Shown here in pieces: positions 1 through 64,000 of a stretch of DNA of 64,000 bases (the first letter of the stretch is position 1; every line of letters starts with the position of its first letter). The translations under genes and the position numbers were made by a program. The DNA comes from Saccharopolyspora gloriosae (lineage in GTDB: Bacteria > Actinomycetota > Actinomycetes > Mycobacteriales > Pseudonocardiaceae): NCBI RefSeq assembly GCF_014203325.1, contig NZ_JACHIV010000001.1, positions 6,573,501 through 6,637,500 on the forward strand. The letters are read 5' to 3'. A model generated the notes under the pieces. The model saw only the letters and a program-made list of their open reading frames with translations, was not told where the DNA came from and ran no database searches.

Positions 1-36
1 GAAGGCGACCCGAACGATGAGTCGGGTGACTTCTGA
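1..36 (+). CDS. C-terminal end of a gene cut by the window edge
   Basis: An open frame enters from the left edge and ends at a TGA at 34-36. Only eleven residues are visible, EGDPNDESGDF, an acidic tail. Codon use looks normal for this DNA, but eleven residues cannot identify the product. It converges on the secreted-protein gene that ends at 60. Confidence 0.4.
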   Translation, partial: EGDPNDESGDF

Positions 37-59
37 TCAAGCCCGGGGCTCGGATCGGG

Positions 60-590
60 TCAGGGCTGCGGGGCCGGGTTGATGTTGGTGATGGTGACCG
101 GGCCGGGGACCGTCGCGCCGTTCCACGGGAGGGTCACGGCGTAGGGGGCGACCGGGCCGGGGAACGAGATCTCGACGCCGCCGGGGGTCGCGCCGGGGAT
201 GCTGTTGCCGGTGTTCGGGTCGGTCACCGGGTAGCTGAACGCGGCGGTGGCGGGGTGGTCCTCGTCGATGCGGACGTCCTCGGCGCCGCCGCTCGGGCGC
301 GTGGTGGGGATGTGGGCGGAATTGCCCTGCACGTCCAGGAATTCGAGGCCGGGGGCGCCGCCGAGCAGGCAGCTCGCGCCGGGCTTCGCGGTGAACCGGA
401 CGTCGCCGCCCTCGTGCATCATCGCGTGGTCGAGCGGGCCGATGGTGACGTCGACCTGCTCCGGCGTGCAGTACTCGTCGTAGTTCGGGTGGTCGCTCGG
501 CATGGCCTGGGCGGTGCCCGCGAACGAGACCGCGGCGAGCAGGGCGGATCCGGCGATGGCGGCGATCTTGGCGCGCTGGGTGCGGAACAT
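60..590 (-). CDS. small secreted protein of unknown function
   Basis: A 176-residue protein with a clear Sec signal peptide: Arg/Lys at residues 3-8, then a hydrophobic core ending in an AQA cleavage site near residue 29. The mature part is acidic, Pro- and Gly-rich, has two cysteines (one in EYC near the new N-terminus, one in ASCLLGG) and no motif I recognise. The ATG at 590 was chosen over the one at 599 because the GGGGAG ribosome site abuts 599 but lies about 9 nt from 590. It is probably an exported actinobacterial hypothetical protein; no enzymatic residues are apparent. Confidence 0.7.
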   Translation of the reverse strand: MFRTQRAKIAAIAGSALLAAVSFAGTAQAMPSDHPNYDEYCTPEQVDVTIGPLDHAMMHEGGDVRFTAKPGASCLLGGAPGLEFLDVQGNSAHIPTTRPSGGAEDVRIDEDHPATAAFSYPVTDPNTGNSIPGATPGGVEISFPGPVAPYAVTLPWNGATVPGPVTITNINPAPQP

Positions 591-1090
591 GGAACTCATC
601 TCCCCGGTGTCGCCGTGCGATCCCCCCGACGGGGACCGTTGACCGTCACGGCCACACGTTCGAGTGATGTTCGGGAGCCCCTCCGCGTTGACTCGGTGTG
701 ATGCGGAACACGGCATCGAGTTCTTGCGGTGGCCCGGAATCCCCGCTGACGAGGGGTTCGCGGGAGCGGGCGCGCGAGGTTGCCGGAGCGTGGCGATCGC
801 CACTCGGGGAATGACCGCAGCGGCCTCGATGTTGGAATGTGGGATGGAAACCTCCAGGGGTGTGCACCCTCGCGAGTGGCGCGAGGCATCATGGACTCAC
901 CCGAAGGAATGAATATCGGTGGTCGGCGCGAGGCGAACGGTCTAGTTCGCGTTTGATCGGCACGGTGAGCGCGTGGGCTCCACCGGGCCGTCGGCTGTCA
1001 GAGCCGAATCGCGCCACGAGCTCGGCGCCGCACGGGTGCCGGCTCGATCTCAGCAACACGGCTTCGAGAACGAAACGGGAGGGCGAAGCG
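591..1090. other. 500-bp divergent intergenic region
   Basis: This lies between the starts of the secreted-protein gene (minus) and the small gene at 1091 (plus), so it should hold promoters for both. I see a short inverted repeat, GCGAAC-6-GTTCGC, at about 932-949. I found no convincing -35/-10 pair and no protein-like frame. Confidence 0.3.
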
Positions 1091-1327
1091 GTGAACAAGC
1101 CCGATCCAGGTACGCCGATCTTCGGCGAGCTGAACAACGAGCTCGGCGGTCTGCCGGACATCGACGTGCACGAGTTCGACTCGCACAGCTTCGACTTCGG
1201 TGGCGGTTCGGCCGAGTCCGACGGCAGCGGCGCCGCCGCCGCACCCGCCGCCCGGCAGAGCGCGAACACGGCCGCCAAGGCGAGCAAGGGCGGCCGCGGA
1301 GGCGGCCGCCGCCGCAAGGAGGACTGA
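1091..1327 (+). CDS. small acidic protein with a basic Gly/Arg tail, unknown
   Basis: A 78-residue protein starting at GTG 1091 after a purine-rich GGGAGGGCGA stretch. The N-terminal half is acidic and ordered-looking (PIFGELNNELG, then an Asp/His-rich DIDVHEFDSHSFDF stretch). The middle is Ser/Ala-rich, and the C-terminus is a Gly/Arg-rich basic tail ending RRRKED. No signal peptide or membrane segment is visible. The tail could bind nucleic acid, but that is inference from composition only. A strong terminator follows at 1411. I do not recognise the family. Confidence 0.55.
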   Translation: MNKPDPGTPIFGELNNELGGLPDIDVHEFDSHSFDFGGGSAESDGSGAAAAPAARQSANTAAKASKGGRGGGRRRKED

Positions 1328-1410
1328 TCGCCCGTCCCCGACCTGCGGGAACGGGGACCGGTAGCCGCGTGCGGAGCTGGGGGCGGCGCACGACGACAGC
1401 AGTACCGCGC

Positions 1411-1455
1411 ACGACGGCCGGGGTGAACGCGCTCAGCGCTCACCCCGGCCGTCGT
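1411..1455. terminator. bidirectional intrinsic terminator hairpin
   Basis: A perfect 16-bp inverted repeat (arms 1411-1426 and 1440-1455) around a 13-nt loop, placed between the convergent ends of the small gene (1327) and the E2 gene (1466). There is no clear U-tract, as is usual in high-GC actinobacteria. Confidence 0.8.
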
Positions 1456-1465
1456 CGTCAGCGGA

Positions 1466-2872
1466 TCAGTACGTGATGGCCAGGCTCGGGTCGGCCAGCA
1501 GCGCGCCGACGTCGGCCAGGAACTGCGAACCCTGCTGGCCGTCGACGACGCGGTGGTCGAAGCTCAACGCCAGCTGGCACACCTTGCGCGGGACGACCTG
1601 CCCGTCCACCACCCACGGCATGTCGCGGATCGCGCCGAACGCGAGGATCGCGGACTCGCCGGGGTTGAGGATCGGGGTGCCGGTGTCGACGCCGAACACG
1701 CCCACGTTGGTGATCGTGATCGTGCCGCCCGCCATGTCGGCGGGAGTCGTCTTCCCCTCCCGCGCGGTGGCGGTCAGCGCCTCCAGCGCCGCTGCCAGCT
1801 CGCGCAGCGACATGCCGTCGGCGTCCCGGACCTTGGGCACCACCAGACCGCGCGGCGTCGCCGCCGCGATGCCCAGGTGCACGTAGTCCTTGTAGACGAT
1901 CTCCCCGGCCTGCTCGTCCCAGGTGGCGTTCACGTCCGGAGTGCGCCGCGCCGCCAGGCACAGCGCCTTCGCGGCGAACGCCAGCGGCGTGACCTTCACG
2001 CCCTGGAACTCCGGGTGCGACTTGAGCCGCTGCCGCAGGTCCATCATCGGCGTCACGTCGACGGTGAGGAACTCCGTGACGTGCGGTGCGGTGAACGCGC
2101 TCTGCACCATCGCCTGCGCGGTGGCCTTGCGGACGCCCTTGATCGGCACCCGGCGCTCCCGCGCGCCCGCCGGAGCGGCCGCGGCGGGGGTGACCGGTGC
2201 CGACGCGGTCTCGACGTCCTGGCGGGTGATCACCCCGCCCGCCCCGGACCCGGCGAGGGCCCGCAGGTCCACGCCGAGGTCCTTGGCGAGCTTGCGCACC
2301 GGCGGTTTGGCCAGCGGCACGGAGCCGCGAGCCGACCCCCCGGCGGGAGCCGGAGCGGGAGCCGCCGGAGCCGGAGCGGGTGCCGGAGCAGCGGGAGCGG
2401 CCGGGGCCGCGGCCTGCGCCGGGACGGCGGGTGCGACGGCCGAACCGGCCATCGCGCCCTGCAACGCCTGCTGCGCCGCCCCCGCGGCCGGCGCGGGGGC
2501 CTTGCGCGGGCGGCGCTTCGAACTCGTCGCCTGCGGCCCGTAGCCGACCAGCGTCGCGGTCTGCCCGTTGGTGTCGGCCTCTGCGGGAGCCGGGTCCGGA
2601 GCGGGCTCGTCGACCGCGGTGCCCTCCGGGTCGAGGTCGATGGAGATGATCGGCGTGCCGACCTCCACGGTCTGCCCCGCCTCGGCGAGCAGCTCGACGA
2701 CCTTGCCCGCGTAGGCGCACGGCAGTTCCACCGCGGCCTTCGCCGTTTCGATCTCGACGAAGACCTGGTTGACCGCCACCGTGTCGCCAGGGCTCACCTT
2801 CCAGCTGAGGATCTCGGCTTCGGTGAGTCCTTCCCCGACGTCGGGCAACGGGAAGTGCTTGAGTTGCGGCAT
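1466..2872 (-). CDS. bkdC: branched-chain 2-oxoacid dehydrogenase E2 (dihydrolipoyl acyltransferase)
   Basis: A 468-residue E2 acyltransferase core of a 2-oxoacid dehydrogenase complex, which carries the acyl group on lipoate and passes it to CoA. The order is: lipoyl domain (about 1-78, lipoylated Lys45 within ETAKA), a long Ala/Pro linker, a peripheral subunit-binding domain (about 215-250), then the catalytic domain with the active-site motif DHRVVDG (catalytic His near 440). ATG 2872 has a GGGAG site 7 nt upstream. It is the last gene of the E1alpha-E1beta-E2 operon, 11 bp after E1beta. A two-chain E1 favours the branched-chain (Bkd) type over pyruvate dehydrogenase, which uses single-chain AceE in actinobacteria. 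No E3 gene is adjacent. Confidence 0.92.
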   Translation of the reverse strand: MPQLKHFPLPDVGEGLTEAEILSWKVSPGDTVAVNQVFVEIETAKAAVELPCAYAGKVVELLAEAGQTVEVGTPIISIDLDPEGTAVDEPAPDPAPAEADTNGQTATLVGYGPQATSSKRRPRKAPAPAAGAAQQALQGAMAGSAVAPAVPAQAAAPAAPAAPAPAPAPAAPAPAPAGGSARGSVPLAKPPVRKLAKDLGVDLRALAGSGAGGVITRQDVETASAPVTPAAAAPAGARERRVPIKGVRKATAQAMVQSAFTAPHVTEFLTVDVTPMMDLRQRLKSHPEFQGVKVTPLAFAAKALCLAARRTPDVNATWDEQAGEIVYKDYVHLGIAAATPRGLVVPKVRDADGMSLRELAAALEALTATAREGKTTPADMAGGTITITNVGVFGVDTGTPILNPGESAILAFGAIRDMPWVVDGQVVPRKVCQLALSFDHRVVDGQQGSQFLADVGALLADPSLAITY

Positions 2873-2883
2873 CGGAGACTCCC

Positions 2884-3918
2884 TCAGAAGGCCAGCGAGC
2901 GGTCGACGGCGTCGAGCACTCGATCCAGGTCGGGCAGGAAGTGCTTCTCCAGCTTCGTCGGCGGGTACGGCACGTCGAAGCCCGTCACCCGCAGCACCGG
3001 TGCTTCCAGCGAGTAGAAGCACTCCTGCTGCACCCGCGCGGTGATCTCCGAGGTGATCGACGACTCCGGCGGCGCTTCGCTGGCCAGCACGAGCCGGCCG
3101 GTGCGGCGCACCGACTCGAACACCGGGCCCAGGTCCAGCGGGGACAGGCTGCGCAGGTCGATGACCTCCAGCTCGGTGCCCTCCTCGGCGGCGGCGTTCG
3201 CCGCGGCCAGGCAGGTCGGCACCGTCGGCCCGTAGGTCGCGATCGTCGCCGCCGTGCCCCTGCGCAGCACGCGCGAAGCGAACAGCGGCGGCGGCTGCGC
3301 CTCGGTGTTCAGCTCGGCCTTCTCGTAGTAGCGCCGCTTCGGTTCGAAGAACAGCACCGGGTCGTCGCACTCGATGGCCTGGCGCAGCATCCAGTAGGCG
3401 TCGACCGGGTTCGAGCAGGACACCACCTTCAGCCCGCCGATGTGCGCGAACAGCGACTCCGGGGATTCCGAGTGGTGTTCGACGGCGCCGATGCCGCCGC
3501 CGAACGGCACCCGCACCACGACCGGCATCTTGACCTTGCCCTGGCTGCGGAAGTGCAGCTTCGCCAGCTGCGAGACGATCTGGTCGTAGCCGGGGAAGAT
3601 GAACCCGTCGAACTGGATCTCGCACACCGGCCGGTAGCCGCGGATGGCGAGGCCCACGGCGGTGCCGATGATGCCGGACTCTGCCAGCGGCGTGTCCAGC
3701 ACGCGGTGCTCGCCGAAGTCCTTCTGCAGCCCGTCGGTGACGCGGAAGACGCCGCCGAGCTTGCCCACGTCCTCGCCCATGACGAGGACCTTCGGGTCCT
3801 GTTCGAGCGCGGAGCGCAGCCCCATGTTGAGGCTCTTGGCCATCGTCACGGTCCGCGTCGCGTCCGGGCGGGCGCTGCCGTTGGTGACGTCGGTCCGTTC
3901 CATCGCTGGTGCGGCCAT
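2884..3918 (-). CDS. bkdB: branched-chain 2-oxoacid dehydrogenase E1 beta subunit
   Basis: A 344-residue E1 beta chain, which forms the thiamine-diphosphate active site with E1alpha and decarboxylates branched-chain 2-oxoacids. Family landmarks are GEDVGKLGGVFRVT near the N-terminus, DTPLAESGIIGTAVG, the aromatic QFDGFIFPGYDQI, and RVPFGGGIGAVEHHSESPE. The ATG shares one base with the E1alpha stop (TGATG), so translation is probably coupled. A GGGAGG site lies 8 nt upstream inside the E1alpha gene. Valine, leucine and isoleucine catabolism by this complex also supplies primers for branched fatty acids, as is known from streptomycetes. Confidence 0.93.
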   Translation of the reverse strand: MAAPAMERTDVTNGSARPDATRTVTMAKSLNMGLRSALEQDPKVLVMGEDVGKLGGVFRVTDGLQKDFGEHRVLDTPLAESGIIGTAVGLAIRGYRPVCEIQFDGFIFPGYDQIVSQLAKLHFRSQGKVKMPVVVRVPFGGGIGAVEHHSESPESLFAHIGGLKVVSCSNPVDAYWMLRQAIECDDPVLFFEPKRRYYEKAELNTEAQPPPLFASRVLRRGTAATIATYGPTVPTCLAAANAAAEEGTELEVIDLRSLSPLDLGPVFESVRRTGRLVLASEAPPESSITSEITARVQQECFYSLEAPVLRVTGFDVPYPPTKLEKHFLPDLDRVLDAVDRSLAF

Positions 3919-5162
3919 CAGTGCACACCTCCCTGCGCGGCGGCGGGCTGTTCGGCGAAGCCGTCGAGGTAGCCGAGCAGTTCGTCGCGCTGCGCCGTGA
4001 CGGCGGGGCTGGGGTCGGCGTAGACCTCGGAGAAGATCCGGCCCGGATCGGGCTCGGGCATGCTGAAGCAGAACTCGCGGAACCGGGCGGCGAGCTCGTC
4101 GGACTCGGCCTGCACCTCGTCGAAGAACGCCTGGTCGGCGTCGTGCTCGCGCACCAGGTGGACGCGGAGGCGTTCGATGGGGTCCTTGAGCTTCCACGCC
4201 TCCAGCTCGTCGGAGAGCCGGTAGCGGGTGGGGTCGTCGGTGGTGGTGTGCGCGTCCATCCGGTAGGTGAACGCCTCGATCAGCACCGGCCCGTTGCCGT
4301 GCCTGCACTCGTCGAGCGCCCACTTCGACACGGCGAGGCTGGCGAGCACGTCGTTGCCGTCGACGCGGATGCCGGGGAAGCCGTAGCCCGCGGCGCGCTG
4401 GTACAGCGGCACCCTGGTCTGGCGTTCCAGCGGCTCGGAGATGGCCCACTGGTTGTTCTGGCAGAACAGCACGAGCGGCGCGTCGTAGACGGAGCCCCAC
4501 ACCATCGCCTCGTGCACGTCGCCCTGGCTGGTGGCGCCGTCGCCGAAGAACACCATGGTCGCTTCGCCGTCGTCGTCGCCGACCTTGCCGTCGAACTTCT
4601 GGCCCATCGCGTACCCGGCGGCGTTGAGCGCCTGGTTGCCGATGACGATCGTGTACAGGTGGAAACCGGTGCTCAGCGGGTCCCAGCTGCCGTGGTCGGT
4701 ACCGCGGAAGATGCCGAGCAGTTCGGTGGGATCCAGTCCCCGGCACCAGGCGACGCCGTGCTCGCGGTAGCTGGGGAACGCCATGTCCCCGGAGCGCAGG
4801 GCACGACCGGCACCGATCTGCGCGGCTTCCTGGCCGAGCAGCGGCACCCAGATGCCGAGCTGGCCCTGCCGCTGCAGGGCGTTGCCCTCCCGGTCGAAGC
4901 GGCGGACCAGCACCATGTCCCGGTACAGGTCGCGCAGCTGCGCGGCGGTGAGGTCGATGTCGAAGTCCGGGTGCGTGACCCGTTCGCCTTCCGGGGTGAG
5001 GAGCTGAACGAGGTCAGCTCCGCCTTCACTTGTCGCGCGCAAACCGGCGATCACCTGCTCCCGTGTGGGTTTCGCTGCAGTAGCGGCAGGGGGGCCGGAG
5101 GTGACGCCGTTGTCTGGCTCGTCTGCTGGATGGGCCGGTCGCGTCCAGTGTTCCGGGGACAT
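3918..5162 (-). CDS. bkdA: branched-chain 2-oxoacid dehydrogenase E1 alpha subunit
   Basis: A 414-residue E1 alpha chain. It shows the thiamine-diphosphate signature GDGATSQGDVHEAM followed by NNQWAIS, the phosphorylation-loop-like segment YRMDAHTTTDDPTRYR, and SYREHGVAW. ATG 5162 was selected because GAGGAG lies 6 nt upstream and a Pro/Ala-rich N-terminal extension then leads into the domain; an in-frame open stretch continues further upstream without a ribosome site. It is the first gene of the bkdABC operon, with a 380-bp leader or promoter region upstream. Confidence 0.93.
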   Translation of the reverse strand: MSPEHWTRPAHPADEPDNGVTSGPPAATAAKPTREQVIAGLRATSEGGADLVQLLTPEGERVTHPDFDIDLTAAQLRDLYRDMVLVRRFDREGNALQRQGQLGIWVPLLGQEAAQIGAGRALRSGDMAFPSYREHGVAWCRGLDPTELLGIFRGTDHGSWDPLSTGFHLYTIVIGNQALNAAGYAMGQKFDGKVGDDDGEATMVFFGDGATSQGDVHEAMVWGSVYDAPLVLFCQNNQWAISEPLERQTRVPLYQRAAGYGFPGIRVDGNDVLASLAVSKWALDECRHGNGPVLIEAFTYRMDAHTTTDDPTRYRLSDELEAWKLKDPIERLRVHLVREHDADQAFFDEVQAESDELAARFREFCFSMPEPDPGRIFSEVYADPSPAVTAQRDELLGYLDGFAEQPAAAQGGVH

Positions 5163-5542
5163 GCGGATCTCCTCGTGTCGCGCCGGACCGCCGCTTGTGA
5201 CGACTGGGTCCGGCAGCTCCGGTCGGGGCCGCGCCGGCCAGGGTTGGGGCCATGCGAGTGCTCGACCGGAGTGGTTCGGATCGCTCCCCGCCATCCTGGC
5301 ACGCGTACCGCCGATTCAGTGAGCCCTGCCACAGGGACGAAACCCGCGTGCAACGCCGCGGATCTTGTTCCCTACTGCACCGTAACCTTCGGAATCTCGG
5401 GCAAAAATCGCAGGTCATCCAAGCAATGGGGTTCCGACTAACGCTCTTGGGAAGATCGCGGTACCGATACTGCGGGCGGCCGATGATCGGTGGTTGCGAG
5501 AACACGCCATTCCGCGGTGGCGCGGGCGGCACACTGGCCCGC
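5163..5542. other. 380-bp divergent promoter region of the bkd operon and the GPP34 gene
   Basis: No protein-like frame is visible here. On the minus strand a possible -10 (TACGGT, plus-strand positions 5379-5384) lies in a locally AT-richer patch about 215 bp upstream of the E1alpha start. On the plus strand CACACT at 5530-5535 sits 7 nt before the ATG at 5543, fitting the leaderless pattern seen elsewhere in the window. No regulator gene is adjacent. Confidence 0.35.
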
Positions 5543-6217
5543 ATGAGCGATCTCGAGGACCGCCCGCCCCCGGTCACGCTGCCCGACGAGTTCGTCCTGC
5601 TGCTGCACCGGCCCGGCGGCGGGCACCGCTGCGCGCAGGTGGACCTGCTCACCGCGGTGGCCGAGCTGGGCGAGCTGGCGCTGCGCGGCCGGGTGGAGGT
5701 GGCGGTGAGCGCGAAGCTGACGGTGCTCGACCCGCGCTCCACCGGCATCGGGTGGGCCGATGAGCTTTTGGGGCGGCTGGTGCGCAAGGCAGGCCCGAAG
5801 GGCAGGCCGGTGGAGCTGACCGGGGTGCTGCCGGGCCGCCTCGGCCGGTTCCGCGAGCACCGCGGCCTGCTGGCGGAGCACGGCGTGCTGCGGCACCGGC
5901 GGCGCAAGCTGCTCGGTTTCATCCCCGACGACCTCTACGTCCCCGCCGAAGGGGTGCGGGAGTCGCTGGTCGAGGAGGTGCGGGACGCGGCGCGGCTGCG
6001 GCGGCCCGTCGACGGGAGGCTGGCCGCGCTGTGCGCGCTGGTGCACGCCGCCGGGATCGGCCCGTCGCTGGGCTGCGGCGCGGACGAGCGGGCGGTGCTC
6101 GAATCGGTGTGGCGGGGCGACGGGCTCGGGGAGGCGGAGCTGCGCCCGCTGGCGGCGGTGTCCGCGGTGACGGCGGTGGCGGTCAGCGCCGCCGCGGCGG
6201 GCTCCGCCGGGTACTGA
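5543..6217 (+). CDS. GPP34 (Golgi phosphoprotein 3) family protein
   Basis: A 224-residue protein of the GPP34/GOLPH3 fold. Recognisable features are the N-terminal LPDEFVLLLHRPGGG segment followed by a helical ELGELALRGRVEV stretch, basic segments such as HRRRKLLGFIPDDLY, and a C-terminal Ala/Val-rich helix. The eukaryotic family binds phosphatidylinositol-4-phosphate. The bacterial members are common in actinobacteria and have no established role. The start ATG 5543 lacks a ribosome site and is probably leaderless (CACACT 7 nt upstream). It ends 51 bp before the peptidase start and could be transcribed separately from it. Confidence 0.8.
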   Translation: MSDLEDRPPPVTLPDEFVLLLHRPGGGHRCAQVDLLTAVAELGELALRGRVEVAVSAKLTVLDPRSTGIGWADELLGRLVRKAGPKGRPVELTGVLPGRLGRFREHRGLLAEHGVLRHRRRKLLGFIPDDLYVPAEGVRESLVEEVRDAARLRRPVDGRLAALCALVHAAGIGPSLGCGADERAVLESVWRGDGLGEAELRPLAAVSAVTAVAVSAAAAGSAGY

Positions 6218-6256
6218 TCGGGCCGAGCGGCCGGGAACGCGGTCCGGCGGCGGGCA

Positions 6257-6262
6257 TACGAT
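6257..6262 (+). promoter_or_regulatory. leaderless -10 element TACGAT
   Basis: TACGAT fits the actinobacterial -10 consensus TANNNT and lies exactly 6 nt before the ATG at 6269, where no Shine-Dalgarno sequence is present. Transcription would start at or next to the A of the ATG. Confidence 0.6.
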
Positions 6263-6268
6263 CGCGGC

Positions 6269-7690
6269 ATGGATCGTTCCGCCGTGCGCACCGCCGTTGA
6301 ACAGGCGTGGCAGGACTCCGTCCTGCCCAGCCTCTCCGAACTCGTCCGGATCCCGGCGGTCTCGCCGGCCTACGACGCGGGATGGGTGGCGGCGGGTCAG
6401 CTCGACGCCGCCATCGAGCACGTGCGGGACTGGATCACCGCGCGCGGCATCCCCGGCGCGAAGCTCGACGTGGTGCGGTTGCCGGAGCGCACGCCGGTGC
6501 TGCTGGTGGACGTTCCCGCGACCGCGCCGGACGCCGACGAGCAGGACACGGTGCTGCTCTACGGCCACCTCGACAAGCAGCCGCCGGTCGGCGGCTGGTC
6601 GGAGGGCCTGGACCCGTGGACGCCGGTGGTCCGCGACGGCAGGCTCTACGGCCGCGGCAGCGTCGACGACGGCTACGCGCCGTACGCGGCGATCACGGCG
6701 ATCGAGTCGATCCGCGCGCACGGCGGCGCGCACGCGCGCTGCGTGCTGCTGCTGGAGACGGGCGAGGAGTCGGGCAGCCCCGACATGTCCGCCTACCTGG
6801 AACACCTCGCGGACCGGCTGGGTTCCGTGTCGCTGGTGGTGTGCCTGGACTCGGGGGCCGCCGACTACGAGCGGCTGTGGCTGACGACCTCGCTGCGCGG
6901 GGACGTGCGGGTGGGCGTGCAGGTGCGGGTGCTCGACGGCGGGCAGCACTCCGGCACCGCCAGCGGCATCGTGCCCAGCTCGTTCCGCGTGCTGCGCAGC
7001 CTGCTGGACCGCATCGAGGACTCGGCGACCGGCGAGGTGCTGCTGCCGGAGCTCAACGCGGAGATCCCGGCGAACCGGGTGGAGCAGGCGCGGGCCGCGG
7101 TGGCGGCGGTGCCCGGCCTGATCCGCGACTCGATCCCCGCGCGGGAGGGCATGCGCTGGGTCTCCGAGGACGAGGTCGAGCTGGCGCTGAACAACACGTG
7201 GCGCCCGACGGTGTCGGTGATCGGCGCGGAGGGCCTGCCGTCGCTCCCGGACGCGGGCAACGTGCTGCGCCCGTCCACGACGGTCGCGCTGAGCGTGCGC
7301 ACCCCTCCGACGACCGACCCGGAGGTGGCTTTGGCGGCGCTGCGCGAGGCGCTGTCGGCGGACGTGCCCTACGGCGCGGAGGTGACGTTCCCGCTGTCGG
7401 ACGGCGCGGCGGGCTGGAACGCGCCGGACACCGAGCCGTGGCTGGAGTCGGCGCTGGACGCGGTGAGCGAGGACGTGTTCGGCGAGCGCTGGGCGACGAT
7501 GGGCCTGGGCGGGTCGATCCCGCTGATGGGCCTGCTGCAGGGCGCCTACCCGGACGCGCAGTTCGTGGTGACCGGCGCCTTGGGGCCGGGCAGCAACGCG
7601 CACGTCCCGGACGAGTCGCTGCACCTGGAGTTCGCCGCGAAGATCACCACGGCGATCGCCTACGCGCTGGACGCGCACGCCCGGCGCTGA
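6269..7690 (+). CDS. M20 family metallopeptidase / dipeptidase
   Basis: A 473-residue cytosolic zinc peptidase of the M20 (ArgE/DapE/carnosinase) family. Metal-site motifs in order are LLYGHLDKQ (His and catalytic Asp), GRGSVDDGY (bridging Asp), LLETGEESGSPD (catalytic and ligand Glu), CLDSGAADY, and a late GPGSNAHVPDE (His ligand). The dimerisation domain sits at about 210-370. Length and motif spacing match dipeptidases that cleave unblocked dipeptides; the exact substrate cannot be read from sequence. It is probably leaderless (TACGAT at 6257). Confidence 0.88.
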   Translation: MDRSAVRTAVEQAWQDSVLPSLSELVRIPAVSPAYDAGWVAAGQLDAAIEHVRDWITARGIPGAKLDVVRLPERTPVLLVDVPATAPDADEQDTVLLYGHLDKQPPVGGWSEGLDPWTPVVRDGRLYGRGSVDDGYAPYAAITAIESIRAHGGAHARCVLLLETGEESGSPDMSAYLEHLADRLGSVSLVVCLDSGAADYERLWLTTSLRGDVRVGVQVRVLDGGQHSGTASGIVPSSFRVLRSLLDRIEDSATGEVLLPELNAEIPANRVEQARAAVAAVPGLIRDSIPAREGMRWVSEDEVELALNNTWRPTVSVIGAEGLPSLPDAGNVLRPSTTVALSVRTPPTTDPEVALAALREALSADVPYGAEVTFPLSDGAAGWNAPDTEPWLESALDAVSEDVFGERWATMGLGGSIPLMGLLQGAYPDAQFVVTGALGPGSNAHVPDESLHLEFAAKITTAIAYALDAHARR

Positions 7691-7700
7691 CGAACCGGTA

Positions 7701-7731
7701 GGACCGCCTCGTGCCGGTCACGAGGCGGTCC
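7701..7731. terminator. bidirectional terminator hairpin
   Basis: A perfect 13-bp stem (7701-7713 with 7719-7731) around the loop CCGGT, between the convergent ends of the peptidase gene (7690) and the PspC gene (7738). Confidence 0.85.
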
Positions 7732-7737
7732 CTGCGG

Positions 7738-7914
7738 TCAGGACTTCGGGATGATGATCCACAGCACGATGTAGATCACGAACTGCGGGCCGGGGAGCAG
7801 GCACGACAGGATGAACAGGAACCGCATCAGGCCCCTGCCGATGCCGAACCGGTCGGCGAGGCCGGCGCAGACCCCGGCGATCCGCTTGCCGTGCTGCGGG
7901 CGGGACAAGTTCAT
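7738..7914 (-). CDS. small PspC-domain membrane protein
   Basis: A 58-residue protein beginning MNLSRPQHGKRIAGVCAGLA, followed by DRFGIGRGLMRFLF and a hydrophobic C-terminal segment of about 25 residues ending in PKS. KRIAGVCAGLADRFG is the classic PspC start, and the whole protein is essentially one PspC domain (envelope-stress family, membrane anchored). ATG 7914 has a GGAGG site 9 nt upstream. The gene is monocistronic, with the bidirectional terminator directly behind it. Stand-alone short PspC proteins are common in actinobacteria; their role is not firmly known. Confidence 0.85.
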   Translation of the reverse strand: MNLSRPQHGKRIAGVCAGLADRFGIGRGLMRFLFILSCLLPGPQFVIYIVLWIIIPKS

Positions 7915-8150
7915 CTTCTGATTCCTCCTGTTTCGCGGTGTTCGTCCCCATCGTGGGTGATCGACTCCCGCTGCGGATCAGGGGGGACCCCTGATCTCTG
8001 CTGGTTCCGGGGCACCGGGCTCGGGGTTCGAGTGGCGTTCCCGACTGCTCCGCCACTCCATCACGCGGCGGAGGCCCGTGACGGCACCCTTCCGGCCACG
8101 ACCGGGTAAGCGGAAAGTCGTACTCCGCCCCCGGTCGGGCCGGGACCGGA

Positions 8151-8948
8151 TCAGTGCGCCATCTCGACGAGCAGACCGGGGTGGTCCGTGCCGTCGACGG
8201 GCAGGTTCTCGGTGCGCTCGAACCGGAAGTCGGCGGCGGCGAACACGTGCTGCACGCCGCCGTCGCCCTTGCGGAACCAGCCGTCCGGCACGCAGTCCTG
8301 CACGTCCGGCGTGCCGCCGTGGCTGAGGTTGAAGTCGCCGCCGACCACCGCCGGGCGTCCGGCCCGGGTCGCGGCGCCCATGAGTTCCCGGCACTGCTCA
8401 CCGGCGACGTCCGGGGCGTCCGCCGACAGGTGCGTGGTGCACGCGGAGACCGCGGAGAACGGCGCGCACAGCATGACCCGCTGCTCCACGCCGCCGTCCT
8501 GGGCGGTGTAGGTCCGCTCGGTGACGGCGCCGCTGGGGGCCCCCAGGTCGGGGTGGGCCAGGATCGCGACGCCGTAGTCGCCGCGGCCGTCGGTGCACTG
8601 GTACGGGCCGCCGTCCCGGCGACCGGCCGGGGCGAACTCCGCGTGGTAGCCGGTCTCGCGGGTCATCGTGGTGATGTCGTGCGCGCAGACCTCGTTGAGC
8701 GTGACCACGTCGGGCCTGCGCTCCCGGACGGTGGCGATTCCGGAGCGCACCGCGGTGTCGTCGCCGGTGTAGCAGTCGGCGGCACCGCTGTGGCAGAGGT
8801 TCAGCTGCAGCACGTCGAACGATCGGGCCGTCGTGTCGGCGACCGCGGGCGCGGCGAATCCGGCGCAGGCGAGCAGCGCCCCGGCGGCGGCGAGCGCTCC
8901 GGTGGTCGTGCGGGGGTGCTTCGGGCGGGGTAAGCGGATGTGGGTCAT
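8151..8948 (-). CDS. secreted endonuclease/exonuclease/phosphatase-fold hydrolase
   Basis: A 265-residue exported protein with a Tat/Sec-like signal (RLPRPKHPRTTTG then a hydrophobic core, AVA cleavage near residue 37). The mature part has the EEP (DNase I/sphingomyelinase-like) fold: LQLNLCH near the start, VVTLNEVC (metal-binding Glu), a central GDYGVAILAH, GGDFNLSH (catalytic Asp/Asn) and TDHPGLLVEM (catalytic His) at the end. This indicates a metal-dependent phosphodiesterase, either nuclease or sphingomyelinase-like. ATG 8948 was preferred over 8954 because GAGGAG abuts the latter and lies 7 nt from the former. Confidence 0.85.
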   Translation of the reverse strand: MTHIRLPRPKHPRTTTGALAAAGALLACAGFAAPAVADTTARSFDVLQLNLCHSGAADCYTGDDTAVRSGIATVRERRPDVVTLNEVCAHDITTMTRETGYHAEFAPAGRRDGGPYQCTDGRGDYGVAILAHPDLGAPSGAVTERTYTAQDGGVEQRVMLCAPFSAVSACTTHLSADAPDVAGEQCRELMGAATRAGRPAVVGGDFNLSHGGTPDVQDCVPDGWFRKGDGGVQHVFAAADFRFERTENLPVDGTDHPGLLVEMAH

Positions 8949-9426
8949 CGGCATCTCCTCCTCGGCGGCGCAGTCTGCCGAAGGTGGCCCGCGGAGGGCA
9001 GCAGCCGAAGGTGCGGTTCTGCGCGCTCGACCTTCGAGGTCCCCCGGACAGCGGCACGAGTGCACGGAACGTGATCACGCTGTCGCGACTCCGAGCGGCG
9101 CAACCGGCCGGGGCCGAACAGCGCAGAACCGCATCCGGCGCATGACATCTCCCACACCCCGAGCGGCTCGGCGGCGGTGAACTCGCTGTTGACCAGGGGC
9201 GTCCAGCGCATGAAACTGAGCCTCTGCGCGGCCTGGGCGTGCGGGAATCGAACGTCGAGGACGTGGTTCGCGCACGATCTCGCCGGGTGGGGCGCGGGGC
9301 TCAACGGGGGGTTCCGCTGGGGACCTCAGCAAATTTGACAGCTTCGCAACATCGCGAGCCGGGACTTGAGCCCATTCGGGTGGCACTATCTCAGCACTCG
9401 CGTTCTCACCTACTAGGAGTGACATC
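8949..9426. other. 480-bp divergent intergenic region
   Basis: It separates the secreted hydrolase (minus) from the amino-acid transporter (plus). A perfect TTGACA occurs at 9335-9340 but no -10 is seen at the right distance. A weaker pair, TTGAGC (9366-9371) and TATCTC (9387-9392), has a short 15-bp spacer. No protein-like frame was found. Confidence 0.3.
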
Positions 9427-10227
9427 GTGGCGCGTCGGACCACCTGGAGAGCTCTCGCCCTGCTGCCCGCGTTGGCGCTGACCGTGGCGGGCTGCGCGCA
9501 GTCCATCGCGCCGGTCGGTGCCGACGGCGAGCTGCAGTTCAAGGAGCCCGGCAAGCTCACCACCTGCACGCACCTGCCGTACCCGCCGTTCCAGTTCGAC
9601 GAGAACGGCAAGACCGTCGGCTTCGACGTGGAGCTCGTCGACCTGGTGGCCCGCGACCTCGGCCTGCAGCAGGAGCTCTTCGACACGCCGTTCGAGGGCA
9701 TCCAGTCCGGCGAGGCGCTCAACACGCGCAAGTGCGACGTGGCCGCCGCGGCGATGACGATCACCGACACGCGCAAGCAGAACATGGACTTCTCCGACCC
9801 GTACTTCGACGCGAAGCAGGCCCTGCTGGTGACCAAGAAGGCGCCGTACCAGGACCTCGCCGAGCTGCGCGGCAAGAAGCTCGGCGTGCAGCTGGGCACC
9901 ACCGGTGAGGAGTACGCGACCGAGCACAAGGCCGCGCACGGCTACGAGATCGTCCAGTTCGAGGACGTCGCGCTGATGCAGAGCGCCGTGCAGTCCGGGA
10001 AGGTCGACGCCGCCATCAACGACAACGGCGTGGTGCTCGACTTCGCGAAGAAGAACCCGGACACCGAGGTCACCGCCGAGTACGGCACCGGCGAGGCGTA
10101 CGGCATCGGCGTCCAGAAGGGCAACGCCCAGCTCGTCGCCAAGGTCAACGAGTCGCTGCGCAAGGCGCAGGAGTCCGGCGAGTACGACCGGATCTACCAG
10201 AAGTGGTTCGGCCAGGCCCCGAAGTGA
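9427..10227 (+). CDS. polar amino-acid ABC transporter, substrate-binding lipoprotein
   Basis: A 266-residue lipoprotein with signal MARRTTWRALALLPALALTV and lipobox VAGC (Cys near residue 23), so it is anchored on the outer face of the membrane. The body is a family 3 solute-binding protein: YPPFQFDENGKTVGFDVEL near the N-terminus, FDTPFEGIQSGEALNTRKCD, GKKLGVQLGTTGEEYA and a C-terminal YDRIYQKWFG. Glutamate- or glutamine-type substrates are most likely for this family; sequence alone does not settle it. GTG 9427 has AGGAG about 8 nt upstream. It is the first gene of the binding protein-permease-ATPase cluster. Confidence 0.9.
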   Translation: MARRTTWRALALLPALALTVAGCAQSIAPVGADGELQFKEPGKLTTCTHLPYPPFQFDENGKTVGFDVELVDLVARDLGLQQELFDTPFEGIQSGEALNTRKCDVAAAAMTITDTRKQNMDFSDPYFDAKQALLVTKKAPYQDLAELRGKKLGVQLGTTGEEYATEHKAAHGYEIVQFEDVALMQSAVQSGKVDAAINDNGVVLDFAKKNPDTEVTAEYGTGEAYGIGVQKGNAQLVAKVNESLRKAQESGEYDRIYQKWFGQAPK

Positions 10228-10235
10228 CGGTCCGA

Positions 10236-10265
10236 GCCGGGGCCGGGCGCCGCGCAGGCCCCGGC
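10236..10265 (+). terminator. hairpin after the binding-protein gene (possible attenuator)
   Basis: A 9-bp perfect stem GCCGGGGCC / GGCCCCGGC (arms 10236-10244 and 10257-10265) starts 8 nt after the stop of the binding-protein gene and 114 bp before the permease. Such a hairpin commonly makes binding protein more abundant than the membrane subunits, by partial termination or 3' protection. Confidence 0.55.
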
Positions 10266-10379
10266 CCCGGCCGCTGCGCGGGAGATCGGGCCTGAGCCCG
10301 GCCGAATCCCTGCGCGGTCGCGTGATCACCTGCAAGGCTCTGAGGAAATCGGCAGCACCTGGCCGGGGAGAGTTGAGGA

Positions 10380-11207
10380 ATGGCGACAACGGACACCGCA
10401 ACGCCCGCGAAGCCGCGGATGAGCAAGCGGCAGCGCACCCGCGTGATCCGCGGCGTGCAGTACGCGGTCCTCGTGGTGGTGGTCGTGCTCGCGGCGCTGT
10501 TCGCGGACTGGCCCAAGATCGCGAAAGCGTTCTTCGACGTCGACGTCGCCGTGGCGCAGTTCCCCGACATCATCACCTCGGCGCTGCTCAACACCATCGT
10601 CTACACCGCGCTCGGGTTCGCCTTCGGCCTGGTGCTGGGCGTGGTGCTCGCGCTGATGCGGCTGTCCTCGGTGGCGCCGTACCGGTGGATCGCCACGATC
10701 TACATCGAGTTCTTCCGCGGCGTGCCCGCGCTGCTGGTGTTCATCGCGCTCGGCTACGGCGTGCCGATCGCGTTCCAGCTGGTCTTCGACATCTACTCCA
10801 CGGTGATGCTGAGCCTGGGCCTGGTCGGCGCGGCCTACATGGCCGAGACGATCCGCGCCGGCGTGCAGGCCGTGCCGAAGGGGCAGGTGGAGGCGGCCCG
10901 GTCGCTGGGCATGTCCTCGGCGCGCACCATGGTCACGGTCGTGATGCCGCAGGCGTTCCGGATCATCCTGCCGCCGCTGACGAACGAGCTGATCCTGCTC
11001 ACCAAGGACTCCTCGCTGATCTACCTGCTGGGGCTGTCGACCGCGCAGTACGAGTTGTCGAAGTTCGGCCGCGGCGCGTTGAACCAGTACCAGTCGCTGA
11101 CGCCGATCCTGCTCGCCGGGCTCTGCTACCTGATCATCACGATCCCGTTGTCGAGGTTGTCGAGCCGCCTGGAGCGCCGCTACGGCGGAGGCCGCAGCAG
11201 CAAGTGA
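10380..11207 (+). CDS. polar amino-acid ABC transporter permease
   Basis: A 275-residue inner-membrane permease of the His/Glu/Gln family. Hydrophobic spans begin near residues 26, 63 and 97 and continue to the C-terminus. The cytoplasmic EAA loop that docks the ATPase is visible as [33 protein letters not shown] is characteristic of this permease group. ATG 10380 follows GGGGAG at a normal distance. It is the only permease in the cluster, so it presumably works as a homodimer. Confidence 0.9.
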
Positions 11208-11259
11208 CCGGGCGCGCGAAGCACTCGAAACCCACGACCGACGCAGTGAGGAACGCCGG

Positions 11260-12018
11260 ATGAGCGCGATGATCGAGATTTCCGGGCTGGACAAGTCGTT
11301 CGGCTCGCTGGAGGTGCTGCGCGGCATCGACCTGACCGTGCGGCGCGGCGAAGTGGTGTGCGTGATCGGCCCGTCCGGTTCCGGCAAGTCCACCTTGCTG
11401 CGCTGCGTGAACCTGCTGGAGCAGCCCACGAAGGGCCGGATCGCGGTGGACGGCGTCGAGGTGACCGACCCGGACACCGACCTCGACGCCGCGCGCAGGC
11501 ACATCGGCATGGTGTTCCAGGGCTTCAACCTGTTCTCGCACCTGACGGTGCTGGAGAACCTGACCGTGGCGCAGCGCAAGGTGCTGCGCCGCGACCGCGC
11601 CGAAGCCGACCGCGTCGCGCGGGAGAACCTGGACCGGGTGGGGCTCGCGGAGAAGGCCGACTCGATGCCCGCGCAGCTCTCCGGTGGCCAGCAGCAGCGG
11701 GTCGCGATCGCGCGGGCGCTGTCGATGAACCCGAACGTGATGCTGTTCGACGAGCCGACGTCCGCATTGGACCCGGAACTGGTCGGCGACGTGCTCGGCG
11801 TGATGCGCGGGCTGGCCGACGAGGGCATGACGATGCTCGTGGTCACGCACGAGATGCAGTTCGCGCGGGAGGTCGCCGACCGCGTGCTGTTCATGGACGG
11901 CGGTGTCGTCGTCGAGCAGGGCCCGCCCGCCGAGGTGATCGGGGACCCCAAGGAGGAGCGCACCCGGACGTTCCTGTCGCGCGTCCTGGACCCCACGCAC
12001 ACCGGCCCGAAGGACTGA
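11260..12018 (+). CDS. polar amino-acid ABC transporter ATP-binding protein
   Basis: A 252-residue ATPase with all motifs intact: Walker [10 protein letters not shown] (about 37-45), Q-loop [10 protein letters not shown], signature [14 protein letters not shown], Walker [13 protein letters not shown] and the H-loop [23 protein letters not shown] is typical of the GlnQ/HisP group. The start could be 11260 or the second ATG at 11269; the first has a GAGGAA site. It completes the transporter with the two upstream genes. Confidence 0.93.
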
Positions 12019-12277
12019 TCCCCGCGCGCCGGATGCGGTGCGTAGTCGTGATTTCGGCGTCCCGTCCCGCGAACCGTCCGGCGGGGACTCCGGTGGAGTA
12101 GTCCAGTTCGGACGTTCGGTGGTTCCGCGCGGCGCCCCGCGCATTCGAGTGCGCTCCCTCGGCGGTGTCACGTGAGCCCGTCGCAACCCCAAGCTGAGTT
12201 CACGCGTCTGAGCTGTCGGTGGTAGTTGATCTACTACGCTGCGTGGAGTTCGCCGGATCGATGTCGGGGGCAGGATC

Positions 12278-14554
12278 GTGCCGAACAGGCCGTGGGACAA
12301 CATCGGGGCGCCGACCGCCGCCGAGCAGCGACTCGACGATCTGCTCGGCCAGGGCAGAGCGTGGGGACGCCGCCCGGAAGGGCCGGTCGTCCCGCTCGAC
12401 GTGCACGCTGACATGTTCGACCCGGACCGGGAGATCCGCGGCGAGTACCTGACGCGCAAGCTCGTCGAATCACCCGACGAGCAGGGCTGGCGCGCGTTCT
12501 GGCGCCGCGGCGGGCAGCAGCCCGTGGTGCGCATCGAGGACGCCGTCATCACCGGCCGGCTGGACCTGCGGGCGGCGGAACTGCCGTACCTGCTGGAATT
12601 CGTGCGCTGCCGCTTCGACATGCGGCCCGACCTGCGCCAGGCCACGCTCGCCGGGCTGGTGCTGTGGAACTGCCGCTTCCCCGGGCTCAACGGGCGGAAC
12701 CTGCGCACCAGCCACGACACGGTGCTGCGCAACTGCACGAGCGTCGGCGGCATCGTCGACCTCGCCGACGCCCAGCTCGGCGGTTCGCTGCTGCTCAACG
12801 ATTCCGAGCTGCGCAACCCCGGCGGGCGCGCGATCTACGCGGACCGCCTGGAGATCGCCGGGGCGATGCTCGGCCTGCGCCTGAAGGTCTCCGGCGAGGT
12901 GCGGATCCCCGGGGTGAAGATCGGCGGCAACCTCAACTTCTCCGGCGGAGCGCTGCGCAACCGGGGCCGCACGGCGCTCAACGCCAACGGGATCCAGATC
13001 GGCGGCAGCCTCCGCGGCGACGTCGACCCGATCAGCGGCGGCCCGTTCAGCGTCGCCGGGCTGCTGTACCTGCCGAGCGCGCACATCGAAGGCGACCTGC
13101 GGCTGCGCGACGCGGTGCTGGAACCGGGCGTGAGCCCGCCGAAGCGGGGCGAATCCCAGCACGACGACCCGATCAGCACGCTGCTGCTGGACCGCGGCGA
13201 AGTGCGCGGCGACGTGCAGCTCGACCAGGGATTCCGCAGCGGCGGCACGATCCGCCTGGTCAGCAGCAAGATCGGCGGCGACCTGCGAATGGCGGGCGCG
13301 CAGATCGACCTCAGCTGGTCGCGTTCCCCGTCGGCCTCCGTGGAGAAGCCGATGCGCGCCCTGCACCTCGACGGCACCGAGATCCTCGGCAACCTGGAAG
13401 CCGCGAACACGGTGCTGCACGGGCAGATGCGCATGGTGGACGTCAACGTGCACGGCAGCTTCCAGCTCACCCGGGCCCGCCTGATCGGACCGCGCACGGA
13501 CACGTTGCAGGCCAACCGGATCCAGGTCGGCAGCAACTTCGACTGCCGCGAAGCCGACATCTCCGGGACGTTGCAGCTGCAGGGCGCGGACATCGGCGCC
13601 AACGTGGACCTGCGCTCCGCGCAGCTGCTCAAACCCGCGTGGCACCGCCACCGCAGCGCCTACAAGTCCTCGCTGGACCTGCGGGCGGCGAACATCGGCC
13701 GCGACCTCGTGTGCGCCGAAGGGATCCGCCCGTTCCGCGCGGAAGGCGAAGTGCAGCTGCGGCGCGCGGTCATCGGGCGGGCGGCCAACTTCTGGGGATG
13801 CGTGCTCGGCGACGGCAGCTCCACGAACGCGTTCAACGCGTTCGGGCTGGTCGCCCAAGAACTGACGCTGCTGCCCGCGGAACCGCCGCAGGGACGGGTC
13901 GTGCTGCGGCAGGCGCAGTGCGAACTCCTCGCGGACAACGCCAAGACCTGGGACGCCGTCGGCGGCGTCGACGTCGAGGACTTCACCTACTACAACCTCA
14001 GCCGACCCATCGAACCCACCGACGCGGCCCGGGTGCGGGAACGGCTCGCGTGGCTGCGCACCACCTCCGGGCGCTACCAGCCGGGGCCTTACGACCAGCT
14101 CGCGACCGTGTTCCGCAACAGCGGCAACGAAGAGCACGCCGTGACGGTGCTGATCGAGAAGCAACGCCGCCGCTACCAGGCGCTGGCCGGGGCCTCACCG
14201 CTGCTGCTGCGCCCGCCGGTGCGGCTGTGGAGCCTGCTGCAGCGCAGCACCGTGGCCTACGGGTACCGGCCGCTGCGGGCGCTGCTGTGGCTGCTGGCGT
14301 TCGCCGCGGGCGGCTCCGCGTGGTTCAGCGCGCACGAGCTGCAACCCATCAACGAAGAGGACCACCCGGTCTGGAACCCGTTCCTGTACACCGTGGACCA
14401 GCTGGTGCCGATCATCAACCTCGGCCACGACGTGATGTGGCGGGCCGACGGGCACTCGCAGTGGATCACCGTGGTGCTCATCGCGGTGGGCTGGGTCCTG
14501 GCCACAACAGTCGCAGCAGGCATTACTCGTGCTCTTCGTCGTGAGGAGCGGTGA
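12278..14554 (+). CDS. large beta-helix (pentapeptide-like) protein with C-terminal membrane anchor
   Basis: A 758-residue protein starting at GTG 12278 after an AGGA-type site. Residues from about 85 to 560 consist of irregular repeats of the form G-x-L-x-L-x-x-A-x-L, for example GGSLLLNDSELRNPGG, KIGGNLNFSGGALRN and QIGGSLRG, which predict a right-handed beta-helix related to pentapeptide repeats. The C-terminus has two hydrophobic spans (about 666-685 and 729-748) joined by a loop, and a basic RALRREER end. Similar actinobacterial proteins are often labelled membrane-associated oxidoreductase, but I see no cofactor motif. A TACGCT -10 lies at 12235-12240. Confidence 0.6.
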   Translation: MPNRPWDNIGAPTAAEQRLDDLLGQGRAWGRRPEGPVVPLDVHADMFDPDREIRGEYLTRKLVESPDEQGWRAFWRRGGQQPVVRIEDAVITGRLDLRAAELPYLLEFVRCRFDMRPDLRQATLAGLVLWNCRFPGLNGRNLRTSHDTVLRNCTSVGGIVDLADAQLGGSLLLNDSELRNPGGRAIYADRLEIAGAMLGLRLKVSGEVRIPGVKIGGNLNFSGGALRNRGRTALNANGIQIGGSLRGDVDPISGGPFSVAGLLYLPSAHIEGDLRLRDAVLEPGVSPPKRGESQHDDPISTLLLDRGEVRGDVQLDQGFRSGGTIRLVSSKIGGDLRMAGAQIDLSWSRSPSASVEKPMRALHLDGTEILGNLEAANTVLHGQMRMVDVNVHGSFQLTRARLIGPRTDTLQANRIQVGSNFDCREADISGTLQLQGADIGANVDLRSAQLLKPAWHRHRSAYKSSLDLRAANIGRDLVCAEGIRPFRAEGEVQLRRAVIGRAANFWGCVLGDGSSTNAFNAFGLVAQELTLLPAEPPQGRVVLRQAQCELLADNAKTWDAVGGVDVEDFTYYNLSRPIEPTDAARVRERLAWLRTTSGRYQPGPYDQLATVFRNSGNEEHAVTVLIEKQRRRYQALAGASPLLLRPPVRLWSLLQRSTVAYGYRPLRALLWLLAFAAGGSAWFSAHELQPINEEDHPVWNPFLYTVDQLVPIINLGHDVMWRADGHSQWITVVLIAVGWVLATTVAAGITRALRREER

Positions 14555-14564
14555 GCCGGTCGTT

Positions 14565-14905
14565 CTGCTTTGGTGGTCGGGTGGCGGAACCTCAGTGCCT
14601 TCCTCGCTGCGGGATCTTTTTCCCTAGTGGCTCCGCCACGAGGGAAAAAGCCGTCCTCGCGAGGAAGGCGCTGAGAACCCGCGGGTGAGGACTTCTCGAC
14701 GTGGGCTATGTGCTTCGCACATACAGGCACGGCTCCGCCGCAAGGCGGACTTCGCTTCGCTCGTCCAAAGCACGGCTTCACCGCGAAGCACGGCCCTCGG
14801 CCGCAACGCAGGCGTGGCTTCGCCCGCCCAAGGCACGGCTTCGCGCGCGCAAGGCACGGCTTCGCCGTGAGGCACGGTCTTCGGCCGTTGGGCAGGCGTG
14901 CCTTG
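14565..14905 (+). repeat. interspersed covarying hairpin element, copy A with long tail
   Basis: This is the longest of four copies in the window. Homology to copy C begins around 14565. The core hairpin runs from CTCAG at 14591 to CTGAG at 14675. Outer arms carry the variable 7-mer TGCCTTC / GAAGGCG, complementary apart from one T-G wobble. The inner stem is CTTTTTCCC / GGGAAAAAG topped by GTGGC-TCC-GCCAC. After the core comes the mini-hairpin TATGTGC-TTC-GCACATA, then an array of CACGGCTTCGCCG-like units to about 14905. It lies about 30 bp after the beta-helix gene. The remainder up to 15226 is unremarkable. Confidence 0.85.
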
Positions 14906-15226
14906 CCGCCCACTGCTCGGATTGATGCCAGGCACGTCGTTCACTGTGCGGATTTGTTGCTGGGTGGGGCTTTTTTGGGGTGGCGGGGTCGGATTCGGGG
15001 TGGGGCGGGCCTTGGTCGCTTCTGGGGTGGTTGGGCTGAATGGCCGTCACTCGAAGTGTTGATGTCGGGGGATTGTGCGCGGATGGCGGAGGGGGAATTG
15101 CGCCGCGTGTGCTAAATCAAGGTGGCCTGATCGCGAAATTCGGAGGTCACCGTGGAGATCCGCTCTGCCCGTTCCGGCCGTCGGCGGTCCCCGAGCCCTG
15201 GTGAATCCTCTGTGGACGGTCACCGG

Positions 15227-16099
15227 ATGTTCGTGCGGCGGTGGGGCGTGGTGTGCGCGGTGGTCGTCGCGTGCGGCGCGGCGCCGGTGGTCGCCGACGC
15301 CGCGGAGCCGCTGGACTACGTCGCGCTCGGCGACTCCGCCGCGGCCGGGCCGCTGATCCCCGGCCCGGACCCGAACCTCGCCTGCCTGCGCTCGACGCGG
15401 AACTACCCGCGCGTCACCGCCGACGCGCTCGGCGCCCGGCTCACCGACGCGACCTGCTCCGGCGCGGAGATCGAGGACTTCACCGGGCGCCAGCACGGTT
15501 TCCTGCCACCGCAGTTCGACGCGCTAAGCGCCGCCACCGACCTGGTCACCGTCACCATCGGCGGCAACGACGTCGACCTGGTGGGCGCCGCGGTGAGCTG
15601 CCTCAACGCCTTCCCCGAACCGTTCGGCAAGTCCTGCGCCGACGAGTTCACCCAGGACGGCCGCGACGAGCTGTCGAGCAGGATCGCCGGCATCGAAGGC
15701 GATCTCGACGCGGCGCTCACCGGCATCACCGACCGGGCGCCGAACGCGAAGGTGGTCGTGGCGGGCTACGGCACCTACATCCGCCCCGGCGGCTGCTACC
15801 CGAAGGAACCGATCTGGGCGCGCGACGCGGACTACGTCCAGTCCAGCGTGGACGAGCTCAGCGACCTGCTCCGGGACCGCGCGGCGGCGCACGGCGCGGA
15901 GTTCGTCGACATCGGCGCGGTCAGCGAAGGCCACGACGTGTGCGCCGCGCCGCAGGACAAGTACCTCGAAGGCGTGCTGCCGACCTCGGTGGCCGCACCG
16001 CTGCACCCCAACGCCCGCGGCATGGCGGCCTTCGGCCGCGCCATCGCCGAATCCGTGCGCGAGGGTGCGGCCCGCACGCCCGCCGACGACGCGGCCTGA
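15227..16099 (+). CDS. secreted SGNH/GDSL hydrolase
   Basis: A 290-residue exported esterase or lipase-like enzyme with a signal peptide (MFVRRWGVVCAVVVACGA, ADA cleavage near residue 25). Family blocks are YVALGDSAAAGPLIP (block I, nucleophile Ser), TVTIGGNDVDLVG (block III, Gly/Asn oxyanion) and a late APLHPNARGM (catalytic His, with its Asp expected just upstream). Several cysteines in the mature protein fit the disulfide-bonded secreted actinobacterial lipases. The start is uncertain: an in-frame GTG at 15152 would add 25 residues, but the hydrophobic signal begins at ATG 15227, where no strong ribosome site is seen. Confidence 0.85.
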   Translation: MFVRRWGVVCAVVVACGAAPVVADAAEPLDYVALGDSAAAGPLIPGPDPNLACLRSTRNYPRVTADALGARLTDATCSGAEIEDFTGRQHGFLPPQFDALSAATDLVTVTIGGNDVDLVGAAVSCLNAFPEPFGKSCADEFTQDGRDELSSRIAGIEGDLDAALTGITDRAPNAKVVVAGYGTYIRPGGCYPKEPIWARDADYVQSSVDELSDLLRDRAAAHGAEFVDIGAVSEGHDVCAAPQDKYLEGVLPTSVAAPLHPNARGMAAFGRAIAESVREGAARTPADDAA

Positions 16100-16153
16100 C
16101 CCCGCGTCGCGACGGCACCTGACCCGCCCCGGTGCCCAGGGCGGCGTCAGGGT

Positions 16154-16192
16154 GAGCGGCCCGTTCGTCCCGTGATGGCGGACGGGCCGCTC
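16154..16192. terminator. terminator hairpin related to the 53.8-kb repeats
   Basis: Arms GAGCGGCCCG (16154-16163) and CGGGCCGCTC (16183-16192) pair perfectly between the convergent lipase and ROK genes. The left arm plus loop, CGGCCCGTTCGTCC, also occurs in the two hairpins at 53754 and 53850, so this belongs to a dispersed terminator-like family. Confidence 0.7.
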
Positions 16193-16242
16193 GCGTCGCA
16201 CCACCGGCGCCGGGAGATTTCGGGAATCCCGCCCGGGTCCGC

Positions 16243-17457
16243 TCAGCCGCCGAGCAGGTTCGCCAACCGCGGCGAGTAGGCGTGGTCCAGCACCAGCGAA
16301 GCCGCCCCCACCGCCCCGGCGTCCTCGCCGATCAACGCCGAATGCACCTCGACGGGACGCACCCCCGCCGCCCACACCTGGGCGTGCAGCACCTTGCGCA
16401 CCCGCTCCCGGATGATCTCGCCCGCGTGCCGCAGCGCCGGACCGCCCAACACCACGCGGTCCACGTCGAGCACGCTGACCACCGTCGCCAGCGTCTGCCC
16501 GAGCCTGCTCGCCGCCTGCCGCAGCAGCCGCGCCGCGGCGGTGTCGCCCTGGGCGGCGTCCCGGCAGATCCGCTGGTACACGTCGGACACGGCCGCGTCC
16601 GCGCCGTCCCCGCCCGCGGCGGCCCACTCCCCGACGACGGCCCGCATCGAGCAGTACGCCTCCAGGCAGCCCCGCTTGCCGCAGGCGCACTCCTTGCCGG
16701 TGCCGGTGGGCAGGTGCCCGACCTCGCCCGCGTTGTTGCTGATCCCCCGGTACACCTGATCGCCGAGCACCACGCCGACGCCCACCCCGGAACCGAGGTA
16801 GACGTAGACGAACGAGCCCGCGCGCTCCACCCCGCCGGCCCAGCGCTCCCCGATGGCCGCGGCCGTCGCGTCGTTGTCCATCACCACCGGCAGGCCGGCC
16901 CGCTCCTGCACCAGGTCGGCGAGCGGAACCTCCGTCCAGCCGGGCAGGTTCGGCGGGCTGAACACCCGCCGGTGGGTGTCGTCCAGCGGCCCCGGTACGG
17001 CCAGCCCGACGCCGAGCACCCGCCCGTCGCCCGCTTCGGAACGCCGCACCAGGTGGTGGACGGTGCGGGTGAGCGCGCCGACGACGGCCTCCGGGGAGGC
17101 GCCCTCGGCGACCCGCCGGGTGCTGCGCAACCGCACCCGCCCGTCGAGGTCCAGCAGCACGCCGGTGATGCGCTCCGGGTCCAGGTGCAGCCCCACCGAT
17201 TGGTAGGCGTCCGGGACGACGCGCAGCATCACCCGGCGCTTCCCGCCGGTGGAGGGCGCGTGCCCGTCCTCGGTGACGAGGCCGTCGGCCATCAGCGCCC
17301 GCACGATGTTCGACATGGTCTGCGCGGTGAGCCCGGTTCTGCGGGCCAGTTCGACGCGGCTGACGCCGCCGTTCGCGCGGATCGCGTCGAGCACGACGGC
17401 GCGGTTGAACCCACCCACCCTGGGGAGGTTGGTGCCCTGCCAGAACTCCTGCTTCAT
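16243..17457 (-). CDS. ROK family transcriptional repressor
   Basis: A 404-residue sugar-responsive regulator. It has an N-terminal winged helix-turn-helix (about 15-70, SRVELARRTGLTAQTMSNIVRAL), then an ROK sugar-kinase-like domain with the metal-binding cluster CACGKRGCLEAYC and the DNDATAAAIGERW block. ATG 17457 was chosen because GGGGAG lies 8 nt upstream. The ATG 14 codons earlier has no ribosome site and would place coding sequence across the -35 region of the divergent promoter. It is transcribed away from the sugar ABC operon at 17649, which it probably controls. Confidence 0.88.
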   Translation of the reverse strand: MKQEFWQGTNLPRVGGFNRAVVLDAIRANGGVSRVELARRTGLTAQTMSNIVRALMADGLVTEDGHAPSTGGKRRVMLRVVPDAYQSVGLHLDPERITGVLLDLDGRVRLRSTRRVAEGASPEAVVGALTRTVHHLVRRSEAGDGRVLGVGLAVPGPLDDTHRRVFSPPNLPGWTEVPLADLVQERAGLPVVMDNDATAAAIGERWAGGVERAGSFVYVYLGSGVGVGVVLGDQVYRGISNNAGEVGHLPTGTGKECACGKRGCLEAYCSMRAVVGEWAAAGGDGADAAVSDVYQRICRDAAQGDTAAARLLRQAASRLGQTLATVVSVLDVDRVVLGGPALRHAGEIIRERVRKVLHAQVWAAGVRPVEVHSALIGEDAGAVGAASLVLDHAYSPRLANLLGG

Positions 17458-17485
17458 GCGGGGGCTCCCCGAGGCGCTCGTGTCG

Positions 17486-17515
17486 TTGACTTGCTTCATC
17501 GAATGGAATTACGGT
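17486..17515 (+). promoter_or_regulatory. sigma70-type promoter of the sugar ABC operon
   Basis: TTGACT (17486-17491), an 18-bp spacer and TACGGT (17510-17515) give a good housekeeping promoter reading toward the binding-protein gene, with a leader of about 125 nt. It lies between the divergent ROK repressor and the transporter, where an ROK operator would be expected. Confidence 0.6.
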
Positions 17516-17648
17516 GCAGTGTGATCCTGATCTCACAGTGGGCGCAAGCGCCGAGTGGGTCAGGGGATCGCGCAGCTCCTCGAAGATCGGCCGGCCCCGC
17601 CGGGGCGGCCGCGACGGTTCCGAGATGAGTTCCTCACCGGGAGGATCG

Positions 17649-18968
17649 ATGCGTCGCTGGCGATTACCCGTGGTCCTGACCGCCGCGCTGCTGGCCGTGA
17701 CGGGCTGCGGCGGCGGAGTGGCCGATGATCCGAACACGATCAACGTGACGTACCACCGCTACGGCAATTCGACTTACGTCGACACCTTGATGCAGCGGGT
17801 GAAGCAGCAGTACGAGCAGGCGCATCCGGGCAAGCGGGTCGCGCTCGACCCGGTGGTGGCGCCCGAAGGCGAGTACCTGTCGAAGCTGCAGCTGCGGATG
17901 CGCTCCCCATCGACCGCGCCGGACGTGCTCTACGAGGACAGCTTCACCATCAACTCCGACGTGGCGGCCGGCTACCTCGCCCCGCTGGACGAGCGGCTGG
18001 CGGACTGGCCGGACTGGGACCGGTTCATCGACACCACCAAGCAGGCCGGGCTCGCCACCGACGGCCGCACCTACGGGGTGCCGCTGGACACCGACACCCG
18101 CGGGATCTGGTTCAACCGCGACCTGTTCACCCGCGCCGGGCTGCCCGCCGACTGGAAGCCGCGCGACTGGGACGCGGTGCTGGACGCCGCGCGCCAGGTC
18201 GAGCGGCGGTTCCCGGACGTGATCGGCCTGGACCTGCCGCTGGGCAAGGCGGAAGGCGAAGCGGTGAGCATGCAGACCGTCGAAATGCTGCTCTACGGCA
18301 CCGAAACGGGGACCCTGCACGACGGCAAGTGGATCGCGCCGAACCGCGGCTTCACCGAGGCGCTGGAGTTCGTGTCCACCGCCGTCGAAGAAGGACTCAC
18401 GCAGAGCAAGGCGCAGATCGCCGACGCCCAGTACGACAAGAAGCTGCGCGACGACCTCACCAGGCAGGGCAAGGTCGCGATGCGGCTCGACGGCAGCTTC
18501 GCCGCCGGGCAGTGGGAGGCGTCGGGCTGGCAGGACTGGCCCTCGACGATGTCGGCGGCACCGATGCCCGCGCGGAACGGCGGGGGCACCGTGTCGATGT
18601 CCGGCGGGTGGACGCTGGCGTTGAGCGCGTCGGGCACGAAGCAGGACGACGCGTTCGAGTTCGTGAAGCTGGCGCTGAACCGGGACAACATCACCGAGTA
18701 CGCGCTGTCCTCCGGAAACCTGCCCTCGCGGGAGGACTCGGCGGCCGACCCGCGGATCACCGCCGCGAACCCGCTGGCCGGGTTCTGGTTGGGACTGCTG
18801 GACGACACCCACTACCGGCCCACGCTGCCGGAATACCCGAAGGTCTCCGAGGAGATCCAGCAGTCCGTGCTGGACGTGGTCGGCGGCGCCGACCCGGCGG
18901 AGGTGTCCGAGCGGTGGGCGCAGCAGGTGCGGCGCATCGTCGAACCGGCCAACACCCGGGGCGGCTGA
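17649..18968 (+). CDS. sugar ABC transporter substrate-binding lipoprotein
   Basis: A 439-residue family 1 solute-binding protein, exported and lipid-anchored: MRRWRLPVVLTAALLAVTGC gives a lipobox with Cys at residue 20. Landmarks are the strand INVTYHRYG after the signal, KLQLRMRSPSTAPDVLYEDSF, GVPLDTDTRGIWFNRDLF (the conserved family 1 middle region) and a C-terminal helical bundle. GGGAGG precedes ATG 17649 by about 5 nt. The substrate is probably an oligosaccharide. It is the first gene of a three-gene operon. Confidence 0.9.
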   Translation: MRRWRLPVVLTAALLAVTGCGGGVADDPNTINVTYHRYGNSTYVDTLMQRVKQQYEQAHPGKRVALDPVVAPEGEYLSKLQLRMRSPSTAPDVLYEDSFTINSDVAAGYLAPLDERLADWPDWDRFIDTTKQAGLATDGRTYGVPLDTDTRGIWFNRDLFTRAGLPADWKPRDWDAVLDAARQVERRFPDVIGLDLPLGKAEGEAVSMQTVEMLLYGTETGTLHDGKWIAPNRGFTEALEFVSTAVEEGLTQSKAQIADAQYDKKLRDDLTRQGKVAMRLDGSFAAGQWEASGWQDWPSTMSAAPMPARNGGGTVSMSGGWTLALSASGTKQDDAFEFVKLALNRDNITEYALSSGNLPSREDSAADPRITAANPLAGFWLGLLDDTHYRPTLPEYPKVSEEIQQSVLDVVGGADPAEVSERWAQQVRRIVEPANTRGG

Positions 18969-19873
18969 TGACGACCGCCGCGGTGGCCCGGCCGGCGGCG
19001 CGCAGGCGCGGCGCAGCGGTGTCGCGCTGGTTGCTGCCGATGGCGCCCGCGGTGCTGCTGCTCGGATTGTTCGTGGCGGGCCCGATCCTGTGGAGCGGTT
19101 ACGTCTCGTTCACCAACGCGGCGCTGACCGGCGCGGCGGCGACGGATCCGGAGTTCGTGGGGCTGGAGAACTTCCGCCGCCTGTTCGCCGACCCGGCGCT
19201 GTGGCATTCGGCGTGGGTCACGGTGGTGTTCACGGTCGGCTCGGCGGTGATCGGGCAGAACGGGCTGGGGCTGCTGATCGCGGTGCTCACCCGGCACCGC
19301 AACCGCCTGCTGCGCAACACCGTCGGCATCGCGGTGGTGTCCGCGTGGGTGCTGCCGGAGCTGGTGGCGGCGTTCGCGCTCTACGCGTTCCTCAACCCGG
19401 AGGGCACGTTGAACGCGCTGCTCGGCGCGGTGGGCCTCAACGAGCAGGACTGGCTCTACAGCGCACCGCTGCTGGCGGTGATCTTGGGCAACGTGTGGCG
19501 CGGCACCGCTTTCTCGATGCTGGTGTACCAGGCGGCGCTGTCCGAAGTGCCCACGGAGCTGGCGGAGGCCGCCGAGGTCGACGGCGCGGGCGCGCTGCGC
19601 CGGTTCTGGCACGTCACGCTGCCGATCATCCGCCGTTCGGTGCTCACGAACCTGATGCTGGTGACCTTGCAGACGCTGGGGGTGTTCACCTTGATCTACG
19701 TGCTCACCGCGGGCGGGCCGGGCGACGCGACGCAGACCCTGCCGCTGCTGATGTACGACGAGGCGTTCGAGCTGGACGAGATCGGGTACGGCGCCACGAT
19801 CTCGCTGGTGCTGCTGGCTGTCGGTGCGCTGTTCGCCGTGGTCTACGCCCGGACGCTGCGGGAGGAGGTATGA
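18968..19873 (+). CDS. sugar ABC transporter permease (MalF-like)
   Basis: A 301-residue permease whose ATG overlaps the preceding stop by one base (TGATG). There are six predicted spans, the first at about 23-43 (LPMAPAVLLLGLFVAGPILW), and the EAA loop ELAEAAEVDGAGALRRFWHVTLP for ATPase docking. GYVSFTNAAL and the following LENFRRLFAD are typical of CUT1 family permeases. It pairs with the next permease as a heterodimer. Confidence 0.92.
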   Translation: MTTAAVARPAARRRGAAVSRWLLPMAPAVLLLGLFVAGPILWSGYVSFTNAALTGAAATDPEFVGLENFRRLFADPALWHSAWVTVVFTVGSAVIGQNGLGLLIAVLTRHRNRLLRNTVGIAVVSAWVLPELVAAFALYAFLNPEGTLNALLGAVGLNEQDWLYSAPLLAVILGNVWRGTAFSMLVYQAALSEVPTELAEAAEVDGAGALRRFWHVTLPIIRRSVLTNLMLVTLQTLGVFTLIYVLTAGGPGDATQTLPLLMYDEAFELDEIGYGATISLVLLAVGALFAVVYARTLREEV

Positions 19874-20688
19874 GCCGCCGGTCGTCGTCGCGCCTGGTCG
19901 GCGCGCTGCTGGGCGTGATCGCGCTGCTGTTCGCGGCGCCGCTGCTGTGGTTGCTCACGGCGTCGTTCGACGCGGAGGCGCCGCTGGCCGCGGCGGTGCC
20001 GGGCCGGTTCACGCTGGACAACTTCGAGCAGGTGCTCAGCTGGGAGACGAGCCTCCGTCCATTGTGGAACGGTCTGCTGCTCTCCGGCGGCGCGGCGGTG
20101 GTGTCGGTGGTGGCCGCGGTGCTGTGCGCCTACCCGCTGTCGCGCTACCGGCTCCGGTTCCGGCGGCCGTTCCTCTACACCGTGCTGTTCGCGACCGGAC
20201 TGCCCATCACGGCCGTGATGGTGCCGGTCTACAGCATGTTCGTGCGGCTCGACCTGGTCGATTCGATGCTCGGCACGACGTTGTTCCTGGCCGCGACCTC
20301 GCTGCCGGTGGCGATCTGGATGACGAAGAACTTCATGGACGGCGTGCCGATCAGCTTGGAGGAGGCGGCCTGGGTGGACGGCGCCTCGGCGCTGCAGGCG
20401 CTGCGCTCGGTGGTGCTGCCGCTGATCGTGCCCGGGGTGAGCGTGGTCGGGATCTTCACGTTCATCAATGCCTGGGGCAACTTCTTCGTGCCGTTCGTGC
20501 TGCTGCTGGACCCGGCGAAGCAACCGGCCTCGGTGGGGGTGTTCGCGTTCTTCGGCCAGGGCGGCCTGATCGCCTACGGGCAGCTCGCGGCGTATTCGAT
20601 CCTCTACACGGCACCGGTGATCGCGCTGTACCTGATGGTGTCGCGGTCGCTCGGTGGCGCTTTCACGCTCACCGGTGCGATCAAATGA
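19870..20688 (+). CDS. sugar ABC transporter permease (MalG-like)
   Basis: A 272-residue CUT1 permease overlapping the previous gene by 4 bp (ATGA). It shows the first span at about 9-29, the EAA motif SLEEAAWVDGASALQALRSV, and the C-terminal block NAWGNFFVPFVLL. No ATPase gene follows; CUT1 systems in actinobacteria commonly share one MsiK-like ATPase encoded elsewhere, which is the likely partner here by inference. Confidence 0.92.
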   Translation: MSRRSSSRLVGALLGVIALLFAAPLLWLLTASFDAEAPLAAAVPGRFTLDNFEQVLSWETSLRPLWNGLLLSGGAAVVSVVAAVLCAYPLSRYRLRFRRPFLYTVLFATGLPITAVMVPVYSMFVRLDLVDSMLGTTLFLAATSLPVAIWMTKNFMDGVPISLEEAAWVDGASALQALRSVVLPLIVPGVSVVGIFTFINAWGNFFVPFVLLLDPAKQPASVGVFAFFGQGGLIAYGQLAAYSILYTAPVIALYLMVSRSLGGAFTLTGAIK

Positions 20689-20758
20689 TCCGGCGCGATT
20701 CGCGGACCTTGTTATCCGAGGACCTGTTGTCCGAGGACGGAGTGCGGGTGCGGAATGG

Positions 20759-20797
20759 AACGAGCGGCGAGGGAATGATCTCCACTCGCCGCTCGTT
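20759..20797. terminator. terminator hairpin after the sugar ABC operon
   Basis: A perfect 13-bp stem, AACGAGCGGCGAG (20759-20771) with CTCGCCGCTCGTT (20785-20797), between the convergent ends of the permease gene and the small gene at 20834. Confidence 0.85.
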
Positions 20798-20833
20798 CTC
20801 CCGCTGACCCCAGGTTCCCCGGAGCGTCGTCCA

Positions 20834-20998
20834 TCACGCGTTTTCCTTTTCGTTCGCCGCTACCGGGAGATCGTTCTGATCTTCCGCGCGGGGGGCGGGA
20901 ATCGTCACCGTTCCTTCTTCGTCGTCGTGTCGGTCGGGTGCGAGCAGAACCAACACGATCGCGATCAACGCCAGCAACAACAGCGCCGCACCTGCCAT
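20834..20998 (-). CDS. 54-residue single-span membrane protein
   Basis: A short gene with a good GGAGG site about 7 nt before ATG 20998. The protein begins MAGAALLLLALIAIVLVLLA, one membrane helix at the extreme N-terminus, followed by an acidic, Pro-rich cytoplasmic tail of about 34 residues. I do not recognise the family; the topology resembles small transporter- or stress-associated membrane peptides. It is divergent from the phosphatase gene and terminates at the shared hairpin at 20759. Confidence 0.6.
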   Translation of the reverse strand: MAGAALLLLALIAIVLVLLAPDRHDDEEGTVTIPAPRAEDQNDLPVAANEKENA

Positions 20999-21144
20999 GA
21001 CACACCTCCTCTCTCGTGATCTCTACTTCCGTAAGACGCACAGAGTGCCAGTCCGGTTCCATTCCGTCGCCGAATTTTCGGGGACCGGCGGGGAACGCAC
21101 GAACGGCCGCCAACCGCGGCCCGCCGCTGGACGTCCGGGGGAAC

Positions 21145-21867
21145 ATGACCGCGAATCGAAACCTGTTCTGGGACGGCGCCTTCAACACCCGCGACCTCGG
21201 CGGCACGACCACCGCGGACGGGCGGGTGATCAGGCGTGGCGCGCTGGTGCGCTCGGCGACGCCGGAGTACCTGACCGAGACCGGCTGGGCGCAGCTGCGC
21301 GACCACGGCATCCGCACCGTCATCGACCTCACCGGCGGCGAGGACGGGCATCCGGACCTCGCGCCCCGCCCACCGGAGCTCACCACGACGACCATCCGGA
21401 TGGACCCGACGGAGGACACCGAGTTCTGGGCCTACTGGGGCCGGGGCCTGCACGGCACGCCGCTGTACTTCCGCCCGTTCCTGGACCGGCATCCGCAGCG
21501 CGCCGTCGAGGTCGTGCGGGCCTTCGCTCGCGCGCCCGAAGGAGGCGTGCTGGTGCACTGCCACGCCGGCCGGGACCGCACCGGCATCGCCGTGCTGCTG
21601 TTGCTGCTCATCGCGGGGGTGGGCCAGGCGGAGATCCTCGCCGACCACCTGCGCAGCCACGAAGGGCTGCGCCCGCTGTGGGCGAAGCTCGGCACCGACG
21701 ACCAGGAACCGATCATCGAGTGGGCGCTGGCCGAGATGGGCGGCTCCACCGGGGAAGCGCTGCGGGCCGCCACCGAGCTCGACGTCGACGCCTACCTGCT
21801 CGGCGCGGGCCTCGCCCCGGAGGACCTCACCGCGGCCCGGAACCGGCTGCTGGAACCCCCGGCCTGA
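21145..21867 (+). CDS. tyrosine-protein phosphatase (PTP family)
   Basis: A 240-residue cytosolic phosphatase. The P-loop HCHAGRDRTG (CX5R, with Asp next to the Arg) is diagnostic of the bacterial Tyr phosphatase family (Pfam Y_phosphatase3, related to M. tuberculosis PtpB). The N-terminal FNTRDLGGTTTADGRVIRRG is the other family hallmark. ATG 21145 follows a GGGGGA site. A strong terminator follows at 21884. Confidence 0.88.
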   Translation: MTANRNLFWDGAFNTRDLGGTTTADGRVIRRGALVRSATPEYLTETGWAQLRDHGIRTVIDLTGGEDGHPDLAPRPPELTTTTIRMDPTEDTEFWAYWGRGLHGTPLYFRPFLDRHPQRAVEVVRAFARAPEGGVLVHCHAGRDRTGIAVLLLLLIAGVGQAEILADHLRSHEGLRPLWAKLGTDDQEPIIEWALAEMGGSTGEALRAATELDVDAYLLGAGLAPEDLTAARNRLLEPPA

Positions 21868-21883
21868 GCCCGCGCACGAAGAA

Positions 21884-21916
21884 GGGCCGCCCGCGGAAGA
21901 TCTCCGCGGGCGGCCC
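21884..21916. terminator. bidirectional terminator hairpin
   Basis: A perfect 14-bp stem (21884-21897 with 21903-21916) around loop AGATC, between the convergent phosphatase (21867) and PEP carboxykinase (21937) genes. Confidence 0.88.
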
Positions 21917-21936
21917 TAGCTCGGTGCGGTGGTGCG

Positions 21937-23757
21937 TCAGGCGGCGCCGAGGCGCTGCTTGAGCGCGTCGAACTCGTCCCGGATGGAGCTGGGCAGGTCG
22001 TCACCGATGGTGGCGAACCACTCCTCGATCAGCGGGATCTCGGCCTTCCACTCGTCGACGTCCACGTTCAGCGCGATGTCGACGTCCTCGCGGGAGGTGT
22101 CCAGCCCGGACAGGTCGATCTGGTCGGCAGAGGGAACCCGGCCGATGGGGGTGTCCTCGGCGGCGGCGGTGCCCTCGATGCGCTCGACGACCCACTTGAG
22201 CACGCGGGAGTTCTCCCCGAAGCCCGGCCACACGATCTTCTTGCCGGACTCGTCGCGGCGGAACCAGTTCACGTAGAAGATCCGGGGCAGCTTCGACGCG
22301 TCCGCCGACTTGCCCATGTTCACCCAGTGCTGGAAGTAGTCGCCGACGTTGTAGCCGATGAACGGCAGCATCGCCATCGGGTCGCGGCGCACCACGCCGA
22401 CCTGGCCGGTGGCGGCGGCGGTGGTCTCCGAGGACATCGTGGTGCCCATGAAGACGCCGTGCTGCCAGTCGAAGGACTCGTTGACCAGCGGAACCGTCGT
22501 CTTGCGGCGACCGCCGAACAGGATCGCCGAGATCGGCACGCCCTGCGGGTCGTCCCACTCGTCGGCCAGGATCGGGCACTGCGACATCGGCGTGCAGTAG
22601 CGCGAGTTCGGGTGCGCGGCCTTCTCGTCGGAGTCCGGCGTCCAGTCCCGCTGCTTCCAGTCGGTCAGGTGCGCGGGCGCGTCGCCCATGCCCTCCCACC
22701 AGATGTCCTTGTCATCGGTGAGGGCCACGTTGGTGAACAGCGTGTTGCCCTGCTCGATGGTGCGCATCGCGTTCGGGTTGGTGTTCTCGTCGGTGCCGGG
22801 GGCGACGCCGAAGAAACCGGCCTCCGGGTTCACCGCGTACAGCCGGCCGTCCTCGCCGAAGCGCATCCAGGCGATGTCGTCGCCGAGGGTCTCGGCCTTC
22901 CAGCCCGGGATGGTCGGCTGCAGCATCGCGAGGTTCGTCTTGCCGCACGACGACGGGAACGCGGCGGCCACGTAGTGGACCTTGTTCTCCGGCGAGGTGA
23001 GCTTGAGGATCAGCATGTGCTCGGCGAGCCAGCCCTCGTCGCGGCCCATGGCGGAGGCGATGCGCAGCGAGTAGCACTTCTTGCCCAGCAGCGCGTTGCC
23101 GCCGTAGCCGGAGCCGAAGCTCCAGATCATCCGCTCCTCGGGGAAGTGGGTGATGTACTTCGTGTCGTTGCAGGGCCACGGGACGTCCTGCTGACCCGGC
23201 TCCAGCGGGGCGCCCACGGAGTGCAGCGCCGGTACGAACTCGCCGTCCTCGCCGAGCTTGTCCAGGACCTTCGACCCCATCCGGGTCATGATGTGCATCG
23301 ACGTGACCACGTAGGCGCTGTCGGTGATCTCGACGCCCAGCTTCGGCTGCTCGGCCTCCAGCGGGCCCATGCAGAACGGGATGACGTACATGGTGCGACC
23401 GCGCATCGAGCCCCGGTAGAGCTCGGTCATGATCGCTTTCATCTCGTCGGGCTGTTTCCAGTTGTTCGTCACGCCCGCGTCCTTGCGCTCCTGGGAGCAG
23501 ATGAAGGTCCGCTCCTCGACGCGCGCGACGTCGGTCGGGTCGGAAGCCGCCCAGAACGAGTTCGGCTTCTTCTCCAGCCGGGTGAAGGTGCCCGCTTCGA
23601 CCAGCTCGTCGGTCAGCCGTGTCCATTCCTGCTGGGAGCCGTCACACCACACGACCCGGTCGGGGGTGGTCAGCTCGGCGACCTCGCGCACCCACGACAG
23701 CAGGCGTGCGTGCTGGGTCGGTGCCTGGTCGAGACCGGGGATGGTCAAGGCGGTCAT
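21937..23757 (-). CDS. pckG: phosphoenolpyruvate carboxykinase (GTP)
   Basis: A 606-residue GTP-dependent PEPCK, which converts oxaloacetate plus GTP to PEP, CO2 and GDP at the entry to gluconeogenesis. Diagnostic segments are the kinase-1a loop [13 protein letters not shown] with its reactive Cys, [20 protein letters not shown] (metal-binding Asp pair), [20 protein letters not shown], and NYFQHW-like [10 protein letters not shown] near the C-terminus. Length matches the family. ATG 23757 has AGGAG about 11 nt upstream. It is monocistronic with a long upstream region. Confidence 0.96.
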
Positions 23758-24174
23758 CGCTTCGCGTCTCCTGACTGGGCGCCACAGCCCGGAATCCTGT
23801 CCGACGGCGGTGCCGTCGGCGTGTTCAGAGAATGCTCCGCCCCACCCGCAGAACGGGCGGAATGGAAAGGGATGCACCGAGGCTAACGGTGCCGGGCGCT
23901 CGCCATGGAGATCAGCTGTGTCGGTTCTCTCACAGGAACGATAAGGGGATCGATTCAGTACCGAGCCGGTGCAGAGGTCTAGACGAAAATTCGGCCGCTG
24001 TTGAGCCTGGATGACCAAGGATTTCCGGCGAAGCGGACAGTGCCGCGAACGAGAGGTGACGCGTCGGCGTCCGTCGAATGGCCGCTCGCCTTCCGGAGAG
24101 GGTCACCGGAAGGGGTTCGCGGAGCACGCGGAGGCGCCCGAAACGCACCGGAACGGGCGAATTCGGGCGGGAGA
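23758..24174. other. 417-bp region upstream of pckG
   Basis: This should contain the pckG promoter. A candidate -10 on the minus strand, TATCGT (plus-strand 23938-23943), lies about 180 bp upstream of the start. A local AT-rich patch at about 23945-24010 is unusual for this DNA. No convincing gene is seen, and no operator could be assigned. Confidence 0.3.
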
Positions 24175-24891
24175 TCAGCTCCAGGCGGCGTCCGAATCGG
24201 AGCACACGTCCTGCGGGGCCTGAGCGCCCAGCGGACGCGGGTCCTGCTGCGGCGGCTCCGGGGCGTCGAACGTCCAGGTCGCGTCGTCGGTCGCGCCCGC
24301 GACCGGGTGCGGAGCCGGGGTGTACTGCCCCTGCTGGTCGAGGCGCCCCTGCTCGACGACCGTCCACTGACCGGCGCCGGTGTGGTGGGTGATGGTGACC
24401 TCGCCGGTGTTGCCGATCTCCACCAGCTGGTCCGCCGAGCCGTCGCCGTCCACGTCGGTGACCAGCATCGTTCCCGTCTCGGTGGTGACCACGGCGGTGT
24501 CCGCGCGGCCGTCGTTGTCGGTGTCCTCGGTGGCGGGGCCGACCTGCTGCTCGCCGCCGGGGGTGTCGATCACCATCGACGCGCCGCCCTGCTCGCGCGG
24601 GTCGTCGTCGACGGGGTGCTGCTGCGGCTGCTCGGCGACCCAGTCGCCGCTGGCCGCGTCGTAGCGGGCCTGGCCGACGACGGCGCCTTCGGCGTCGACC
24701 GTCTGCATGATGTCGGCGCGCCCGTCGGCGTCCTCGTCGACGTAGGCGACGTAGCCGTCGTCGGTCATGATCGTGACCGCGTCGTCCACGCCGTCGCCGT
24801 CGAGGTCGTAGTTCGCCTCGGCGGTGTACTCCGCGCCCTCGACGGTGACCTTGATGTCGCCGTCGCCCGCGCCGGTCTCCTCGATGTACAT
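24175..24891 (-). CDS. acidic protein with four calcium-type DxDxDG loops
   Basis: A 238-residue, strongly acidic protein without a signal peptide. Four loops of EF-hand or dockerin type recur: DLDGDGVDD, DEDADGRAD, DTDNDGRAD and DVDGDGSAD, each followed by a short beta strand, which suggests a repeated Ca2+-binding unit. The last 40 residues are Pro/Gln-rich. Comparable actinobacterial proteins carry DUF labels (possibly DUF6802; I am unsure). ATG 24891 follows GTGGGG. The absence of an export signal is odd for a calcium-loop protein; non-classical secretion or a missed upstream start are alternatives. Confidence 0.6.
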   Translation of the reverse strand: MYIEETGAGDGDIKVTVEGAEYTAEANYDLDGDGVDDAVTIMTDDGYVAYVDEDADGRADIMQTVDAEGAVVGQARYDAASGDWVAEQPQQHPVDDDPREQGGASMVIDTPGGEQQVGPATEDTDNDGRADTAVVTTETGTMLVTDVDGDGSADQLVEIGNTGEVTITHHTGAGQWTVVEQGRLDQQGQYTPAPHPVAGATDDATWTFDAPEPPQQDPRPLGAQAPQDVCSDSDAAWS

Positions 24892-25013
24892 GTGTCGACC
24901 CCACTTCCAGCGGCTCAGCGTTACGACGCAGCGTAGGGCCGCGCGGTTCCCCTCCGGTACCTACTCGGGTGAACCCGGGAATCAGCCCGGCGCCCCCGGG
25001 CGTTCGCACGGAC

Positions 25014-25955
25014 ATGGCTGAACAGGTCGTCGCCACCGCGTTCGGTGGCCCGGAAGTGCTGTCCGTCGTCGAGACCGAGGTGCCCGAACCCGCCGCGGGC
25101 CGGATCACCGTCGACGTCCGCGCGATCGGGGTGAACCCGATCGACCACAAGCTCTACAGCGGCGCGTTCGGTTCGGACCCGGACAAGTTGCCGCTGCCGG
25201 TGGGCAACGAACTCGCCGGGGTGGTCACCGCCGTCGGCGAGGGCGCCACCGGCAAGGCGGGCCCGATCTCGGTGGGCGACGAGGTGCTGGTCCAGCCGGC
25301 CCCCGGCGCGTACGCGAGTTCGGTGACGGTGCGCGCGACCCACGCGGTGCCGAAACCGGCCGGGCTGTCCTGGGAGACCGCGGCCGGTCTGCTGCTCGCC
25401 GGTGAGACCGCCGTGCACCTGCTGACGCTGCTCGGCGACGTCGAGGGCACCACGCTGCTGATCCACGGGGCGTCCGGCTCGGTCGGAGTGCTCGCCGCCC
25501 AGCTGGCCGTGGCCTCGGGCGCGCGGGTCGTCGGCACCGCGGGCGAGAAGCGCGCCGAGGCGCTGCGCGGCTACGGCGTCACGCCGGTGCGCTACGGCGA
25601 GGGGCTGGTCGACCGGGTGCGGGAGGCGGCGCCCGAGGGCATCTCCGGGGTGATCGACACCTCGGGCACCGACGAGGCGATCGACGCGTCGCTGGCGCTC
25701 GTGCCGCCGGACCGGGTGGTCAGCGCCGCCGCGTTCCAGCGCGCGGGCGACGGGATCAAGCTGGTCGGCGGCGGTCCGGGTGCCGATCCGGGCGCGGAGA
25801 TCCGCAGCGCGGCGTGGGAGCGGCTGGTGCCGCTCGCGGCCGAGGGACGGCTCGAAGTCCCCATCGCCCGCACCTTCCCCCTGGCCGAAGCCGCCGAAGC
25901 CCACCGCCTCTCCATCGACGGCCACCCGGGCGGCAAGCTGATCCTGCTGCCCTGA
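25014..25955 (+). CDS. NADP-dependent quinone oxidoreductase-like MDR protein
   Basis: A 313-residue medium-chain dehydrogenase/reductase lacking structural zinc. It shows the GroES-like N-terminal domain with GVNPIDHKLYSGAFG, then NELAGVVTAVGEG, and a Rossmann domain with LIHGASGSVGVLAAQLAVASGARVVG. The C-terminal KLILLP ends the fold. Such enzymes reduce quinones or activated alkenes with NADPH. ATG 25014 was chosen as the start of the conserved fold. Repeat copy B begins 10 bp after the stop. Confidence 0.87.
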   Translation: MAEQVVATAFGGPEVLSVVETEVPEPAAGRITVDVRAIGVNPIDHKLYSGAFGSDPDKLPLPVGNELAGVVTAVGEGATGKAGPISVGDEVLVQPAPGAYASSVTVRATHAVPKPAGLSWETAAGLLLAGETAVHLLTLLGDVEGTTLLIHGASGSVGVLAAQLAVASGARVVGTAGEKRAEALRGYGVTPVRYGEGLVDRVREAAPEGISGVIDTSGTDEAIDASLALVPPDRVVSAAAFQRAGDGIKLVGGGPGADPGAEIRSAAWERLVPLAAEGRLEVPIARTFPLAEAAEAHRLSIDGHPGGKLILLP

Positions 25956-25964
25956 CCTTTAACC

Positions 25965-26171
25965 AGCGGCGAAGCCGTGCCTTGGGTGGCGAAGCCACGC
26001 CTGCCTTGCGGCCGTAGGCCGTGCCTGTATGTGCGAAGCACATAGCCCACGTCCAAAAGGTGACGACCCGCGGGTTCTCAGCGTTCTTCTCGCGAGGACA
26101 GCTTTTTCCCTCGTGGCGGAGCCACTTGGGAAAAAGATCCCGCAGCGAGAAGAACGCTGAGGTTCCGCCAC
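25965..26171 (-). repeat. interspersed covarying hairpin element, copy B (inverted)
   Basis: Read on the minus strand this matches the other copies: GCGGAACCTCAG, variable arm CGTTCTT, constant core, complementary arm AAGAACG, then CTGAG. The 7-mers pair perfectly although they differ from those of copies A, C and D. The tail includes the TATGTGC-TTC-GCACATA mini-hairpin (25 bp region around 26030-26047) and CACGGCTTCGCC-like units toward 25965. It fills the space between the convergent oxidoreductase and dynamin-like genes. Confidence 0.85.
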
Positions 26172-26198
26172 CTGACCACTACGAGAGAAGAGCCGTGG

Positions 26199-28067
26199 TC
26201 ATTCCGCGCGGTCGCGGAGGCCGCGGATGGCGCCGAGGAGGTGTTCGGCGCGGTCGCGGCCGGAGGTGGCTTCAGCCAAGCGCTGCTCGGCGGTGTGCAG
26301 CCGGCGGCTGCGTTCGGCGGCGTCCATCTTCAGCGCCTTGTCGACCTCCCGCAGTTCCGCCTCGATCGACTCGATGCGCCTGCCCAGCGCGTCGTCCAGC
26401 GCCAGCGACAGCTGCTGCTCGGCTTCGATGAGCTGCTCGGACACCAGCTGGTCCAGCGCGGATCGCGCGTCGGCGATGGCCTCGGTGAGCCACTGCTTGA
26501 GGTGCTGCTTGTCGGCGGCGTGCTTGCGGGTGCGCGCCATCCACCAGCCCGCGCCCAGCCCGAGCACGATCGTCACCGGCAGCACCACCGGGTTCAGCAC
26601 GCCCACGCCGATCCCGGCCAGCGGCATCGCCGCCGCCCGGCCCACCCCGAGGCCGCCGGAGATGCCCATGAACACCAGCAGCTTGTCCTCGGCCGTCGGC
26701 GCGCGCTTGTCCGGTGGCCGCAGCGCGATGGGCGACTGCGCGCCGCGGGCGAACTGGGAGCGGATCACGTCGAGCTCTTCGGCGGAGAACAGCTCCGCCA
26801 GCGACACCTCCGCCACCTTCGCCAGCCGGGCCGACAGCAGCGCCGACACCCGCGAGGACACCATCTGCAACGCGGTGTCGACCTGGTGCGGCAGAGCGGT
26901 GAGCGCGCCGTGCTCGGCGGTGTCGATGGCGCGGCGGAACCAGCTCTGCACTTCCCGCATCTGCCGCGTCACCTCGTGGCTGACCTCGACGCGGGTGCGC
27001 TGGATCTCGCCGCGCAGCTTGAGCTGCCAGCCGCGGGTGGAGGAGCGCCGGGACGCGGCGAGCTCGTCGCGGCGGGCGCGCAGCGATTCGGCTTCGGCCT
27101 CGCCCACGGTCAGCGCTCGCTGCTCCGCGGCGAGCCGCACCGCGAGCTCGCCGAGCACGGTGGACAGCGCGCGCATCGTGTTCGCCTCGCCGAGCATCGC
27201 GGCCCGGCCGCCGACGAGCTGTTCCAGCGCGGAGCGCAGCTCGGTCACCCCGGAGCGCTCCCGCAGCATCGTGGCGGCCTGCTCGTTCGGCGCCTGCGCC
27301 GCGAGTTCCAGCATCCGCGCCGAGACCGGGTGGATCGGCACGTCGGCGAACCGCGGCGCGTGCTCGGCCAGCAGCCTGCGGTTCTCCTCCAGCACCTGCC
27401 GCCAGCCCCGGTGCTGGTCGGTCTTGGCGAGGGCGAACACCACGGTCTCGACCCGGTCCGCCGCGCCGTGCAGGAAGTCCAGCTCGCCGCGGGTGAAGGG
27501 GGCGGAGGCGTCGGCGACGAACAGCAGCGCGGTCGCGGCGGAGGCGGCTTCGGCGGCGAGCTCACCGTGGATGGAGTCCAGCCCGCCCACGCCGGGGGTG
27601 TCCACGATGGTCAGTTCGGCGAGCGAGTCCAGCGGCGCCTCGATGCGCAGGTGCCGGGGAGGTAAGGCGTCCGCGGGCAGGACTCCGCGCGCGGAGGCCC
27701 AGGACGGCAGCGCGTCGACGGCGAACTCGACGGGGTCGGCGTCGGCCGGGTAGCAGGCGAGTCCGCGCCACTGCTCGCCGTGGCGGAACTCCAGGTACGT
27801 CGACGTCGCCACCGAAGCGTCCACAGGGGACAGTCCGGGGCTGTCGATCAGGGCGTTCACCAGGGAGCTCTTGCCCCGGTTCGTCTCGCCGACCACCACC
27901 ACGCTCGGCACCCGAGGACGGGAGAGCCGCACCTCGTCCACCCAGTCCGCCGAGGAGGGGGCGGCTTCCCGCAGCAGCGCGAACAGCCTGTCCCTGGTCT
28001 GCTTGACCTGCTGGGGCAAGGCGGTGGCCGCCACGGGCACCCCGGTCGCCGGGCCGGCCGAAGTCAT
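26199..28067 (-). CDS. dynamin-like GTPase (membrane-associated)
   Basis: A 622-residue bacterial dynamin-family GTPase. G1 is GETNRGKSS (about 60-68), G3 is DTPGVGG (about residue 150), and G4 appears as AKTD. Beyond the GTPase domain are long helical stretches rich in Glu/Arg, and a glycine-rich hydrophobic segment (about 490-520, LNPVVLPVTIVLGLGAGWWM) likely inserting in the membrane. Helical coiled-coil sequence follows to the C-terminus. ATG 28067 has AGGAG 7 nt upstream. Family members such as DynA and IniA act in membrane fusion, repair or stress tolerance. A second dynamin-like gene lies 1.1 kb upstream. Confidence 0.85.
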   Translation of the reverse strand: MTSAGPATGVPVAATALPQQVKQTRDRLFALLREAAPSSADWVDEVRLSRPRVPSVVVVGETNRGKSSLVNALIDSPGLSPVDASVATSTYLEFRHGEQWRGLACYPADADPVEFAVDALPSWASARGVLPADALPPRHLRIEAPLDSLAELTIVDTPGVGGLDSIHGELAAEAASAATALLFVADASAPFTRGELDFLHGAADRVETVVFALAKTDQHRGWRQVLEENRRLLAEHAPRFADVPIHPVSARMLELAAQAPNEQAATMLRERSGVTELRSALEQLVGGRAAMLGEANTMRALSTVLGELAVRLAAEQRALTVGEAEAESLRARRDELAASRRSSTRGWQLKLRGEIQRTRVEVSHEVTRQMREVQSWFRRAIDTAEHGALTALPHQVDTALQMVSSRVSALLSARLAKVAEVSLAELFSAEELDVIRSQFARGAQSPIALRPPDKRAPTAEDKLLVFMGISGGLGVGRAAAMPLAGIGVGVLNPVVLPVTIVLGLGAGWWMARTRKHAADKQHLKQWLTEAIADARSALDQLVSEQLIEAEQQLSLALDDALGRRIESIEAELREVDKALKMDAAERSRRLHTAEQRLAEATSGRDRAEHLLGAIRGLRDRAE

Positions 28068-28543
28068 GCGCACGCTCCTGTCGCTGGGTCGGATGCCGCT
28101 CGGGCGCGGGTCTCGCCGCTGGAACCGATGGGATCCGGCGCGGGCGTGAATGTACCCGCCGAGTCCCGGCCGGCGGCCCGTTCCGCGCCCGGTCCACCCG
28201 ACTCGACGAGCTCATGCCCCGGTTGCCGCACGGGCCGTGGCGGGGAGCCGGTCGACGAACACCTGATCGTGCGGCGCGGTCGTCCCCGTTCGCCGCAGCC
28301 GCGCGCTCCACCGGTCGTGCTCCGCACCGCCCGTCGTTGATCTTGCCCAGGTGAGCGGCGTCGTCGGTCAGGCCGAGAGCGAAGGCGGACGTATCGGCCG
28401 ATCGGCCAGGTGTGCCGCCGCAGGGCACTGGCCGGAGGTAGTAGGAGCGTCGAGCCTGTCGGCTGATCCGCGAACCCCCGCTGACCGGCGATTCTGATGT
28501 CAGCCGCGGAACAGCGGCGAAGTCACCGGCAAGGAGGCACACC
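28068..28543. other. 476-bp divergent region between dynamin-like gene and small membrane gene
   Basis: This presumably carries promoters for the dynamin-like gene (minus) and for the small gene at 28544 (plus). I see no clear -35/-10 pair and no protein-like frame with a ribosome site. Confidence 0.3.
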
Positions 28544-28738
28544 ATGCTCACCACCATCGGCACGGCTCTCGGCTTGATCCTCGCGTTCGCCGTTCTGCTC
28601 CTGATGTCGCTCAGCTCGGTCCTGCCCGACTTCGCCGAACCCCGTGAAGCCGCCCCGCGCCCGGAGCGGAACCGGACGTCGCCGCGGCAGTGGTTCAGCT
28701 CGTTCCGGATGTTCCCGAGCGCAGCTGGTACACGGTGA
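28544..28738 (+). CDS. 64-residue single-span membrane protein
   Basis: ATG 28544 is preceded by an excellent AGGAGG site 7 nt upstream, which is the main reason to accept it. The protein begins MLTTIGTALGLILAFAVLLL, one membrane helix, and ends in a basic, Pro/Ser-rich tail of about 30 residues. Its last 44 bp overlap, tail to tail, the 3' end of the GrpE-like gene on the other strand. I do not recognise a family. Its location between two dynamin-like GTPases could indicate a membrane partner, but that is inference from position only. Confidence 0.55.
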   Translation: MLTTIGTALGLILAFAVLLLMSLSSVLPDFAEPREAAPRPERNRTSPRQWFSSFRMFPSAAGTR

Positions 28739-29153
28739 CGATCGGCGCCCGCAGCACCTGGTCGCGGTCGGCGAACCCGAGCACCTCGGTCTCGGCGATG
28801 ATCCCGTCCAAGGCGGGATCATCGGTGGGCGCGGTGCCGCCGGCTTCGTGCCGCGCCGGGTCGAACGGCTGCCCGTCCGGGCGCAGCAGCGCCACGCCGA
28901 TGCCGTCGAGCCCTTCGGCGAGCCGCTCGACGACGCCGTTGCTGCGGGCCCGGTCCAGCGCGTACAGGCACAGCTTGATCAGCGCGGCGCGTTCGGAACG
29001 TGCCTGGTCGAGCGGGTCGATGTGCACGGCGGTCATGTCAGCCCCCAACTCGGCGTCCGGCTCCGCGGGTTCGTCCGCGCTCGGATCGGACGGCGGGGCC
29101 TCCCGCTCGGTTCCACGACCGGGTGAAGATCGTCGTCGAAGCCAGTCCCGCAC
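28695..29153 (-). CDS. GrpE-like nucleotide-exchange-factor family protein
   Basis: A 152-residue protein whose C-terminal half matches the GrpE beta-domain: LRPDGQPFDPARHEAGGT, then PTDDPALDGIIAETEVLGF and VLRAPIVTVYQ. Real GrpE has a long N-terminal coiled coil; here only a short acidic region and one helix precede the domain, so this is a shortened relative rather than the housekeeping factor. GTG 29153 follows GGAGGGG at about 7 nt. It starts 34 bp after the dynamin-like gene and is surely co-transcribed with it. GrpE releases ADP from Hsp70 proteins. No Hsp70 gene is adjacent. Confidence 0.75.
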   Translation of the reverse strand: MRDWLRRRSSPGRGTEREAPPSDPSADEPAEPDAELGADMTAVHIDPLDQARSERAALIKLCLYALDRARSNGVVERLAEGLDGIGVALLRPDGQPFDPARHEAGGTAPTDDPALDGIIAETEVLGFADRDQVLRAPIVTVYQLRSGTSGTS

Positions 29154-29187
29154 CGCCGCGTCCCCTCCGCTCGCCGGTGGCTGAAGC

Positions 29188-30741
29188 TCAGCCGGGTATC
29201 CGGACCTGTCCGGGCTGAAGTTGCTGCCAGATCAAGAAGTACGCCCGGTGCACCACGAACGCGATGCGGCTCTGCGCCGGCGTCGCACCGAACGAGGCGT
29301 ACGACCGCCACCACCCGGCCCGCTCCATCGCGTACTCGACGAGTTCGTGCTGCGGTCGCCCGGCCAACCCCAGCCGCGCACCCGGATCGGTGCTGCCCCC
29401 GATGCGCAGCACCTCCTCCACGAGATCGTCCGGCAGCACCACCGAACCCGAGGCGACCAGCGTCAACGCCTCCAGCAGCCGCAGCTGGTGCGCCTCCGGC
29501 CGGGTCAGCAGGACCTCGATCGCGTCGTGCACCCGCTGCCGTTCGCCCGCGTCACCGGACGCGTGCGCCAGCGCCGTCACCGAGGCGAGCGCGGCGGCGG
29601 CCTTGATCCCGTCGGCGCGGGCCCGGAACACCTCGTCCAGCCTGCTCAGCACTCCCGCCAGCCCGGAGCAGTCCAGCAGCGCCCGGCGCAACGCCCCCGC
29701 CGTGATCGCCGGATCGGCGTCGAGCTCCGCCAGCGCCCGCCGCACCCCGTACAGGTCCAGCCGCTCCAGCAGCCGCGCGCGGTCCCGCTCGGGGATCTCG
29801 CATTCCCAGCTCGTGAACAGGTCCGCCGACATCAGCATCGTCCGGCGCGTCGTCTCGTCCAGTTCCCCCAACGCCCGCAGCACGTCGGCGTCGGCGGACG
29901 TGAAGCCACCGGTCTCCGCGGTCTCCGCCAGCAGCCCGATCACCGGGAGCACCTCCGCCACCCGCGGCCCGAGCAGCGCGGCCTGCTCACCGGCCAGCGC
30001 GGCGGCGGCCCGCCACACGTCGCCCTCGGAACCCGGGACCGAGTCCGGTTCGACGGTGTCGGCCTTGTTCAGCACCGCGATCGCGTTCACCGGCCCCGCC
30101 TCGCGGCTCGCGGTGGCCGCGGTGAACGCCTCCAAGGCGTGCTGGTCGTCGGCCCGCACCGCCTGCGTCACCACGTAGACCACCGCCTCCGCCCCGGCGA
30201 CCGCGCCGTGCGACACCGGGTCCAGGTCGTCACCGGTCGTCTCGCGGGCGCCGAGCAGCTGCTCGGTCCGCGCCACCGAGGCGGCGTCGAGCGAGCCGAG
30301 TCCGGGGGTGTCGATCACCGTGAGGTCCCGCAGCACGGCGTTGGTCAGGTAGGCCTCCAGGTGCGACACCCGGTGCAGCTCCACGCCCAGCTCACCGGGG
30401 ATGCCGCCGTCGGCGTCGAACGGAACGGCCTGCTTGGTCCCGTCGTGGAAGACCACTTCGACGCGATCGACCGTGCCGTACTGGAAGCGGGTCACCAGCC
30501 GGGTGCACTCGCCGACGTCGGTCGGCGCGACCCGCCTGCCGATCAGCGCGTTCACCAGGGTGGACTTGCCGGATTTGATGCGTCCCGCCACCGCGACCTG
30601 CAGCGGCGCCGACAACCGCCGCAGCACCTCGTCGAAACCGGCCGCCGTCGTGTCCGAGACCTGGGCCCGCAACCCGGTGCACAACCGGGCGACCGACGAC
30701 GACAGCGGACCCGCCCAGTGCTGCTCGACCGGCGATGTCAC
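29188..30741 (-). CDS. dynamin-like GTPase (second paralogue)
   Basis: A 517-residue GTPase with G1 GRIKSGKST (53-61), switch-region Thr in GECTRLVTRF, G3 DTPGLGS (about 144) and G4 NKAD. The C-terminal half is helical and Ala/Leu-rich. No strong membrane span is seen, unlike the paralogue at 26199, so the two could form an asymmetric pair like IniA/IniC or tandem bacterial dynamins. GTG 30741 has GAGGAGG 6 nt upstream; an upstream in-frame extension lacks one. It is the first gene of a unit with the GrpE-like gene. Confidence 0.85.
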   Translation of the reverse strand: MTSPVEQHWAGPLSSSVARLCTGLRAQVSDTTAAGFDEVLRRLSAPLQVAVAGRIKSGKSTLVNALIGRRVAPTDVGECTRLVTRFQYGTVDRVEVVFHDGTKQAVPFDADGGIPGELGVELHRVSHLEAYLTNAVLRDLTVIDTPGLGSLDAASVARTEQLLGARETTGDDLDPVSHGAVAGAEAVVYVVTQAVRADDQHALEAFTAATASREAGPVNAIAVLNKADTVEPDSVPGSEGDVWRAAAALAGEQAALLGPRVAEVLPVIGLLAETAETGGFTSADADVLRALGELDETTRRTMLMSADLFTSWECEIPERDRARLLERLDLYGVRRALAELDADPAITAGALRRALLDCSGLAGVLSRLDEVFRARADGIKAAAALASVTALAHASGDAGERQRVHDAIEVLLTRPEAHQLRLLEALTLVASGSVVLPDDLVEEVLRIGGSTDPGARLGLAGRPQHELVEYAMERAGWWRSYASFGATPAQSRIAFVVHRAYFLIWQQLQPGQVRIPG

Positions 30742-30928
30742 CCCTGCCTCCTCAACCCCGTGCTGTGATCGCGGCCATCGTGCCATGCGCGGCGGATCTT
30801 CCGGCCGGGTCGTCGGCGCTTCGCCGCGGATCGGCGGGGCAACATCGTTTGGGGAACGATCAACCCGGGAATCCGTTGCGGGCACGGACTTGCGCACAGC
30901 GCACTCGACGACGGAACTGGTGATTCCC

Positions 30929-31330
30929 GTGGGAACCGGACACACCCTCGCATTCCTGGTCATCGGCATCGTGCTCGTCTTCGTCGACGGTTGGCTGCTG
31001 CGCCGCAGCGGCACCACCTACCTGGAAGCCGCCTACCCGGACGGGAAGGTCGCCGACTCGGTGAACCAACTGGTCACCGTGCTGTTCCACCTGACGACGC
31101 TCGGCGTGGTCACCTTGCTCTCGACCGTCCCGATCGGCGGTGCCGACCCGTTCTACGCCGTGCTCACCCGCACCGGCGTGCTGCTGCTGGTGCTGGCCGC
31201 CGCGCACGGCATCACGATCTGGATCCTCGCCCGGCTGCGCACCAAGCAGCGCGACAAGGCCCTGCAGGAGGAGATCGCCGCCCGGACCAGCGAGCACTTC
31301 GACGCCGAACCGCACCCCCGCACCGGCTGA
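30929..31330 (+). CDS. small multi-span membrane protein, unknown
   Basis: About 133 residues with three hydrophobic segments (about 6-22, 44-62 and 76-96) and a charged C-terminal tail (RLRTKQRDKALQEEIAARTS). No family was recognised. Start choice is ambiguous between GTG 30929 and GTG 30920; a weak GGAA lies at 30914. The next gene, a histidine kinase, starts 98 bp downstream with its own leaderless promoter. Confidence 0.6.
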   Translation: MGTGHTLAFLVIGIVLVFVDGWLLRRSGTTYLEAAYPDGKVADSVNQLVTVLFHLTTLGVVTLLSTVPIGGADPFYAVLTRTGVLLLVLAAAHGITIWILARLRTKQRDKALQEEIAARTSEHFDAEPHPRTG

Positions 31331-31414
31331 TCGCCCGGTCACGGCCGCCGCGCGTACGACCCGGGTAGGACGCGGACCGTCTCCGAGGAGGACGAACCCG
31401 GGGTGGCCGACGCC

Positions 31415-31420
31415 TACGCT
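31415..31420 (+). promoter_or_regulatory. leaderless -10 element TACGCT
   Basis: TACGCT (TANNNT type) lies 7 nt before GTG 31428 of the histidine kinase, which has no ribosome site at a usable distance. Confidence 0.55.
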
Positions 31421-31427
31421 CGGGGCG

Positions 31428-32609
31428 GTGCGGAACCGGAGCGCGTGGTCGCGGAAGCATCGAATCGCCCTGGACGCGTGCATCGCGACGGTGCTGCTCG
31501 TCGCGCACCTGATGTCCGAGGCCGGTATGCACGGACCGTTCTGGCCGACGGCGGTGTTCGGCGGAGTGCTCGCCTGCGGTCCCGTCGCGCTGCGCCACCG
31601 GGCACCGGCGCTCGCTTCGGTCACCGTCGTCGCCGGGGTGGTCCTCACGAACCTGCTGCTGGGTTCGGGCCCGGTGTTCACGCCGGGTCAGGTCGCGGCG
31701 TTCTTCGTGCTGCACACGCTGATCAGCACCGGGCACCGCCGGCTCGCGGTGGCGCTGACCGCGGCGCTCAACCTGATCGTGCTGGCCGGGCTGCTCACCG
31801 TCGTCCCGCTGCCGATCGCGGCGCCGCTCACCGCCGCTTCCTGGTCGATGCTGAGCTACCTGCTGCTGACCGCGCTGATCTGGGCGTTCGGCGAGTTCAT
31901 CGCCGCGCGCCGGGCGCACCTGCGGGAAGTCGAGGAGCGGTTGCGCCGCGCCGAGGCCGAACGCGACCGGCAGGCGCGGCTGGCAGTCGCCGAAGAGCGC
32001 AACCGCATCGCTCGCGAGCTCCACGACGTGCTGGCGCACTCGCTCAGCGTGATGATCGCGCAGGCCGATGGCGCGAGCTACGCCCTGCGCACCGACCCCG
32101 AACTGGCCGGACGCGCGACGCGCACCGTCGCGGACACCGGGCGGTCGGCGTTGCGCGAGCTGCGCGGCCTGCTGGACGTGCTGCACGATCCGGCCGAGGA
32201 CGGCGCGTGGACGCCGCAGCCCGATGCGGCGGCGCTGGGCGAACTGGTCGAGCGGGTGCGGCGCCCGGACCTGCCGATCCGGTTCGAACTGACCGGGAAC
32301 GTCGAGGAACTGCCGACCGGGCTCGGCCTCGCCGTGTACCGGATCGTGCAGGAAGCGTTGACGAACGTGCTCAAGCACGGTGGTGGCGCGGCGGAGGTGC
32401 GGGTGGACGTCGGCGGTGGAGCCGTCGTGCTCGACGTCGCCGACGGTGGAGCGCCCGGCCCGCGCGACCTGCCCTCCACCGGCAACGGACTGGGCGGGAT
32501 GCGGGAGCGGGCCGTGCTCTACGGCGGAACCTTGACCGCGGGTGCTCGCCCGGGGGGCGGCTGGCGGGTGCGCGCGGAACTGCCGGTGCCGAGCGCCGAT
32601 CAGGGCTGA
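31428..32609 (+). CDS. NarL-type sensor histidine kinase
   Basis: A 393-residue membrane kinase. Residues 12 to about 150 form an array of hydrophobic spans with short loops, so it probably senses within or near the membrane. A short coiled coil (EVEERLRRAEAERDRQARL) leads to the HisKA_3 dimerisation box ERNRIARELHDVLAHSLSVM with the phosphorylatable His. The ATPase domain includes QEALTNVLKHGG (N box) and GNGLGGMRERAVLYGG (G boxes). The likely partner regulator is at 34355, separated by a glycosyltransferase gene. Confidence 0.9.
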   Translation: MRNRSAWSRKHRIALDACIATVLLVAHLMSEAGMHGPFWPTAVFGGVLACGPVALRHRAPALASVTVVAGVVLTNLLLGSGPVFTPGQVAAFFVLHTLISTGHRRLAVALTAALNLIVLAGLLTVVPLPIAAPLTAASWSMLSYLLLTALIWAFGEFIAARRAHLREVEERLRRAEAERDRQARLAVAEERNRIARELHDVLAHSLSVMIAQADGASYALRTDPELAGRATRTVADTGRSALRELRGLLDVLHDPAEDGAWTPQPDAAALGELVERVRRPDLPIRFELTGNVEELPTGLGLAVYRIVQEALTNVLKHGGGAAEVRVDVGGGAVVLDVADGGAPGPRDLPSTGNGLGGMRERAVLYGGTLTAGARPGGGWRVRAELPVPSADQG

Positions 32610-32749
32610 CCGCGACGGCGGGATGAGGCGTCGTCCTACTGCGGCGGGACGCGCGGCGGATCCGATTTCCCCGCCCGGACGGACGCGGGTCCAGAGTTCC
32701 GCGCCGCAGCCTGGTCCGGTCCGAACCCGACCGGCCCCGGGATGTGCCC

Positions 32750-34282
32750 ATGACCACCACCCTCGACGTCCGTTCGGTCCGCGCCCCGCGGGGCGCGACC
32801 CCGCCGGCCCGCGTCGATCCGCCCGCGCTCGCGACCCGCCCGCTGCTGCTGATCGCGGCGGCCGTGAGCGCAGTGCTGCTGATCACCAGCGGTCGCTACG
32901 GCTACTACGCGGACGAGCTGTACTTCCTGGCCGCCGGCGACCACCTGGACTGGGGCTACGTCGACCAGCCGCCGCTGGTGCCGCTGATCGCGCTGCTCGC
33001 CGACACGGCGGCCCCCGGTTCGCTGTTCGCGCTGCGGTTGCTGCCCGCTCTCGCCGCCGGTGCCGGGGTCGTGGTGACGGCCCTGCTCGCTCGGGAATTC
33101 GGCGGTGATCGCCGCGCGCAGCTGCTGGCCGGCGGAGCGTGGGCCGTGTCGGGGCAGACCTTGGCGGGCGGGCACATGCTGGCGACCGTCTCCTTCGACC
33201 CGCTGCTGTGGAGCGTCGTGCTGTGGCAGCTGGTGCGCTGGGTTCGGCTGCGCGAGCAGGGCGTCCGGCGGGATCGCGCGCTGCTGCTCGCCACCGCCTG
33301 CACCGCGCTGGCCGTGCAGGTGAAGCTGCTGATCCCGGTGCTGTGGGCGGTGCTGGTGGTCGTGCTGCTGTGCCTCGGCCCGCGGTCGCTGCTGCGCCGT
33401 CCGGCGCTGTGGGCCGGTGCGGCCGGGGTGCTGGCGCTCGCGGCGCCCACGCTGTGGTGGCAGGCCGAGCGCGGCTGGCCGCAGCTCACCATGGGCGAGG
33501 CCGTCGCCGCCGAGAGCTCGTTCGGGCCGCTGGCGCTGCCCGCGGTGGTGCTCTGCGCCGGCGTTCCCGGCGGCGTGCTGCTGTGCCTGGGGCTGTGGCG
33601 GTTGCTGCGCGCACCGGAGCTGCGGCCGTACCGGTTCCTCGGCTGGACCGTCCTGATCGTGACTGGCCTGGTGCTGCTGGCGCAGGCGCGGCCGTACTAC
33701 TTGGCCGGTTTCTACGGCTTGCTGTTCGCCGCGGGCGCTACCGGACTGCGGGCGAGGTGGCCGTCCGCGCGGCTGTACGGGATCTCCGCGCTGGTCGCGG
33801 TCCTGGCCACGTTGCCGGTGCTGCCCGTCGCGCTCATCCCGCGGTTCGACTTGGTCGGCACCGGCAGCACCGGCTGGCCGGAGCTCACCGCGGTCGTCGA
33901 GGACCACGCCCGGCGGGAGCGGGCACCCGTGATCACCGAGGACTACTGGGTGGCGAGCGCCGTGCACCACTACGGCCGCACCGAGGTGCACAGCGCCAGC
34001 CGCGGCTTCTGGGAGTTCGGCAGGCCGGCCGACGACACCGCCCGAGCGATCTACGTGGGCGCCGACCGCGAATTCCTCGCCCGGCACTTCGGGTCCGTGC
34101 GACGAGTGGACACAGTGGACTTGCCGGTGCCTTCGCGGTACCAGGGGACTCCGGTGTGGGCGGTGGCGCAGCCGAAGCGGCCGTGGGATCGGCTGTGGCG
34201 GGACCTGTGGCACGTCGGCCTCCGCCACGGCGGAACCGCGCCGACTCCGCCACCTGGAGCGACGCCCGGGGCAGCGGAGTAG
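32750..34282 (+). CDS. GT39-type membrane glycosyltransferase (ArnT/PMT-like)
   Basis: A 510-residue protein with about ten hydrophobic spans. The hallmark acidic loop after the first span, YYADELYFLAAGDHLDWGYV, supplies the catalytic Asp-Glu pair of GT-C fold transferases that use polyprenyl-phosphate sugars. VDQPPLVPLI follows as in the family. The C-terminal 150 residues form a soluble extracytoplasmic domain. It may glycosylate lipids or secreted proteins; the acceptor is not evident. Start ATG 32750 has a weak ribosome site. It sits between a sensor kinase and a response regulator. Confidence 0.85.
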   Translation: MTTTLDVRSVRAPRGATPPARVDPPALATRPLLLIAAAVSAVLLITSGRYGYYADELYFLAAGDHLDWGYVDQPPLVPLIALLADTAAPGSLFALRLLPALAAGAGVVVTALLAREFGGDRRAQLLAGGAWAVSGQTLAGGHMLATVSFDPLLWSVVLWQLVRWVRLREQGVRRDRALLLATACTALAVQVKLLIPVLWAVLVVVLLCLGPRSLLRRPALWAGAAGVLALAAPTLWWQAERGWPQLTMGEAVAAESSFGPLALPAVVLCAGVPGGVLLCLGLWRLLRAPELRPYRFLGWTVLIVTGLVLLAQARPYYLAGFYGLLFAAGATGLRARWPSARLYGISALVAVLATLPVLPVALIPRFDLVGTGSTGWPELTAVVEDHARRERAPVITEDYWVASAVHHYGRTEVHSASRGFWEFGRPADDTARAIYVGADREFLARHFGSVRRVDTVDLPVPSRYQGTPVWAVAQPKRPWDRLWRDLWHVGLRHGGTAPTPPPGATPGAAE

Positions 34283-34340
34283 CGGACCGCCGTCGCGCTC
34301 CGACCGCCCGAAAACGGTTCCAGCGCGGGAGAAGCGGACC

Positions 34341-34346
34341 TAGGCT
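34341..34346 (+). promoter_or_regulatory. leaderless -10 element TAGGCT
   Basis: TAGGCT lies 8 nt before ATG 34355 of the response regulator. No Shine-Dalgarno sequence intervenes. Confidence 0.5.
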
Positions 34347-34354
34347 TGCGGATC

Positions 34355-35011
34355 ATGATTCGAGTGCTGCTCGTCGACGACCAGGAACTGATGCGCATGG
34401 GGTTCCGCATGGTGCTCGACGCGCACCCCGACATCGAGGTCGTCGGCGAGGCGGGCGACGGCGCACGAGCCGTGCAGCTCGCCGAGCAGGTCGAACCGGA
34501 CGTGGTGCTGATGGACGTGCGGATGCCGGTGCTCGACGGCATCGAAGCCACCCGGCGGATCATCGCGGGCTGCGACGCGCGAGTGCTGGTGCTGACCACC
34601 TTCGACCTCGACGAGTACGCGCTCGCCGCGTTGCGCGGCGGTGCCAGCGGATTCCTGCTCAAGGACATCCCACCGGAGAGCCTGGTGACCGCGGTGCGCT
34701 CCGTCGCAGGCGGCGACGCCGTCGTCGCGCCGAGCGTCACCCGGCGGCTGCTCGAACGGTTCCTGGACACCGCGGACGGCGGCAGCCGGGACCGGGCGGT
34801 GCTGGACGTGCTCACCGAACGGGAACGGGAAGTGCTGGCGCTGGTCGGCAGGGGGCTCAACAACCAGGAGCTGGCCGCGCGGCTGCACGTCTCCGAAGCC
34901 ACCGTCAAAACCCACATCGGCCGGGTGCTGGCCAAGCTGGGAGTCCGGGACCGGGTGCAGGCCGTGATCCTCGCCTACGAGACCGGGCTGGTCCGGCCCG
35001 GCGCTCGGTGA
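34355..35011 (+). CDS. NarL/LuxR family response regulator
   Basis: A 218-residue regulator. The receiver domain (1 to about 120) has the acidic pair in LLVDDQE, the phosphorylated Asp in VVLMDVRMP, the Thr in VLTTFD and the Lys in LLKDIPP. A linker leads to a LuxR-type HTH (about 150-215: LTEREREVLALVGRGLNNQE, ATVKTHIGRVLAKL). It most likely pairs with the kinase at 31428, the only kinase nearby without an adjacent regulator. It is probably leaderless. Confidence 0.93.
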   Translation: MIRVLLVDDQELMRMGFRMVLDAHPDIEVVGEAGDGARAVQLAEQVEPDVVLMDVRMPVLDGIEATRRIIAGCDARVLVLTTFDLDEYALAALRGGASGFLLKDIPPESLVTAVRSVAGGDAVVAPSVTRRLLERFLDTADGGSRDRAVLDVLTEREREVLALVGRGLNNQELAARLHVSEATVKTHIGRVLAKLGVRDRVQAVILAYETGLVRPGAR

Positions 35012-35047
35012 CGGTGTCGGGGCGGGACGTTCGCGCTGGTGGGCGGT

Positions 35048-35053
35048 TAGCCT
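35048..35053 (+). promoter_or_regulatory. leaderless -10 element TAGCCT
   Basis: TAGCCT lies 7 nt before the GTG at 35061 with no ribosome site between them. Confidence 0.5.
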
Positions 35054-35060
35054 GGGCGGC

Positions 35061-35861
35061 GTGCCAGCTCCCGGATGGAAACCCAGGCTCGTCGCGCTCG
35101 ACGTGGACGGAACGCTGCTCGACCCCGATCCGCAGACCATCTCGGCGCCGGTGCGCGCGGCGGTCCGCCGGGTCGCGGCCGCCGGCGCGCACGTGGTGAT
35201 CGCCACCGGGCGCAGCATGCTCGGCACGCTGCCGGTGCTCGACGAGCTCGGGCTGACCAGCGGAGTCGCCCTGTGCTCGAACGGTGCGGTCACCCTCGAC
35301 GCCACCACCGGCGACGCCCTCGCCGTCGAGACCTTCGACCCCGCTCCGGTGCACGCGCGGCTCACCGCGCTGCTGCCCGGAGCGAGCTACGCGGCCGAGC
35401 AGATCGGCACCGGCAGCCTCGTCACCAGCCCCTTCCGCGAATACCAGCTGCACGGGCCGCAGCGGCTCGCCGACCTGGACGAGCTGTTCGCGGAGCCGGT
35501 ACCGCGGCTCATCGCGAACTGGGAAGGCCACGAACCCGCAGAGGTCACCGCCGCGCTCGCGGGAGTGGACCTGCCCGGCTGCACCGTCACCATCGACCAC
35601 TACGAGCCGTGGGTGACCCTGGTGCCCGCCGGGGTGACCAAGGGCTCCGCGCTGGAGAAGTTGCGCACCGAACTCGGCGTGGCCGCCGAGGACACCTTCG
35701 CCGCGGGCGACGGCACCAACGACGTGCAGATGCTGCGCTGGGCGGCGCACGGCGTCGCCATGGGCCAGGCCCCCGCCGAAGTGCGCCTCGCCGCCGCCGA
35801 AGTGACGGGTCCCGTCGCCGAGGACGGCGTGGTTCCCGCCCTCGCCCGCTGGTTCCCGTGA
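35061..35861 (+). CDS. HAD superfamily (Cof-type) phosphatase
   Basis: A 266-residue cytosolic hydrolase. Motif I is ALDVDGTLLDP (catalytic Asp pair), motif II lies in VIATGRS, motif III is the Lys in GVTKGSALEKL, and motif IV is AAGDGTNDVQML. The large C2B cap between them is typical of the Cof/YbiV group that dephosphorylates sugar phosphates or other small phosphates. The end GPVAEDGVVPALARW is the standard Cof-family tail. Confidence 0.92.
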   Translation: MPAPGWKPRLVALDVDGTLLDPDPQTISAPVRAAVRRVAAAGAHVVIATGRSMLGTLPVLDELGLTSGVALCSNGAVTLDATTGDALAVETFDPAPVHARLTALLPGASYAAEQIGTGSLVTSPFREYQLHGPQRLADLDELFAEPVPRLIANWEGHEPAEVTAALAGVDLPGCTVTIDHYEPWVTLVPAGVTKGSALEKLRTELGVAAEDTFAAGDGTNDVQMLRWAAHGVAMGQAPAEVRLAAAEVTGPVAEDGVVPALARWFP

Positions 35862-36039
35862 CGCGCTGAACACCGAGCGTGCGGCACCTCGACCGCGGGG
35901 ATGAGCCGAACCCGCGCGAACTTGGCCGATAGGTGTACCCGCCATGGCCGGAAGGCCGAGGCGTCCGGCCCGGCCGGTGCGGCAGAGTTCTCCTCGTCGC
36001 TCGGACCACGCCGAGGGCCCGCCGCACACGGGAGACACC

Positions 36040-36990
36040 ATGATCGAGGCTGTCGGCCTCACCAAACGCTACGGATCGACGGTCGCGGTCAACGACCTGT
36101 CGTTCACCGTCCAACCCGGCACCGTGACCGGATTCCTCGGGCCCAACGGCGCGGGCAAGTCCACCACGATGCGCATGATCCTCGGCTTGGACCGGCCCAC
36201 CGCCGGAACCGTCCGCGTCGACGGCAAGGACTACCGCGAGCTCACCGAACCGCTGCGCACCGTCGGAGCGCTGATCGACGCCAAGTGGGTGCACCCGAAC
36301 CGCTCCGCGCACGCGCACCTGCGCTGGCTCGCGCGGTCCAACCGCATCCCGGTGAGCCGCGTCGACGAAGTGCTCGAAATGGTCGGGCTCACCGCCGTGG
36401 CCAAGCGCCGCGCCGGCGGCTTCTCGCTGGGCATGTCGCAGCGCCTCGGCATCGCCGCCGCGCTGCTCGGCGACCCGAAGATCCTGCTGTTCGACGAACC
36501 CGTCAACGGGCTCGACCCGGAAGGCATCCACTGGATCCGCCGGTTCATGCGGCAGCTCGCCGACGAAGGCCGCACCGTGTTCGTCTCCAGCCACCTGCTG
36601 TCCGAAATGGCCTTGACCGCCGAAAACCTCGTCGTCGTCGGCAAAGGCGAACTGATCGCCCAGTGCAGCACCGAGGAGTTCGTCGCGGGCGCGGGCACCG
36701 GCTCGCTGAAGGTCCGCTCGCCGCACGCCGCCCGGCTGCGCGAACTGCTCGTCGACGACGGGCGCACCGTGCTCCCGTTCGACGCGGCGAAGCCCGACAC
36801 CATCGTCGTCACCGGCGCGGACACCGACCAGATCGGTGAGCTCGCCGCCGCCCACCAGCTCGTGCTGCACGAACTCAGCCCGCAGCAAGGCTCGCTGGAA
36901 GAAGCGTTCATGCAGCTCACCAGCCAAGCCGTGGAGTACCAGACCGATTTCGGCGGCGTGCTCGCCACCGCCGGGGAGGACGCCCGATGA
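36040..36990 (+). CDS. ABC exporter ATP-binding protein
   Basis: A 316-residue ATPase of the drug/antibiotic export type (DrrA/NodI-like). Walker A is GPNGAGKST, the signature is FSLGMSQRLGIAAALLG, Walker B is ILLFDEPVNGLDPEG, and a switch His lies in VFVSSHLLSEM. The C-terminal extension of about 90 residues is usual for this subgroup. ATG 36040 follows GGAGA at 5 nt. It overlaps the permease gene by 4 bp and forms a two-gene exporter. Confidence 0.93.
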   Translation: MIEAVGLTKRYGSTVAVNDLSFTVQPGTVTGFLGPNGAGKSTTMRMILGLDRPTAGTVRVDGKDYRELTEPLRTVGALIDAKWVHPNRSAHAHLRWLARSNRIPVSRVDEVLEMVGLTAVAKRRAGGFSLGMSQRLGIAAALLGDPKILLFDEPVNGLDPEGIHWIRRFMRQLADEGRTVFVSSHLLSEMALTAENLVVVGKGELIAQCSTEEFVAGAGTGSLKVRSPHAARLRELLVDDGRTVLPFDAAKPDTIVVTGADTDQIGELAAAHQLVLHELSPQQGSLEEAFMQLTSQAVEYQTDFGGVLATAGEDAR

Positions 36991-37712
36991 CGCTGCTCGC
37001 CGTGGAACGCATCAAGCTGTTCTCCACCCGCTCGCCCTGGTGGTGCTCGGCCACCGCGCTCGCGCTCACCATCGGCTTCGCCGCGATGATGGGCTGGGCC
37101 GTCGACGGCGGCATGTCCCTGAGCCAGGCGCTGTCCGGCTACCAGTTCGGGCTGATGGTCGTGCTGGTGCTCGCGGCGCTGGCCGTCACCACCGAATACC
37201 GCTTCGGCACCATCCGGGCCACCTTCCAAGCGGCGCCGAACCGGACGGCGGTGCTGCTGGCGAAAGCGGGCGTCGTCGCCGCCCTCGCGTTCGTCCTCGG
37301 CGAGCTCGCCGCGTTCGGCTCCTGGGGCGTGGCCCAACTCCTCGCGCCCGGACCGGAACTCGCCGTCAGCACCGCGACCGAATGGCGGCAGCTCGTCGGC
37401 ATCGGACCGCTGTTCGCGCTGGCCGCCGTGCTCGCCGTCGGCGTCGGCGCCCTGCTGCGCCAGACCGCCGGCGCGGTGACCCTGCTGATCATCTGGTCGC
37501 TGCTGGTGGAACAGCTCATCCTGCTGGTCCCCAACATCGGCCCGGACCTGCAGGAGTGGATGCCGTTCACCGTCGGGGCCCGCTTCCTGCAATCCGACCT
37601 CATGGGCGGCGACCCGCCGCTCGGTCCGTGGGGATCGCTGGCCTACTTCGCCGCCGTGGCGTTCGCGGTGCTCGCCACCGCAGCCGTCGTGGTGCACCGG
37701 CGAGACGCCTGA
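36987..37712 (+). CDS. ABC-2 type exporter permease
   Basis: A 241-residue membrane protein with six hydrophobic segments. The first follows a short amphipathic start (LLAVERIKLFSTRSPWWC), which is usual for ABC-2 permeases, and TTEYRFGTIRATFQAAPNR is the typical first cytoplasmic loop. It pairs with the ATPase encoded immediately upstream (ATGA overlap). The exported substrate is unknown. Confidence 0.9.
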   Translation: MTLLAVERIKLFSTRSPWWCSATALALTIGFAAMMGWAVDGGMSLSQALSGYQFGLMVVLVLAALAVTTEYRFGTIRATFQAAPNRTAVLLAKAGVVAALAFVLGELAAFGSWGVAQLLAPGPELAVSTATEWRQLVGIGPLFALAAVLAVGVGALLRQTAGAVTLLIIWSLLVEQLILLVPNIGPDLQEWMPFTVGARFLQSDLMGGDPPLGPWGSLAYFAAVAFAVLATAAVVVHRRDA

Positions 37713-37720
37713 TCATGCGC

Positions 37721-37759
37721 GGAGGGTGACGGCGCGAACCGTCGCGCCGTTACCCCTCC
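37721..37759 (+). terminator. terminator hairpin after the ABC exporter
   Basis: The arms around 37721-37737 and 37741-37759 pair over about 17 positions with one bulge, centred on ACC, starting 8 nt after the permease stop. Confidence 0.75.
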
Positions 37760-37786
37760 CGCTGGAGAGGCTGATCACGCCAGCAG

Positions 37787-38063
37787 ATAGGATCTCGGCA
37801 AGATCGAGCCGTGATCACAGTTCCACCCGGATTCCGCGCAGGCCGAAACCTCTCCGCCGCCCGCCGGACGAAGTGGACGGATCGCGGCGGATCCGAGACC
37901 AAGGTGCCGAGCCTGGCTCGACACCTCCGGCACGGTCACCGCGCCAGTGAGCGCGGCGACCGGACGGCACAACAGAATCGACCGACTGCATTAGCGCTCG
38001 GGGGCGCCGGCGGTCGGGACGGGGGAGGGCCCGGGCTGTCATTCGGGGGATGGCCCGGGCCCT
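37787..38063 (+). ncRNA. possible small RNA or unknown transcript
   Basis: Between two terminator hairpins there is an isolated -10-like TAGGAT (37787-37792) and, about 235 bp later, a strong hairpin followed by a T-rich GTGCTTTT. No convincing protein frame with a ribosome site lies between, although a GTG frame from 37811 remains open. A promoter plus terminator without a gene suggests a small RNA of roughly 260 nt. This is weak evidence. Confidence 0.25.
38026..38063 (+). terminator. terminator hairpin with T-rich tail
   Basis: AGGGCCCGGGC (38026-38036) pairs with GCCCGGGCCCT (38053-38063), an 11-bp perfect stem with a 16-nt loop, followed by a stretch of T. It lies more than 300 bp after the last gene, so it is unlikely to serve the ABC exporter. 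Confidence 0.65.
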
Positions 38064-38092
38064 GTGCTTTTCTGGTTGTTTTCACGGCTCGT

Positions 38093-38335
38093 TTTGCTTT
38101 GGTGTCCGGGTAGCGGAACCTCAGTCGGTCTCTCGCTGCGGGATCTTTTTCCCAAGTGGCTCCGCCACGAGGGAAAAAGCTGTCCTCGCGAGAGACCGAC
38201 TGAGAACCCGCCGGTGAGGACTTCTCGACGTGGGCTATGTGCTTCGCACATACAGGCACGGCCTTCGGCCGCAAGGCAGGCTTGGCTCCGCCAGCCCAAG
38301 GCACGGCTTCGCCGCAAGGCAGGTCTGGGTTTGCC
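38093..38335 (+). repeat. interspersed covarying hairpin element, copy C
   Basis: The upstream flank TGCTTTGGTG is shared with copy A. Core from CTCAG (38119) to CTGAG (about 38204). The variable arms TCGGTCT / AGACCGA pair perfectly. The constant inner stem here reads CTTTTTCCCAAGTGGC on the left. The tail carries the TATGTGC-TTC-GCACATA mini-hairpin (38236-38252) and several CACGGC-type units. It lies between the ABC exporter and the universal stress protein gene, whose 3' end faces it. Confidence 0.85.
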
Positions 38336-38347
38336 GCCTCTGGGCGG

Positions 38348-38815
38348 TCAGATGGTGGGGCGTACTACTAGGACTGGGCAGGCTGCGTGGCGGACGCATT
38401 GTTCGGCTACTGAGCCTAGGAGGAGGCCGGCGAAGCCGCCTCTGCCTCGGTGGCCGACCACCAGGAGGTCCGCGCCTCGGGAAGCTGAGAGCAGGGCCTG
38501 GGGGGACGGGGAGTGCACGATGTGGCGCTGGATCGGGACGGGCGGGGGGTCGCCCAAGTGCTCCTGGACGATCTTCTCCGTCGACTCGTCCACCGACTGC
38601 TGGTAGGCGTCCATGCTCGGCACCGCGCCGGGCGGGCAGTCCGCGGGGCGCGGGGCGGTGCGCATGCTCCACGCCCGGACCACGTGCAGCGCCCCGCTGC
38701 GCAGGCCCGCCTCGTGCGCCGCGACCTCCAGCGCGCGCAGCGAAGACGGTGATCCGTCGACGCCGACGGCGACGCCGCCGTCCAGTTCGACTCGCTGCAC
38801 TGTGCTTTCCACCAC
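38348..38815 (-). CDS. universal stress protein (UspA family)
   Basis: A 155-residue single-domain USP. It starts with strand GGVAVGVDGSPSSLRALEVA and ends with the ATP-binding signature GHRGRGGFAGLLLGSVAEQC followed by CPVLVVRP. A long inserted segment around residues 50-85 (TAPRPADCPPGAVPSM) resembles the DosR-regulon USPs of mycobacteria. The start is one of two consecutive GTG codons (38815/38812), with GAGGAGG and GGAGG sites upstream. It is divergent from the hypothetical gene at 39036. Confidence 0.88.
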   Translation of the reverse strand: MVESTVQRVELDGGVAVGVDGSPSSLRALEVAAHEAGLRSGALHVVRAWSMRTAPRPADCPPGAVPSMDAYQQSVDESTEKIVQEHLGDPPPVPIQRHIVHSPSPQALLSASRGADLLVVGHRGRGGFAGLLLGSVAEQCVRHAACPVLVVRPTI

Positions 38816-39035
38816 ACCTCCACTTCACCTCCTCGCGCCCGCGCTGTCGACTTGGCCACCCGAACGAGTCCGATATGTGATGATTCGCGGCTAGGGTGGA
38901 GAACTTCACATGATCGATGCACTGTGGTAATGCATAGGCAGGACGCGTGTTTCCACACCAACGCCGCTGAGGTGCATGCGCCACGACGACCGCCACAGCG
39001 GTTCGCGTGAGTTCCCAACAGCAGATAGGTGGGTC

Positions 39036-39605
39036 ATGGTCCATTCGACCGAGTGCTCGCCGGAGCGGCGCAACCCGCTGCTGAACCGGCGTTCCCAGAC
39101 CGACGTCCAACTGGTGGCCGTGCCGCGGCTGGAGTGGTCACTGGCCACCGAAGCGCACCCGACCGTCGCCGAAGCCGCCGCGCCCGCCTCGATGCGCCGC
39201 AGCTGGATCCACACCGCTCCCGAGCAGAAGGTGCTCGAGCTCTACCGGAAGTTGCACGGACCCGCGAGCAGGCTGCCCGCGCCGTGGTGGCTGCGCGCGC
39301 TGGACCGCGGCGAGCTCGCCTCCCGCGACGAGGGCTTCGCCCTCGAAGACGACGTGCACCGGCTGCTGGCCGGTCGCGGCGGCTGGTTCTTCGTGCCCTG
39401 GGCGGGCGTCGGCGAGACCGGGTACTGGGAGTACGGGCCCTCCGAACGCGGAACCCGGCACGCCCCCACCACGGTAGCGCTCACCGACCGGCACCCTGGC
39501 TGGATCCAGGTGGTCGCGGCCTACACCGACGGGCCGTCGCAGCCGTTGCCGCTGAGCGGTCCGGACGGCTTGCTCGCCGCGTTGCCGGTCGTCGAATCCT
39601 GGTAG
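39036..39605 (+). CDS. hypothetical protein, 189 residues
   Basis: I do not recognise this family. The protein is cytosolic, with no signal or membrane segment. The N-terminal 60 residues look disordered; the rest is Trp-rich and globular (WFFVPWAGVGETGYWEYGPS, ending in VVESW). ATG 39036 follows an AGGTGGG site at about 6 nt, and codon use is normal. It sits 37 bp before trmB, but trmB seems to have its own start signal. Confidence 0.65.
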   Translation: MVHSTECSPERRNPLLNRRSQTDVQLVAVPRLEWSLATEAHPTVAEAAAPASMRRSWIHTAPEQKVLELYRKLHGPASRLPAPWWLRALDRGELASRDEGFALEDDVHRLLAGRGGWFFVPWAGVGETGYWEYGPSERGTRHAPTTVALTDRHPGWIQVVAAYTDGPSQPLPLSGPDGLLAALPVVESW

Positions 39606-39641
39606 CCGCGCCGCCGGACGGGTTTGCGATACTGGTCCCCT

Positions 39642-40355
39642 GTGAGCACTTCTGACCAGCAGGTCCAGCATCGCCGCTCGATCGTGAGCTACGTCCAGCG
39701 CGGCGCTCGGATGACCGTCGGACAGCAGCGGGCGTGGGATCGGCACTGGTCCGCGATGGGCGACTCCGTCGACGCGCTGCCCCCGGGGCGGCTGGACACG
39801 GACGCCTGGTTCGGCCGGACCGCGCCCGTCGTCCTGGAGATCGGCCCCGGCATGGGCGAGACGACGGCGCAACTGGCCGCCGCCGCACCCGAGGTCGACC
39901 ACTTGGCCGTCGAGGTCTACAAGCCGGGCCTGGCGCAGCTGCTGCTGCGCGCCGAACACCTGGAGCTGGCGAACCTGCGGCTGCTGCGCGGTGACGCGGT
40001 GGTGCTGCTGCGGGAGCACTTCGAGCCGGGCTCGCTGTCGGGCGTGCGGATCTTCTTCCCGGACCCGTGGCCGAAGAAGCGCCACCACAAGCGGCGGCTG
40101 GTGCAGGCGGAGACGGTGGAGCTGATCGCGTCCCGGCTCGCGCCGGGCGGGTTCGTGCACCTGGCCACCGACTGGGAGAGCTACGCCGAGCAGATGCTCG
40201 AGGTGTGCTCGGGCGTGCCGGAGCTGCGCAACCGGTACGCCGACGAGCCGGGCGGCTGGGCTCCCCGGCCGGAGTGGCGGCCCGTCACGAAGTTCGAGAA
40301 CCGCGCCCACGACGAAGGCCGGGTCATCCACGACCTGATCTTCGAGCGGGTGTGA
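39642..40355 (+). CDS. trmB: tRNA (guanine-N7-)-methyltransferase
   Basis: A 237-residue SAM-dependent methyltransferase that makes m7G46 in tRNA. Family motifs are SYVQRGARMT near the N-terminus, the SAM loop VLEIGPGMGETTAQLA, IFFPDPWPKKRHHKRRLVQ (substrate and tRNA contact), HLATDWESYAEQML and the C-terminal PVTKFENRAHDEGRVIHDL. GTG 39642 was chosen as the start; a GATACT sequence 8 nt upstream suggests a leaderless transcript. The gene converges on the degenerate ABC ATPase with only 15 bp between stops. Confidence 0.95.
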   Translation: MSTSDQQVQHRRSIVSYVQRGARMTVGQQRAWDRHWSAMGDSVDALPPGRLDTDAWFGRTAPVVLEIGPGMGETTAQLAAAAPEVDHLAVEVYKPGLAQLLLRAEHLELANLRLLRGDAVVLLREHFEPGSLSGVRIFFPDPWPKKRHHKRRLVQAETVELIASRLAPGGFVHLATDWESYAEQMLEVCSGVPELRNRYADEPGGWAPRPEWRPVTKFENRAHDEGRVIHDLIFERV

Positions 40356-40370
40356 ACCTCCCCGCGGTGC

Positions 40371-41093
40371 TCAGGCGGCGACCGGCAGGTCCAGGACGCC
40401 TTCGCTGAGCCGGACGGCGCGTCCCGCCCGGGGGCCGCGCGCGGTGCGGGGACGCTGCGCTCGGACGGTGGACCAGGTCGGGCGCTGCGCCTGGACGGTG
40501 AGCGACGGCTCCGCCATCGCCAGCACCACCGCGATCCCCGCGGCGCGGGCGGTGTCGACGAGTTCGCCGACGGTGGACTCGGTGAGGGCCGGGTCGTCCG
40601 CGAAGATCACTTTCGGGCGGTGCGCCATGGCGCGGGCGACGGTCAGCCGCTGCACCTGAGCGGTGGAGAGCTGTCCCGGGAAGCGCTCCCGCATCCCGTC
40701 GAGGCCGAAGTCCCGCAGCACGCTCAGCGCGAGCGCCATCGCCGCGGCGCGGTCGGTGCCCGCCAGCATCTGCGGCAGCGCGCAGTTCTCCTGGGCGTTG
40801 AGCTCGGGGACGAGCATCCCGTCGCCGAACACGAACCCGAAGTCGCGCCGCCGCACCTCGCTCAGCTCGTGGTCGGTGAGCCGGTCCAGGCGCACCCCGT
40901 CGAGCAGCACCGCCCCCTCGTCGGGGCGGCGCAGGCCGGCGAGCGCCTGCAGCAGCGCCGTCCGGGCCTGCGGGGACGGGCCGTCGAGCGCGGCGACCGC
41001 GCCGGGCTCGACGGTGAAGTCCACTCCGAACAGCTGCGGCAGCGCGGTCAGGTTCCGCGCCTCCAGCAGTGGTGCCGTCGATGCAGTGGGCAC
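40371..41093 (-). CDS. orphan ABC-type ATPase with degenerate nucleotide motifs
   Basis: A 240-residue protein with the layout of a LolD/MacB-type ABC ATPase but altered at each key motif. The P-loop reads GPSPQARTALL, losing the invariant Gly-Lys pair. The signature is LSTAQVQR in place of LSGGQQQR, and Walker B is VIFADDPALTES, with Asp at the catalytic Glu position. The sequence is otherwise well kept (LAGLRRPDEGAVLLDG, ELNAQENCALPQML). It has a good GAGGAG site before GTG 41093 and normal codon use, so it is not an obvious pseudogene. No permease gene is adjacent. It may be a non-hydrolysing regulatory subunit. Confidence 0.75.
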   Translation of the reverse strand: MPTASTAPLLEARNLTALPQLFGVDFTVEPGAVAALDGPSPQARTALLQALAGLRRPDEGAVLLDGVRLDRLTDHELSEVRRRDFGFVFGDGMLVPELNAQENCALPQMLAGTDRAAAMALALSVLRDFGLDGMRERFPGQLSTAQVQRLTVARAMAHRPKVIFADDPALTESTVGELVDTARAAGIAVVLAMAEPSLTVQAQRPTWSTVRAQRPRTARGPRAGRAVRLSEGVLDLPVAA

Positions 41094-41259
41094 TGTCCGC
41101 TCCTCTCACCTGCCGGTTCGCACCGGATCGCCTTGGGGTGTGCAGAAACCTTCTCGCGAGCGAGCGGTCCGGTGCGTCGGGCGGAGGGACATCCCTCGTC
41201 GACCGATCGGCCAAGCCTTTCGAGCCGTTCGGCCAAGCCGTTCGGCGGTCGCCGGGCAT

Positions 41260-41265
41260 TAGGGT
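41260..41265 (+). promoter_or_regulatory. leaderless -10 element TAGGGT
   Basis: TAGGGT lies 6 nt before GTG 41272 of the histidine kinase; no ribosome site is present. Confidence 0.55.
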
Positions 41266-41271
41266 CGCGGC

Positions 41272-42978
41272 GTGAGCTCCAGCCCGACGCCCCCCTCGTT
41301 GGCGCAGCGACTCAGTCGTCTCGTGCGGGCGCGATGGGTCCTCGCCACGCTGATGACGCTGCTCTGCTGCGTGGACATCGCGTTCGCCGTGCAGCGCGGC
41401 GGCCCCGAACTGATCGCCCTACCGGGAGCGGCGCTGCTCGCGTTGTTGGCGGTGCGGGGCCGTTCGCATCCCGCGTTGTGCGGGCTGGCGGCGGCGGCGG
41501 TGCTGGTGCTGTCTTCGGGGCTGTTCCGCGTGGTGGATCCATTGGGGCACGGCCCGATCCTTCCCACCGAGAACGCGGCGGCCGTGCTGCTGGTGCTGTT
41601 CGCGCACCGGAGGCTGCCGCCGTTGAAGGCACTGCCGATCACCGGTGCGCTGGCGCTGGCCGCTTTGGTGTCGCTGGTCGTGCGCTCCTCGATACCGGAC
41701 ACCCGGACCCTCGCGTTCGGAATGTTGCAGCTGTTGCTGGCCATGGGCACCGGGACTTACCTGCGCGGTTGGCAGCCGACGGTCGTGCGGGCCCCGCTGC
41801 TGGAGCTGTTCAGCAGGCAATGGCCGATGATCGCGGGGCTGACGGTGCTGGTGTTCCTGGAAGGCAACGCCTACCTGGAGGACCGTCCCTACGCGATAGC
41901 CATGCTGCTGGGGGCGGTCGTGCTGGCGGTACTGGCGGTGCTCGCGCCGCTGCGTCCGCTGGAGACCGCGCTGCTGGGCGCCAGTGCGCTGGCCTGCATG
42001 GGCGTCGTGAACGTGCTGCTCGGCGCGCGCGAGATGTCCTCGGCGATCCTGCCGCCGCTGCCGATCACGGCCACGGCGGCCGGGATGCTGCTGATGGCGT
42101 ACCTGGTTCGGCACGCCGCATACCGGAAGGCGTGGATCGGCGGGTCCGCACTGGTCGGTGCCGCGCTGATCGCCGTGGTCCTGGACGGGGCGGCCGAGAG
42201 CCCGCTGGAGTTCAGCACCACGTTCCGAACCCTCGCGCTCGGCGGGTTGCTGCTGGCGTTGTCGGTCGGGTCGGGGGTGTACTTCCGCACCCGCGACGGC
42301 GAGCGGACCCGGACGGTGGAGACGGCGGTGGAGCAGGCCCAGCAGGCGGAGCGGCTGGCGTTGGCGCGGGAGCTGCACGACGTCGTCGCCCACCACGTCA
42401 CCGGGATCGTGGTGCAGGCGCAGGCCGCGCAGATGGTCGCCGCGCAGAAACCGGAGGCCGCCGCCGAAGCCATGGAGCGCATCGCCAACAGCGGCACGGA
42501 GGCGCTGGTCGCGATGCGCAGGCTCGTGGCGAGCATGCGCGGCGCGGAACCCGCCGGAACCAGCGGCGCCACCGAGCAGGCCACCACCGACCTGGCCGCC
42601 GACCTCACGTCCTTGGCGGAAGGCGCGGGGCCGAAGGTGCGGCTGCTGCTCGACATCGGCCGCGAGGTGCCCCAGGAGGTGGCGCGCTCCGCGCTGCGGC
42701 TCGTGCAGGAGTCGCTGACGAACGCGGGCAAGCACGCCCCGGACGCCACCGAGATCCTCGTGTCGGTGCGGTCCCCGCAGGAACACCTGCACGTCCGCAT
42801 CACCGACAACGGTTCCGGCAGGCGCACCGCACCGGTCGGCGGCTCCGGAGGATACGGTCTCGTCGGCATGCGCGAGCGCATCGAGTTGCTCGGCGGCCGG
42901 TTCAGCGCGGGCCCCGGCGAGGGCACCGGCTGGCGGGTCGAAGCGTGGCTGCCGCTGGCCGAACGCGCGGCCGGGTGA
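41272..42978 (+). CDS. NarL-type sensor histidine kinase
   Basis: A 568-residue membrane kinase with about ten to twelve hydrophobic spans in the first 340 residues, more than usual for this class. The HisKA_3 box is ERLALARELHDVVAHHVTGI, followed by VQESLTNAGKHAPDATE (N box) and GSGGYGLVGMRERIELLGG (G boxes) at the C-terminus. It is followed 35 bp later by its response regulator. The signal is unknown. Confidence 0.92.
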   Translation: MSSSPTPPSLAQRLSRLVRARWVLATLMTLLCCVDIAFAVQRGGPELIALPGAALLALLAVRGRSHPALCGLAAAAVLVLSSGLFRVVDPLGHGPILPTENAAAVLLVLFAHRRLPPLKALPITGALALAALVSLVVRSSIPDTRTLAFGMLQLLLAMGTGTYLRGWQPTVVRAPLLELFSRQWPMIAGLTVLVFLEGNAYLEDRPYAIAMLLGAVVLAVLAVLAPLRPLETALLGASALACMGVVNVLLGAREMSSAILPPLPITATAAGMLLMAYLVRHAAYRKAWIGGSALVGAALIAVVLDGAAESPLEFSTTFRTLALGGLLLALSVGSGVYFRTRDGERTRTVETAVEQAQQAERLALARELHDVVAHHVTGIVVQAQAAQMVAAQKPEAAAEAMERIANSGTEALVAMRRLVASMRGAEPAGTSGATEQATTDLAADLTSLAEGAGPKVRLLLDIGREVPQEVARSALRLVQESLTNAGKHAPDATEILVSVRSPQEHLHVRITDNGSGRRTAPVGGSGGYGLVGMRERIELLGGRFSAGPGEGTGWRVEAWLPLAERAAG

Positions 42979-43013
42979 GTGCGCGCGTGGGGCACGACGA
43001 GGAGGATGTACCG

Positions 43014-43673
43014 ATGATCCGGGTGCTGATCGCGGACGATCAGGAGATGGTGCGGGCCGGTTTCCGGATGATCCTGGACTCGCAGGACTCCATCGAAGTC
43101 GTCGCCGACGTCGCGAACGGGCTGGACGCGGTGAGCCGCGCCAAGGAGCTGCGCCCCGACGTGTGCCTGATGGACATCCGGATGCCCGGCCTGGACGGCT
43201 TGGAGGCGACCAAGCAGCTCGCGGGCCCGGACGTCGCCGACCCGATCAAGGTCGTCGTGGTGACCACCTTCGACCTCGACGACTACGTGGCGTCGGCGCT
43301 GGCGAACGGCGCCAGCGGATTCCTGCTCAAGGACGCCGGTCCGGCGCTGCTGATCGAGGCGATCCACGCCGCGTCGCGCGGGGACGCCCTGGTGTCGCCG
43401 CAGATCACGGTGCGGCTGCTGAAGCACTTCGCGAAGCCGCCGGAACGGCCGCGCCGCACCGTGGAACCGCTGCGGGACGCGCTCACCGAGCGGGAGCTCG
43501 ACGTGGTCCGGGCGACGGCGCGCGGGCTCACCAACGTCGAGATCGGCGCGGAGCTGTTCATGTCGTTGTCCACGGTGAAGACCCACTTGGCCGCGGCCCA
43601 GACGAAGATCGGCGCCCGCAACCGCGTCGAAACGGCGTCCTGGGCATGGCGAAGCGGCCTCATGGAGGAGTGA
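43014..43673 (+). CDS. NarL/LuxR family response regulator
   Basis: A 219-residue regulator with receiver residues in LIADDQE, VCLMDIRMPGLDG (phospho-Asp), VVTTFDLDDY and FLLKDAGP, and a LuxR-type HTH near 150-215 (LTERELDVVRATARGLTNVE, STVKTHLAAAQTKIG). A GAGGAGG site lies 8 nt before ATG 43014. It forms a standard two-component pair with the preceding kinase. Repeat copy D follows its stop by about 35 bp. Confidence 0.94.
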   Translation: MIRVLIADDQEMVRAGFRMILDSQDSIEVVADVANGLDAVSRAKELRPDVCLMDIRMPGLDGLEATKQLAGPDVADPIKVVVVTTFDLDDYVASALANGASGFLLKDAGPALLIEAIHAASRGDALVSPQITVRLLKHFAKPPERPRRTVEPLRDALTERELDVVRATARGLTNVEIGAELFMSLSTVKTHLAAAQTKIGARNRVETASWAWRSGLMEE

Positions 43674-43707
43674 ACTGCTTGTCTCCGCTCTTGGCCTGCG
43701 TAGGGGA

Positions 43708-43813
43708 CGGGTGGCGGAACCTCAGTCGTCTTCTCGCTGCGGGATCTTTTTCCCTAGTGGCTCCGCCACGAGGGAAAAAGCTGTCCTCGCGAGAAGACGA
43801 CTGAGAACCCGCG
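43708..43813 (+). repeat. interspersed covarying hairpin element, copy D (core only)
   Basis: The shortest copy: GCGGAACCTCAG, variable arm TCGTCTT, constant core, complementary arm AAGACGA, CTGAGAACCCGC, then homology stops. It lacks the TATGTGC mini-hairpin and the CACGGC array found in A-C, so core and tail are separable. The 7-mers pair perfectly. A separate small hairpin, CAGCGGC-TTC-GCCGCTG, lies at about 43845-43861 before the amidohydrolase gene. Confidence 0.85.
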
Positions 43814-43968
43814 GCGGTGCCGGTTGCGTGCGTGGTCACTGCTCAGCGGCTTCGCCGCTGACAGGACGATGGTCGGTGGTGGCGGTCGGTTGGCGCTGCA
43901 AGATCAGGGGCGAGGCGTGGGCCTGTGCGCGGTTCCGGGGGTGTGGAGGGCTGCGGCAGAATGCGTTC

Positions 43969-45300
43969 ATGTCGACCGCTCTGCGCCTGCACGCCCCCAT
44001 CGCCGTTCCCTGCGACGCCACCGGGTCGGTGATCCGCGACGCCGTGGTGGACGTGGACGAGCAGGGGCGGGTGAGCTACTGCGGGCCCCGCGAGGGCGCG
44101 CCGCCGCGCGCGCAGGAGACCGAGGTCCGCGACTGCGGCGGCATCCTGCTGCCCGGCCTGATCAACGCGCACGCCCACAGCCCGATGACGCTGCTGCGCG
44201 GCATGGGCGGTGACCTGCCGCTGCTGCGCTGGCTGCGCGAAGTGATCTGGCCCGCGGAGGCGCGGCTGCGGCCCGGCGACATCCGCGCGGGCATGGAGCT
44301 CGGCGCCGTGGAGATGCTGCGCGCCGGGGTCACCACGAGCGCCGAGATGTACTTCTCCGGCGAGTCGGTGGTCGAGGCGGTGCTGGCCGTCGGCTCCCGA
44401 GTGGTGCTGGCCCCGGCCGTGATCTCCACTCCGGACCTGGAGGGCATGGGTTCGTGGCAGGGCATGGTCGACGACATCAGCAAGTGGATCGACGCCGACG
44501 GCACCCGCTTCGGCCCGGCGGAACGCGTGGAACTGGGCTACGGCGCGCATTCCGCGTACACGCTGCCGCCGGAGGCGCTGCGGTTCATCGGTGAGTCCGC
44601 GCAGCGGCGCGGCGCGCTGGTGCAGGTGCACGTGGCCGAGGCCGCCGACGAGGACCGGGAGCAGCGGGAGAAGTTCGGTTCGGTCCCGGCGCTGCTCGAC
44701 GAGGTGGGGATGCTGGACGGCCGGGTGCTCGCCGCGCACTGCGTGCACCTGTCTGACGCCGACATCGCGCTGTTCGCCCGCAAGGGCACCGGAATCGCGC
44801 ACTGCCCCGGTTCCAACGCGAAGCTCGCCTCCGGCACCGCGCGGCTCGTCGACATGCTCGCCGCGGGCATCCCCGTCGGCCTGGGCACCGACGGGCCGTC
44901 CAGCAACGACGACCTGGACCTGTGGGAAGAGGTGCAGCTTGCGGGCATGCTCGCCCGTCTGTCCACGGGGGACGCGACGGCGCTGAGCGCGCGCAGTGCG
45001 CTGCTCGCGGCGACCCGCGGCGGGGCCGCGGCGCTGGGCCGCGACGACATCGGCGCGCTGGAACCGGGCCGGTGGGCCGACATCGTGCACCTGGACGTGG
45101 ACAACCCGGCGTTCGCGACGGGCCTCGACACCCCCGACGAGCAGCTGCTGTCGAACCTGGTGTGGGCGGCGGGTTCGCGCAGCGTGCGCGACGTGTGGGT
45201 GGCGGGCACCGAGGTGCTGCACGACCGCGAACCGACCCGGGTGGACCGCCGCGCCGTCCAGGCCGCGGCCCGCACGGCGTCCCAGCACATCCGCGGCTGA
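43969..45300 (+). CDS. amidohydrolase, SAH/MTA deaminase type
   Basis: A 443-residue metal-dependent deaminase of the amidohydrolase superfamily. Metal ligands occur in LINAHAHSPM (HxH), VQVHVAEAADE (His), LAAHCVHLSD (His) and GLGTDGPSSNDDLD (Asp). LLRGMGGDLPLLRWL resembles the family converting S-adenosylhomocysteine or methylthioadenosine to the inosyl forms; chlorohydrolase-like SsnA relatives are an alternative. ATG 43969 has CAGAAT 6 nt upstream and no ribosome site, so it is likely leaderless. The DJ-1/PfpI gene follows 28 bp later. Confidence 0.85.
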   Translation: MSTALRLHAPIAVPCDATGSVIRDAVVDVDEQGRVSYCGPREGAPPRAQETEVRDCGGILLPGLINAHAHSPMTLLRGMGGDLPLLRWLREVIWPAEARLRPGDIRAGMELGAVEMLRAGVTTSAEMYFSGESVVEAVLAVGSRVVLAPAVISTPDLEGMGSWQGMVDDISKWIDADGTRFGPAERVELGYGAHSAYTLPPEALRFIGESAQRRGALVQVHVAEAADEDREQREKFGSVPALLDEVGMLDGRVLAAHCVHLSDADIALFARKGTGIAHCPGSNAKLASGTARLVDMLAAGIPVGLGTDGPSSNDDLDLWEEVQLAGMLARLSTGDATALSARSALLAATRGGAAALGRDDIGALEPGRWADIVHLDVDNPAFATGLDTPDEQLLSNLVWAAGSRSVRDVWVAGTEVLHDREPTRVDRRAVQAAARTASQHIRG

Positions 45301-45328
45301 TCGCGGCACCGGCGAGGATCGAGGGCGC

Positions 45329-45919
45329 ATGACCAGGCACATCGGCATCCTGCTGTTCCCCGGGGTCGAGGAGCTCGACGCGATCGGCCCGTGGGAGGTG
45401 CTGTCCTTCTGGACCCGCGGCTTCCCCGACGACGGCTACGCGGTCTCGACGGTGTCCCGCGACGGCGGGCCGGTCGAGTGCGCCAAGGGCCTCACCGTCT
45501 CCGCCGGGCACTCCTTCGCCGACGCCCCCGAGTTCGAGGTGCTGCTGCACCCCGGCGGCCAGGGCACCCGGCCGATGCTCACCGACGAGCGCCACCTCGC
45601 CTGGGTGCGCGAGCAGCGCGCGGCGGTGCCGCTGATGACCAGCGTGTGCACCGGATCGCTGGTGTACGCCGCCGCCGGCCTGCTCGACGGGCGGCCCGCC
45701 ACCACGCACTGGCGTTCGCTGGAACTGCTCGCCGAATTGGACCCGACCGTCGAGGTGCGCGGCGAGGACCGCTTCGTCGACGACGGCGACGTGATCACCT
45801 CGGCCGGCGTCTCGGCGGGAATCGACATGGCGCTGCACCTCGTCGCCCGGTTCGCGGGAACGTCCCGGGCGCGGGAGGTCCGGCGCGGCATCGAGTACGA
45901 CCCGCAGCCCCCGATCTGA
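45329..45919 (+). CDS. DJ-1/PfpI family (class I glutamine amidotransferase-like) protein
   Basis: A 196-residue flavodoxin-like protein. The nucleophile elbow is SVCTGSLVYAAAGLLDGRPA with Cys near residue 109 (based on position in the fold), and the acidic residue that tunes it lies in PGVEELDAIGPWEVL. TTHWRSLELLAEL and ITSAGVSAGIDMALHLV are typical of the subfamily found in AraC-type regulators and isonitrile-hydratase-like enzymes, here without a DNA-binding domain. GAGGG precedes ATG 45329. Confidence 0.87.
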   Translation: MTRHIGILLFPGVEELDAIGPWEVLSFWTRGFPDDGYAVSTVSRDGGPVECAKGLTVSAGHSFADAPEFEVLLHPGGQGTRPMLTDERHLAWVREQRAAVPLMTSVCTGSLVYAAAGLLDGRPATTHWRSLELLAELDPTVEVRGEDRFVDDGDVITSAGVSAGIDMALHLVARFAGTSRAREVRRGIEYDPQPPI

Positions 45920-45926
45920 CCGATCC

Positions 45927-47357
45927 TCAGCCCTGCGGCGGGATGTTGTTGTTGAGCCGGAAGCGGTTGTGCGGGTCGTACCGCGCCTTCGCGCGCCCGA
46001 GGCGCTCCAGGTTGTCGCCGTAGGCCGACGCCCGAGCGCCGGGGTCGAGCACCGCCTCACCGCTGAAGTTCAGGTACGTCCCGGCCGCTCCGGGCATCGA
46101 CTCGGCCTCCGCCAACACGTCCCGCACCCAGCGCACGGCGCGCGCGGTGTCGTCGGCGTCGGTCCAGTTGGCGTCGACGCTGAGCAGGTAGTCCGCGTTC
46201 CGGTCGCCGAACGCGGTGTCCGCGGCGGGAACCCGTCCGGCGGCGCCGCCGAGCAGCGGGACGTGCAGCATCGTCACCGGGTGCGGCCGTTCCCGGCCGC
46301 GTCGCACCAGCAGGTCGAGCACGGCGTCGTCGAGTTCGCGGAAGTACAGCGACTTCCAGTAGCTGAGCAGCCCGCCTTTCGGGAAGAACGGGTCGAAGGC
46401 CTGCTGCACCGCGGTGTAGGGAGCGGGCCCGCTGAGGTCCGCGAGCGGAGTGCCGAACCGGCGCATCGGTTCGAGCGCGGTCATCCCGTCCTCGACGTGC
46501 CCGGCGTGCACGGCACCGATGATGAGCACGTCCTGGTCGTGCAGTTCGGCGGGCAGTGCGGGGGACGCCGGCAGCGTCCAGAGCACGGCGCGGGTGGTGA
46601 TCTCGTCGGGCAGCCCGCTCGCCCAATCCCGCCAGGCGCGCAGCACTTGCCCGGCGTCGGCCGCCGGGTATATCGCGGTGCCGTTGGCCACGGTCGGCCC
46701 CAACGGGTGCGCGTCGAACTCGAATGCGGTGACGACGCCGAAGTTCCCGCCCGCGCCGCGCAACGCCCACAGCAGCTCCGGGTCCTCCGGCCCGGCCCGG
46801 CGCACTTTCCCGTCGGCGGTGACGACCTCAGCGGACCGGAGGTTGTCGCAGGCCAGCCCGTGCGCGCGGTGCAGCCAGCCGATGCCGCCGCCTAGGGTGA
46901 GGCCGCCGACTCCGGTGCTGGACACGATCCCGCCGGGCACCGCCAACCCGAACAGCTGCGTCTCGCGGTCCACGTCGCCCCAGGTGGCGCCGCCTTGCAC
47001 GCGCGCGACCCGGCGTTGCGGGTCCACGTCGACGCCGCGCATGGCGGACAGGTCGATCAGCAGCGCGCCGTCGTGGATGCTGTGCCCGGCGACGCTGTGC
47101 CCGCCGCCGCGCACGGCGATCAGCAGGTCGTGGTCCCGGGCGAGCCGCACGGCGTCGACGACGTCGGCGGTGCCGGAACACCGGGCGATGAGCGCGGGCC
47201 GCCGGTGGAACATCCCGTTCTGCACGACGCAGGCCTGCTCGTACAGGTCGTCGCCGGGGCCGATGAGCGGTCCCCGGAATCCGGCGCGGAGTGCGTCGAG
47301 CTCGCCGTCTTCGAGGCTCGTCTCTCCGCTGGTGAGGGTGCGCAGCAGCACCGGCAT
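45927..47357 (-). CDS. FAD-linked oxidoreductase (berberine-bridge type)
   Basis: A 476-residue flavoprotein of the VAO/PCMH superfamily. The FAD-binding half contains IAVRGGGHSVAGHSIHDGA, whose His is the site of covalent 8-alpha attachment in this family, and GGLTLGGGIGWLHRAHGLACD. The C-terminus has the BBE segment YLNFSGEAVLDPG then RLGRAKARYDPHNRFRLNNN. There is no signal peptide. ATG 47357 follows GAGGAGG. It probably oxidises an alcohol or a carbohydrate; the substrate is unknown. Its stop is 7 bp from that of the PfpI-like gene. Confidence 0.88.
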   Translation of the reverse strand: MPVLLRTLTSGETSLEDGELDALRAGFRGPLIGPGDDLYEQACVVQNGMFHRRPALIARCSGTADVVDAVRLARDHDLLIAVRGGGHSVAGHSIHDGALLIDLSAMRGVDVDPQRRVARVQGGATWGDVDRETQLFGLAVPGGIVSSTGVGGLTLGGGIGWLHRAHGLACDNLRSAEVVTADGKVRRAGPEDPELLWALRGAGGNFGVVTAFEFDAHPLGPTVANGTAIYPAADAGQVLRAWRDWASGLPDEITTRAVLWTLPASPALPAELHDQDVLIIGAVHAGHVEDGMTALEPMRRFGTPLADLSGPAPYTAVQQAFDPFFPKGGLLSYWKSLYFRELDDAVLDLLVRRGRERPHPVTMLHVPLLGGAAGRVPAADTAFGDRNADYLLSVDANWTDADDTARAVRWVRDVLAEAESMPGAAGTYLNFSGEAVLDPGARASAYGDNLERLGRAKARYDPHNRFRLNNNIPPQG

Positions 47358-47554
47358 CGCACCCACCTCCTCATCGCAGTGCCCGGCAGGGTGCAGGCAG
47401 CGCACACCCGCGTCCGCGCCCGGCACAGTGCCGCCGGTCCGTTGACGCCGCGTTCGCCGAGTGCTAGTCGGCGGGAGGACCTTGTGCCCTGGGGGCGCAC
47501 GACTCCGCGGCGCACCGTTGCCTTGACGGATCAGGGCGAGTTCGGGGAGTCGTC

Positions 47555-48160
47555 ATGGCGTGGTCGACGGAGGAATCCAGCGCGGTCCACGAATCGCTGG
47601 GTCGGATGGGGCGTTCCTGGGGCTGGTTGCTGGCGTTCGGCGTGCTGTCGGTGATCGCGGGCATCGCGGTGCTGACCTGGCCGGGCGCGACGATCCTGGT
47701 GATCGCCGTGCTGCTGGGCGTGCAGCTGCTCGTGGGCGGGGTGTTCTGGTTCGGCAGCGCGCTCGCGTCCGAGGAGAAGGGCACGGCGGTGCAGATCATG
47801 CTGGCGGTGCTGGGAATCCTCGCCGGCGTGGTCGTGCTGCGGTACCCGGTGCAGTCGGCCGTGGCTTTCCCGCTGGTGCTGGGGTTGTTCTGGACGGTGA
47901 ACGGGGTGCTGGAGACCTTCCACGCGGTGACCAGGACGCACGTGACCTCGCGGGGGTGGGCGATGGCGGCCGGGCTGCTCGGCATCGTCGCCGGCGTGGT
48001 GCTGCTGGCGTACCCGGGCTTGGGCCTGGTGACGCTGACGTACCTGCTCGGCATCTGGCTGATCGTCTACGGCGGGATCACCGCGGCCCGCGCGGTGGCG
48101 TCGCGCCCGGAACCCGCCGGGAGCGCCGTGCCGCCCCCGGCGGGCGCCGCGCACGCGTGA
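47555..48160 (+). CDS. HdeD-like (DUF308) membrane protein
   Basis: A 201-residue protein with six hydrophobic spans arranged as repeated pairs, each with a WPG or YPG turn: IAVLTWPGATILV, VVVLRYPVQSAVAF and VVLLAYPGLGLVTL. This is the HdeD acid-resistance family; in E. coli HdeD helps at high cell density under acid. GGGGAG precedes ATG 47555. The C-terminal tail is Pro/Ala-rich. Confidence 0.87.
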   Translation: MAWSTEESSAVHESLGRMGRSWGWLLAFGVLSVIAGIAVLTWPGATILVIAVLLGVQLLVGGVFWFGSALASEEKGTAVQIMLAVLGILAGVVVLRYPVQSAVAFPLVLGLFWTVNGVLETFHAVTRTHVTSRGWAMAAGLLGIVAGVVLLAYPGLGLVTLTYLLGIWLIVYGGITAARAVASRPEPAGSAVPPPAGAAHA

Positions 48161-48326
48161 TCCCGGCCCGATCGGGTTCGCGGCTCGCGGTGGCGCGGCG
48201 GAGCTCCCCGGCCTCGGCCGACGCCCGCGAGCCCGGACCCGATCCCTCCGCGGGCAGCGGTCGGACCGGTGATCGCGCTCGGCCGATCGGGTAGCGTGGA
48301 AAGGGAGGAACCGGTCAGGTGGGGGC

Positions 48327-48752
48327 GTGTTGCCAGCGGGAACAGCGGAGCAGCGCACGCGTTCGAGGCCGGACGGGCTCCTCGGGCAGCTCCTGCGGTT
48401 CGGCCTCGTGGGCGTGGTCAGCGCCACCGCGGACTACGGAAGCCTGCTGGTCATGGTCACCTTCGGGGTGTGGCAGGAACCGGCCCGCGCGCTGAGCTTC
48501 GTGCTCGGCAGCACCACCGCCTACCTGCTCAACCGCCGCTGGACCTTCGTCTCCCGCCGGGACGCGAAGGAGGCGGTCGCGGTGGCCGCCGTGTACGCCG
48601 CGACCTTCGTGCTCATCCTGACGATCTATTCGCTGGTCCGGCACTCGCTGCCGACGTCGCCGTGGCAGGTCACGATCGCCTGGGTGGTGTCGCAGGGCAT
48701 CGGCACCTCGTTCAACTTCCTCACCCAGCGCCTGCTCATCTTCCGCCGCTGA
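48327..48752 (+). CDS. GtrA family membrane protein
   Basis: A 141-residue protein with four hydrophobic spans and the family hallmark LRFGLVGVVSATADYGSLLV followed by AYLLNRRWTF and the C-terminal NFLTQRLLIFRR. GtrA proteins are thought to flip polyprenyl-phosphate-linked sugars for glycosylation of surface polymers. GTG 48327 lies about 20 nt after GGGAGG, and a TAGCGT -10 occurs at 48292-48297. Confidence 0.87.
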   Translation: MLPAGTAEQRTRSRPDGLLGQLLRFGLVGVVSATADYGSLLVMVTFGVWQEPARALSFVLGSTTAYLLNRRWTFVSRRDAKEAVAVAAVYAATFVLILTIYSLVRHSLPTSPWQVTIAWVVSQGIGTSFNFLTQRLLIFRR

Positions 48753-48801
48753 GCGCTCGGCTCCGGCCCGCAACGGCCGCCGATTCGGTCATGATTGTCG
48801 A

Positions 48802-49368
48802 ATGATCGACGCGACGCGCACCCTGGCCCTGATCGGATCGGCGGCGGGCGGAGTGGAGCACATCCGCACCGGGTTGATCGAACCGGCGATGGCTCGCGGC
48901 TGGCGGGTCGCGGTCACGCTCACCCCGACCGCCGGGGCATGGCTGGCGGCCTCGGGCGAGGTCGACCGGATCACCCAGGTCACCGGACTGCCCTGCCGGA
49001 TCGAGCCGCGGATGCCCTCCGAACCGAGCCCGCACCCGCCGATCGACTGCTTCCTGGTGTGCCCGGCGACGGCCAACACCGTCAGCAAGCTGGCGCTCGG
49101 CCTGGGCGACAGCCAGGCGATGACGACCGTGGTCGAAGCGATCGGGGCGGGCACCGCACCGGTCGTCGTCTTCCCCACCGTCAACGCCGCGCACCACCGC
49201 CACCCGGCGTGGAAGTCGCACACCTCGACCTTGCAGGACGCGGGCGTGCACCTGCTCACCGGCGACGACCTGTGGCAACCGCACGAACCGCGCAGCGGCC
49301 TGGAGCAGAAGATCCCCTGGAACCTGATCCTCGCCAACCTCGACACCCACGTCCGCCCCCGCGGGTGA
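48802..49368 (+). CDS. flavoprotein (phosphopantothenoylcysteine decarboxylase-like fold)
   Basis: A 188-residue flavoprotein of the HFCD family. VCPATANTVSKLALGLGDS is the FMN-binding PATANT signature, and the N-terminus shows ALIGSAAGGVEHIRTGLIEP. A central FPTVNAAHHRHPAWKSH replaces the usual PAMN segment. Catalysis could be cysteine decarboxylation, but this is not certain; the housekeeping CoaBC is normally larger and fused. It is likely leaderless (CATGAT 6 nt before ATG 48802). Confidence 0.8.
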   Translation: MIDATRTLALIGSAAGGVEHIRTGLIEPAMARGWRVAVTLTPTAGAWLAASGEVDRITQVTGLPCRIEPRMPSEPSPHPPIDCFLVCPATANTVSKLALGLGDSQAMTTVVEAIGAGTAPVVVFPTVNAAHHRHPAWKSHTSTLQDAGVHLLTGDDLWQPHEPRSGLEQKIPWNLILANLDTHVRPRG

Positions 49369-49435
49369 ACGCGCGTCCCCTTGGCGCGCAACGGTTTCCA
49401 CGATTCCTGGAGGGTGCCGTTCGGTGCGGCAGGCC

Positions 49436-49828
49436 TCAGGCCGGGCCGAGCAGGTCCCACCGGTTCCCGGCGACGTCCGAGAACACCGCGACCCGCCCGT
49501 ACGGTTCCGCGCGCGGTGCGCTCGCGAACTCCACTCCCGCGGCGACCAGGCGTTCGTAGGTGGCGTCGAAGTCGTCGACCCGCAAGAAGAAGCCCACCCG
49601 GCCCGCGACCTGATCGCCGACCACGGCGTCCTGGCGCGCGCCGTCGGCCCGCGCGAGCAGGATTCCGGTTCCGCCGCCGGGCGGTCGCACCACGACCCGC
49701 CGCTTCGGCCTGCCGTCGTTCGTGCGCGACGGCGAGTCCTCGACCAGCTCGAAACCCACGGTGCGCACGAAGAACTCGATGGCGCGGTCGTAGTCGTCCA
49801 CGACGATCGTGACCAGGTCTACTCGCAC
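49436..49828 (-). CDS. VOC (glyoxalase/bleomycin resistance) family protein
   Basis: A 130-residue protein of two beta-alpha-beta-beta-beta modules: LVTIVVDDYDRAIEFFVRTVGFEL opens the first and GFFLRVDDFDATYERLVAAGVEF the second, ending GNRWDLLGPA. One expected metal ligand is missing from the first strand (no His in LVTIVVDD), so the enzymatic role is open. GTG 49828 was chosen rather than an upstream ATG because TACGAT lies exactly 6 nt before it on the coding strand. Confidence 0.82.
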   Translation of the reverse strand: MRVDLVTIVVDDYDRAIEFFVRTVGFELVEDSPSRTNDGRPKRRVVVRPPGGGTGILLARADGARQDAVVGDQVAGRVGFFLRVDDFDATYERLVAAGVEFASAPRAEPYGRVAVFSDVAGNRWDLLGPA

Positions 49829-49834
49829 CTCGTG

Positions 49835-49840
49835 ATCGTA
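49835..49840 (-). promoter_or_regulatory. leaderless -10 element TACGAT
   Basis: On the minus strand TACGAT is followed by six nucleotides and then GTG 49828 of the VOC gene. Confidence 0.55.
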
Positions 49841-49887
49841 GGGCTCCTCGCCGAACCGCGGACGCCGCAATTTCACCGTGGAACGAC

Positions 49888-49930
49888 GAAGGCCCAGGTG
49901 GAGCGGATCAACGCTCTGACCTGGGCCTTC
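49888..49930 (-). terminator. terminator after tRNA-Gly
   Basis: A 12-bp perfect stem (49888-49899 with 49919-49930) lies directly downstream of the tRNA on its strand. Confidence 0.8.
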
Positions 49931-49938
49931 GTGTGTTG

Positions 49939-50009
49939 AGCGGATGACGGGAATCGAACCCGCGTATTCAGCTTGGGAAGCTGATGTTCTACCATTGAAC
50001 TACATCCGC
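49939..50009 (-). tRNA. tRNA-Gly (anticodon CCC)
   Basis: On the minus strand the 71-nt molecule folds as a normal cloverleaf. The acceptor arm is GCGGATG / CATCCGC, the D arm begins TAGTTCAATGG, the anticodon arm is TCAGC-TTCCCAA-GCTGA with anticodon CCC, and the T arm contains GGTTCGATTCC. It reads the GGG codon. The CCA end is not encoded. Confidence 0.97.
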
Positions 50010-50075
50010 AGTGCCGTTTCCGGCGCCGCCAACTCTAACACGGCGGGCGACGAAGATCGCTGAGGGTGCGGCGGA

Positions 50076-50081
50076 TACGCT
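50076..50081 (+). promoter_or_regulatory. leaderless -10 element TACGCT
   Basis: TACGCT lies 6 nt before GTG 50088 of dcd. No ribosome site is present. Confidence 0.6.
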
Positions 50082-50087
50082 GTGCGC

Positions 50088-50672
50088 GTGCTGCTGAGTG
50101 ACCGGGACCTGCGCAAAGAGCTGGACGAGGGCCGACTCGAACTCGATCCGTTCGACGTCGCCATGATCCAGCCGTCCAGCATCGACGTGCGGCTGGACCG
50201 GTTCTTCCGGGTCTTCGACAACTCGAAGTACACCCACATCGATCCTTCGCAGCAGCAGGACGAACTCACCTCGCCGGTCGAGGTGACCGGTGACGATCCG
50301 TTCGTGCTGCACCCGGGCGAATTCGTCCTCGGGTCGACCTACGAGTCGGTGCGGTTGCCGGACGATCTGGCCGGGCGGCTGGAGGGCAAGTCCTCGCTGG
50401 GGCGGCTCGGGCTGCTCACGCACTCCACCGCCGGGTTCATCGATCCCGGCTTCTTCGGGCACATCACGCTCGAACTGTCCAATGTGGCCAATCTGCCGAT
50501 CACGCTGTGGCCGGGGATGAAGATCGGGCAGCTCTGCCTGTTCCGGTTGTCGAGCCCCGCCGAGCACCCGTACGGCACGACGCACGCGGGTTCCCGGTAC
50601 CAGGGCCAGCGCGGGCCGACGCCGTCGCGCGCCCACCTCAACTTCCAGCGCGTCGAGACCCGACGCGACTGA
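50088..50672 (+). CDS. dcd: dCTP deaminase
   Basis: A 194-residue trimeric enzyme that supplies dUTP or dUMP for thymidylate synthesis. The protein opens [12 protein letters not shown] and contains [49 protein letters not shown] (catalytic Glu and Ser/Arg) and [16 protein letters not shown] at the end. It closely resembles the bifunctional dCTP deaminase:dUTPase of mycobacteria. The GTG at 50088 gives the standard N-terminus; a GTG two codons upstream is unlikely. Transcription is probably leaderless. Confidence 0.96.
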
Positions 50673-51040
50673 TCTCGGCGGGCTCTCATTTCGGCAACGC
50701 CCGCGCGAGGGCGTTCGGGGTGGTCGGCCCGCTCGTCCGGTCGGATCGATCGGGTCGGCCGTTCGCGCATGCCCGTCCGGTGCAGGAGCCGCTGCGCCGT
50801 TCGGCTGAAGATCCCTCGCCCGATCGGTCTCAGGTCTGAATATCGGCGCTGGTGAGCCCGTTGGGTGCACACGTTGCGCACGCACCTAATTACCACGTGA
50901 ACGATTCAGTCGCCACGGTGAGCATGCTCACCCTGAATCGTGGAAGAAAAGTGGTGGTTCAGACCCTAAAGTCCCCAGAGCCCGGCGCTCTCCCCAGGTG
51001 TGCAAGGTGGCTCACCGGCGAGCGGGCACAGGAGAACTCG
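50673..51040 (+). promoter_or_regulatory. upstream region of the sugar transporter with a nested inverted repeat
   Basis: Within this 368-bp gap, ACGATTCAG (50901-50909) pairs with CTGAATCGT (50933-50941) and encloses a perfect 16-bp palindrome GGTGAGCATGCTCACC (50917-50932). The pair could be an operator for a dimeric regulator or an RNA hairpin in the leader. The surrounding sequence is AT-richer than average. No regulator gene is adjacent, and no clear -35/-10 pair was identified. Confidence 0.45.
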
Positions 51041-52447
51041 ATGTCGACTACGCAGTCGCGCGCCGACGGTGCCACGACCGGGCACTTGGGGCACGTTGTG
51101 ATGATCGCGAGCGCGGCGGCGCTCGGCGGCTTCCTCTTCGGCTACGACACGTCCGTGATCAACGGCGGTGTCGATGCCATTCAGGCCCACTTCAACGTCG
51201 GGTCGGCCCTGACCGGGCTCGTCGTCTCGTCGGCCCTGCTGGGGTCCGCGGTCGGCGCGGCCATCGCCGGTGGGCTGGCCGACCGGATCGGCCGGATCAA
51301 GGTCATGCAGATCGCGGCGGTGCTGTTCGTCATCAGCGCCATCGCCTCCGCCGTCCCGTTCGCGATCTGGGACCTGGCGATCTGGCGGATCGTCGGTGGC
51401 ATCGCCATCGGCATCGCCTCGGTGATCGCCCCCGCCTACATCGCCGAGGTCGCGCCCGCGGCCTATCGAGGCAGGCTGACTTCGCTGCAGCAGCTCGCGA
51501 TCGTGCTGGGCATCGCGTTGTCCCAGCTGGTCAACTACGGCCTGGCCGCCGCCGCGGGCGGTAGCGCCTCGAACCTGCTCGGGCCGCTGCAGGCCTGGCA
51601 GTGGATGCTCGGCGTGGCCGCGGTGCCCGCCGTGGTCTACCTGGTCGTGTCGTCGCTGATCCCGGAGTCCCCGCGCTACCTCGTGGCCGCCGGCCAGGTC
51701 GACAAGGCCCGCTCGGTGCTCGCGAAGATCGAGGCCGGCGACCCCGACTCGAAGATCGACGAGATCCGCGCGGCGCTCGGCGAGCGCAAGCCGAAGCTCT
51801 CCGACCTGCGGGGCAAGTTCGGCGTGCTGCCGATCGTGTGGGTCGGCATGGCGATCGCCGCGCTGCAGCAGTTCGTCGGCATCAACGTGATCTTCTACTA
51901 CTCGTCGTCGCTGTGGCAGTCCGTCGGCATCCAGGAGAGCGACTCCCTGCTGCTGAGCCTGTTCACCTCGATCGTGAACATCGTCGGTACGTTCATCGCG
52001 ATCGCGCTGGTCGACAAGATCGGCCGCAAGCCGCTGCTGGTCATCGGTTCCATCGGCATGGCGGTGTCGCTCGCGGTCACCGGCTGGGCGTTCAGCTTCG
52101 CGCAGGTCGTCGGTGAGGACGCGGTGCTGCCCCCGGGCTGGGGCGTCGTCGCGCTGATCTCCGCGAGCGCGTTCGTGCTGTTCTTCGCCTCGTCCTGGGG
52201 CGTGGTGATGTGGGTGCTGCTCGGCGAGATGTTCCCGCCGCGCATCCGCGCCGCCGCGCTGGCCGTGGGCACCATGACGAACTGGGTGGCGAACTGGCTG
52301 GTCACGGTGAGCTTCCCGAGCATGCGGGACTGGAACCTGCCCGCGACGTACTTCATGTACGCGCTGTTCGCGGTGATCTCGCTGGTGTTCGTGCTGCGCT
52401 ACCTCAAGGAGACCAACGGTCGTTCCCTGGAGGAAATGGGCAGCTGA
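51041..52447 (+). CDS. sugar porter family MFS transporter
   Basis: A 468-residue twelve-span transporter of the sugar:H+ symport type (XylE/GalP/GLUT-like). Signatures are GGFLFGYDTSVINGGVDAI in helix 1, GGLADRIGRIKVMQ, RIVGGIAIGIASVIAPAYIA then EVAPAAYRGRLTSLQQL, VPESPRYL-like LIPESPRYLV, QQFVGINVIFYYSSSLW in helix 7 and the C-terminal KETNGRSLEEM. A monosaccharide such as glucose, galactose or xylose is likely. AGGAGA precedes ATG 51041. A strong terminator follows. Confidence 0.93.
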   Translation: MSTTQSRADGATTGHLGHVVMIASAAALGGFLFGYDTSVINGGVDAIQAHFNVGSALTGLVVSSALLGSAVGAAIAGGLADRIGRIKVMQIAAVLFVISAIASAVPFAIWDLAIWRIVGGIAIGIASVIAPAYIAEVAPAAYRGRLTSLQQLAIVLGIALSQLVNYGLAAAAGGSASNLLGPLQAWQWMLGVAAVPAVVYLVVSSLIPESPRYLVAAGQVDKARSVLAKIEAGDPDSKIDEIRAALGERKPKLSDLRGKFGVLPIVWVGMAIAALQQFVGINVIFYYSSSLWQSVGIQESDSLLLSLFTSIVNIVGTFIAIALVDKIGRKPLLVIGSIGMAVSLAVTGWAFSFAQVVGEDAVLPPGWGVVALISASAFVLFFASSWGVVMWVLLGEMFPPRIRAAALAVGTMTNWVANWLVTVSFPSMRDWNLPATYFMYALFAVISLVFVLRYLKETNGRSLEEMGS

Positions 52448-52461
52448 CCGCTCCTCCCCTC

Positions 52462-52496
52462 GAAGGCGCCCCGGGCTGTTCGCCCGGGGCGCCTTC
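52462..52496 (+). terminator. terminator of the sugar transporter gene
   Basis: A perfect 15-bp stem (52462-52476 with 52482-52496) around loop TGTTC starts 15 nt after the stop. Confidence 0.9.
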
Positions 52497-52531
52497 GCAC
52501 GTCCGCACCCGCCCGTCCGCGTAGTGTGTAC

Positions 52532-52544
52532 CGTACAAAGTACG
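52532..52544. promoter_or_regulatory. candidate operator CGTAC-AAA-GTACG
   Basis: The palindrome CGTAC-AAA-GTACG is embedded in an AT-rich patch (GTGTACCGTACAAAGTACGTAA) just before the epoxide hydrolase start, with TAGTGT (52522-52527) as a possible -10. It would suit a TetR-type dimer. No regulator gene lies next to it. Confidence 0.4.
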
Positions 52545-52569
52545 TAACTGGGTGCGGGAGAGGTGCGCG

Positions 52570-53733
52570 GTGGAGTCGTTCCGGATCGAGGTCCCCCAGC
52601 AGCAGTTGGACGACCTGGCGCAACGGCTGGCGCGCACGCGCTGGCCGGACGAGGTCGCGGACAGCGGCTGGGAGCACGGACCGCCCGTCGAGTACCTGCA
52701 CGGCCTGGTCGAGCACTGGCGGCACCGCTACGACTGGCGGGAGCAGGAGGCGCGGCTCAACGAGCATCCGCAGTTCACCAGCGAGATCGACGGCCAGCGG
52801 GTGCACCTCCTGCACGTCCGCTCGCCCGAACCGGACGCGCTGCCGCTGCTGCTCACGCACGGCTGGCCGAGTTCGATCGCCGAATACCTCGACGTGATCG
52901 GCCCGCTGACCGACCCGCGTGGGCACGGAGCCGCAGGCGCTCAGGCGTTCCACCTGGTCATCCCGTCGCCGCCGGGCTACGGATTCTCCGGCCCCACGGC
53001 GGAATCCGGCTGGGGCTCCGAGCGGATCGCGCGCGCGTGGATCGAGCTGATGAGCCGCCTCGGCTACGAGCGCTACGGCGTGCAGGGCGGCGACTGGGGC
53101 ACCTGGATCTCCCGCGAAGTCGCGCTCCGCGCCCCGGAACGAGTCGTGGGCGTGCACACCAACGGGCTGATCACGTTCCCCACCGGCGCTCCCGGCGAAA
53201 TGGAGGAGCTCACGGAGGTGGACCACGCGCGGATGGCGTCGTGGGAGCGCTACATGAACGAGCTCTACGGCTACAAGCTCATCCAGTCCACCAAGCCGCG
53301 GTCGCTGGCGTTCGCGCTGGCGGACTCCCCGGTCGGGCAGCTGGCGTGGATCGTCGGTGCGCTGCGGGAGTGGACGGACTGCGTCGAGTCGCCGGACGAG
53401 GCGCTCGGCGTCGACCGGATCCTGACCACGGTGATGCTGTACTGGCTGACCGGCACGGCGCACTCCTCGGCGCGGTCCTTCGTGGAGACTCCCGACACCG
53501 CCGAGCACGCCGAAGCCGAAGGTGCGCTGGCCGGGCTGGAAATCGGCCGGGTCCCGCACGGCGTCGCGGTGTTCCCGAAGGACGTGCTCGCCCCCGTGCG
53601 CCCGTTCGCGGAACGCCTCAACAACATCGTCCGCTGGACCGAGCACGACCGCGGCGGCACCTTCCCCGCCGCCGAAGTCCCGGACCTGTTCACGGCCGAC
53701 GTCCGCGAGTTCTTCGCCTCCCTGCCCCGCTGA
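52570..53733 (+). CDS. epoxide hydrolase family protein
   Basis: A 387-residue alpha/beta hydrolase of the epoxide hydrolase N-terminal type. The EHN region ([21 protein letters not shown]) precedes the catalytic domain with oxyanion motif THGWPSS, nucleophile [13 protein letters not shown] (Asp), cap tyrosines, and a late catalytic His in [21 protein letters not shown] or [14 protein letters not shown]. Such enzymes add water to epoxides of xenobiotics or juvenile-hormone-like substrates. GTG 52570 follows GGGAGAGG by 6 nt. Confidence 0.9.
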
Positions 53734-53753
53734 CCGCACGGGGTTCCGGTTTT

Positions 53754-53806
53754 CGAGTGAACGGCCCGTTCGTCCAACGTGATTGGGCGAACGGTCCGTT
53801 CACCCG
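53754..53806. repeat. 53-bp hairpin repeat, unit 1
   Basis: A long inverted repeat: GTGAACGGCCCGTTCG on the left pairs with CGAACGGTCCGTTCAC on the right across CCAA/TTGG, with two mismatches in 21 positions. The unit is repeated with two base changes at 53850. It lies between the convergent epoxide hydrolase and the small gene at 53919, so it probably terminates both. Confidence 0.8.
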
Positions 53807-53849
53807 AACCGCTCTCCACGGTCCGCCGCCGCAACGGTGCCGGTCGGGT

Positions 53850-53902
53850 CGAGTGAACGGCCCGTTCGTCCAATGAGATTGGGCGAACGGTCCGTTCACC
53901 CG
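53850..53902. repeat. 53-bp hairpin repeat, unit 2
   Basis: Direct repeat of the unit at 53754, 51 of 53 bases identical, separated from it by 43 bp. Both changes fall in or beside the loop (CCAACGTGATTGG against CCAATGAGATTGG), so the stem is conserved. The same CGGCCCGTTCGTCC core appears at 16157. Confidence 0.8.
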
Positions 53903-53918
53903 CCAACGCGGGGTGGAC

Positions 53919-54137
53919 TCAGGGGTAGACGAGGGCGAGGTCGTAGAGGGGGCCGAAGCGCTGGGCGGCTCGGCTCGCGGAGGCGAAGGTGGCGACCTGG
54001 CTCCTGCCGCTGGCTCGCCAGTAGACGACCGCGTGGCCCTCCGGCAGTTCCATGCCCCAGAGGCGGATCTGCTCGGGGTCGGGCTCGTCGGTGTCGGGGT
54101 CGATTTCGGCCAGGCCGAACAACTTCGCGCGTTCCAT
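53919..54137 (-). CDS. small conserved-looking protein, 72 residues
   Basis: A GGGAGG site lies 9 nt before ATG 54137. The protein starts MERAKLFGLAEIDPDTDEPD and continues as a single alpha/beta unit with an EGHAVVYWRASGRSQVATF strand pair; no membrane segment. I do not recognise it. It is divergent from the XRE regulator at 54298, and small proteins of this sort are often encoded beside Scr1-type regulators, so it may belong to the same accessory unit. Confidence 0.6.
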   Translation of the reverse strand: MERAKLFGLAEIDPDTDEPDPEQIRLWGMELPEGHAVVYWRASGRSQVATFASASRAAQRFGPLYDLALVYP

Positions 54138-54297
54138 GCTGGTGTTCCTCCCGATCTGCGGACAGCTCGAAGTTCACTGTCCACACGGGACTCACGTGGC
54201 TCCGCTGCGCAGGTGGGGATCACCGGAATCGGGATTCCCGCTACCGGATTCCCGCTGCGATCATGGTGGCGGCATCGAAGCCAGTCCGGGAGGTCCG

Positions 54298-55131
54298 GTG
54301 GCCCGCACCAGTCCCACGTTCCGCAGGCGCCGGCTCGCGCGCACCATCAAGCGGCTGCGCGAACAGGCCGGGATGACCCAGGACCGGGCCGCGAGCGAGC
54401 TGGACATGTCGAAGAGCGCGTTGAGCCGCAAGGAAACCGGCGAAACCGCGGCCACCGTGCACGAGGTCCGCTCGATGATGGACCTCTACGACAGCTACGA
54501 CCCCGACGTCCTCGACCTCGCCCGCGCAGCAAAGCAGAGAGGCTGGTGGCGGGCGTACGGAGTGGAGGATCGTGGCTATGTCGACTTGGAGACCGAAGCC
54601 TCCTGGGTCCGCGAACTCTCCCTGATGTACATCCCGGGCCTGCTCCAAACCGAGGACTACATGCGAGCGATCTTCGCGGCCGACCGGCTACGTCGGTCTC
54701 AGCGCGAGCTCGATGACCAGGTAGTGGTCCGGTCGATTCGGCAGCAGCAGCTCTTCGACTCTGAGCAGCCGCTCCGGTTGACCGCCGTAGTTGATGAGGT
54801 GGCACTCCGCAGACCCATGGTCGAGCCGAATGTGATGCGCTCACAGCTGACGCACGTGCTTGAGGTGATCAGCTTGGACACGATCGATCTTCGCGTGCTC
54901 GCTGCCTCTGCCGGACCGCACATCGGGCTCGACGGTGCGTTCACGTTGTTGGAATTCCCTGACCCGGCCGACGACGAGATGCTGTACATCGCCCATCCTG
55001 CGGGCTCGATTCACGTTGAGAAGAACAGTGAAGTGCGCCGAGCCAGGCTGGTGTTCGAGCAGCTGAGAGCCGACGCGTTGACAGCTGGCGCCACGGTCGA
55101 GTTGATTGGACGGATTGCCCGTGAGCTGTGA
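54298..55131 (+). CDS. XRE family regulator with DUF5753 domain (Scr1-like)
   Basis: A 277-residue DNA-binding protein. The N-terminal HTH (about 12-70) reads LARTIKRLREQAGMTQDRAA, MSKSALSRKETGE. The C-terminal DUF5753 domain starts near residue 95 with a Trp-rich segment, ELSLMYIPGLLQTEDYMRAI, and ends with VEFLGRIA-like VELIGRIAREL. In Streptomyces such proteins work with DUF397 partners (Scr1/Scr2, WhiJ systems) in development. GTG 54298 follows GGGAGG. The DUF397 gene starts 23 bp after its stop. Confidence 0.92.
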   Translation: MARTSPTFRRRRLARTIKRLREQAGMTQDRAASELDMSKSALSRKETGETAATVHEVRSMMDLYDSYDPDVLDLARAAKQRGWWRAYGVEDRGYVDLETEASWVRELSLMYIPGLLQTEDYMRAIFAADRLRRSQRELDDQVVVRSIRQQQLFDSEQPLRLTAVVDEVALRRPMVEPNVMRSQLTHVLEVISLDTIDLRVLAASAGPHIGLDGAFTLLEFPDPADDEMLYIAHPAGSIHVEKNSEVRRARLVFEQLRADALTAGATVELIGRIAREL

Positions 55132-55154
55132 TTGCTGAACCTGAGCGAGGAGCA

Positions 55155-55421
55155 ATGTACTCGGTTGATCTATCGGCCGTGACCTGGAAGAAGGCTAGCC
55201 GTAGTGGCGGCGGGAACAACGGCAATTGCATCGAGGTAGCCTGCGGCCTGGCAACTTGGCGAAAGAGCAGCCGCAGCGGCGGCGGGTCTGGAAACAACTG
55301 CGTCGAAGTCGCGTTCGCCGGGCCTGCGGTTGCGGTGCGGGACTCGAAGGAACCGGACGGCCCCGCGCTCGCCTTCACCCCCGGAACGTGGCGCGCGTTC
55401 CTCCAGCGCTTACCGCGCTGA
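55155..55421 (+). CDS. DUF397 protein with tandem domain start
   Basis: An 88-residue partner of the preceding regulator. The DUF397 opening occurs twice: TWKKASRSGGGNNGNCIEVA and, 25 residues later, TWRKSSRSGGGSGNNCVEVA. Only the second continues into the full domain (VAVRDSKEPDGPALAFTPGT, then WRAFL). The first copy is therefore a truncated duplicate. ATG 55155 was preferred over an upstream GTG overlapping the regulator stop because GAGGAG lies 4 nt before it. Confidence 0.88.
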   Translation: MYSVDLSAVTWKKASRSGGGNNGNCIEVACGLATWRKSSRSGGGSGNNCVEVAFAGPAVAVRDSKEPDGPALAFTPGTWRAFLQRLPR

Positions 55422-55431
55422 CCTCACGGCA

Positions 55432-56043
55432 TCACTCCTCCAGCAGTTCGGCGGGGTCGAAGGAGATCGGGAACGGGATCTCGGTTTCGAACCGCGCCCC
55501 GGCCGACGCTTCGACGTGGACCTCGTACCCCGTGTCCTTCAGGCGAAGCAGCGAGACCTGGGCATGCGGTTGCGCGTAGGAGATTTCGGCGCGCATGAAG
55601 AACTCGACGCCCGCTTCCGCGCAGCGCGCGGGCTTGTCGATCCGGTCGGCCCGGCGGGTCGAGGGCGGTCCGCACTCGCCGGCCAACAGCACCTGATGCG
55701 CGGGAATCCAGACTTGATCTCCCGCCGGTTCGCGGAGCACCGCGAAGTCCGGCTGCATCCAGCTGTCGGGTGCGAGCCGGATGTTCAGCGTGGTGTAAGC
55801 GCCTCCGCCTCGGTCACGAGCAGGTGGGCGCAGACGTGCGACGATCGTGCAGGCCGGGTGGGAGTTCGCGGCGCCCAAGTGCGGACTCACGAGCAGCTTG
55901 CCGTTCAGGCACTCGTACTTGACCGGCGGCATCCCGTGGATCGGCAGGTACCGGTCGGCGAGCTCCGGGGTCCACACGCCGTACAGGTCGATCAGCGGGT
56001 CGAATTCCGCCCGTTCACGAGGCAGCGCGGCATCCGTGGTCAT
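55432..56043 (-). CDS. Uma2-like (DUF820) PD-(D/E)XK nuclease family protein
   Basis: A 203-residue protein of the Uma2 family. The conserved order is present: an N-terminal ELADRYLPIHGMPPVKYECL segment, the metal Asp in WMQPDFAVLREP, the Glu in LLAGECGPPSTRRADRIDKP with the catalytic Lys at the end, and AEAGVEFFMRAE. In the family these form a PD-(D/E)XK site. It is common, multicopy and of unknown role in actinobacteria. ATG 56043 follows AAAGGA. Confidence 0.82.
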   Translation of the reverse strand: MTTDAALPRERAEFDPLIDLYGVWTPELADRYLPIHGMPPVKYECLNGKLLVSPHLGAANSHPACTIVARLRPPARDRGGGAYTTLNIRLAPDSWMQPDFAVLREPAGDQVWIPAHQVLLAGECGPPSTRRADRIDKPARCAEAGVEFFMRAEISYAQPHAQVSLLRLKDTGYEVHVEASAGARFETEIPFPISFDPAELLEE

Positions 56044-56317
56044 CGTTCCTTTGCTTCCGGAGCGGGTCATGCCTCCACGCTGCCGACCCGGGCACCTCGT
56101 TCGCAAGTGTTTTCGAATCAAGCACCCGAACGCGTGGTCTGTGCTGGTTACGGCTCGTGCTCGGCGCCGCAGAAGTGACCCCGTTCTCGCGATTTGGGCC
56201 ACCGGGTCGGGTGGCAGTGGCCGCTGGAGCGCGCTGAGTCGACCTTCACCCCGTAGGACTGATCCCGGCGATCGACACAGCGCGACGCCGAACCGACTGG
56301 ACGACGGAGAGGTACTC

Positions 56318-56557
56318 ATGCAGCTCTCGAAGTTCGCGAAGACCGCAGCCACCGCCGGGATCATGCTCGGCCTGAGCGCCCTCGCCGCCCCCGCGGCGCT
56401 CGCCGACGGGTACGTCACGAACAACCAGGACGGCACCAACGTCGGCGTGCACCAGAGCGGCGTCAACGGCAACGGTGTGGGCAACGGCAACAGCAAGGCC
56501 GGTCACCACAAGGGCATGCCGGTGAGCGACTTCGTCGCCGGGAAGATCGCCGGCTGA
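56318..56557 (+). CDS. small secreted protein, unknown
   Basis: A 79-residue exported protein: signal peptide MQLSKFAKTAATAGIMLGLS then ALA cleavage near residue 29. The mature 50 residues are Asn/Gly/Val-rich (NVGVHQSGVNGNGVGNGNS). The composition recalls chaplins but lacks their hydrophobic core, so the relation is doubtful. GGAGAGG precedes ATG 56318. It ends at a strong terminator, the first member of the duplicated pair. Confidence 0.7.
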   Translation: MQLSKFAKTAATAGIMLGLSALAAPAALADGYVTNNQDGTNVGVHQSGVNGNGVGNGNSKAGHHKGMPVSDFVAGKIAG

Positions 56558-56608
56558 CCCAGGTCACCGCGCGGGACCGACCGCCGAGCCCCGCCACCTC
56601 ACCGGGGC

Positions 56609-56666
56609 TCGGTGGTTGAACAAGAAGAAGGGGCAGGCCCATCGCGGGCCTGCCCCTTCTTCGCGT
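56609..56666. repeat. 58-bp terminator direct repeat, left copy
   Basis: It contains a perfect 16-bp stem AAGAAGGGGCAGGCCC (56625-56640) / GGGCCTGCCCCTTCTT (56646-56661). The whole segment, including the flanking TCGGTGGTTGAACAAG, reappears at 57769-57826 with one loop base changed. The two copies enclose exactly the antitoxin/toxin pair. Confidence 0.92.
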
Positions 56667-56748
56667 TCTGGCGAGCTTGTTGCGATTATTTCGATTGTTG
56701 CGGATACTTCGAATGTCCGACCAGGTCGTCGTCCAGGAGGAAATCGAC

Positions 56749-57207
56749 ATGGCTCCGCTCGCGCTAGACCCGATCCAGCCCGACGGCGCCGACGCGGCGG
56801 CCGCGGACGAAGCGCTGCAACGGATCAAGGGCTACCTCGGTAGACATCGCGACCAGCGTCGAATCCCGCTCGTCGTGGACGACGACGGTGGCGAGGCGCT
56901 GATCGTGCCCCGCGGCGCGGTCGAGCTCCTCGCTCGCGTGCTGGCCCACATGGCCGCCGGGACCGGCGTCTCCGTCGTGCCTTCCCACGCCGAGCTCACG
57001 ACGCAGCAGGCGGCGGACATGCTCAACGTCTCGCGTCCCTTCCTCGTCGGACTGCTGGAGGCGGGGGAGATCGAACACCGGAAGGTCGGGACGCATCGCC
57101 GGGTCCGCGCCGAATCGGTGTTGGCCTACTTGCGCCGGGATGATCAGAACCGGCGTTCGGCCGCCGACGAGCTGACCGAGCTCACCCAGGAGATGGGACT
57201 CGACTGA
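56749..57207 (+). CDS. excisionase-like HTH protein, probable antitoxin of a PIN module
   Basis: A 152-residue protein with an acidic N-terminal half and a C-terminal helix-turn-helix of the excisionase/MerR-like kind: TTQQAADMLNVSRPFLVGLL, then HRKVGTHRRVRAESVLAYL. Such proteins are often encoded directly before PIN-domain toxins and act as antitoxin and repressor. ATG 56749 has AGGAGG 8 nt upstream; an ATG at 56713 would lengthen it by 12 residues without a ribosome site. The toxin frame starts 2 nt after its stop. Confidence 0.82.
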   Translation: MAPLALDPIQPDGADAAAADEALQRIKGYLGRHRDQRRIPLVVDDDGGEALIVPRGAVELLARVLAHMAAGTGVSVVPSHAELTTQQAADMLNVSRPFLVGLLEAGEIEHRKVGTHRRVRAESVLAYLRRDDQNRRSAADELTELTQEMGLD

Positions 57208-57209
57208 CA

Positions 57210-57762
57210 GTGGCGTTCATCGTCGTCTACGACGCCAACGTGCTGTACCCGAGCGCACTGCGCGACCTGCTGATCAGGCTGGCTCAGGCAGGATTGGTGC
57301 AGGCCAAGTGGACCGATCAGATCTTGGACGAGACGTTCCGCAACCTGCGGCGCAATCGTCCGGAACTCGATTCGCGCAAGCTCGAGCGCACGCGCGAGCT
57401 GATGCTCCGAGCCGTCCGGGACTGCCTGGTCACAGGTCACGAGCCGTTGATCGAAGCGGTTTCCCTGCCCGACCCCGACGACCGGCACGTACTGGCCGCG
57501 GCGATCAAAGCGCGCGCAGGTGATCGTGACCCGGAACTTGAAGGACTTCCCCCGCAGCGCACTGGCGAACTGGAACATCGAGGCGAAGCACCCCGACGCG
57601 TTCGTGCTCGACCAGGTGCACCTCGACCACGCTGCGGTCTACGCGGCGCTCCAACGGATGGCCGACTCGTGCACCAATCCACCTCGGACCGTGGGCGATG
57701 TGCTCGGGAGGTTGGGCGGCGACGGACTGGTCGAGTCCGTGGCCGCGTTGCAGGCGATGTGA
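57210..57762 (+). pseudogene. PIN-domain toxin, frameshifted at a GC run
   Basis: The first 102 codons encode a PIN domain: FIVVYDANVLYPSALRDLLI (first catalytic Asp), KWTDQILDETFRNL (Glu) and LPDPDDRHVLAAAIKARA (Asp pair). In frame the protein then degenerates into Arg-rich sequence. The true continuation, QVIVTRNLKDFPRSALANW and the C-terminal domain to 57762, lies one frame over from 57517. The break falls in GCGCGCGC (57510-57517), and restoring one GC unit joins the halves into about 184 residues. It is either an inactivated toxin, a slippage switch or a sequencing error. Confidence 0.85.
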
Positions 57763-57768
57763 AGTCGA

Positions 57769-57826
57769 TCGGTGGTTGAACAAGAAGAAGGGGCAGGCCC
57801 GTCGCGGGCCTGCCCCTTCTTCGCGT
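57769..57826. repeat. 58-bp terminator direct repeat, right copy
   Basis: Identical to 56609-56666 except for one loop base (G57801 for A). Its stem (57785-57800 with 57806-57821) probably terminates both the toxin gene and, from the other side, the Fe-S reductase gene that ends at 57834. Confidence 0.92.
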
Positions 57827-57833
57827 GAGTGCG

Positions 57834-60185
57834 TCAGCTCTCGGGCTTGTCCTGGTCCGGGAGCGGGGTGCCGGTCGGTTCGGCGTCGGTGCCGACGTCG
57901 GCCTTGCCGTTCGCCTCGGCCTCGCCGCCGGTCTCGGGCTTGCCGTCGGTCGCGGCTTCGCCGTCGGTGGCGGGTTCGGCGACCGGGGCGGATGCGCCGT
58001 CGCCGCCGCGCTTCACCGACGACAGCAGCAGCTGCGCCACGTCGAGGACCTCGACGTCCTCCGACGCCGCGCCTTCGTTCTGGCGGGCGGTGAGGCCGTC
58101 GTTGAGCATCACGCGGCAGAACGGGCAACCCGTCGCGATCTTCTGGGGCGCGGTGCCCAGCGCCTCGTCGACGCGCTCCACGTTGATGCGCTTGCCGGTC
58201 TTCTCCTCCATCCACATGCGGGCGCCGCCGGCGCCGCAGCACATGGAGCGGTCGCCGTGGCGCGGCATCTCGCGGAAGTTCGCACCGGAGGCGCCGACCA
58301 GGTCGCGCGGCGGCGTGTAGACCTTGTTGTGCCTGCCCAGGAAGCAGGGGTCGTGGTAGGTCACGTCCTCGGCGACCGGGGCGACCGGGGTGAGGCGCTT
58401 CTCGCGGACCAGCTTGTTCAGCAGCTGCGTGTGGTGCACGACCTCGAAGTTCCCGCCGAGCTGCGAGTACTCGTTGGCGAGGCTGTTGAAGCAGTGCGCG
58501 CAGGTCGCGACGATCTTGCGCTTGCCGGGCTCGCGGCCCTCGAAGACCGAGTTCAGCGTCTCGACGTTCTGCTGGGCGAGCATCTGGAACAGGAACTCGT
58601 TGCCCGCGCGGCGCGCCGGGTCGCCGGTGCAGGTCTCCTCGCCGCCGAGCACCGTGTACTTCACGCCCGCCATGTGCAGCAGCTCGGACACGGCGCGAGT
58701 GGTCTTCTTCGCGCGGTCCTCGAAGGCACCGGCGCAGCCGACCCAGAACACGTACTCGGTGTCCTCGTCGAGCTCACCGTCGAAGACGGGGACCTCGAAG
58801 TCCAGCTCCTCGGTCCAGGCCAGCCGGTCCTTGGCGTTCTGGCCCCACGGGTTGCCCTTGTTCTCCAGGTTCTTGAACATCCCGCCGAGCTCGGTGGGGA
58901 AGTTCGACTCGATCAGCACCTGGTAGCGGCGCATGTCGACGATGTGGTCGACGTGCTCGATGTCCACCGGGCACTGCTCGACGCAGGCGCCGCAGTTGGT
59001 GCAGCCCCAGAGGACCTCGGGGTCGATGACGCCCATTTCCTCGGGGCCGCCGACCAGCGGGCGCTCGGCCTCGGCCAGCGCGAGGGCGTTGATGCCCGCC
59101 AGCTTCTCCTCGGCGCCGTCACCGGTGATGCCGACCTCGTCGCCGGCCATGTCCTTGCTGCCACCGGCGAGCAGGTACGGGGCCTTGGCGTAGGCGTGGT
59201 CGCGCAGCGACGTGACCAGCAGCTTCGGCGACAGCGGCTTCGCGGTGTTCCACGCGGGGCACTGGGACTGGCAGCGACCGCACTCGGTGCAGGTCGTGAA
59301 GTCCAGCCAGCCCTTCCACTTGAAGTCCTCGACCTTGCCGACGCCGAACACGTCGGTGTCGGGGTCGGCTTCTTCGAAGTCGAGCTCCTTGCCGCCGGAC
59401 ATCATCGGCTGCAGCGCGCCCAGCGCGCGGCCGTCGCCGACCTCGCGCTTGAAGTAGATGTTGAAGAACGCGGTGAACCGGTGCCACGCCACGCCCATCG
59501 TGATGTTCGAGGCGATGACGATGACCCAGATCATCGCGGACAGGATCTTGAACCCGGCGAACAGGGAGATCGCGGCGGTGCTCGAAGGCAGGACGCTGCC
59601 GAGCGCGTAGGTCAGCGGGGAGGACCACAGCGGCGCCTCGAACAGGTCGGACGCCTGCTTGAACGCGCGCAGGCCCATGATGCCGAAGCCTTCGAGGACC
59701 ACGACGGCCTCGACGAAGTACGCCTGGCCGAAGTTGGAGCCCTGGAACCGCGAGACGCGGCCCGCGCGGCGCGGGTGGTTGAGCTGGCGCACGGCGATCA
59801 GCCAGAAGCCGCCGAGCACCGTGGTGATGCCGAGCAGTTCGACGATCAGGTTCCACGGGCCGAACCAGCTCAGGACCGGGGTTTCGAAGGTGGGGACGAA
59901 GACCTCGAAGTAGGCCTCCAGCACGCTCAGGCTCAGGCCGCCGAAGCCGACCATGACGAACCAGTGGGCCACGCCGACGTGGCCCCACTTGAGCATCTTG
60001 GTGTGGCCCAGGACCTCCTTGAGCATGTTCCCGAACCGCGCCCCGAAGGGGCCACGCCTGGTCGGGTCGGGTTGTCCGAGACGGATGGACGAGATCATCC
60101 GCCGCACGGTCTTGGTGACCATGACCACCGCGACGGCCGTGACGGCCAGGCAGATCAGGCCCAGGACCAGCTGCAGAGCACCCAT
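57834..60185 (-). CDS. membrane-bound Fe-S reductase (heterodisulfide-reductase-like)
   Basis: A 783-residue protein. The first 250 residues have about five membrane spans (a DsrM/NarI-like cytochrome-type domain). Two 4Fe-4S clusters follow: CTECGRCQSQCPAWNTAKPL and CTNCGACVEQCPVDIEH. The last third carries two CCG domains (VGCAG...CTGD, TCAHCFN, HDPCFLGRHN, CCGAGGARMW) and an Ala/Glu-rich tail. This is the actinobacterial family of M. tuberculosis Rv0338c, an essential redox protein. ATG 60185 was preferred over 60200 because GGAGG lies 9 nt before it. Confidence 0.9.
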   Translation of the reverse strand: MGALQLVLGLICLAVTAVAVVMVTKTVRRMISSIRLGQPDPTRRGPFGARFGNMLKEVLGHTKMLKWGHVGVAHWFVMVGFGGLSLSVLEAYFEVFVPTFETPVLSWFGPWNLIVELLGITTVLGGFWLIAVRQLNHPRRAGRVSRFQGSNFGQAYFVEAVVVLEGFGIMGLRAFKQASDLFEAPLWSSPLTYALGSVLPSSTAAISLFAGFKILSAMIWVIVIASNITMGVAWHRFTAFFNIYFKREVGDGRALGALQPMMSGGKELDFEEADPDTDVFGVGKVEDFKWKGWLDFTTCTECGRCQSQCPAWNTAKPLSPKLLVTSLRDHAYAKAPYLLAGGSKDMAGDEVGITGDGAEEKLAGINALALAEAERPLVGGPEEMGVIDPEVLWGCTNCGACVEQCPVDIEHVDHIVDMRRYQVLIESNFPTELGGMFKNLENKGNPWGQNAKDRLAWTEELDFEVPVFDGELDEDTEYVFWVGCAGAFEDRAKKTTRAVSELLHMAGVKYTVLGGEETCTGDPARRAGNEFLFQMLAQQNVETLNSVFEGREPGKRKIVATCAHCFNSLANEYSQLGGNFEVVHHTQLLNKLVREKRLTPVAPVAEDVTYHDPCFLGRHNKVYTPPRDLVGASGANFREMPRHGDRSMCCGAGGARMWMEEKTGKRINVERVDEALGTAPQKIATGCPFCRVMLNDGLTARQNEGAASEDVEVLDVAQLLLSSVKRGGDGASAPVAEPATDGEAATDGKPETGGEAEANGKADVGTDAEPTGTPLPDQDKPES

Positions 60186-60236
60186 GCTCGCGGCCTCCAT
60201 GTTCGGGGGTTGTCCGTTTGAGGAGCGTACGCCTTA

Positions 60237-60250
60237 TTACTAGCCGGTAA
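60237..60250. promoter_or_regulatory. palindromic operator candidate TTACTAGCCGGTAA
   Basis: TTAC-N6-GTAA lies 52 bp upstream of the Fe-S reductase start, in the divergent region with the GAP-family gene. It resembles operators of TetR/GntR-type regulators of lipid metabolism. A possible -10, TACGCT on the minus strand, lies just downstream toward the gene. Confidence 0.4.
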
Positions 60251-60382
60251 CCAGCGGGGCTACGCCGTGGTGGGAACAGGGGGTGATTCTGCGCAACGGC
60301 TACCGGAAAAACTAGTTGGCCACTCGCCCCACTTTCTGTTGTACGATCGCCCAGGTTTCTGGTTCCGAGCCTGGGGGCGGGC

Positions 60383-61060
60383 ATGTCGTCATTACTGGGG
60401 TTCTACGGGTTGTCCCTGCTGGACGCGCTCAACCCGTCCGCGTTGGCGGTCACCTTGTTCCTGCTGCTGCGGGGCGGTCCATTCCGGACTCGGGTGCTGA
60501 CCTACGTCGGTGCGATTTTCACCACTTACCTCCTGCTCGGGGTGTTGATCTACTTCGGGCTGGACGGATTCCTGCGCATCGCCGACTCCGCGGTCGCCGA
60601 ACGAGTCGGGTACGCGCTGGCCGCGCTCGGCGGTTCGGCGATGCTGCTCTACGCGCTGTTCCCGCCGGAATCGGCCAAGCGCGGACCGCGGCTGCCGAAG
60701 ATTCCCGAGCACCTGCCGCTGGGCGTGGTCTTCGGGGTCGGCGTGACCATCACGATCGCCGAGTTCAGCACCGCGTTGCCCTACCTCGGGGCGCTGGGCA
60801 TCCTGCGCGGTTTCACCTCGGACGCGCTGGTCGCGCTGCCGCTGCTGGCGAGCTACGTCGCGATCTTCGTGCTGCCGCCGCTGCTGCTCATGGTCGGTTT
60901 CGGGAGGTTCGAAGGTGCGCTGCGCCCGCGGATGCGGCGGTGGCTGGACAAGCGGGCGGAGAAGAAGGACGACACGTGGCTCTGGCTGCTCGGGATCGTC
61001 GGGTTCGTGCTCGCGAGCCGCGGGGTGAAGTACTACCTCGGCGTGTTCGGGCTCGGTTGA
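60383..61060 (+). CDS. GAP-family (Sap-like) membrane protein
   Basis: A 225-residue six-span protein. The opening LGFYGLSLLDALNPSALAVT is typical of the GAP family (related to Gap, which moves glycopeptidolipids or sulfolipid in mycobacteria). A central cytoplasmic loop, PPESAKRGPRLPKIPEHLPL, and VTITIAEFSTALPYLGALGI follow, ending in LASRGVKYYLGVFGLG. GGGGGCGGG precedes ATG 60383; TACGAT at 60342-60347 is a possible -10. It may export a lipid; the substrate is unknown. Confidence 0.8.
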   Translation: MSSLLGFYGLSLLDALNPSALAVTLFLLLRGGPFRTRVLTYVGAIFTTYLLLGVLIYFGLDGFLRIADSAVAERVGYALAALGGSAMLLYALFPPESAKRGPRLPKIPEHLPLGVVFGVGVTITIAEFSTALPYLGALGILRGFTSDALVALPLLASYVAIFVLPPLLLMVGFGRFEGALRPRMRRWLDKRAEKKDDTWLWLLGIVGFVLASRGVKYYLGVFGLG

Positions 61061-61168
61061 GGGTTGATCGACGAGCCCTCCGGAGGCGGGTTCTCCGCGT
61101 ATTCTCGGAGTTCTCTCGTGGAGTCGGCGGCAGGCCGGTCGCGACCTCATCGAGCACAGGGGGAAGAG

Positions 61169-61648
61169 ATGGATGACGCCGAGCGCCCGGTGGTGCGGGC
61201 TTCCGACGCCGACCGCGAGCGGGTGGCCGAGCTGCTGCGGGCGGCGTTCGACGAAGGCCGGCTCGGGCTCGCCGAGTACGACGAGCGGGTCCGGGACGCC
61301 TACGGGGCCGTCACGCAGGCCGATCTGGTGCCGCTGACCGCCGACCTGCCTGCCGTCGCGCCCGCTCCGGTGGTCGAGCCCGAGCGGGCTCCTGCCGAGC
61401 GGTCCCGCTGGCGCGGGATGGAGAAGCAGTGGCGGGAATGGGCCCAGGTCTCGTTCCTGCTGGTCGGGATCTGGCTGGTGATCTCGTTGGCGACCGGCGC
61501 GCCGATCTTCTTCTTCCCGATCTTCCCGATGGGGATCTGGGGCGTGGTGCTCGCCTCCCAGGCGCTGTTCGGCGACTCCGACGACGCCGATGAGGACGAG
61601 GACCCCGACGGCCTGGAGGGCTCCGGACGGGGTGAGCTCGGACGCTGA
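61169..61648 (+). CDS. DUF1707 domain protein with membrane helices
   Basis: A 159-residue protein. The DUF1707 SHOCT-like domain occupies residues 8-60 (VRASDADRERVAELLRAAFD, EGRLGLAEYDERVRDAY). After a Pro/Ala linker come two membrane segments (about 92-110 and 113-130) and an acidic tail. Such proteins are common in actinobacteria and of unknown function. GGGGGAAGAG directly precedes ATG 61169. Confidence 0.85.
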   Translation: MDDAERPVVRASDADRERVAELLRAAFDEGRLGLAEYDERVRDAYGAVTQADLVPLTADLPAVAPAPVVEPERAPAERSRWRGMEKQWREWAQVSFLLVGIWLVISLATGAPIFFFPIFPMGIWGVVLASQALFGDSDDADEDEDPDGLEGSGRGELGR

Positions 61649-61654
61649 ACGGTC

Positions 61655-61685
61655 TTGCCGCAAGCGCGTGGAACTCACGTATCCT
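61655..61685 (+). promoter_or_regulatory. promoter of the SMR efflux operon
   Basis: TTGCCG (61655-61660), a 19-bp spacer and TATCCT (61680-61685), 49 bp before the SMR start codon. The TetR gene that follows probably represses here, but no obvious palindrome overlaps the promoter. Confidence 0.5.
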
Positions 61686-61733
61686 GGGACAACAACTAGG
61701 ACACACGTTCAGGTTTCTCGCGAGGAGGTTCAG

Positions 61734-62057
61734 GTGGCGTACCTGATGCTGGTGTTGGCCATCTGCTCCGAAGTGGTGGGCACCGTGTCGCTGAAGCTCT
61801 CCGAAGGGTTCAGCAAGCCGCTGCCGTCGGTGCTGGTCGTGCTCGGCTACGGCGCCGCGTTCGCCGCGCTCGGGATCGTGCTCAAGATGGGCCTGCCGGT
61901 CGGCGTCGTCTACGCGATCTGGTCCGGCGCGGGCGTCGCGCTCATCGCGCTCATCGGTGCGGCGTTCCTCGGCGAGAGCATCACCGCCGTGCAGCTCGGC
62001 GGCCTCGCGCTGATCATCGGCGGTGTCGTGACGCTCGAAATGGGCGGTGCGCATTGA
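61734..62057 (+). CDS. small multidrug resistance (SMR) efflux protein
   Basis: A 107-residue protein with four membrane helices. The conserved Glu of helix 1 is in AICSEVVGTVSLKLSEGF, helix 2 is Gly/Leu-rich, helix 3 has VGVVYAIWSGAGVALIALIG with the conserved Trp, and the end reads GGVVTLEMG. It exports cationic compounds or guanidinium as a dual-topology dimer. GTG 61734 follows GAGGAGG at 6 nt. It overlaps the TetR gene by 4 bp (TTGA). Confidence 0.93.
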   Translation: MAYLMLVLAICSEVVGTVSLKLSEGFSKPLPSVLVVLGYGAAFAALGIVLKMGLPVGVVYAIWSGAGVALIALIGAAFLGESITAVQLGGLALIIGGVVTLEMGGAH

Positions 62058-62659
62058 CCGCGGAACCCGCCGACGGGCGCCTCGCGAAGGGTGAGCGGCG
62101 CCGCCGCGCCATCCTCGACGCCACCGCCCGCGTCGTGGAGCGCGACGGGGTGGCCGGGGTCAGCCACCGCGCGATAGCCCGGGAGGCCGAGGTGCCGCCC
62201 GCGTCGATCGCCTACTACTTCGCCGGGATCGACGACCTGCTGGTGGCGACGCTGCTGGAGAGCGTGGAGCTGCTCATCGCGGACGTCGCCCGGATGCGCG
62301 AGGACACCCCGGAGGACGGGCGGGCGTGGGCGCGCACCATCGCCGAGAACCTGGCGATCATGATCAACGAACGGCGCGGCCGCACCATCGCGGAGTACGA
62401 GCTGTACCTGCTCGCCGCCCGCAGGCCCGCGCTGCGCCCCGCCGCGCGCCGGTGGATCGAGGTCGCGACGGGCGAGATCAACGAGGGGCGCGGCGCCGAC
62501 GCGGGCGTGGTCAAGGCGTTGTTCGCCGCGATCGACGGACTGCTGATGCAGGCCCTCATCGCCGACGAGCCCCCGGTCGCGGCGGACTTCGAGCCCGCGC
62601 TGCACTTCCTGCTGCAGCCCCTGTCGTACCTGCGGGAGGTCGGCGAGGTCACGGGCTGA
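62054..62659 (+). CDS. TetR family transcriptional regulator
   Basis: A 201-residue repressor. HTH at about 18-62: RRRAILDATARVVERDGVAG, SHRAIAREAEVPPASIAYYF. The C-terminal ligand domain is helical with EYELYLLAARRPALRPAAR in the middle. The start is a TTG at 62054 overlapping the SMR stop, the only in-frame start before the HTH. Co-transcription with the pump implies autoregulation and control of the pump. Confidence 0.9.
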   Translation: MTAEPADGRLAKGERRRRAILDATARVVERDGVAGVSHRAIAREAEVPPASIAYYFAGIDDLLVATLLESVELLIADVARMREDTPEDGRAWARTIAENLAIMINERRGRTIAEYELYLLAARRPALRPAARRWIEVATGEINEGRGADAGVVKALFAAIDGLLMQALIADEPPVAADFEPALHFLLQPLSYLREVGEVTG

Positions 62660-62741
62660 CCAGGATCGCGGCCATCTCGGTGCCGGACGGTGATCGCGGC
62701 CGCTACCGTGCGGAGGCGCAGTCCAACTAGGGGGAACGAGC

Positions 62742-64000
<1,259 letters not shown>

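Follow-up and report, generated by a model that had tools for sequence, protein, structure and literature searches.

A high-copy hairpin repeat with covarying stems, placed past gene ends in Saccharopolyspora gloriosae and its relatives

The soil bacterium Saccharopolyspora gloriosae carries hundreds of copies of a 99-nt hairpin whose stems differ in sequence from copy to copy, largely keep their pairing, and tend to lie a short distance past the end of a gene. The chances are somewhat better than even that the element is an orphan, REP/REPIN-like family of non-autonomous palindromic repeats. On the best reading, the folded strand is the conserved substrate, and the family has spread and been homogenised within genomes. 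An earlier note on four of the copies had listed a non-autonomous element that folds among its options, and that option fits what follows.

The four copies lie in the window, by which is meant the whole 64-kb stretch of DNA that was analysed. Copy A occupies 14584..14682 on the plus strand (7-mers at 14596-14602 and 14664-14670, GTGG foot tag at 14581-14584), copy B 26070..26168 on the minus strand (7-mers at 26150-26156 and 26082-26088, GTGG at 26168-26171), copy C 38113..38211 on the plus strand (7-mers at 38125-38131 and 38193-38199, GTAG at 38110-38113), and copy D 43714..43812 on the plus strand (7-mers at 43726-43732 and 43794-43800, GTGG at 43711-43714). All four, with their 7-mers and the single T-G wobble in copy A, are present in the sequence as the earlier note described them. 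The extents it gave can also be found, but each copy really belongs to a longer unit, within which the hairpin proper, with ends GCGGAACCTCAG...CTGAGAACCCGC, measures 99 nt. Its nearly invariant interior block (CTCGCTGCGGGATC / GCTGTCCTCGCGAG) is flanked by two variable stems, and its mismatched loops are nearly fixed: AAC against AAC, TGC against one base, and a two-base bulge. The description of the core as near-invariant proved too strong, as the inner stem differs in some S. gloriosae copies and in copies from ten other genera.

The full repeat unit around copy C runs from 38089 to 38321 (plus strand), limits set by matches to many copies in genomes G003 and G005; it matches relatives across about 230 nt. 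Copy B sits in a stop-to-stop interval of 243 nt (25956..26198, minus strand) with convergent genes on either side, and orthologous intervals measure 4 nt (G004) and 46 nt (G001 and G002). The right module of the unit comes in different kinds. One, at 43844..43860 (plus strand), is a short second hairpin, P2 (CAGCGGC TTC GCCGCTG), and among the copies listed from other genera, many are followed by a short hairpin resembling it. Another, at 14683..14733 (plus strand) beside copy A, contains the short hairpin TATGTGC TTC GCACATA. A closing stem around P1 and P2 was considered and rejected, since duplex energies were the same once left and right flanks had been exchanged among copies (z of -0.3 in S. 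gloriosae, n=64; -0.2 in G003-5; -0.6 in G001/2; +0.5 in G089). Single copies alone had made such a stem look convincing. The only match above gathering threshold in the window to any of the 4227 models of Rfam is a tRNA elsewhere, and a permissive search with copy A and five loci from other genera gave only sub-threshold matches to miRNAs.

Three of the four copies follow closely on a gene. The hairpin foot lies 29 nt past the stop codon of the gene upstream of copy A (12278..14554, plus strand), 30 nt past that of a dynamin-type GTPase gene upstream of copy B (26199..28073, minus strand), and 40 nt past that of a response-regulator/LuxR-type gene, as called, upstream of copy D (42987..43673, plus strand, the 3' part of ORF 40620-43673). 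The claim that all four lie just after a gene thus holds for A, B, and D and fails for C, which is 400 nt past the called protein gene. Copy C is, though, about 40 nt past a conserved block resembling a gene for a small RNA, with a hairpin and TTTT at its end.

Genome-wide counts bear out the claimed position after gene ends, as the placement is strongly non-random. Among 133 placed copies in S. gloriosae, 66 lie between convergent genes, 42 between tandem genes in sense, 24 between tandem genes in antisense, and 1 between divergent genes (3 further copies fall at the edges of stretches), as compared with background gaps over 100 nt, of which 91 are convergent, 210 tandem, and 101 divergent. 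None of the 133 is inside a called gene. Where there is an upstream gene in sense, the distance from stop to hairpin centre is 69-94 nt in 92 of 108 copies. A separate test based on ORFs put 102 of 180 copies in sense and 15-60 nt past a stop, where placing copies at random in the gaps of the fetched stretches would give 9.5%. Similar distances in sense are seen in other genomes: 28-44 nt for 12 of 13 copies in G004, 27-52 nt for 20 of 30 in G001/G002, 35-48 nt for 7 of 13 in G089, and 40-58 nt for 4 of 7 in G372. For G003, the ORF test places 7 of 26 copies at 27-39 nt and finds 15 without a qualifying ORF. We know of no rule of strict sense orientation and spacing for REPs, a point against a REP/REPIN-like reading.

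The earlier note knew four copies and proposed a genome-wide search with the constant core, which collected hundreds: 217 exact cores (93 + 124) in S. gloriosae and 287 with up to two mismatches, with none in either case for a reversed control pattern. With up to one mismatch, the core occurs 267, 0, 0, 155, 42, and 86 times in six genomes of the genus, and the exact core was found in 4 of 390 genomes of the family (taken as Pseudonocardiaceae), all four from the same genus as S. gloriosae. From this one might suppose the repeat to be confined to the genus, an idea that was rejected, because the restriction is a property of the letters of the core. A covariance model, also proposed in the note, matches all six genus genomes and detects the architecture in 13 of the 50 genomes searched in the family, 12 of 46 genera. 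Matches in other genera range from 1 (G262) to at least 78 (G089, 82 candidates scored), counts that are lower bounds set by the candidates scored and in which one place may appear on both strands.

Beyond the family there is little. A right-half pattern with up to three mismatches matched 3 of 394 genomes of the class, a sample mainly from outside the family (only 3 are members): S. gloriosae, G262 of the same family, and G657 of another, whose single match is probably due to chance. Among 75 loci from named relatives, each a single stretch no longer than 16 kb, in which absence is weak evidence, one match was found (35.7 bits), in Actinopolyspora biskrensis, placed by NCBI in Actinopolysporaceae. 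Plasmids, phages, and viral contigs gave no copy at the sensitivity used, which diverged forms would escape; this, too, counts against a REP/REPIN-like reading.

The earlier note staked the fold on stems remaining compensated throughout the genome. The 7-mers pair perfectly in 140 of 180 parsed S. gloriosae copies, where 12.0 would be expected if arms were reassorted, far above chance. Beyond the four genomes that carry the TTTTTCCC core, perfect 7-mer pairing was seen in 32 of the 58 copies taken from G001/G002 and other genera; this weaker pairing counts against a REP/REPIN-like reading. Two-sided changes occur at 14 of 38 pairs among 41 sequences from the genus and at 21 of 38 among 30 sequences taken across genera (13 of them from the genus). 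In the latter set, 156 cells carry a two-sided change, as opposed to 54.1 in shuffles, and the covariation score is 0.351, compared with 0.098 when shuffled and no more than 0.120 with partners slid. Across genera, both stems vary with pairing largely kept, and loops and feet are nearly fixed. The claim that the fold is kept despite changing letters therefore holds both within the S. gloriosae genome and across genera. Covariation among paralogous repeats is not, by itself, proof of selection on RNA. The GGGAU/GUCC stem does contain conserved G-U wobbles, in 29 of 30 and 26 of 30 sequences, present as such only on the sense strand. Single mismatches in S. gloriosae copies comprise 11 T-G and 13 A-C, and selection on the RNA strand by way of G-U intermediates is in this respect without support.

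How the stems change is another matter. The note attributed their differences to compensatory change, but two observations leave simple substitution site by site unsupported. The S. gloriosae copies form a catalogue of 7-mer alleles, and 30 of the 49 mismatched copies join two arms from that catalogue. With 3 flipped hairpins and 3 symmetrised feet among 226 copies, these joined arms look like traces of recombination, which favours a REP/REPIN-like reading. Also, in 17 same-strand comparisons of orthologous sites, the 7-mer was never kept, and in 11 of the 17 pairing was perfect on both sides despite the difference in letters. These 17 come from 26 orthologous comparisons, in 6 of which the S. 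gloriosae site has no element. The sites amount to a natural experiment on hairpin pairing: the hairpin often persists and the stem letters are always replaced, so that replacement of copies can be separated from compensatory mutation. Each genome seems to draw on its own letters: among copies chosen from the best model matches, one 7-mer occurs in all 13 fetched from G089 and one in 5 of 7 from G372, and neither genome has a 7-mer in common with S. gloriosae. Within the 140 perfect S. gloriosae copies, the 7-mer is linked to the type of right module (p 0.0005); its link with flank bases (p 0.0035-0.0065) and with the loop base (p 0.0095) is weaker, and none was detected with the bulge base (p 0.37) or the up10 marker (p 0.24). 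The element may be present in one genome and absent in another with flanking genes about 95% identical. Neither an insertion junction nor a target duplication appeared at the compared sites, where most of the intergenic interval differs; their absence counts against a REP/REPIN-like reading.

Of 284 copies, 251 carry a tetramer, GT[AG]G, at the hairpin's 5' foot, and 3 carry it at the opposite-strand foot; this tag was noticed post hoc, and in one tally of it one S. gloriosae copy was entered twice. Its background density is 0.012-0.032 per position, and we estimate at roughly 1-2% the probability that a conserved linker tetramer would fit GT[AG]G by chance. The tag recalls REPs served by Y1 transposases (PF01797; RAYT-type), of which the S. 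gloriosae genome gave no match. Y1 genes were found in 8 of 60 family genomes. When 11 stretches surrounding genes of this kind were examined, a copy turned up in just one, about 9.5 kb away from the Y1 gene, and the remaining ten, of 7-17 kb each, had none. The Y1 neighbourhood inspected looks like IS200/IS605 with TnpB. Mobilisation in cis by RAYT/IS605 was rejected, as Y1 genes and copies show no association in these genomes and stretches. The missing gene and the missing association count against a REP/REPIN-like reading.

If the family is nonetheless of this kind, copies within a genome would increase in number and replace one another, whether through transposition as a folded single strand, through ectopic gene conversion, or through both, giving each species its own repertoire of stems. 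A candidate enzyme that processes single strands would recognise loops, feet, and tag, and the stems would need only to pair. A role at the 3' ends of RNA is possible: so stable a hairpin in a 3'-untranslated region may end transcripts or block read-through, and this would help to explain the 3' location and the near-absence between divergent genes. The host may, on the other hand, be the one that maintains the hairpin, as a 3'-UTR RNA element (a factor-assisted terminator, a processing site, or a 3'-end shield) with protein-bound loops and selection for paired stems. This account, which we think possible but doubtful, makes good sense of the sense orientation and set spacing in several genera, of the narrow stop-to-centre and ORF-test distances in S. 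gloriosae, of the sense-strand wobbles, and of the element's persistence on the same strand at orthologous sites despite replaced letters. It makes less sense of copy C, which follows an RNA-like block already furnished with a hairpin and TTTT, of the failure of T-G to outnumber A-C, of the G003 copies in the ORF test, or of a number of matches that varies from 1 to at least 78, unlike a housekeeping signal. Nor would the element be a canonical intrinsic terminator, since the copies listed have no T run after the hairpin but G/C-rich sequence (e.g., GGGTGGTC, CGGTGGTC, GGCGGTGCCGG). A bolder combination, in our view unlikely, has a mobile 3'-UTR element, family-wide and conserved in roughly twelve genera, that inserts itself past transcript 3' ends, in sense and with set spacing, by a route independent of RAYT. 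The transcript may aid copying or targeting, and the host would use the unit as a replaceable transcript boundary, its stems overwritten genome-wide in each species.

Perhaps neither enzyme nor selection is needed. Template switching during replication, described in the available portions of PMC8794818 as able to create and maintain hairpins, could copy arm onto arm, and the expected footprints exist among 226 S. gloriosae copies: 3 symmetrised feet and 3 flips of the whole hairpin. However, if arm copying sufficed for the 7-mers, the AAC/AAC loop, only 5 bp away, should be erased more often than it is (212 of the 226 keep it exactly, 3 have it flipped, 3 have it paired throughout, and 8 carry a point variant), and dispersal, foot tag, and placement would be left unexplained; such neutral maintenance is improbable. 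Scarcely credible is that the copies are ordinary terminators, immobile and alike by descent from one. They do lie at gene ends and avoid divergent gaps, and element-free 3' ends show a mild excess of hairpins in their first 65 nt that is absent upstream of divergent starts. Against this stand the near-identity of hundreds of copies, the alleles peculiar to each genome, and the element's presence in one genome and absence from another whose flanking genes are about 95% identical. An orphan REP/REPIN-like family remains the preferred reading, and it is best judged beside known systems.

An intrinsic (Rho-independent) terminator is a stable hairpin shortly past a stop codon, and so is the element, which differs in its 99 nt, its set mismatched loops, its hundreds of related copies, and its want of a T run. 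Integron attC sites are folded, lie just past an ORF, and conserve structure over sequence, as here, but the S. gloriosae copies are dispersed and not in cassette arrays. The element is not described in the available portions of PMC3610266, PMC4681348, PMC3116915, PMC3733652, PMC8269248, PMC3765725, PMC6006769, PMC2267715, or PMC8794818, a set mostly outside the subscription literature, and the terms 'Saccharopolyspora' and 'actinobacteria' are absent from the main texts of PMC6006769 and PMC3733652, as far as these were available. All the same, the earlier view that no described family matches gives way, because features of REPINs (PMC3116915) and of REPs with GT[AG]G (PMC6006769), as set out in the accessible text, fit. 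REPINs have two conserved inverted ends and a hairpin spacer in which compensatory changes are common (Bertels and Rainey 2011, PMC3116915, in part). The element likewise has inverted ends that are conserved and, between them, a paired spacer that is less so, is dispersed and extragenic, measures under or about 100 nt, and varies in pattern between close strains. In canonical REPs the hairpin foot bears GT[AG]G, and REPs of the TnpA-REP/RAYT type, like the element, are extragenic hairpins with the tetramer on one strand's 5' foot (sections of PMC6006769). Their length of 20-40 bp (sections of PMC3733652) sets them apart from a 99-nt hairpin with set internal loops. Unlike REPINs, the element has a near-invariant block between two variable stems and lies mostly in sense at a set distance past stops, and no cognate RAYT/TnpA-REP gene (PF01797), often repeat-flanked in REP systems, was found in the genome. 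It shares with REPs and REPINs a high-copy extragenic palindrome, a GT[AG]G foot, and inverted ends with a covarying spacer. Since REPINs, so far as the accessible text of PMC3116915 goes, already have compensatory stems, the family is not a new kind of hairpin. REP/REPIN biology has so far been tied to RAYT transposases; what is new here is the same foot tag and covarying spacer, at high copy, in a genome where no RAYT was found, and an unusually strict position past gene ends, in an antibiotic-producing family.

The four hairpins reported in the earlier note, copies A (14584-14682, + strand), B (26070-26168, -), C (38113-38211, +) and D (43714-43812, +), are real in the window sequence, each belonging to a larger unit. 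The 99-nt hairpin runs in the order GCGGAACCTCAG, a variable 7-mer, CTCGCTGCGGGATC, an inner stem-loop, GC(T/C)GTCCTCGCGAG, the complementary 7-mer and CTGAGAACCCGC. Pairing is interrupted at three places: AAC faces AAC below the outer stem, TGC faces a single base, and there is a two-base bulge. Folded as RNA with 12-nt flanks, copies A, C and D reach -75 to -79 kcal/mol, and as single-stranded DNA copies A and C give z of -8.0 to -8.6 on both strands. The unit containing copy C has about 230 nt in common with relatives. On the 3' side of the hairpin lies a right module, which simple motif rules assign mainly to two kinds among the 140 perfectly paired copies of the genome, one with a TATGTGC/GCACATA hairpin (72/140), the other with a CAGCGGC/GCCGCTG hairpin (62/140). 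At 14690-14880, 25984-26059 and 38221-38330, one kind consists of consecutive short palindromes (TATGTGC/GCACATA, GGCACGGCTTCGCCGC and others), the stems of which vary among copies with pairing preserved; this chain may be a second repeat family, carried along with the hairpin.

The earlier count of four proved far too low: the 16-mer core occurs exactly in 217 places (93 + 124) of the genome (GCF_014203325.1; 6.83 Mb in a single contig). Allowing up to two mismatches gives 287 (the reversed control gave none in either search), and the right half of the hairpin with up to three mismatches gives 351. From 100 stretches surrounding copies among the matches listed (these matches include 193 of the 217 exact core places), 180 full-length copies were parsed, together with 46 from three sister genomes, 226 in all, a set in which decayed copies are under-counted, since any copy outside the parsing pattern was discarded. 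The complementarity of the arms is seen well beyond the four copies, the 7-mers pairing perfectly in 140 of the 180 copies against 12.0 expected under reassortment of arms (in the sisters, 22/26 in G003, 10/13 in G004 and 5/7 in G005). The left 7-mers of the 180 copies fall into only 35 kinds: they form a catalogue of alleles and do not vary freely. In 30 of the 49 mismatched copies (of 226) both arms are also known from perfect copies, an indication of recombination within the core. The whole hairpin is flipped within its flanks in 3 of 226 copies, and the foot is symmetrised in 3.

How the letters change is seen at orthologous sites, for which 26 comparisons were begun from relatives' copies and led to the corresponding site here, with flanking genes 79-98% identical (the comparisons are partly non-independent, since two relatives served for some of the sites, and the G001 and G002 genomes nearly duplicate each other). 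The element was found on the same strand in 17, on the opposite strand in 2, in part in 1, and absent in 6. None of the 17 same-strand comparisons had an identical 7-mer, and in 11 both copies were perfectly paired with different letters; thus a hairpin is often still in place after a wholesale swap of its letters. The site of copy A carries TGCCTTC/GAAGGCG here (one T-G), CGTCCTT/AAGGACG in G005 and CGTCCTC/GAGGGCG in G004 (one T-G), and no element in G003, G001 or G002. In G089, of another genus, a single 7-mer is present in all 13 copies fetched, and no 7-mer is common to the copies of this genome and those of G089 or G372. Conservation of the fold, as first proposed, is upheld, but slow compensatory mutation at each site is not, the 7-mer differing in 17/17; to judge from the sequences, the process looks like genome-wide overwriting of hairpins. 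From copy number, presence or absence, and homogenisation we infer that the family is mobile, and no insertion event was seen at the sites compared. At two orthologous sites (L182:2475 against L009; L185:17156 against L006) two species carry the element on opposite strands, which suggests that the whole interval was inverted or that the elements arrived independently. In the draft of G005 the assembly breaks at the site of copy C, where contig C2 ends and C1 starts, as expected of a high-copy repeat.

Most copies keep to the ends of genes. With genes called by a simple codon-usage finder, 133 copies could be placed, 66 between convergent genes, 42 in tandem gaps in sense, 24 in tandem gaps in antisense and 1 in a divergent gap; a further 3 lay at the edges of stretches. 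Among background gaps longer than 100 nt, 91 are convergent, 210 are tandem and 101 are divergent. The distance from stop codon to hairpin centre is 69-94 nt in 92 of the 108 copies with an upstream sense gene, a spacing absent from the 24 antisense copies. A separate ORF test put 102 of 180 copies in sense 15-60 nt past a stop (45/180 had no qualifying ORF), against 9.5% for positions drawn at random from the gaps in the window and in the first 60 stretches. The same test gave 7/26 at 27-39 nt in G003 (15 without an ORF), 12/13 at 28-44 nt in G004, 3/7 at 29-40 nt in G005 and 20/30 at 27-52 nt in G001/G002; in other genera, 7/13 at 35-48 nt (G089), 4/7 at 40-58 nt (G372), 27 nt (G233), 35 nt (G216), and 4/6 at 29-42 nt in six further genera.

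The main rival explanation is that the hairpin may serve the host at transcript ends, a role compatible with a REP-like origin. It is hardly a simple terminator: the copies listed have no T run after the hairpin, and upstream of copy C a conserved RNA-like block already ends in a hairpin and TTTT. Template switching, which would make one arm from the other, has left rare footprints in the copies, though it is improbable as the chief cause of arm pairing: the AAC/AAC loop lies 5 bp away from the variable stem, yet 212 of 226 copies have kept it exact and just 3 show it fully paired.

The block upstream of copy C (37965-38070, about 107 nt) is 95% identical in G001/G002, against 71-81% for the flanking genes, and folds into two hairpins with G-rich loops, the hairpin and TTTT standing at its end. 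It looks like a conserved small-RNA gene, and no Rfam family came near threshold. Elsewhere in the window, a GC-rich palindrome is present as 58-nt direct copies (56609-56666 and 57769-57826; 98% identical, about 1.16 kb apart), and 54-nt copies of a palindrome-like GAACGG...CCGTTC (53753-53806 and 53849-53902; 96% identical, 96 nt apart) are possibly operators.

Of 390 family genomes, 4 contain the exact core, every one of them in the own genus. The repeat therefore seemed young and local at first, a notion overturned by matches in other genera to a covariance model built from 41 copies. The model matches all six genomes of the genus, with match counts limited to 150; of 50 family genomes it matches 13, which represent 12 of the 46 genera (own genus counted). 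A separate match, in Actinopolyspora biskrensis, is outside Pseudonocardiaceae by NCBI. Representatives of ten of the eleven other genera were inspected, with up to three mismatches tolerated per foot and block. In copies there and in A. biskrensis, the feet are conserved, as is the GCGGGATC / GTCCTCGC block, and the outer 7-mer and inner stem vary; with G001/G002 included, 32/58 have perfect 7-mers (13/30, 13/13, 4/7, 0/1, 1/1, 1/6). In an alignment of 30 sequences, 13 from the own genus, both partners change at 21 of 38 pairs, in 156 cells where shuffles give 54.1, with a covariation score of 0.351 against 0.098 shuffled and at most 0.120 with partners slid 1-3 columns; the poorly aligned apical helix (36.5% paired) is to be left out of this count.

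Neither the literature searched nor Rfam yielded this hairpin family. The earlier statement that no described family matches nevertheless needs amending, its kind being already known, that of REP/REPIN-like palindromic repeats. What is new is such a repeat with strict 3'-end placement, spread over about a dozen genera, and with no RAYT found in its own genome, where no PF01797 (Y1 transposase) protein was detected. Y1 genes are present in 8 of 60 family genomes, and 11 stretches around such genes contain one hairpin copy in all, 9.5 kb from the Y1 gene. The original observation is thus confirmed and of more interest than first stated, though of a known kind. Of 284 copies, 251 have GT[AG]G at the 5' foot, its third place A or G, and 3 have it at the foot of the other strand. 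An enzyme would recognise the feet, loops and this tag, and the stems would need only to pair. PMC6006769 gives canonical REPs the same tag at their hairpin foot, and PMC3116915 calls compensatory changes common in REPINs. Because both features match, the 99-nt hairpin family is probably an orphan REP/REPIN-like repeat, the folded strand being its conserved substrate.
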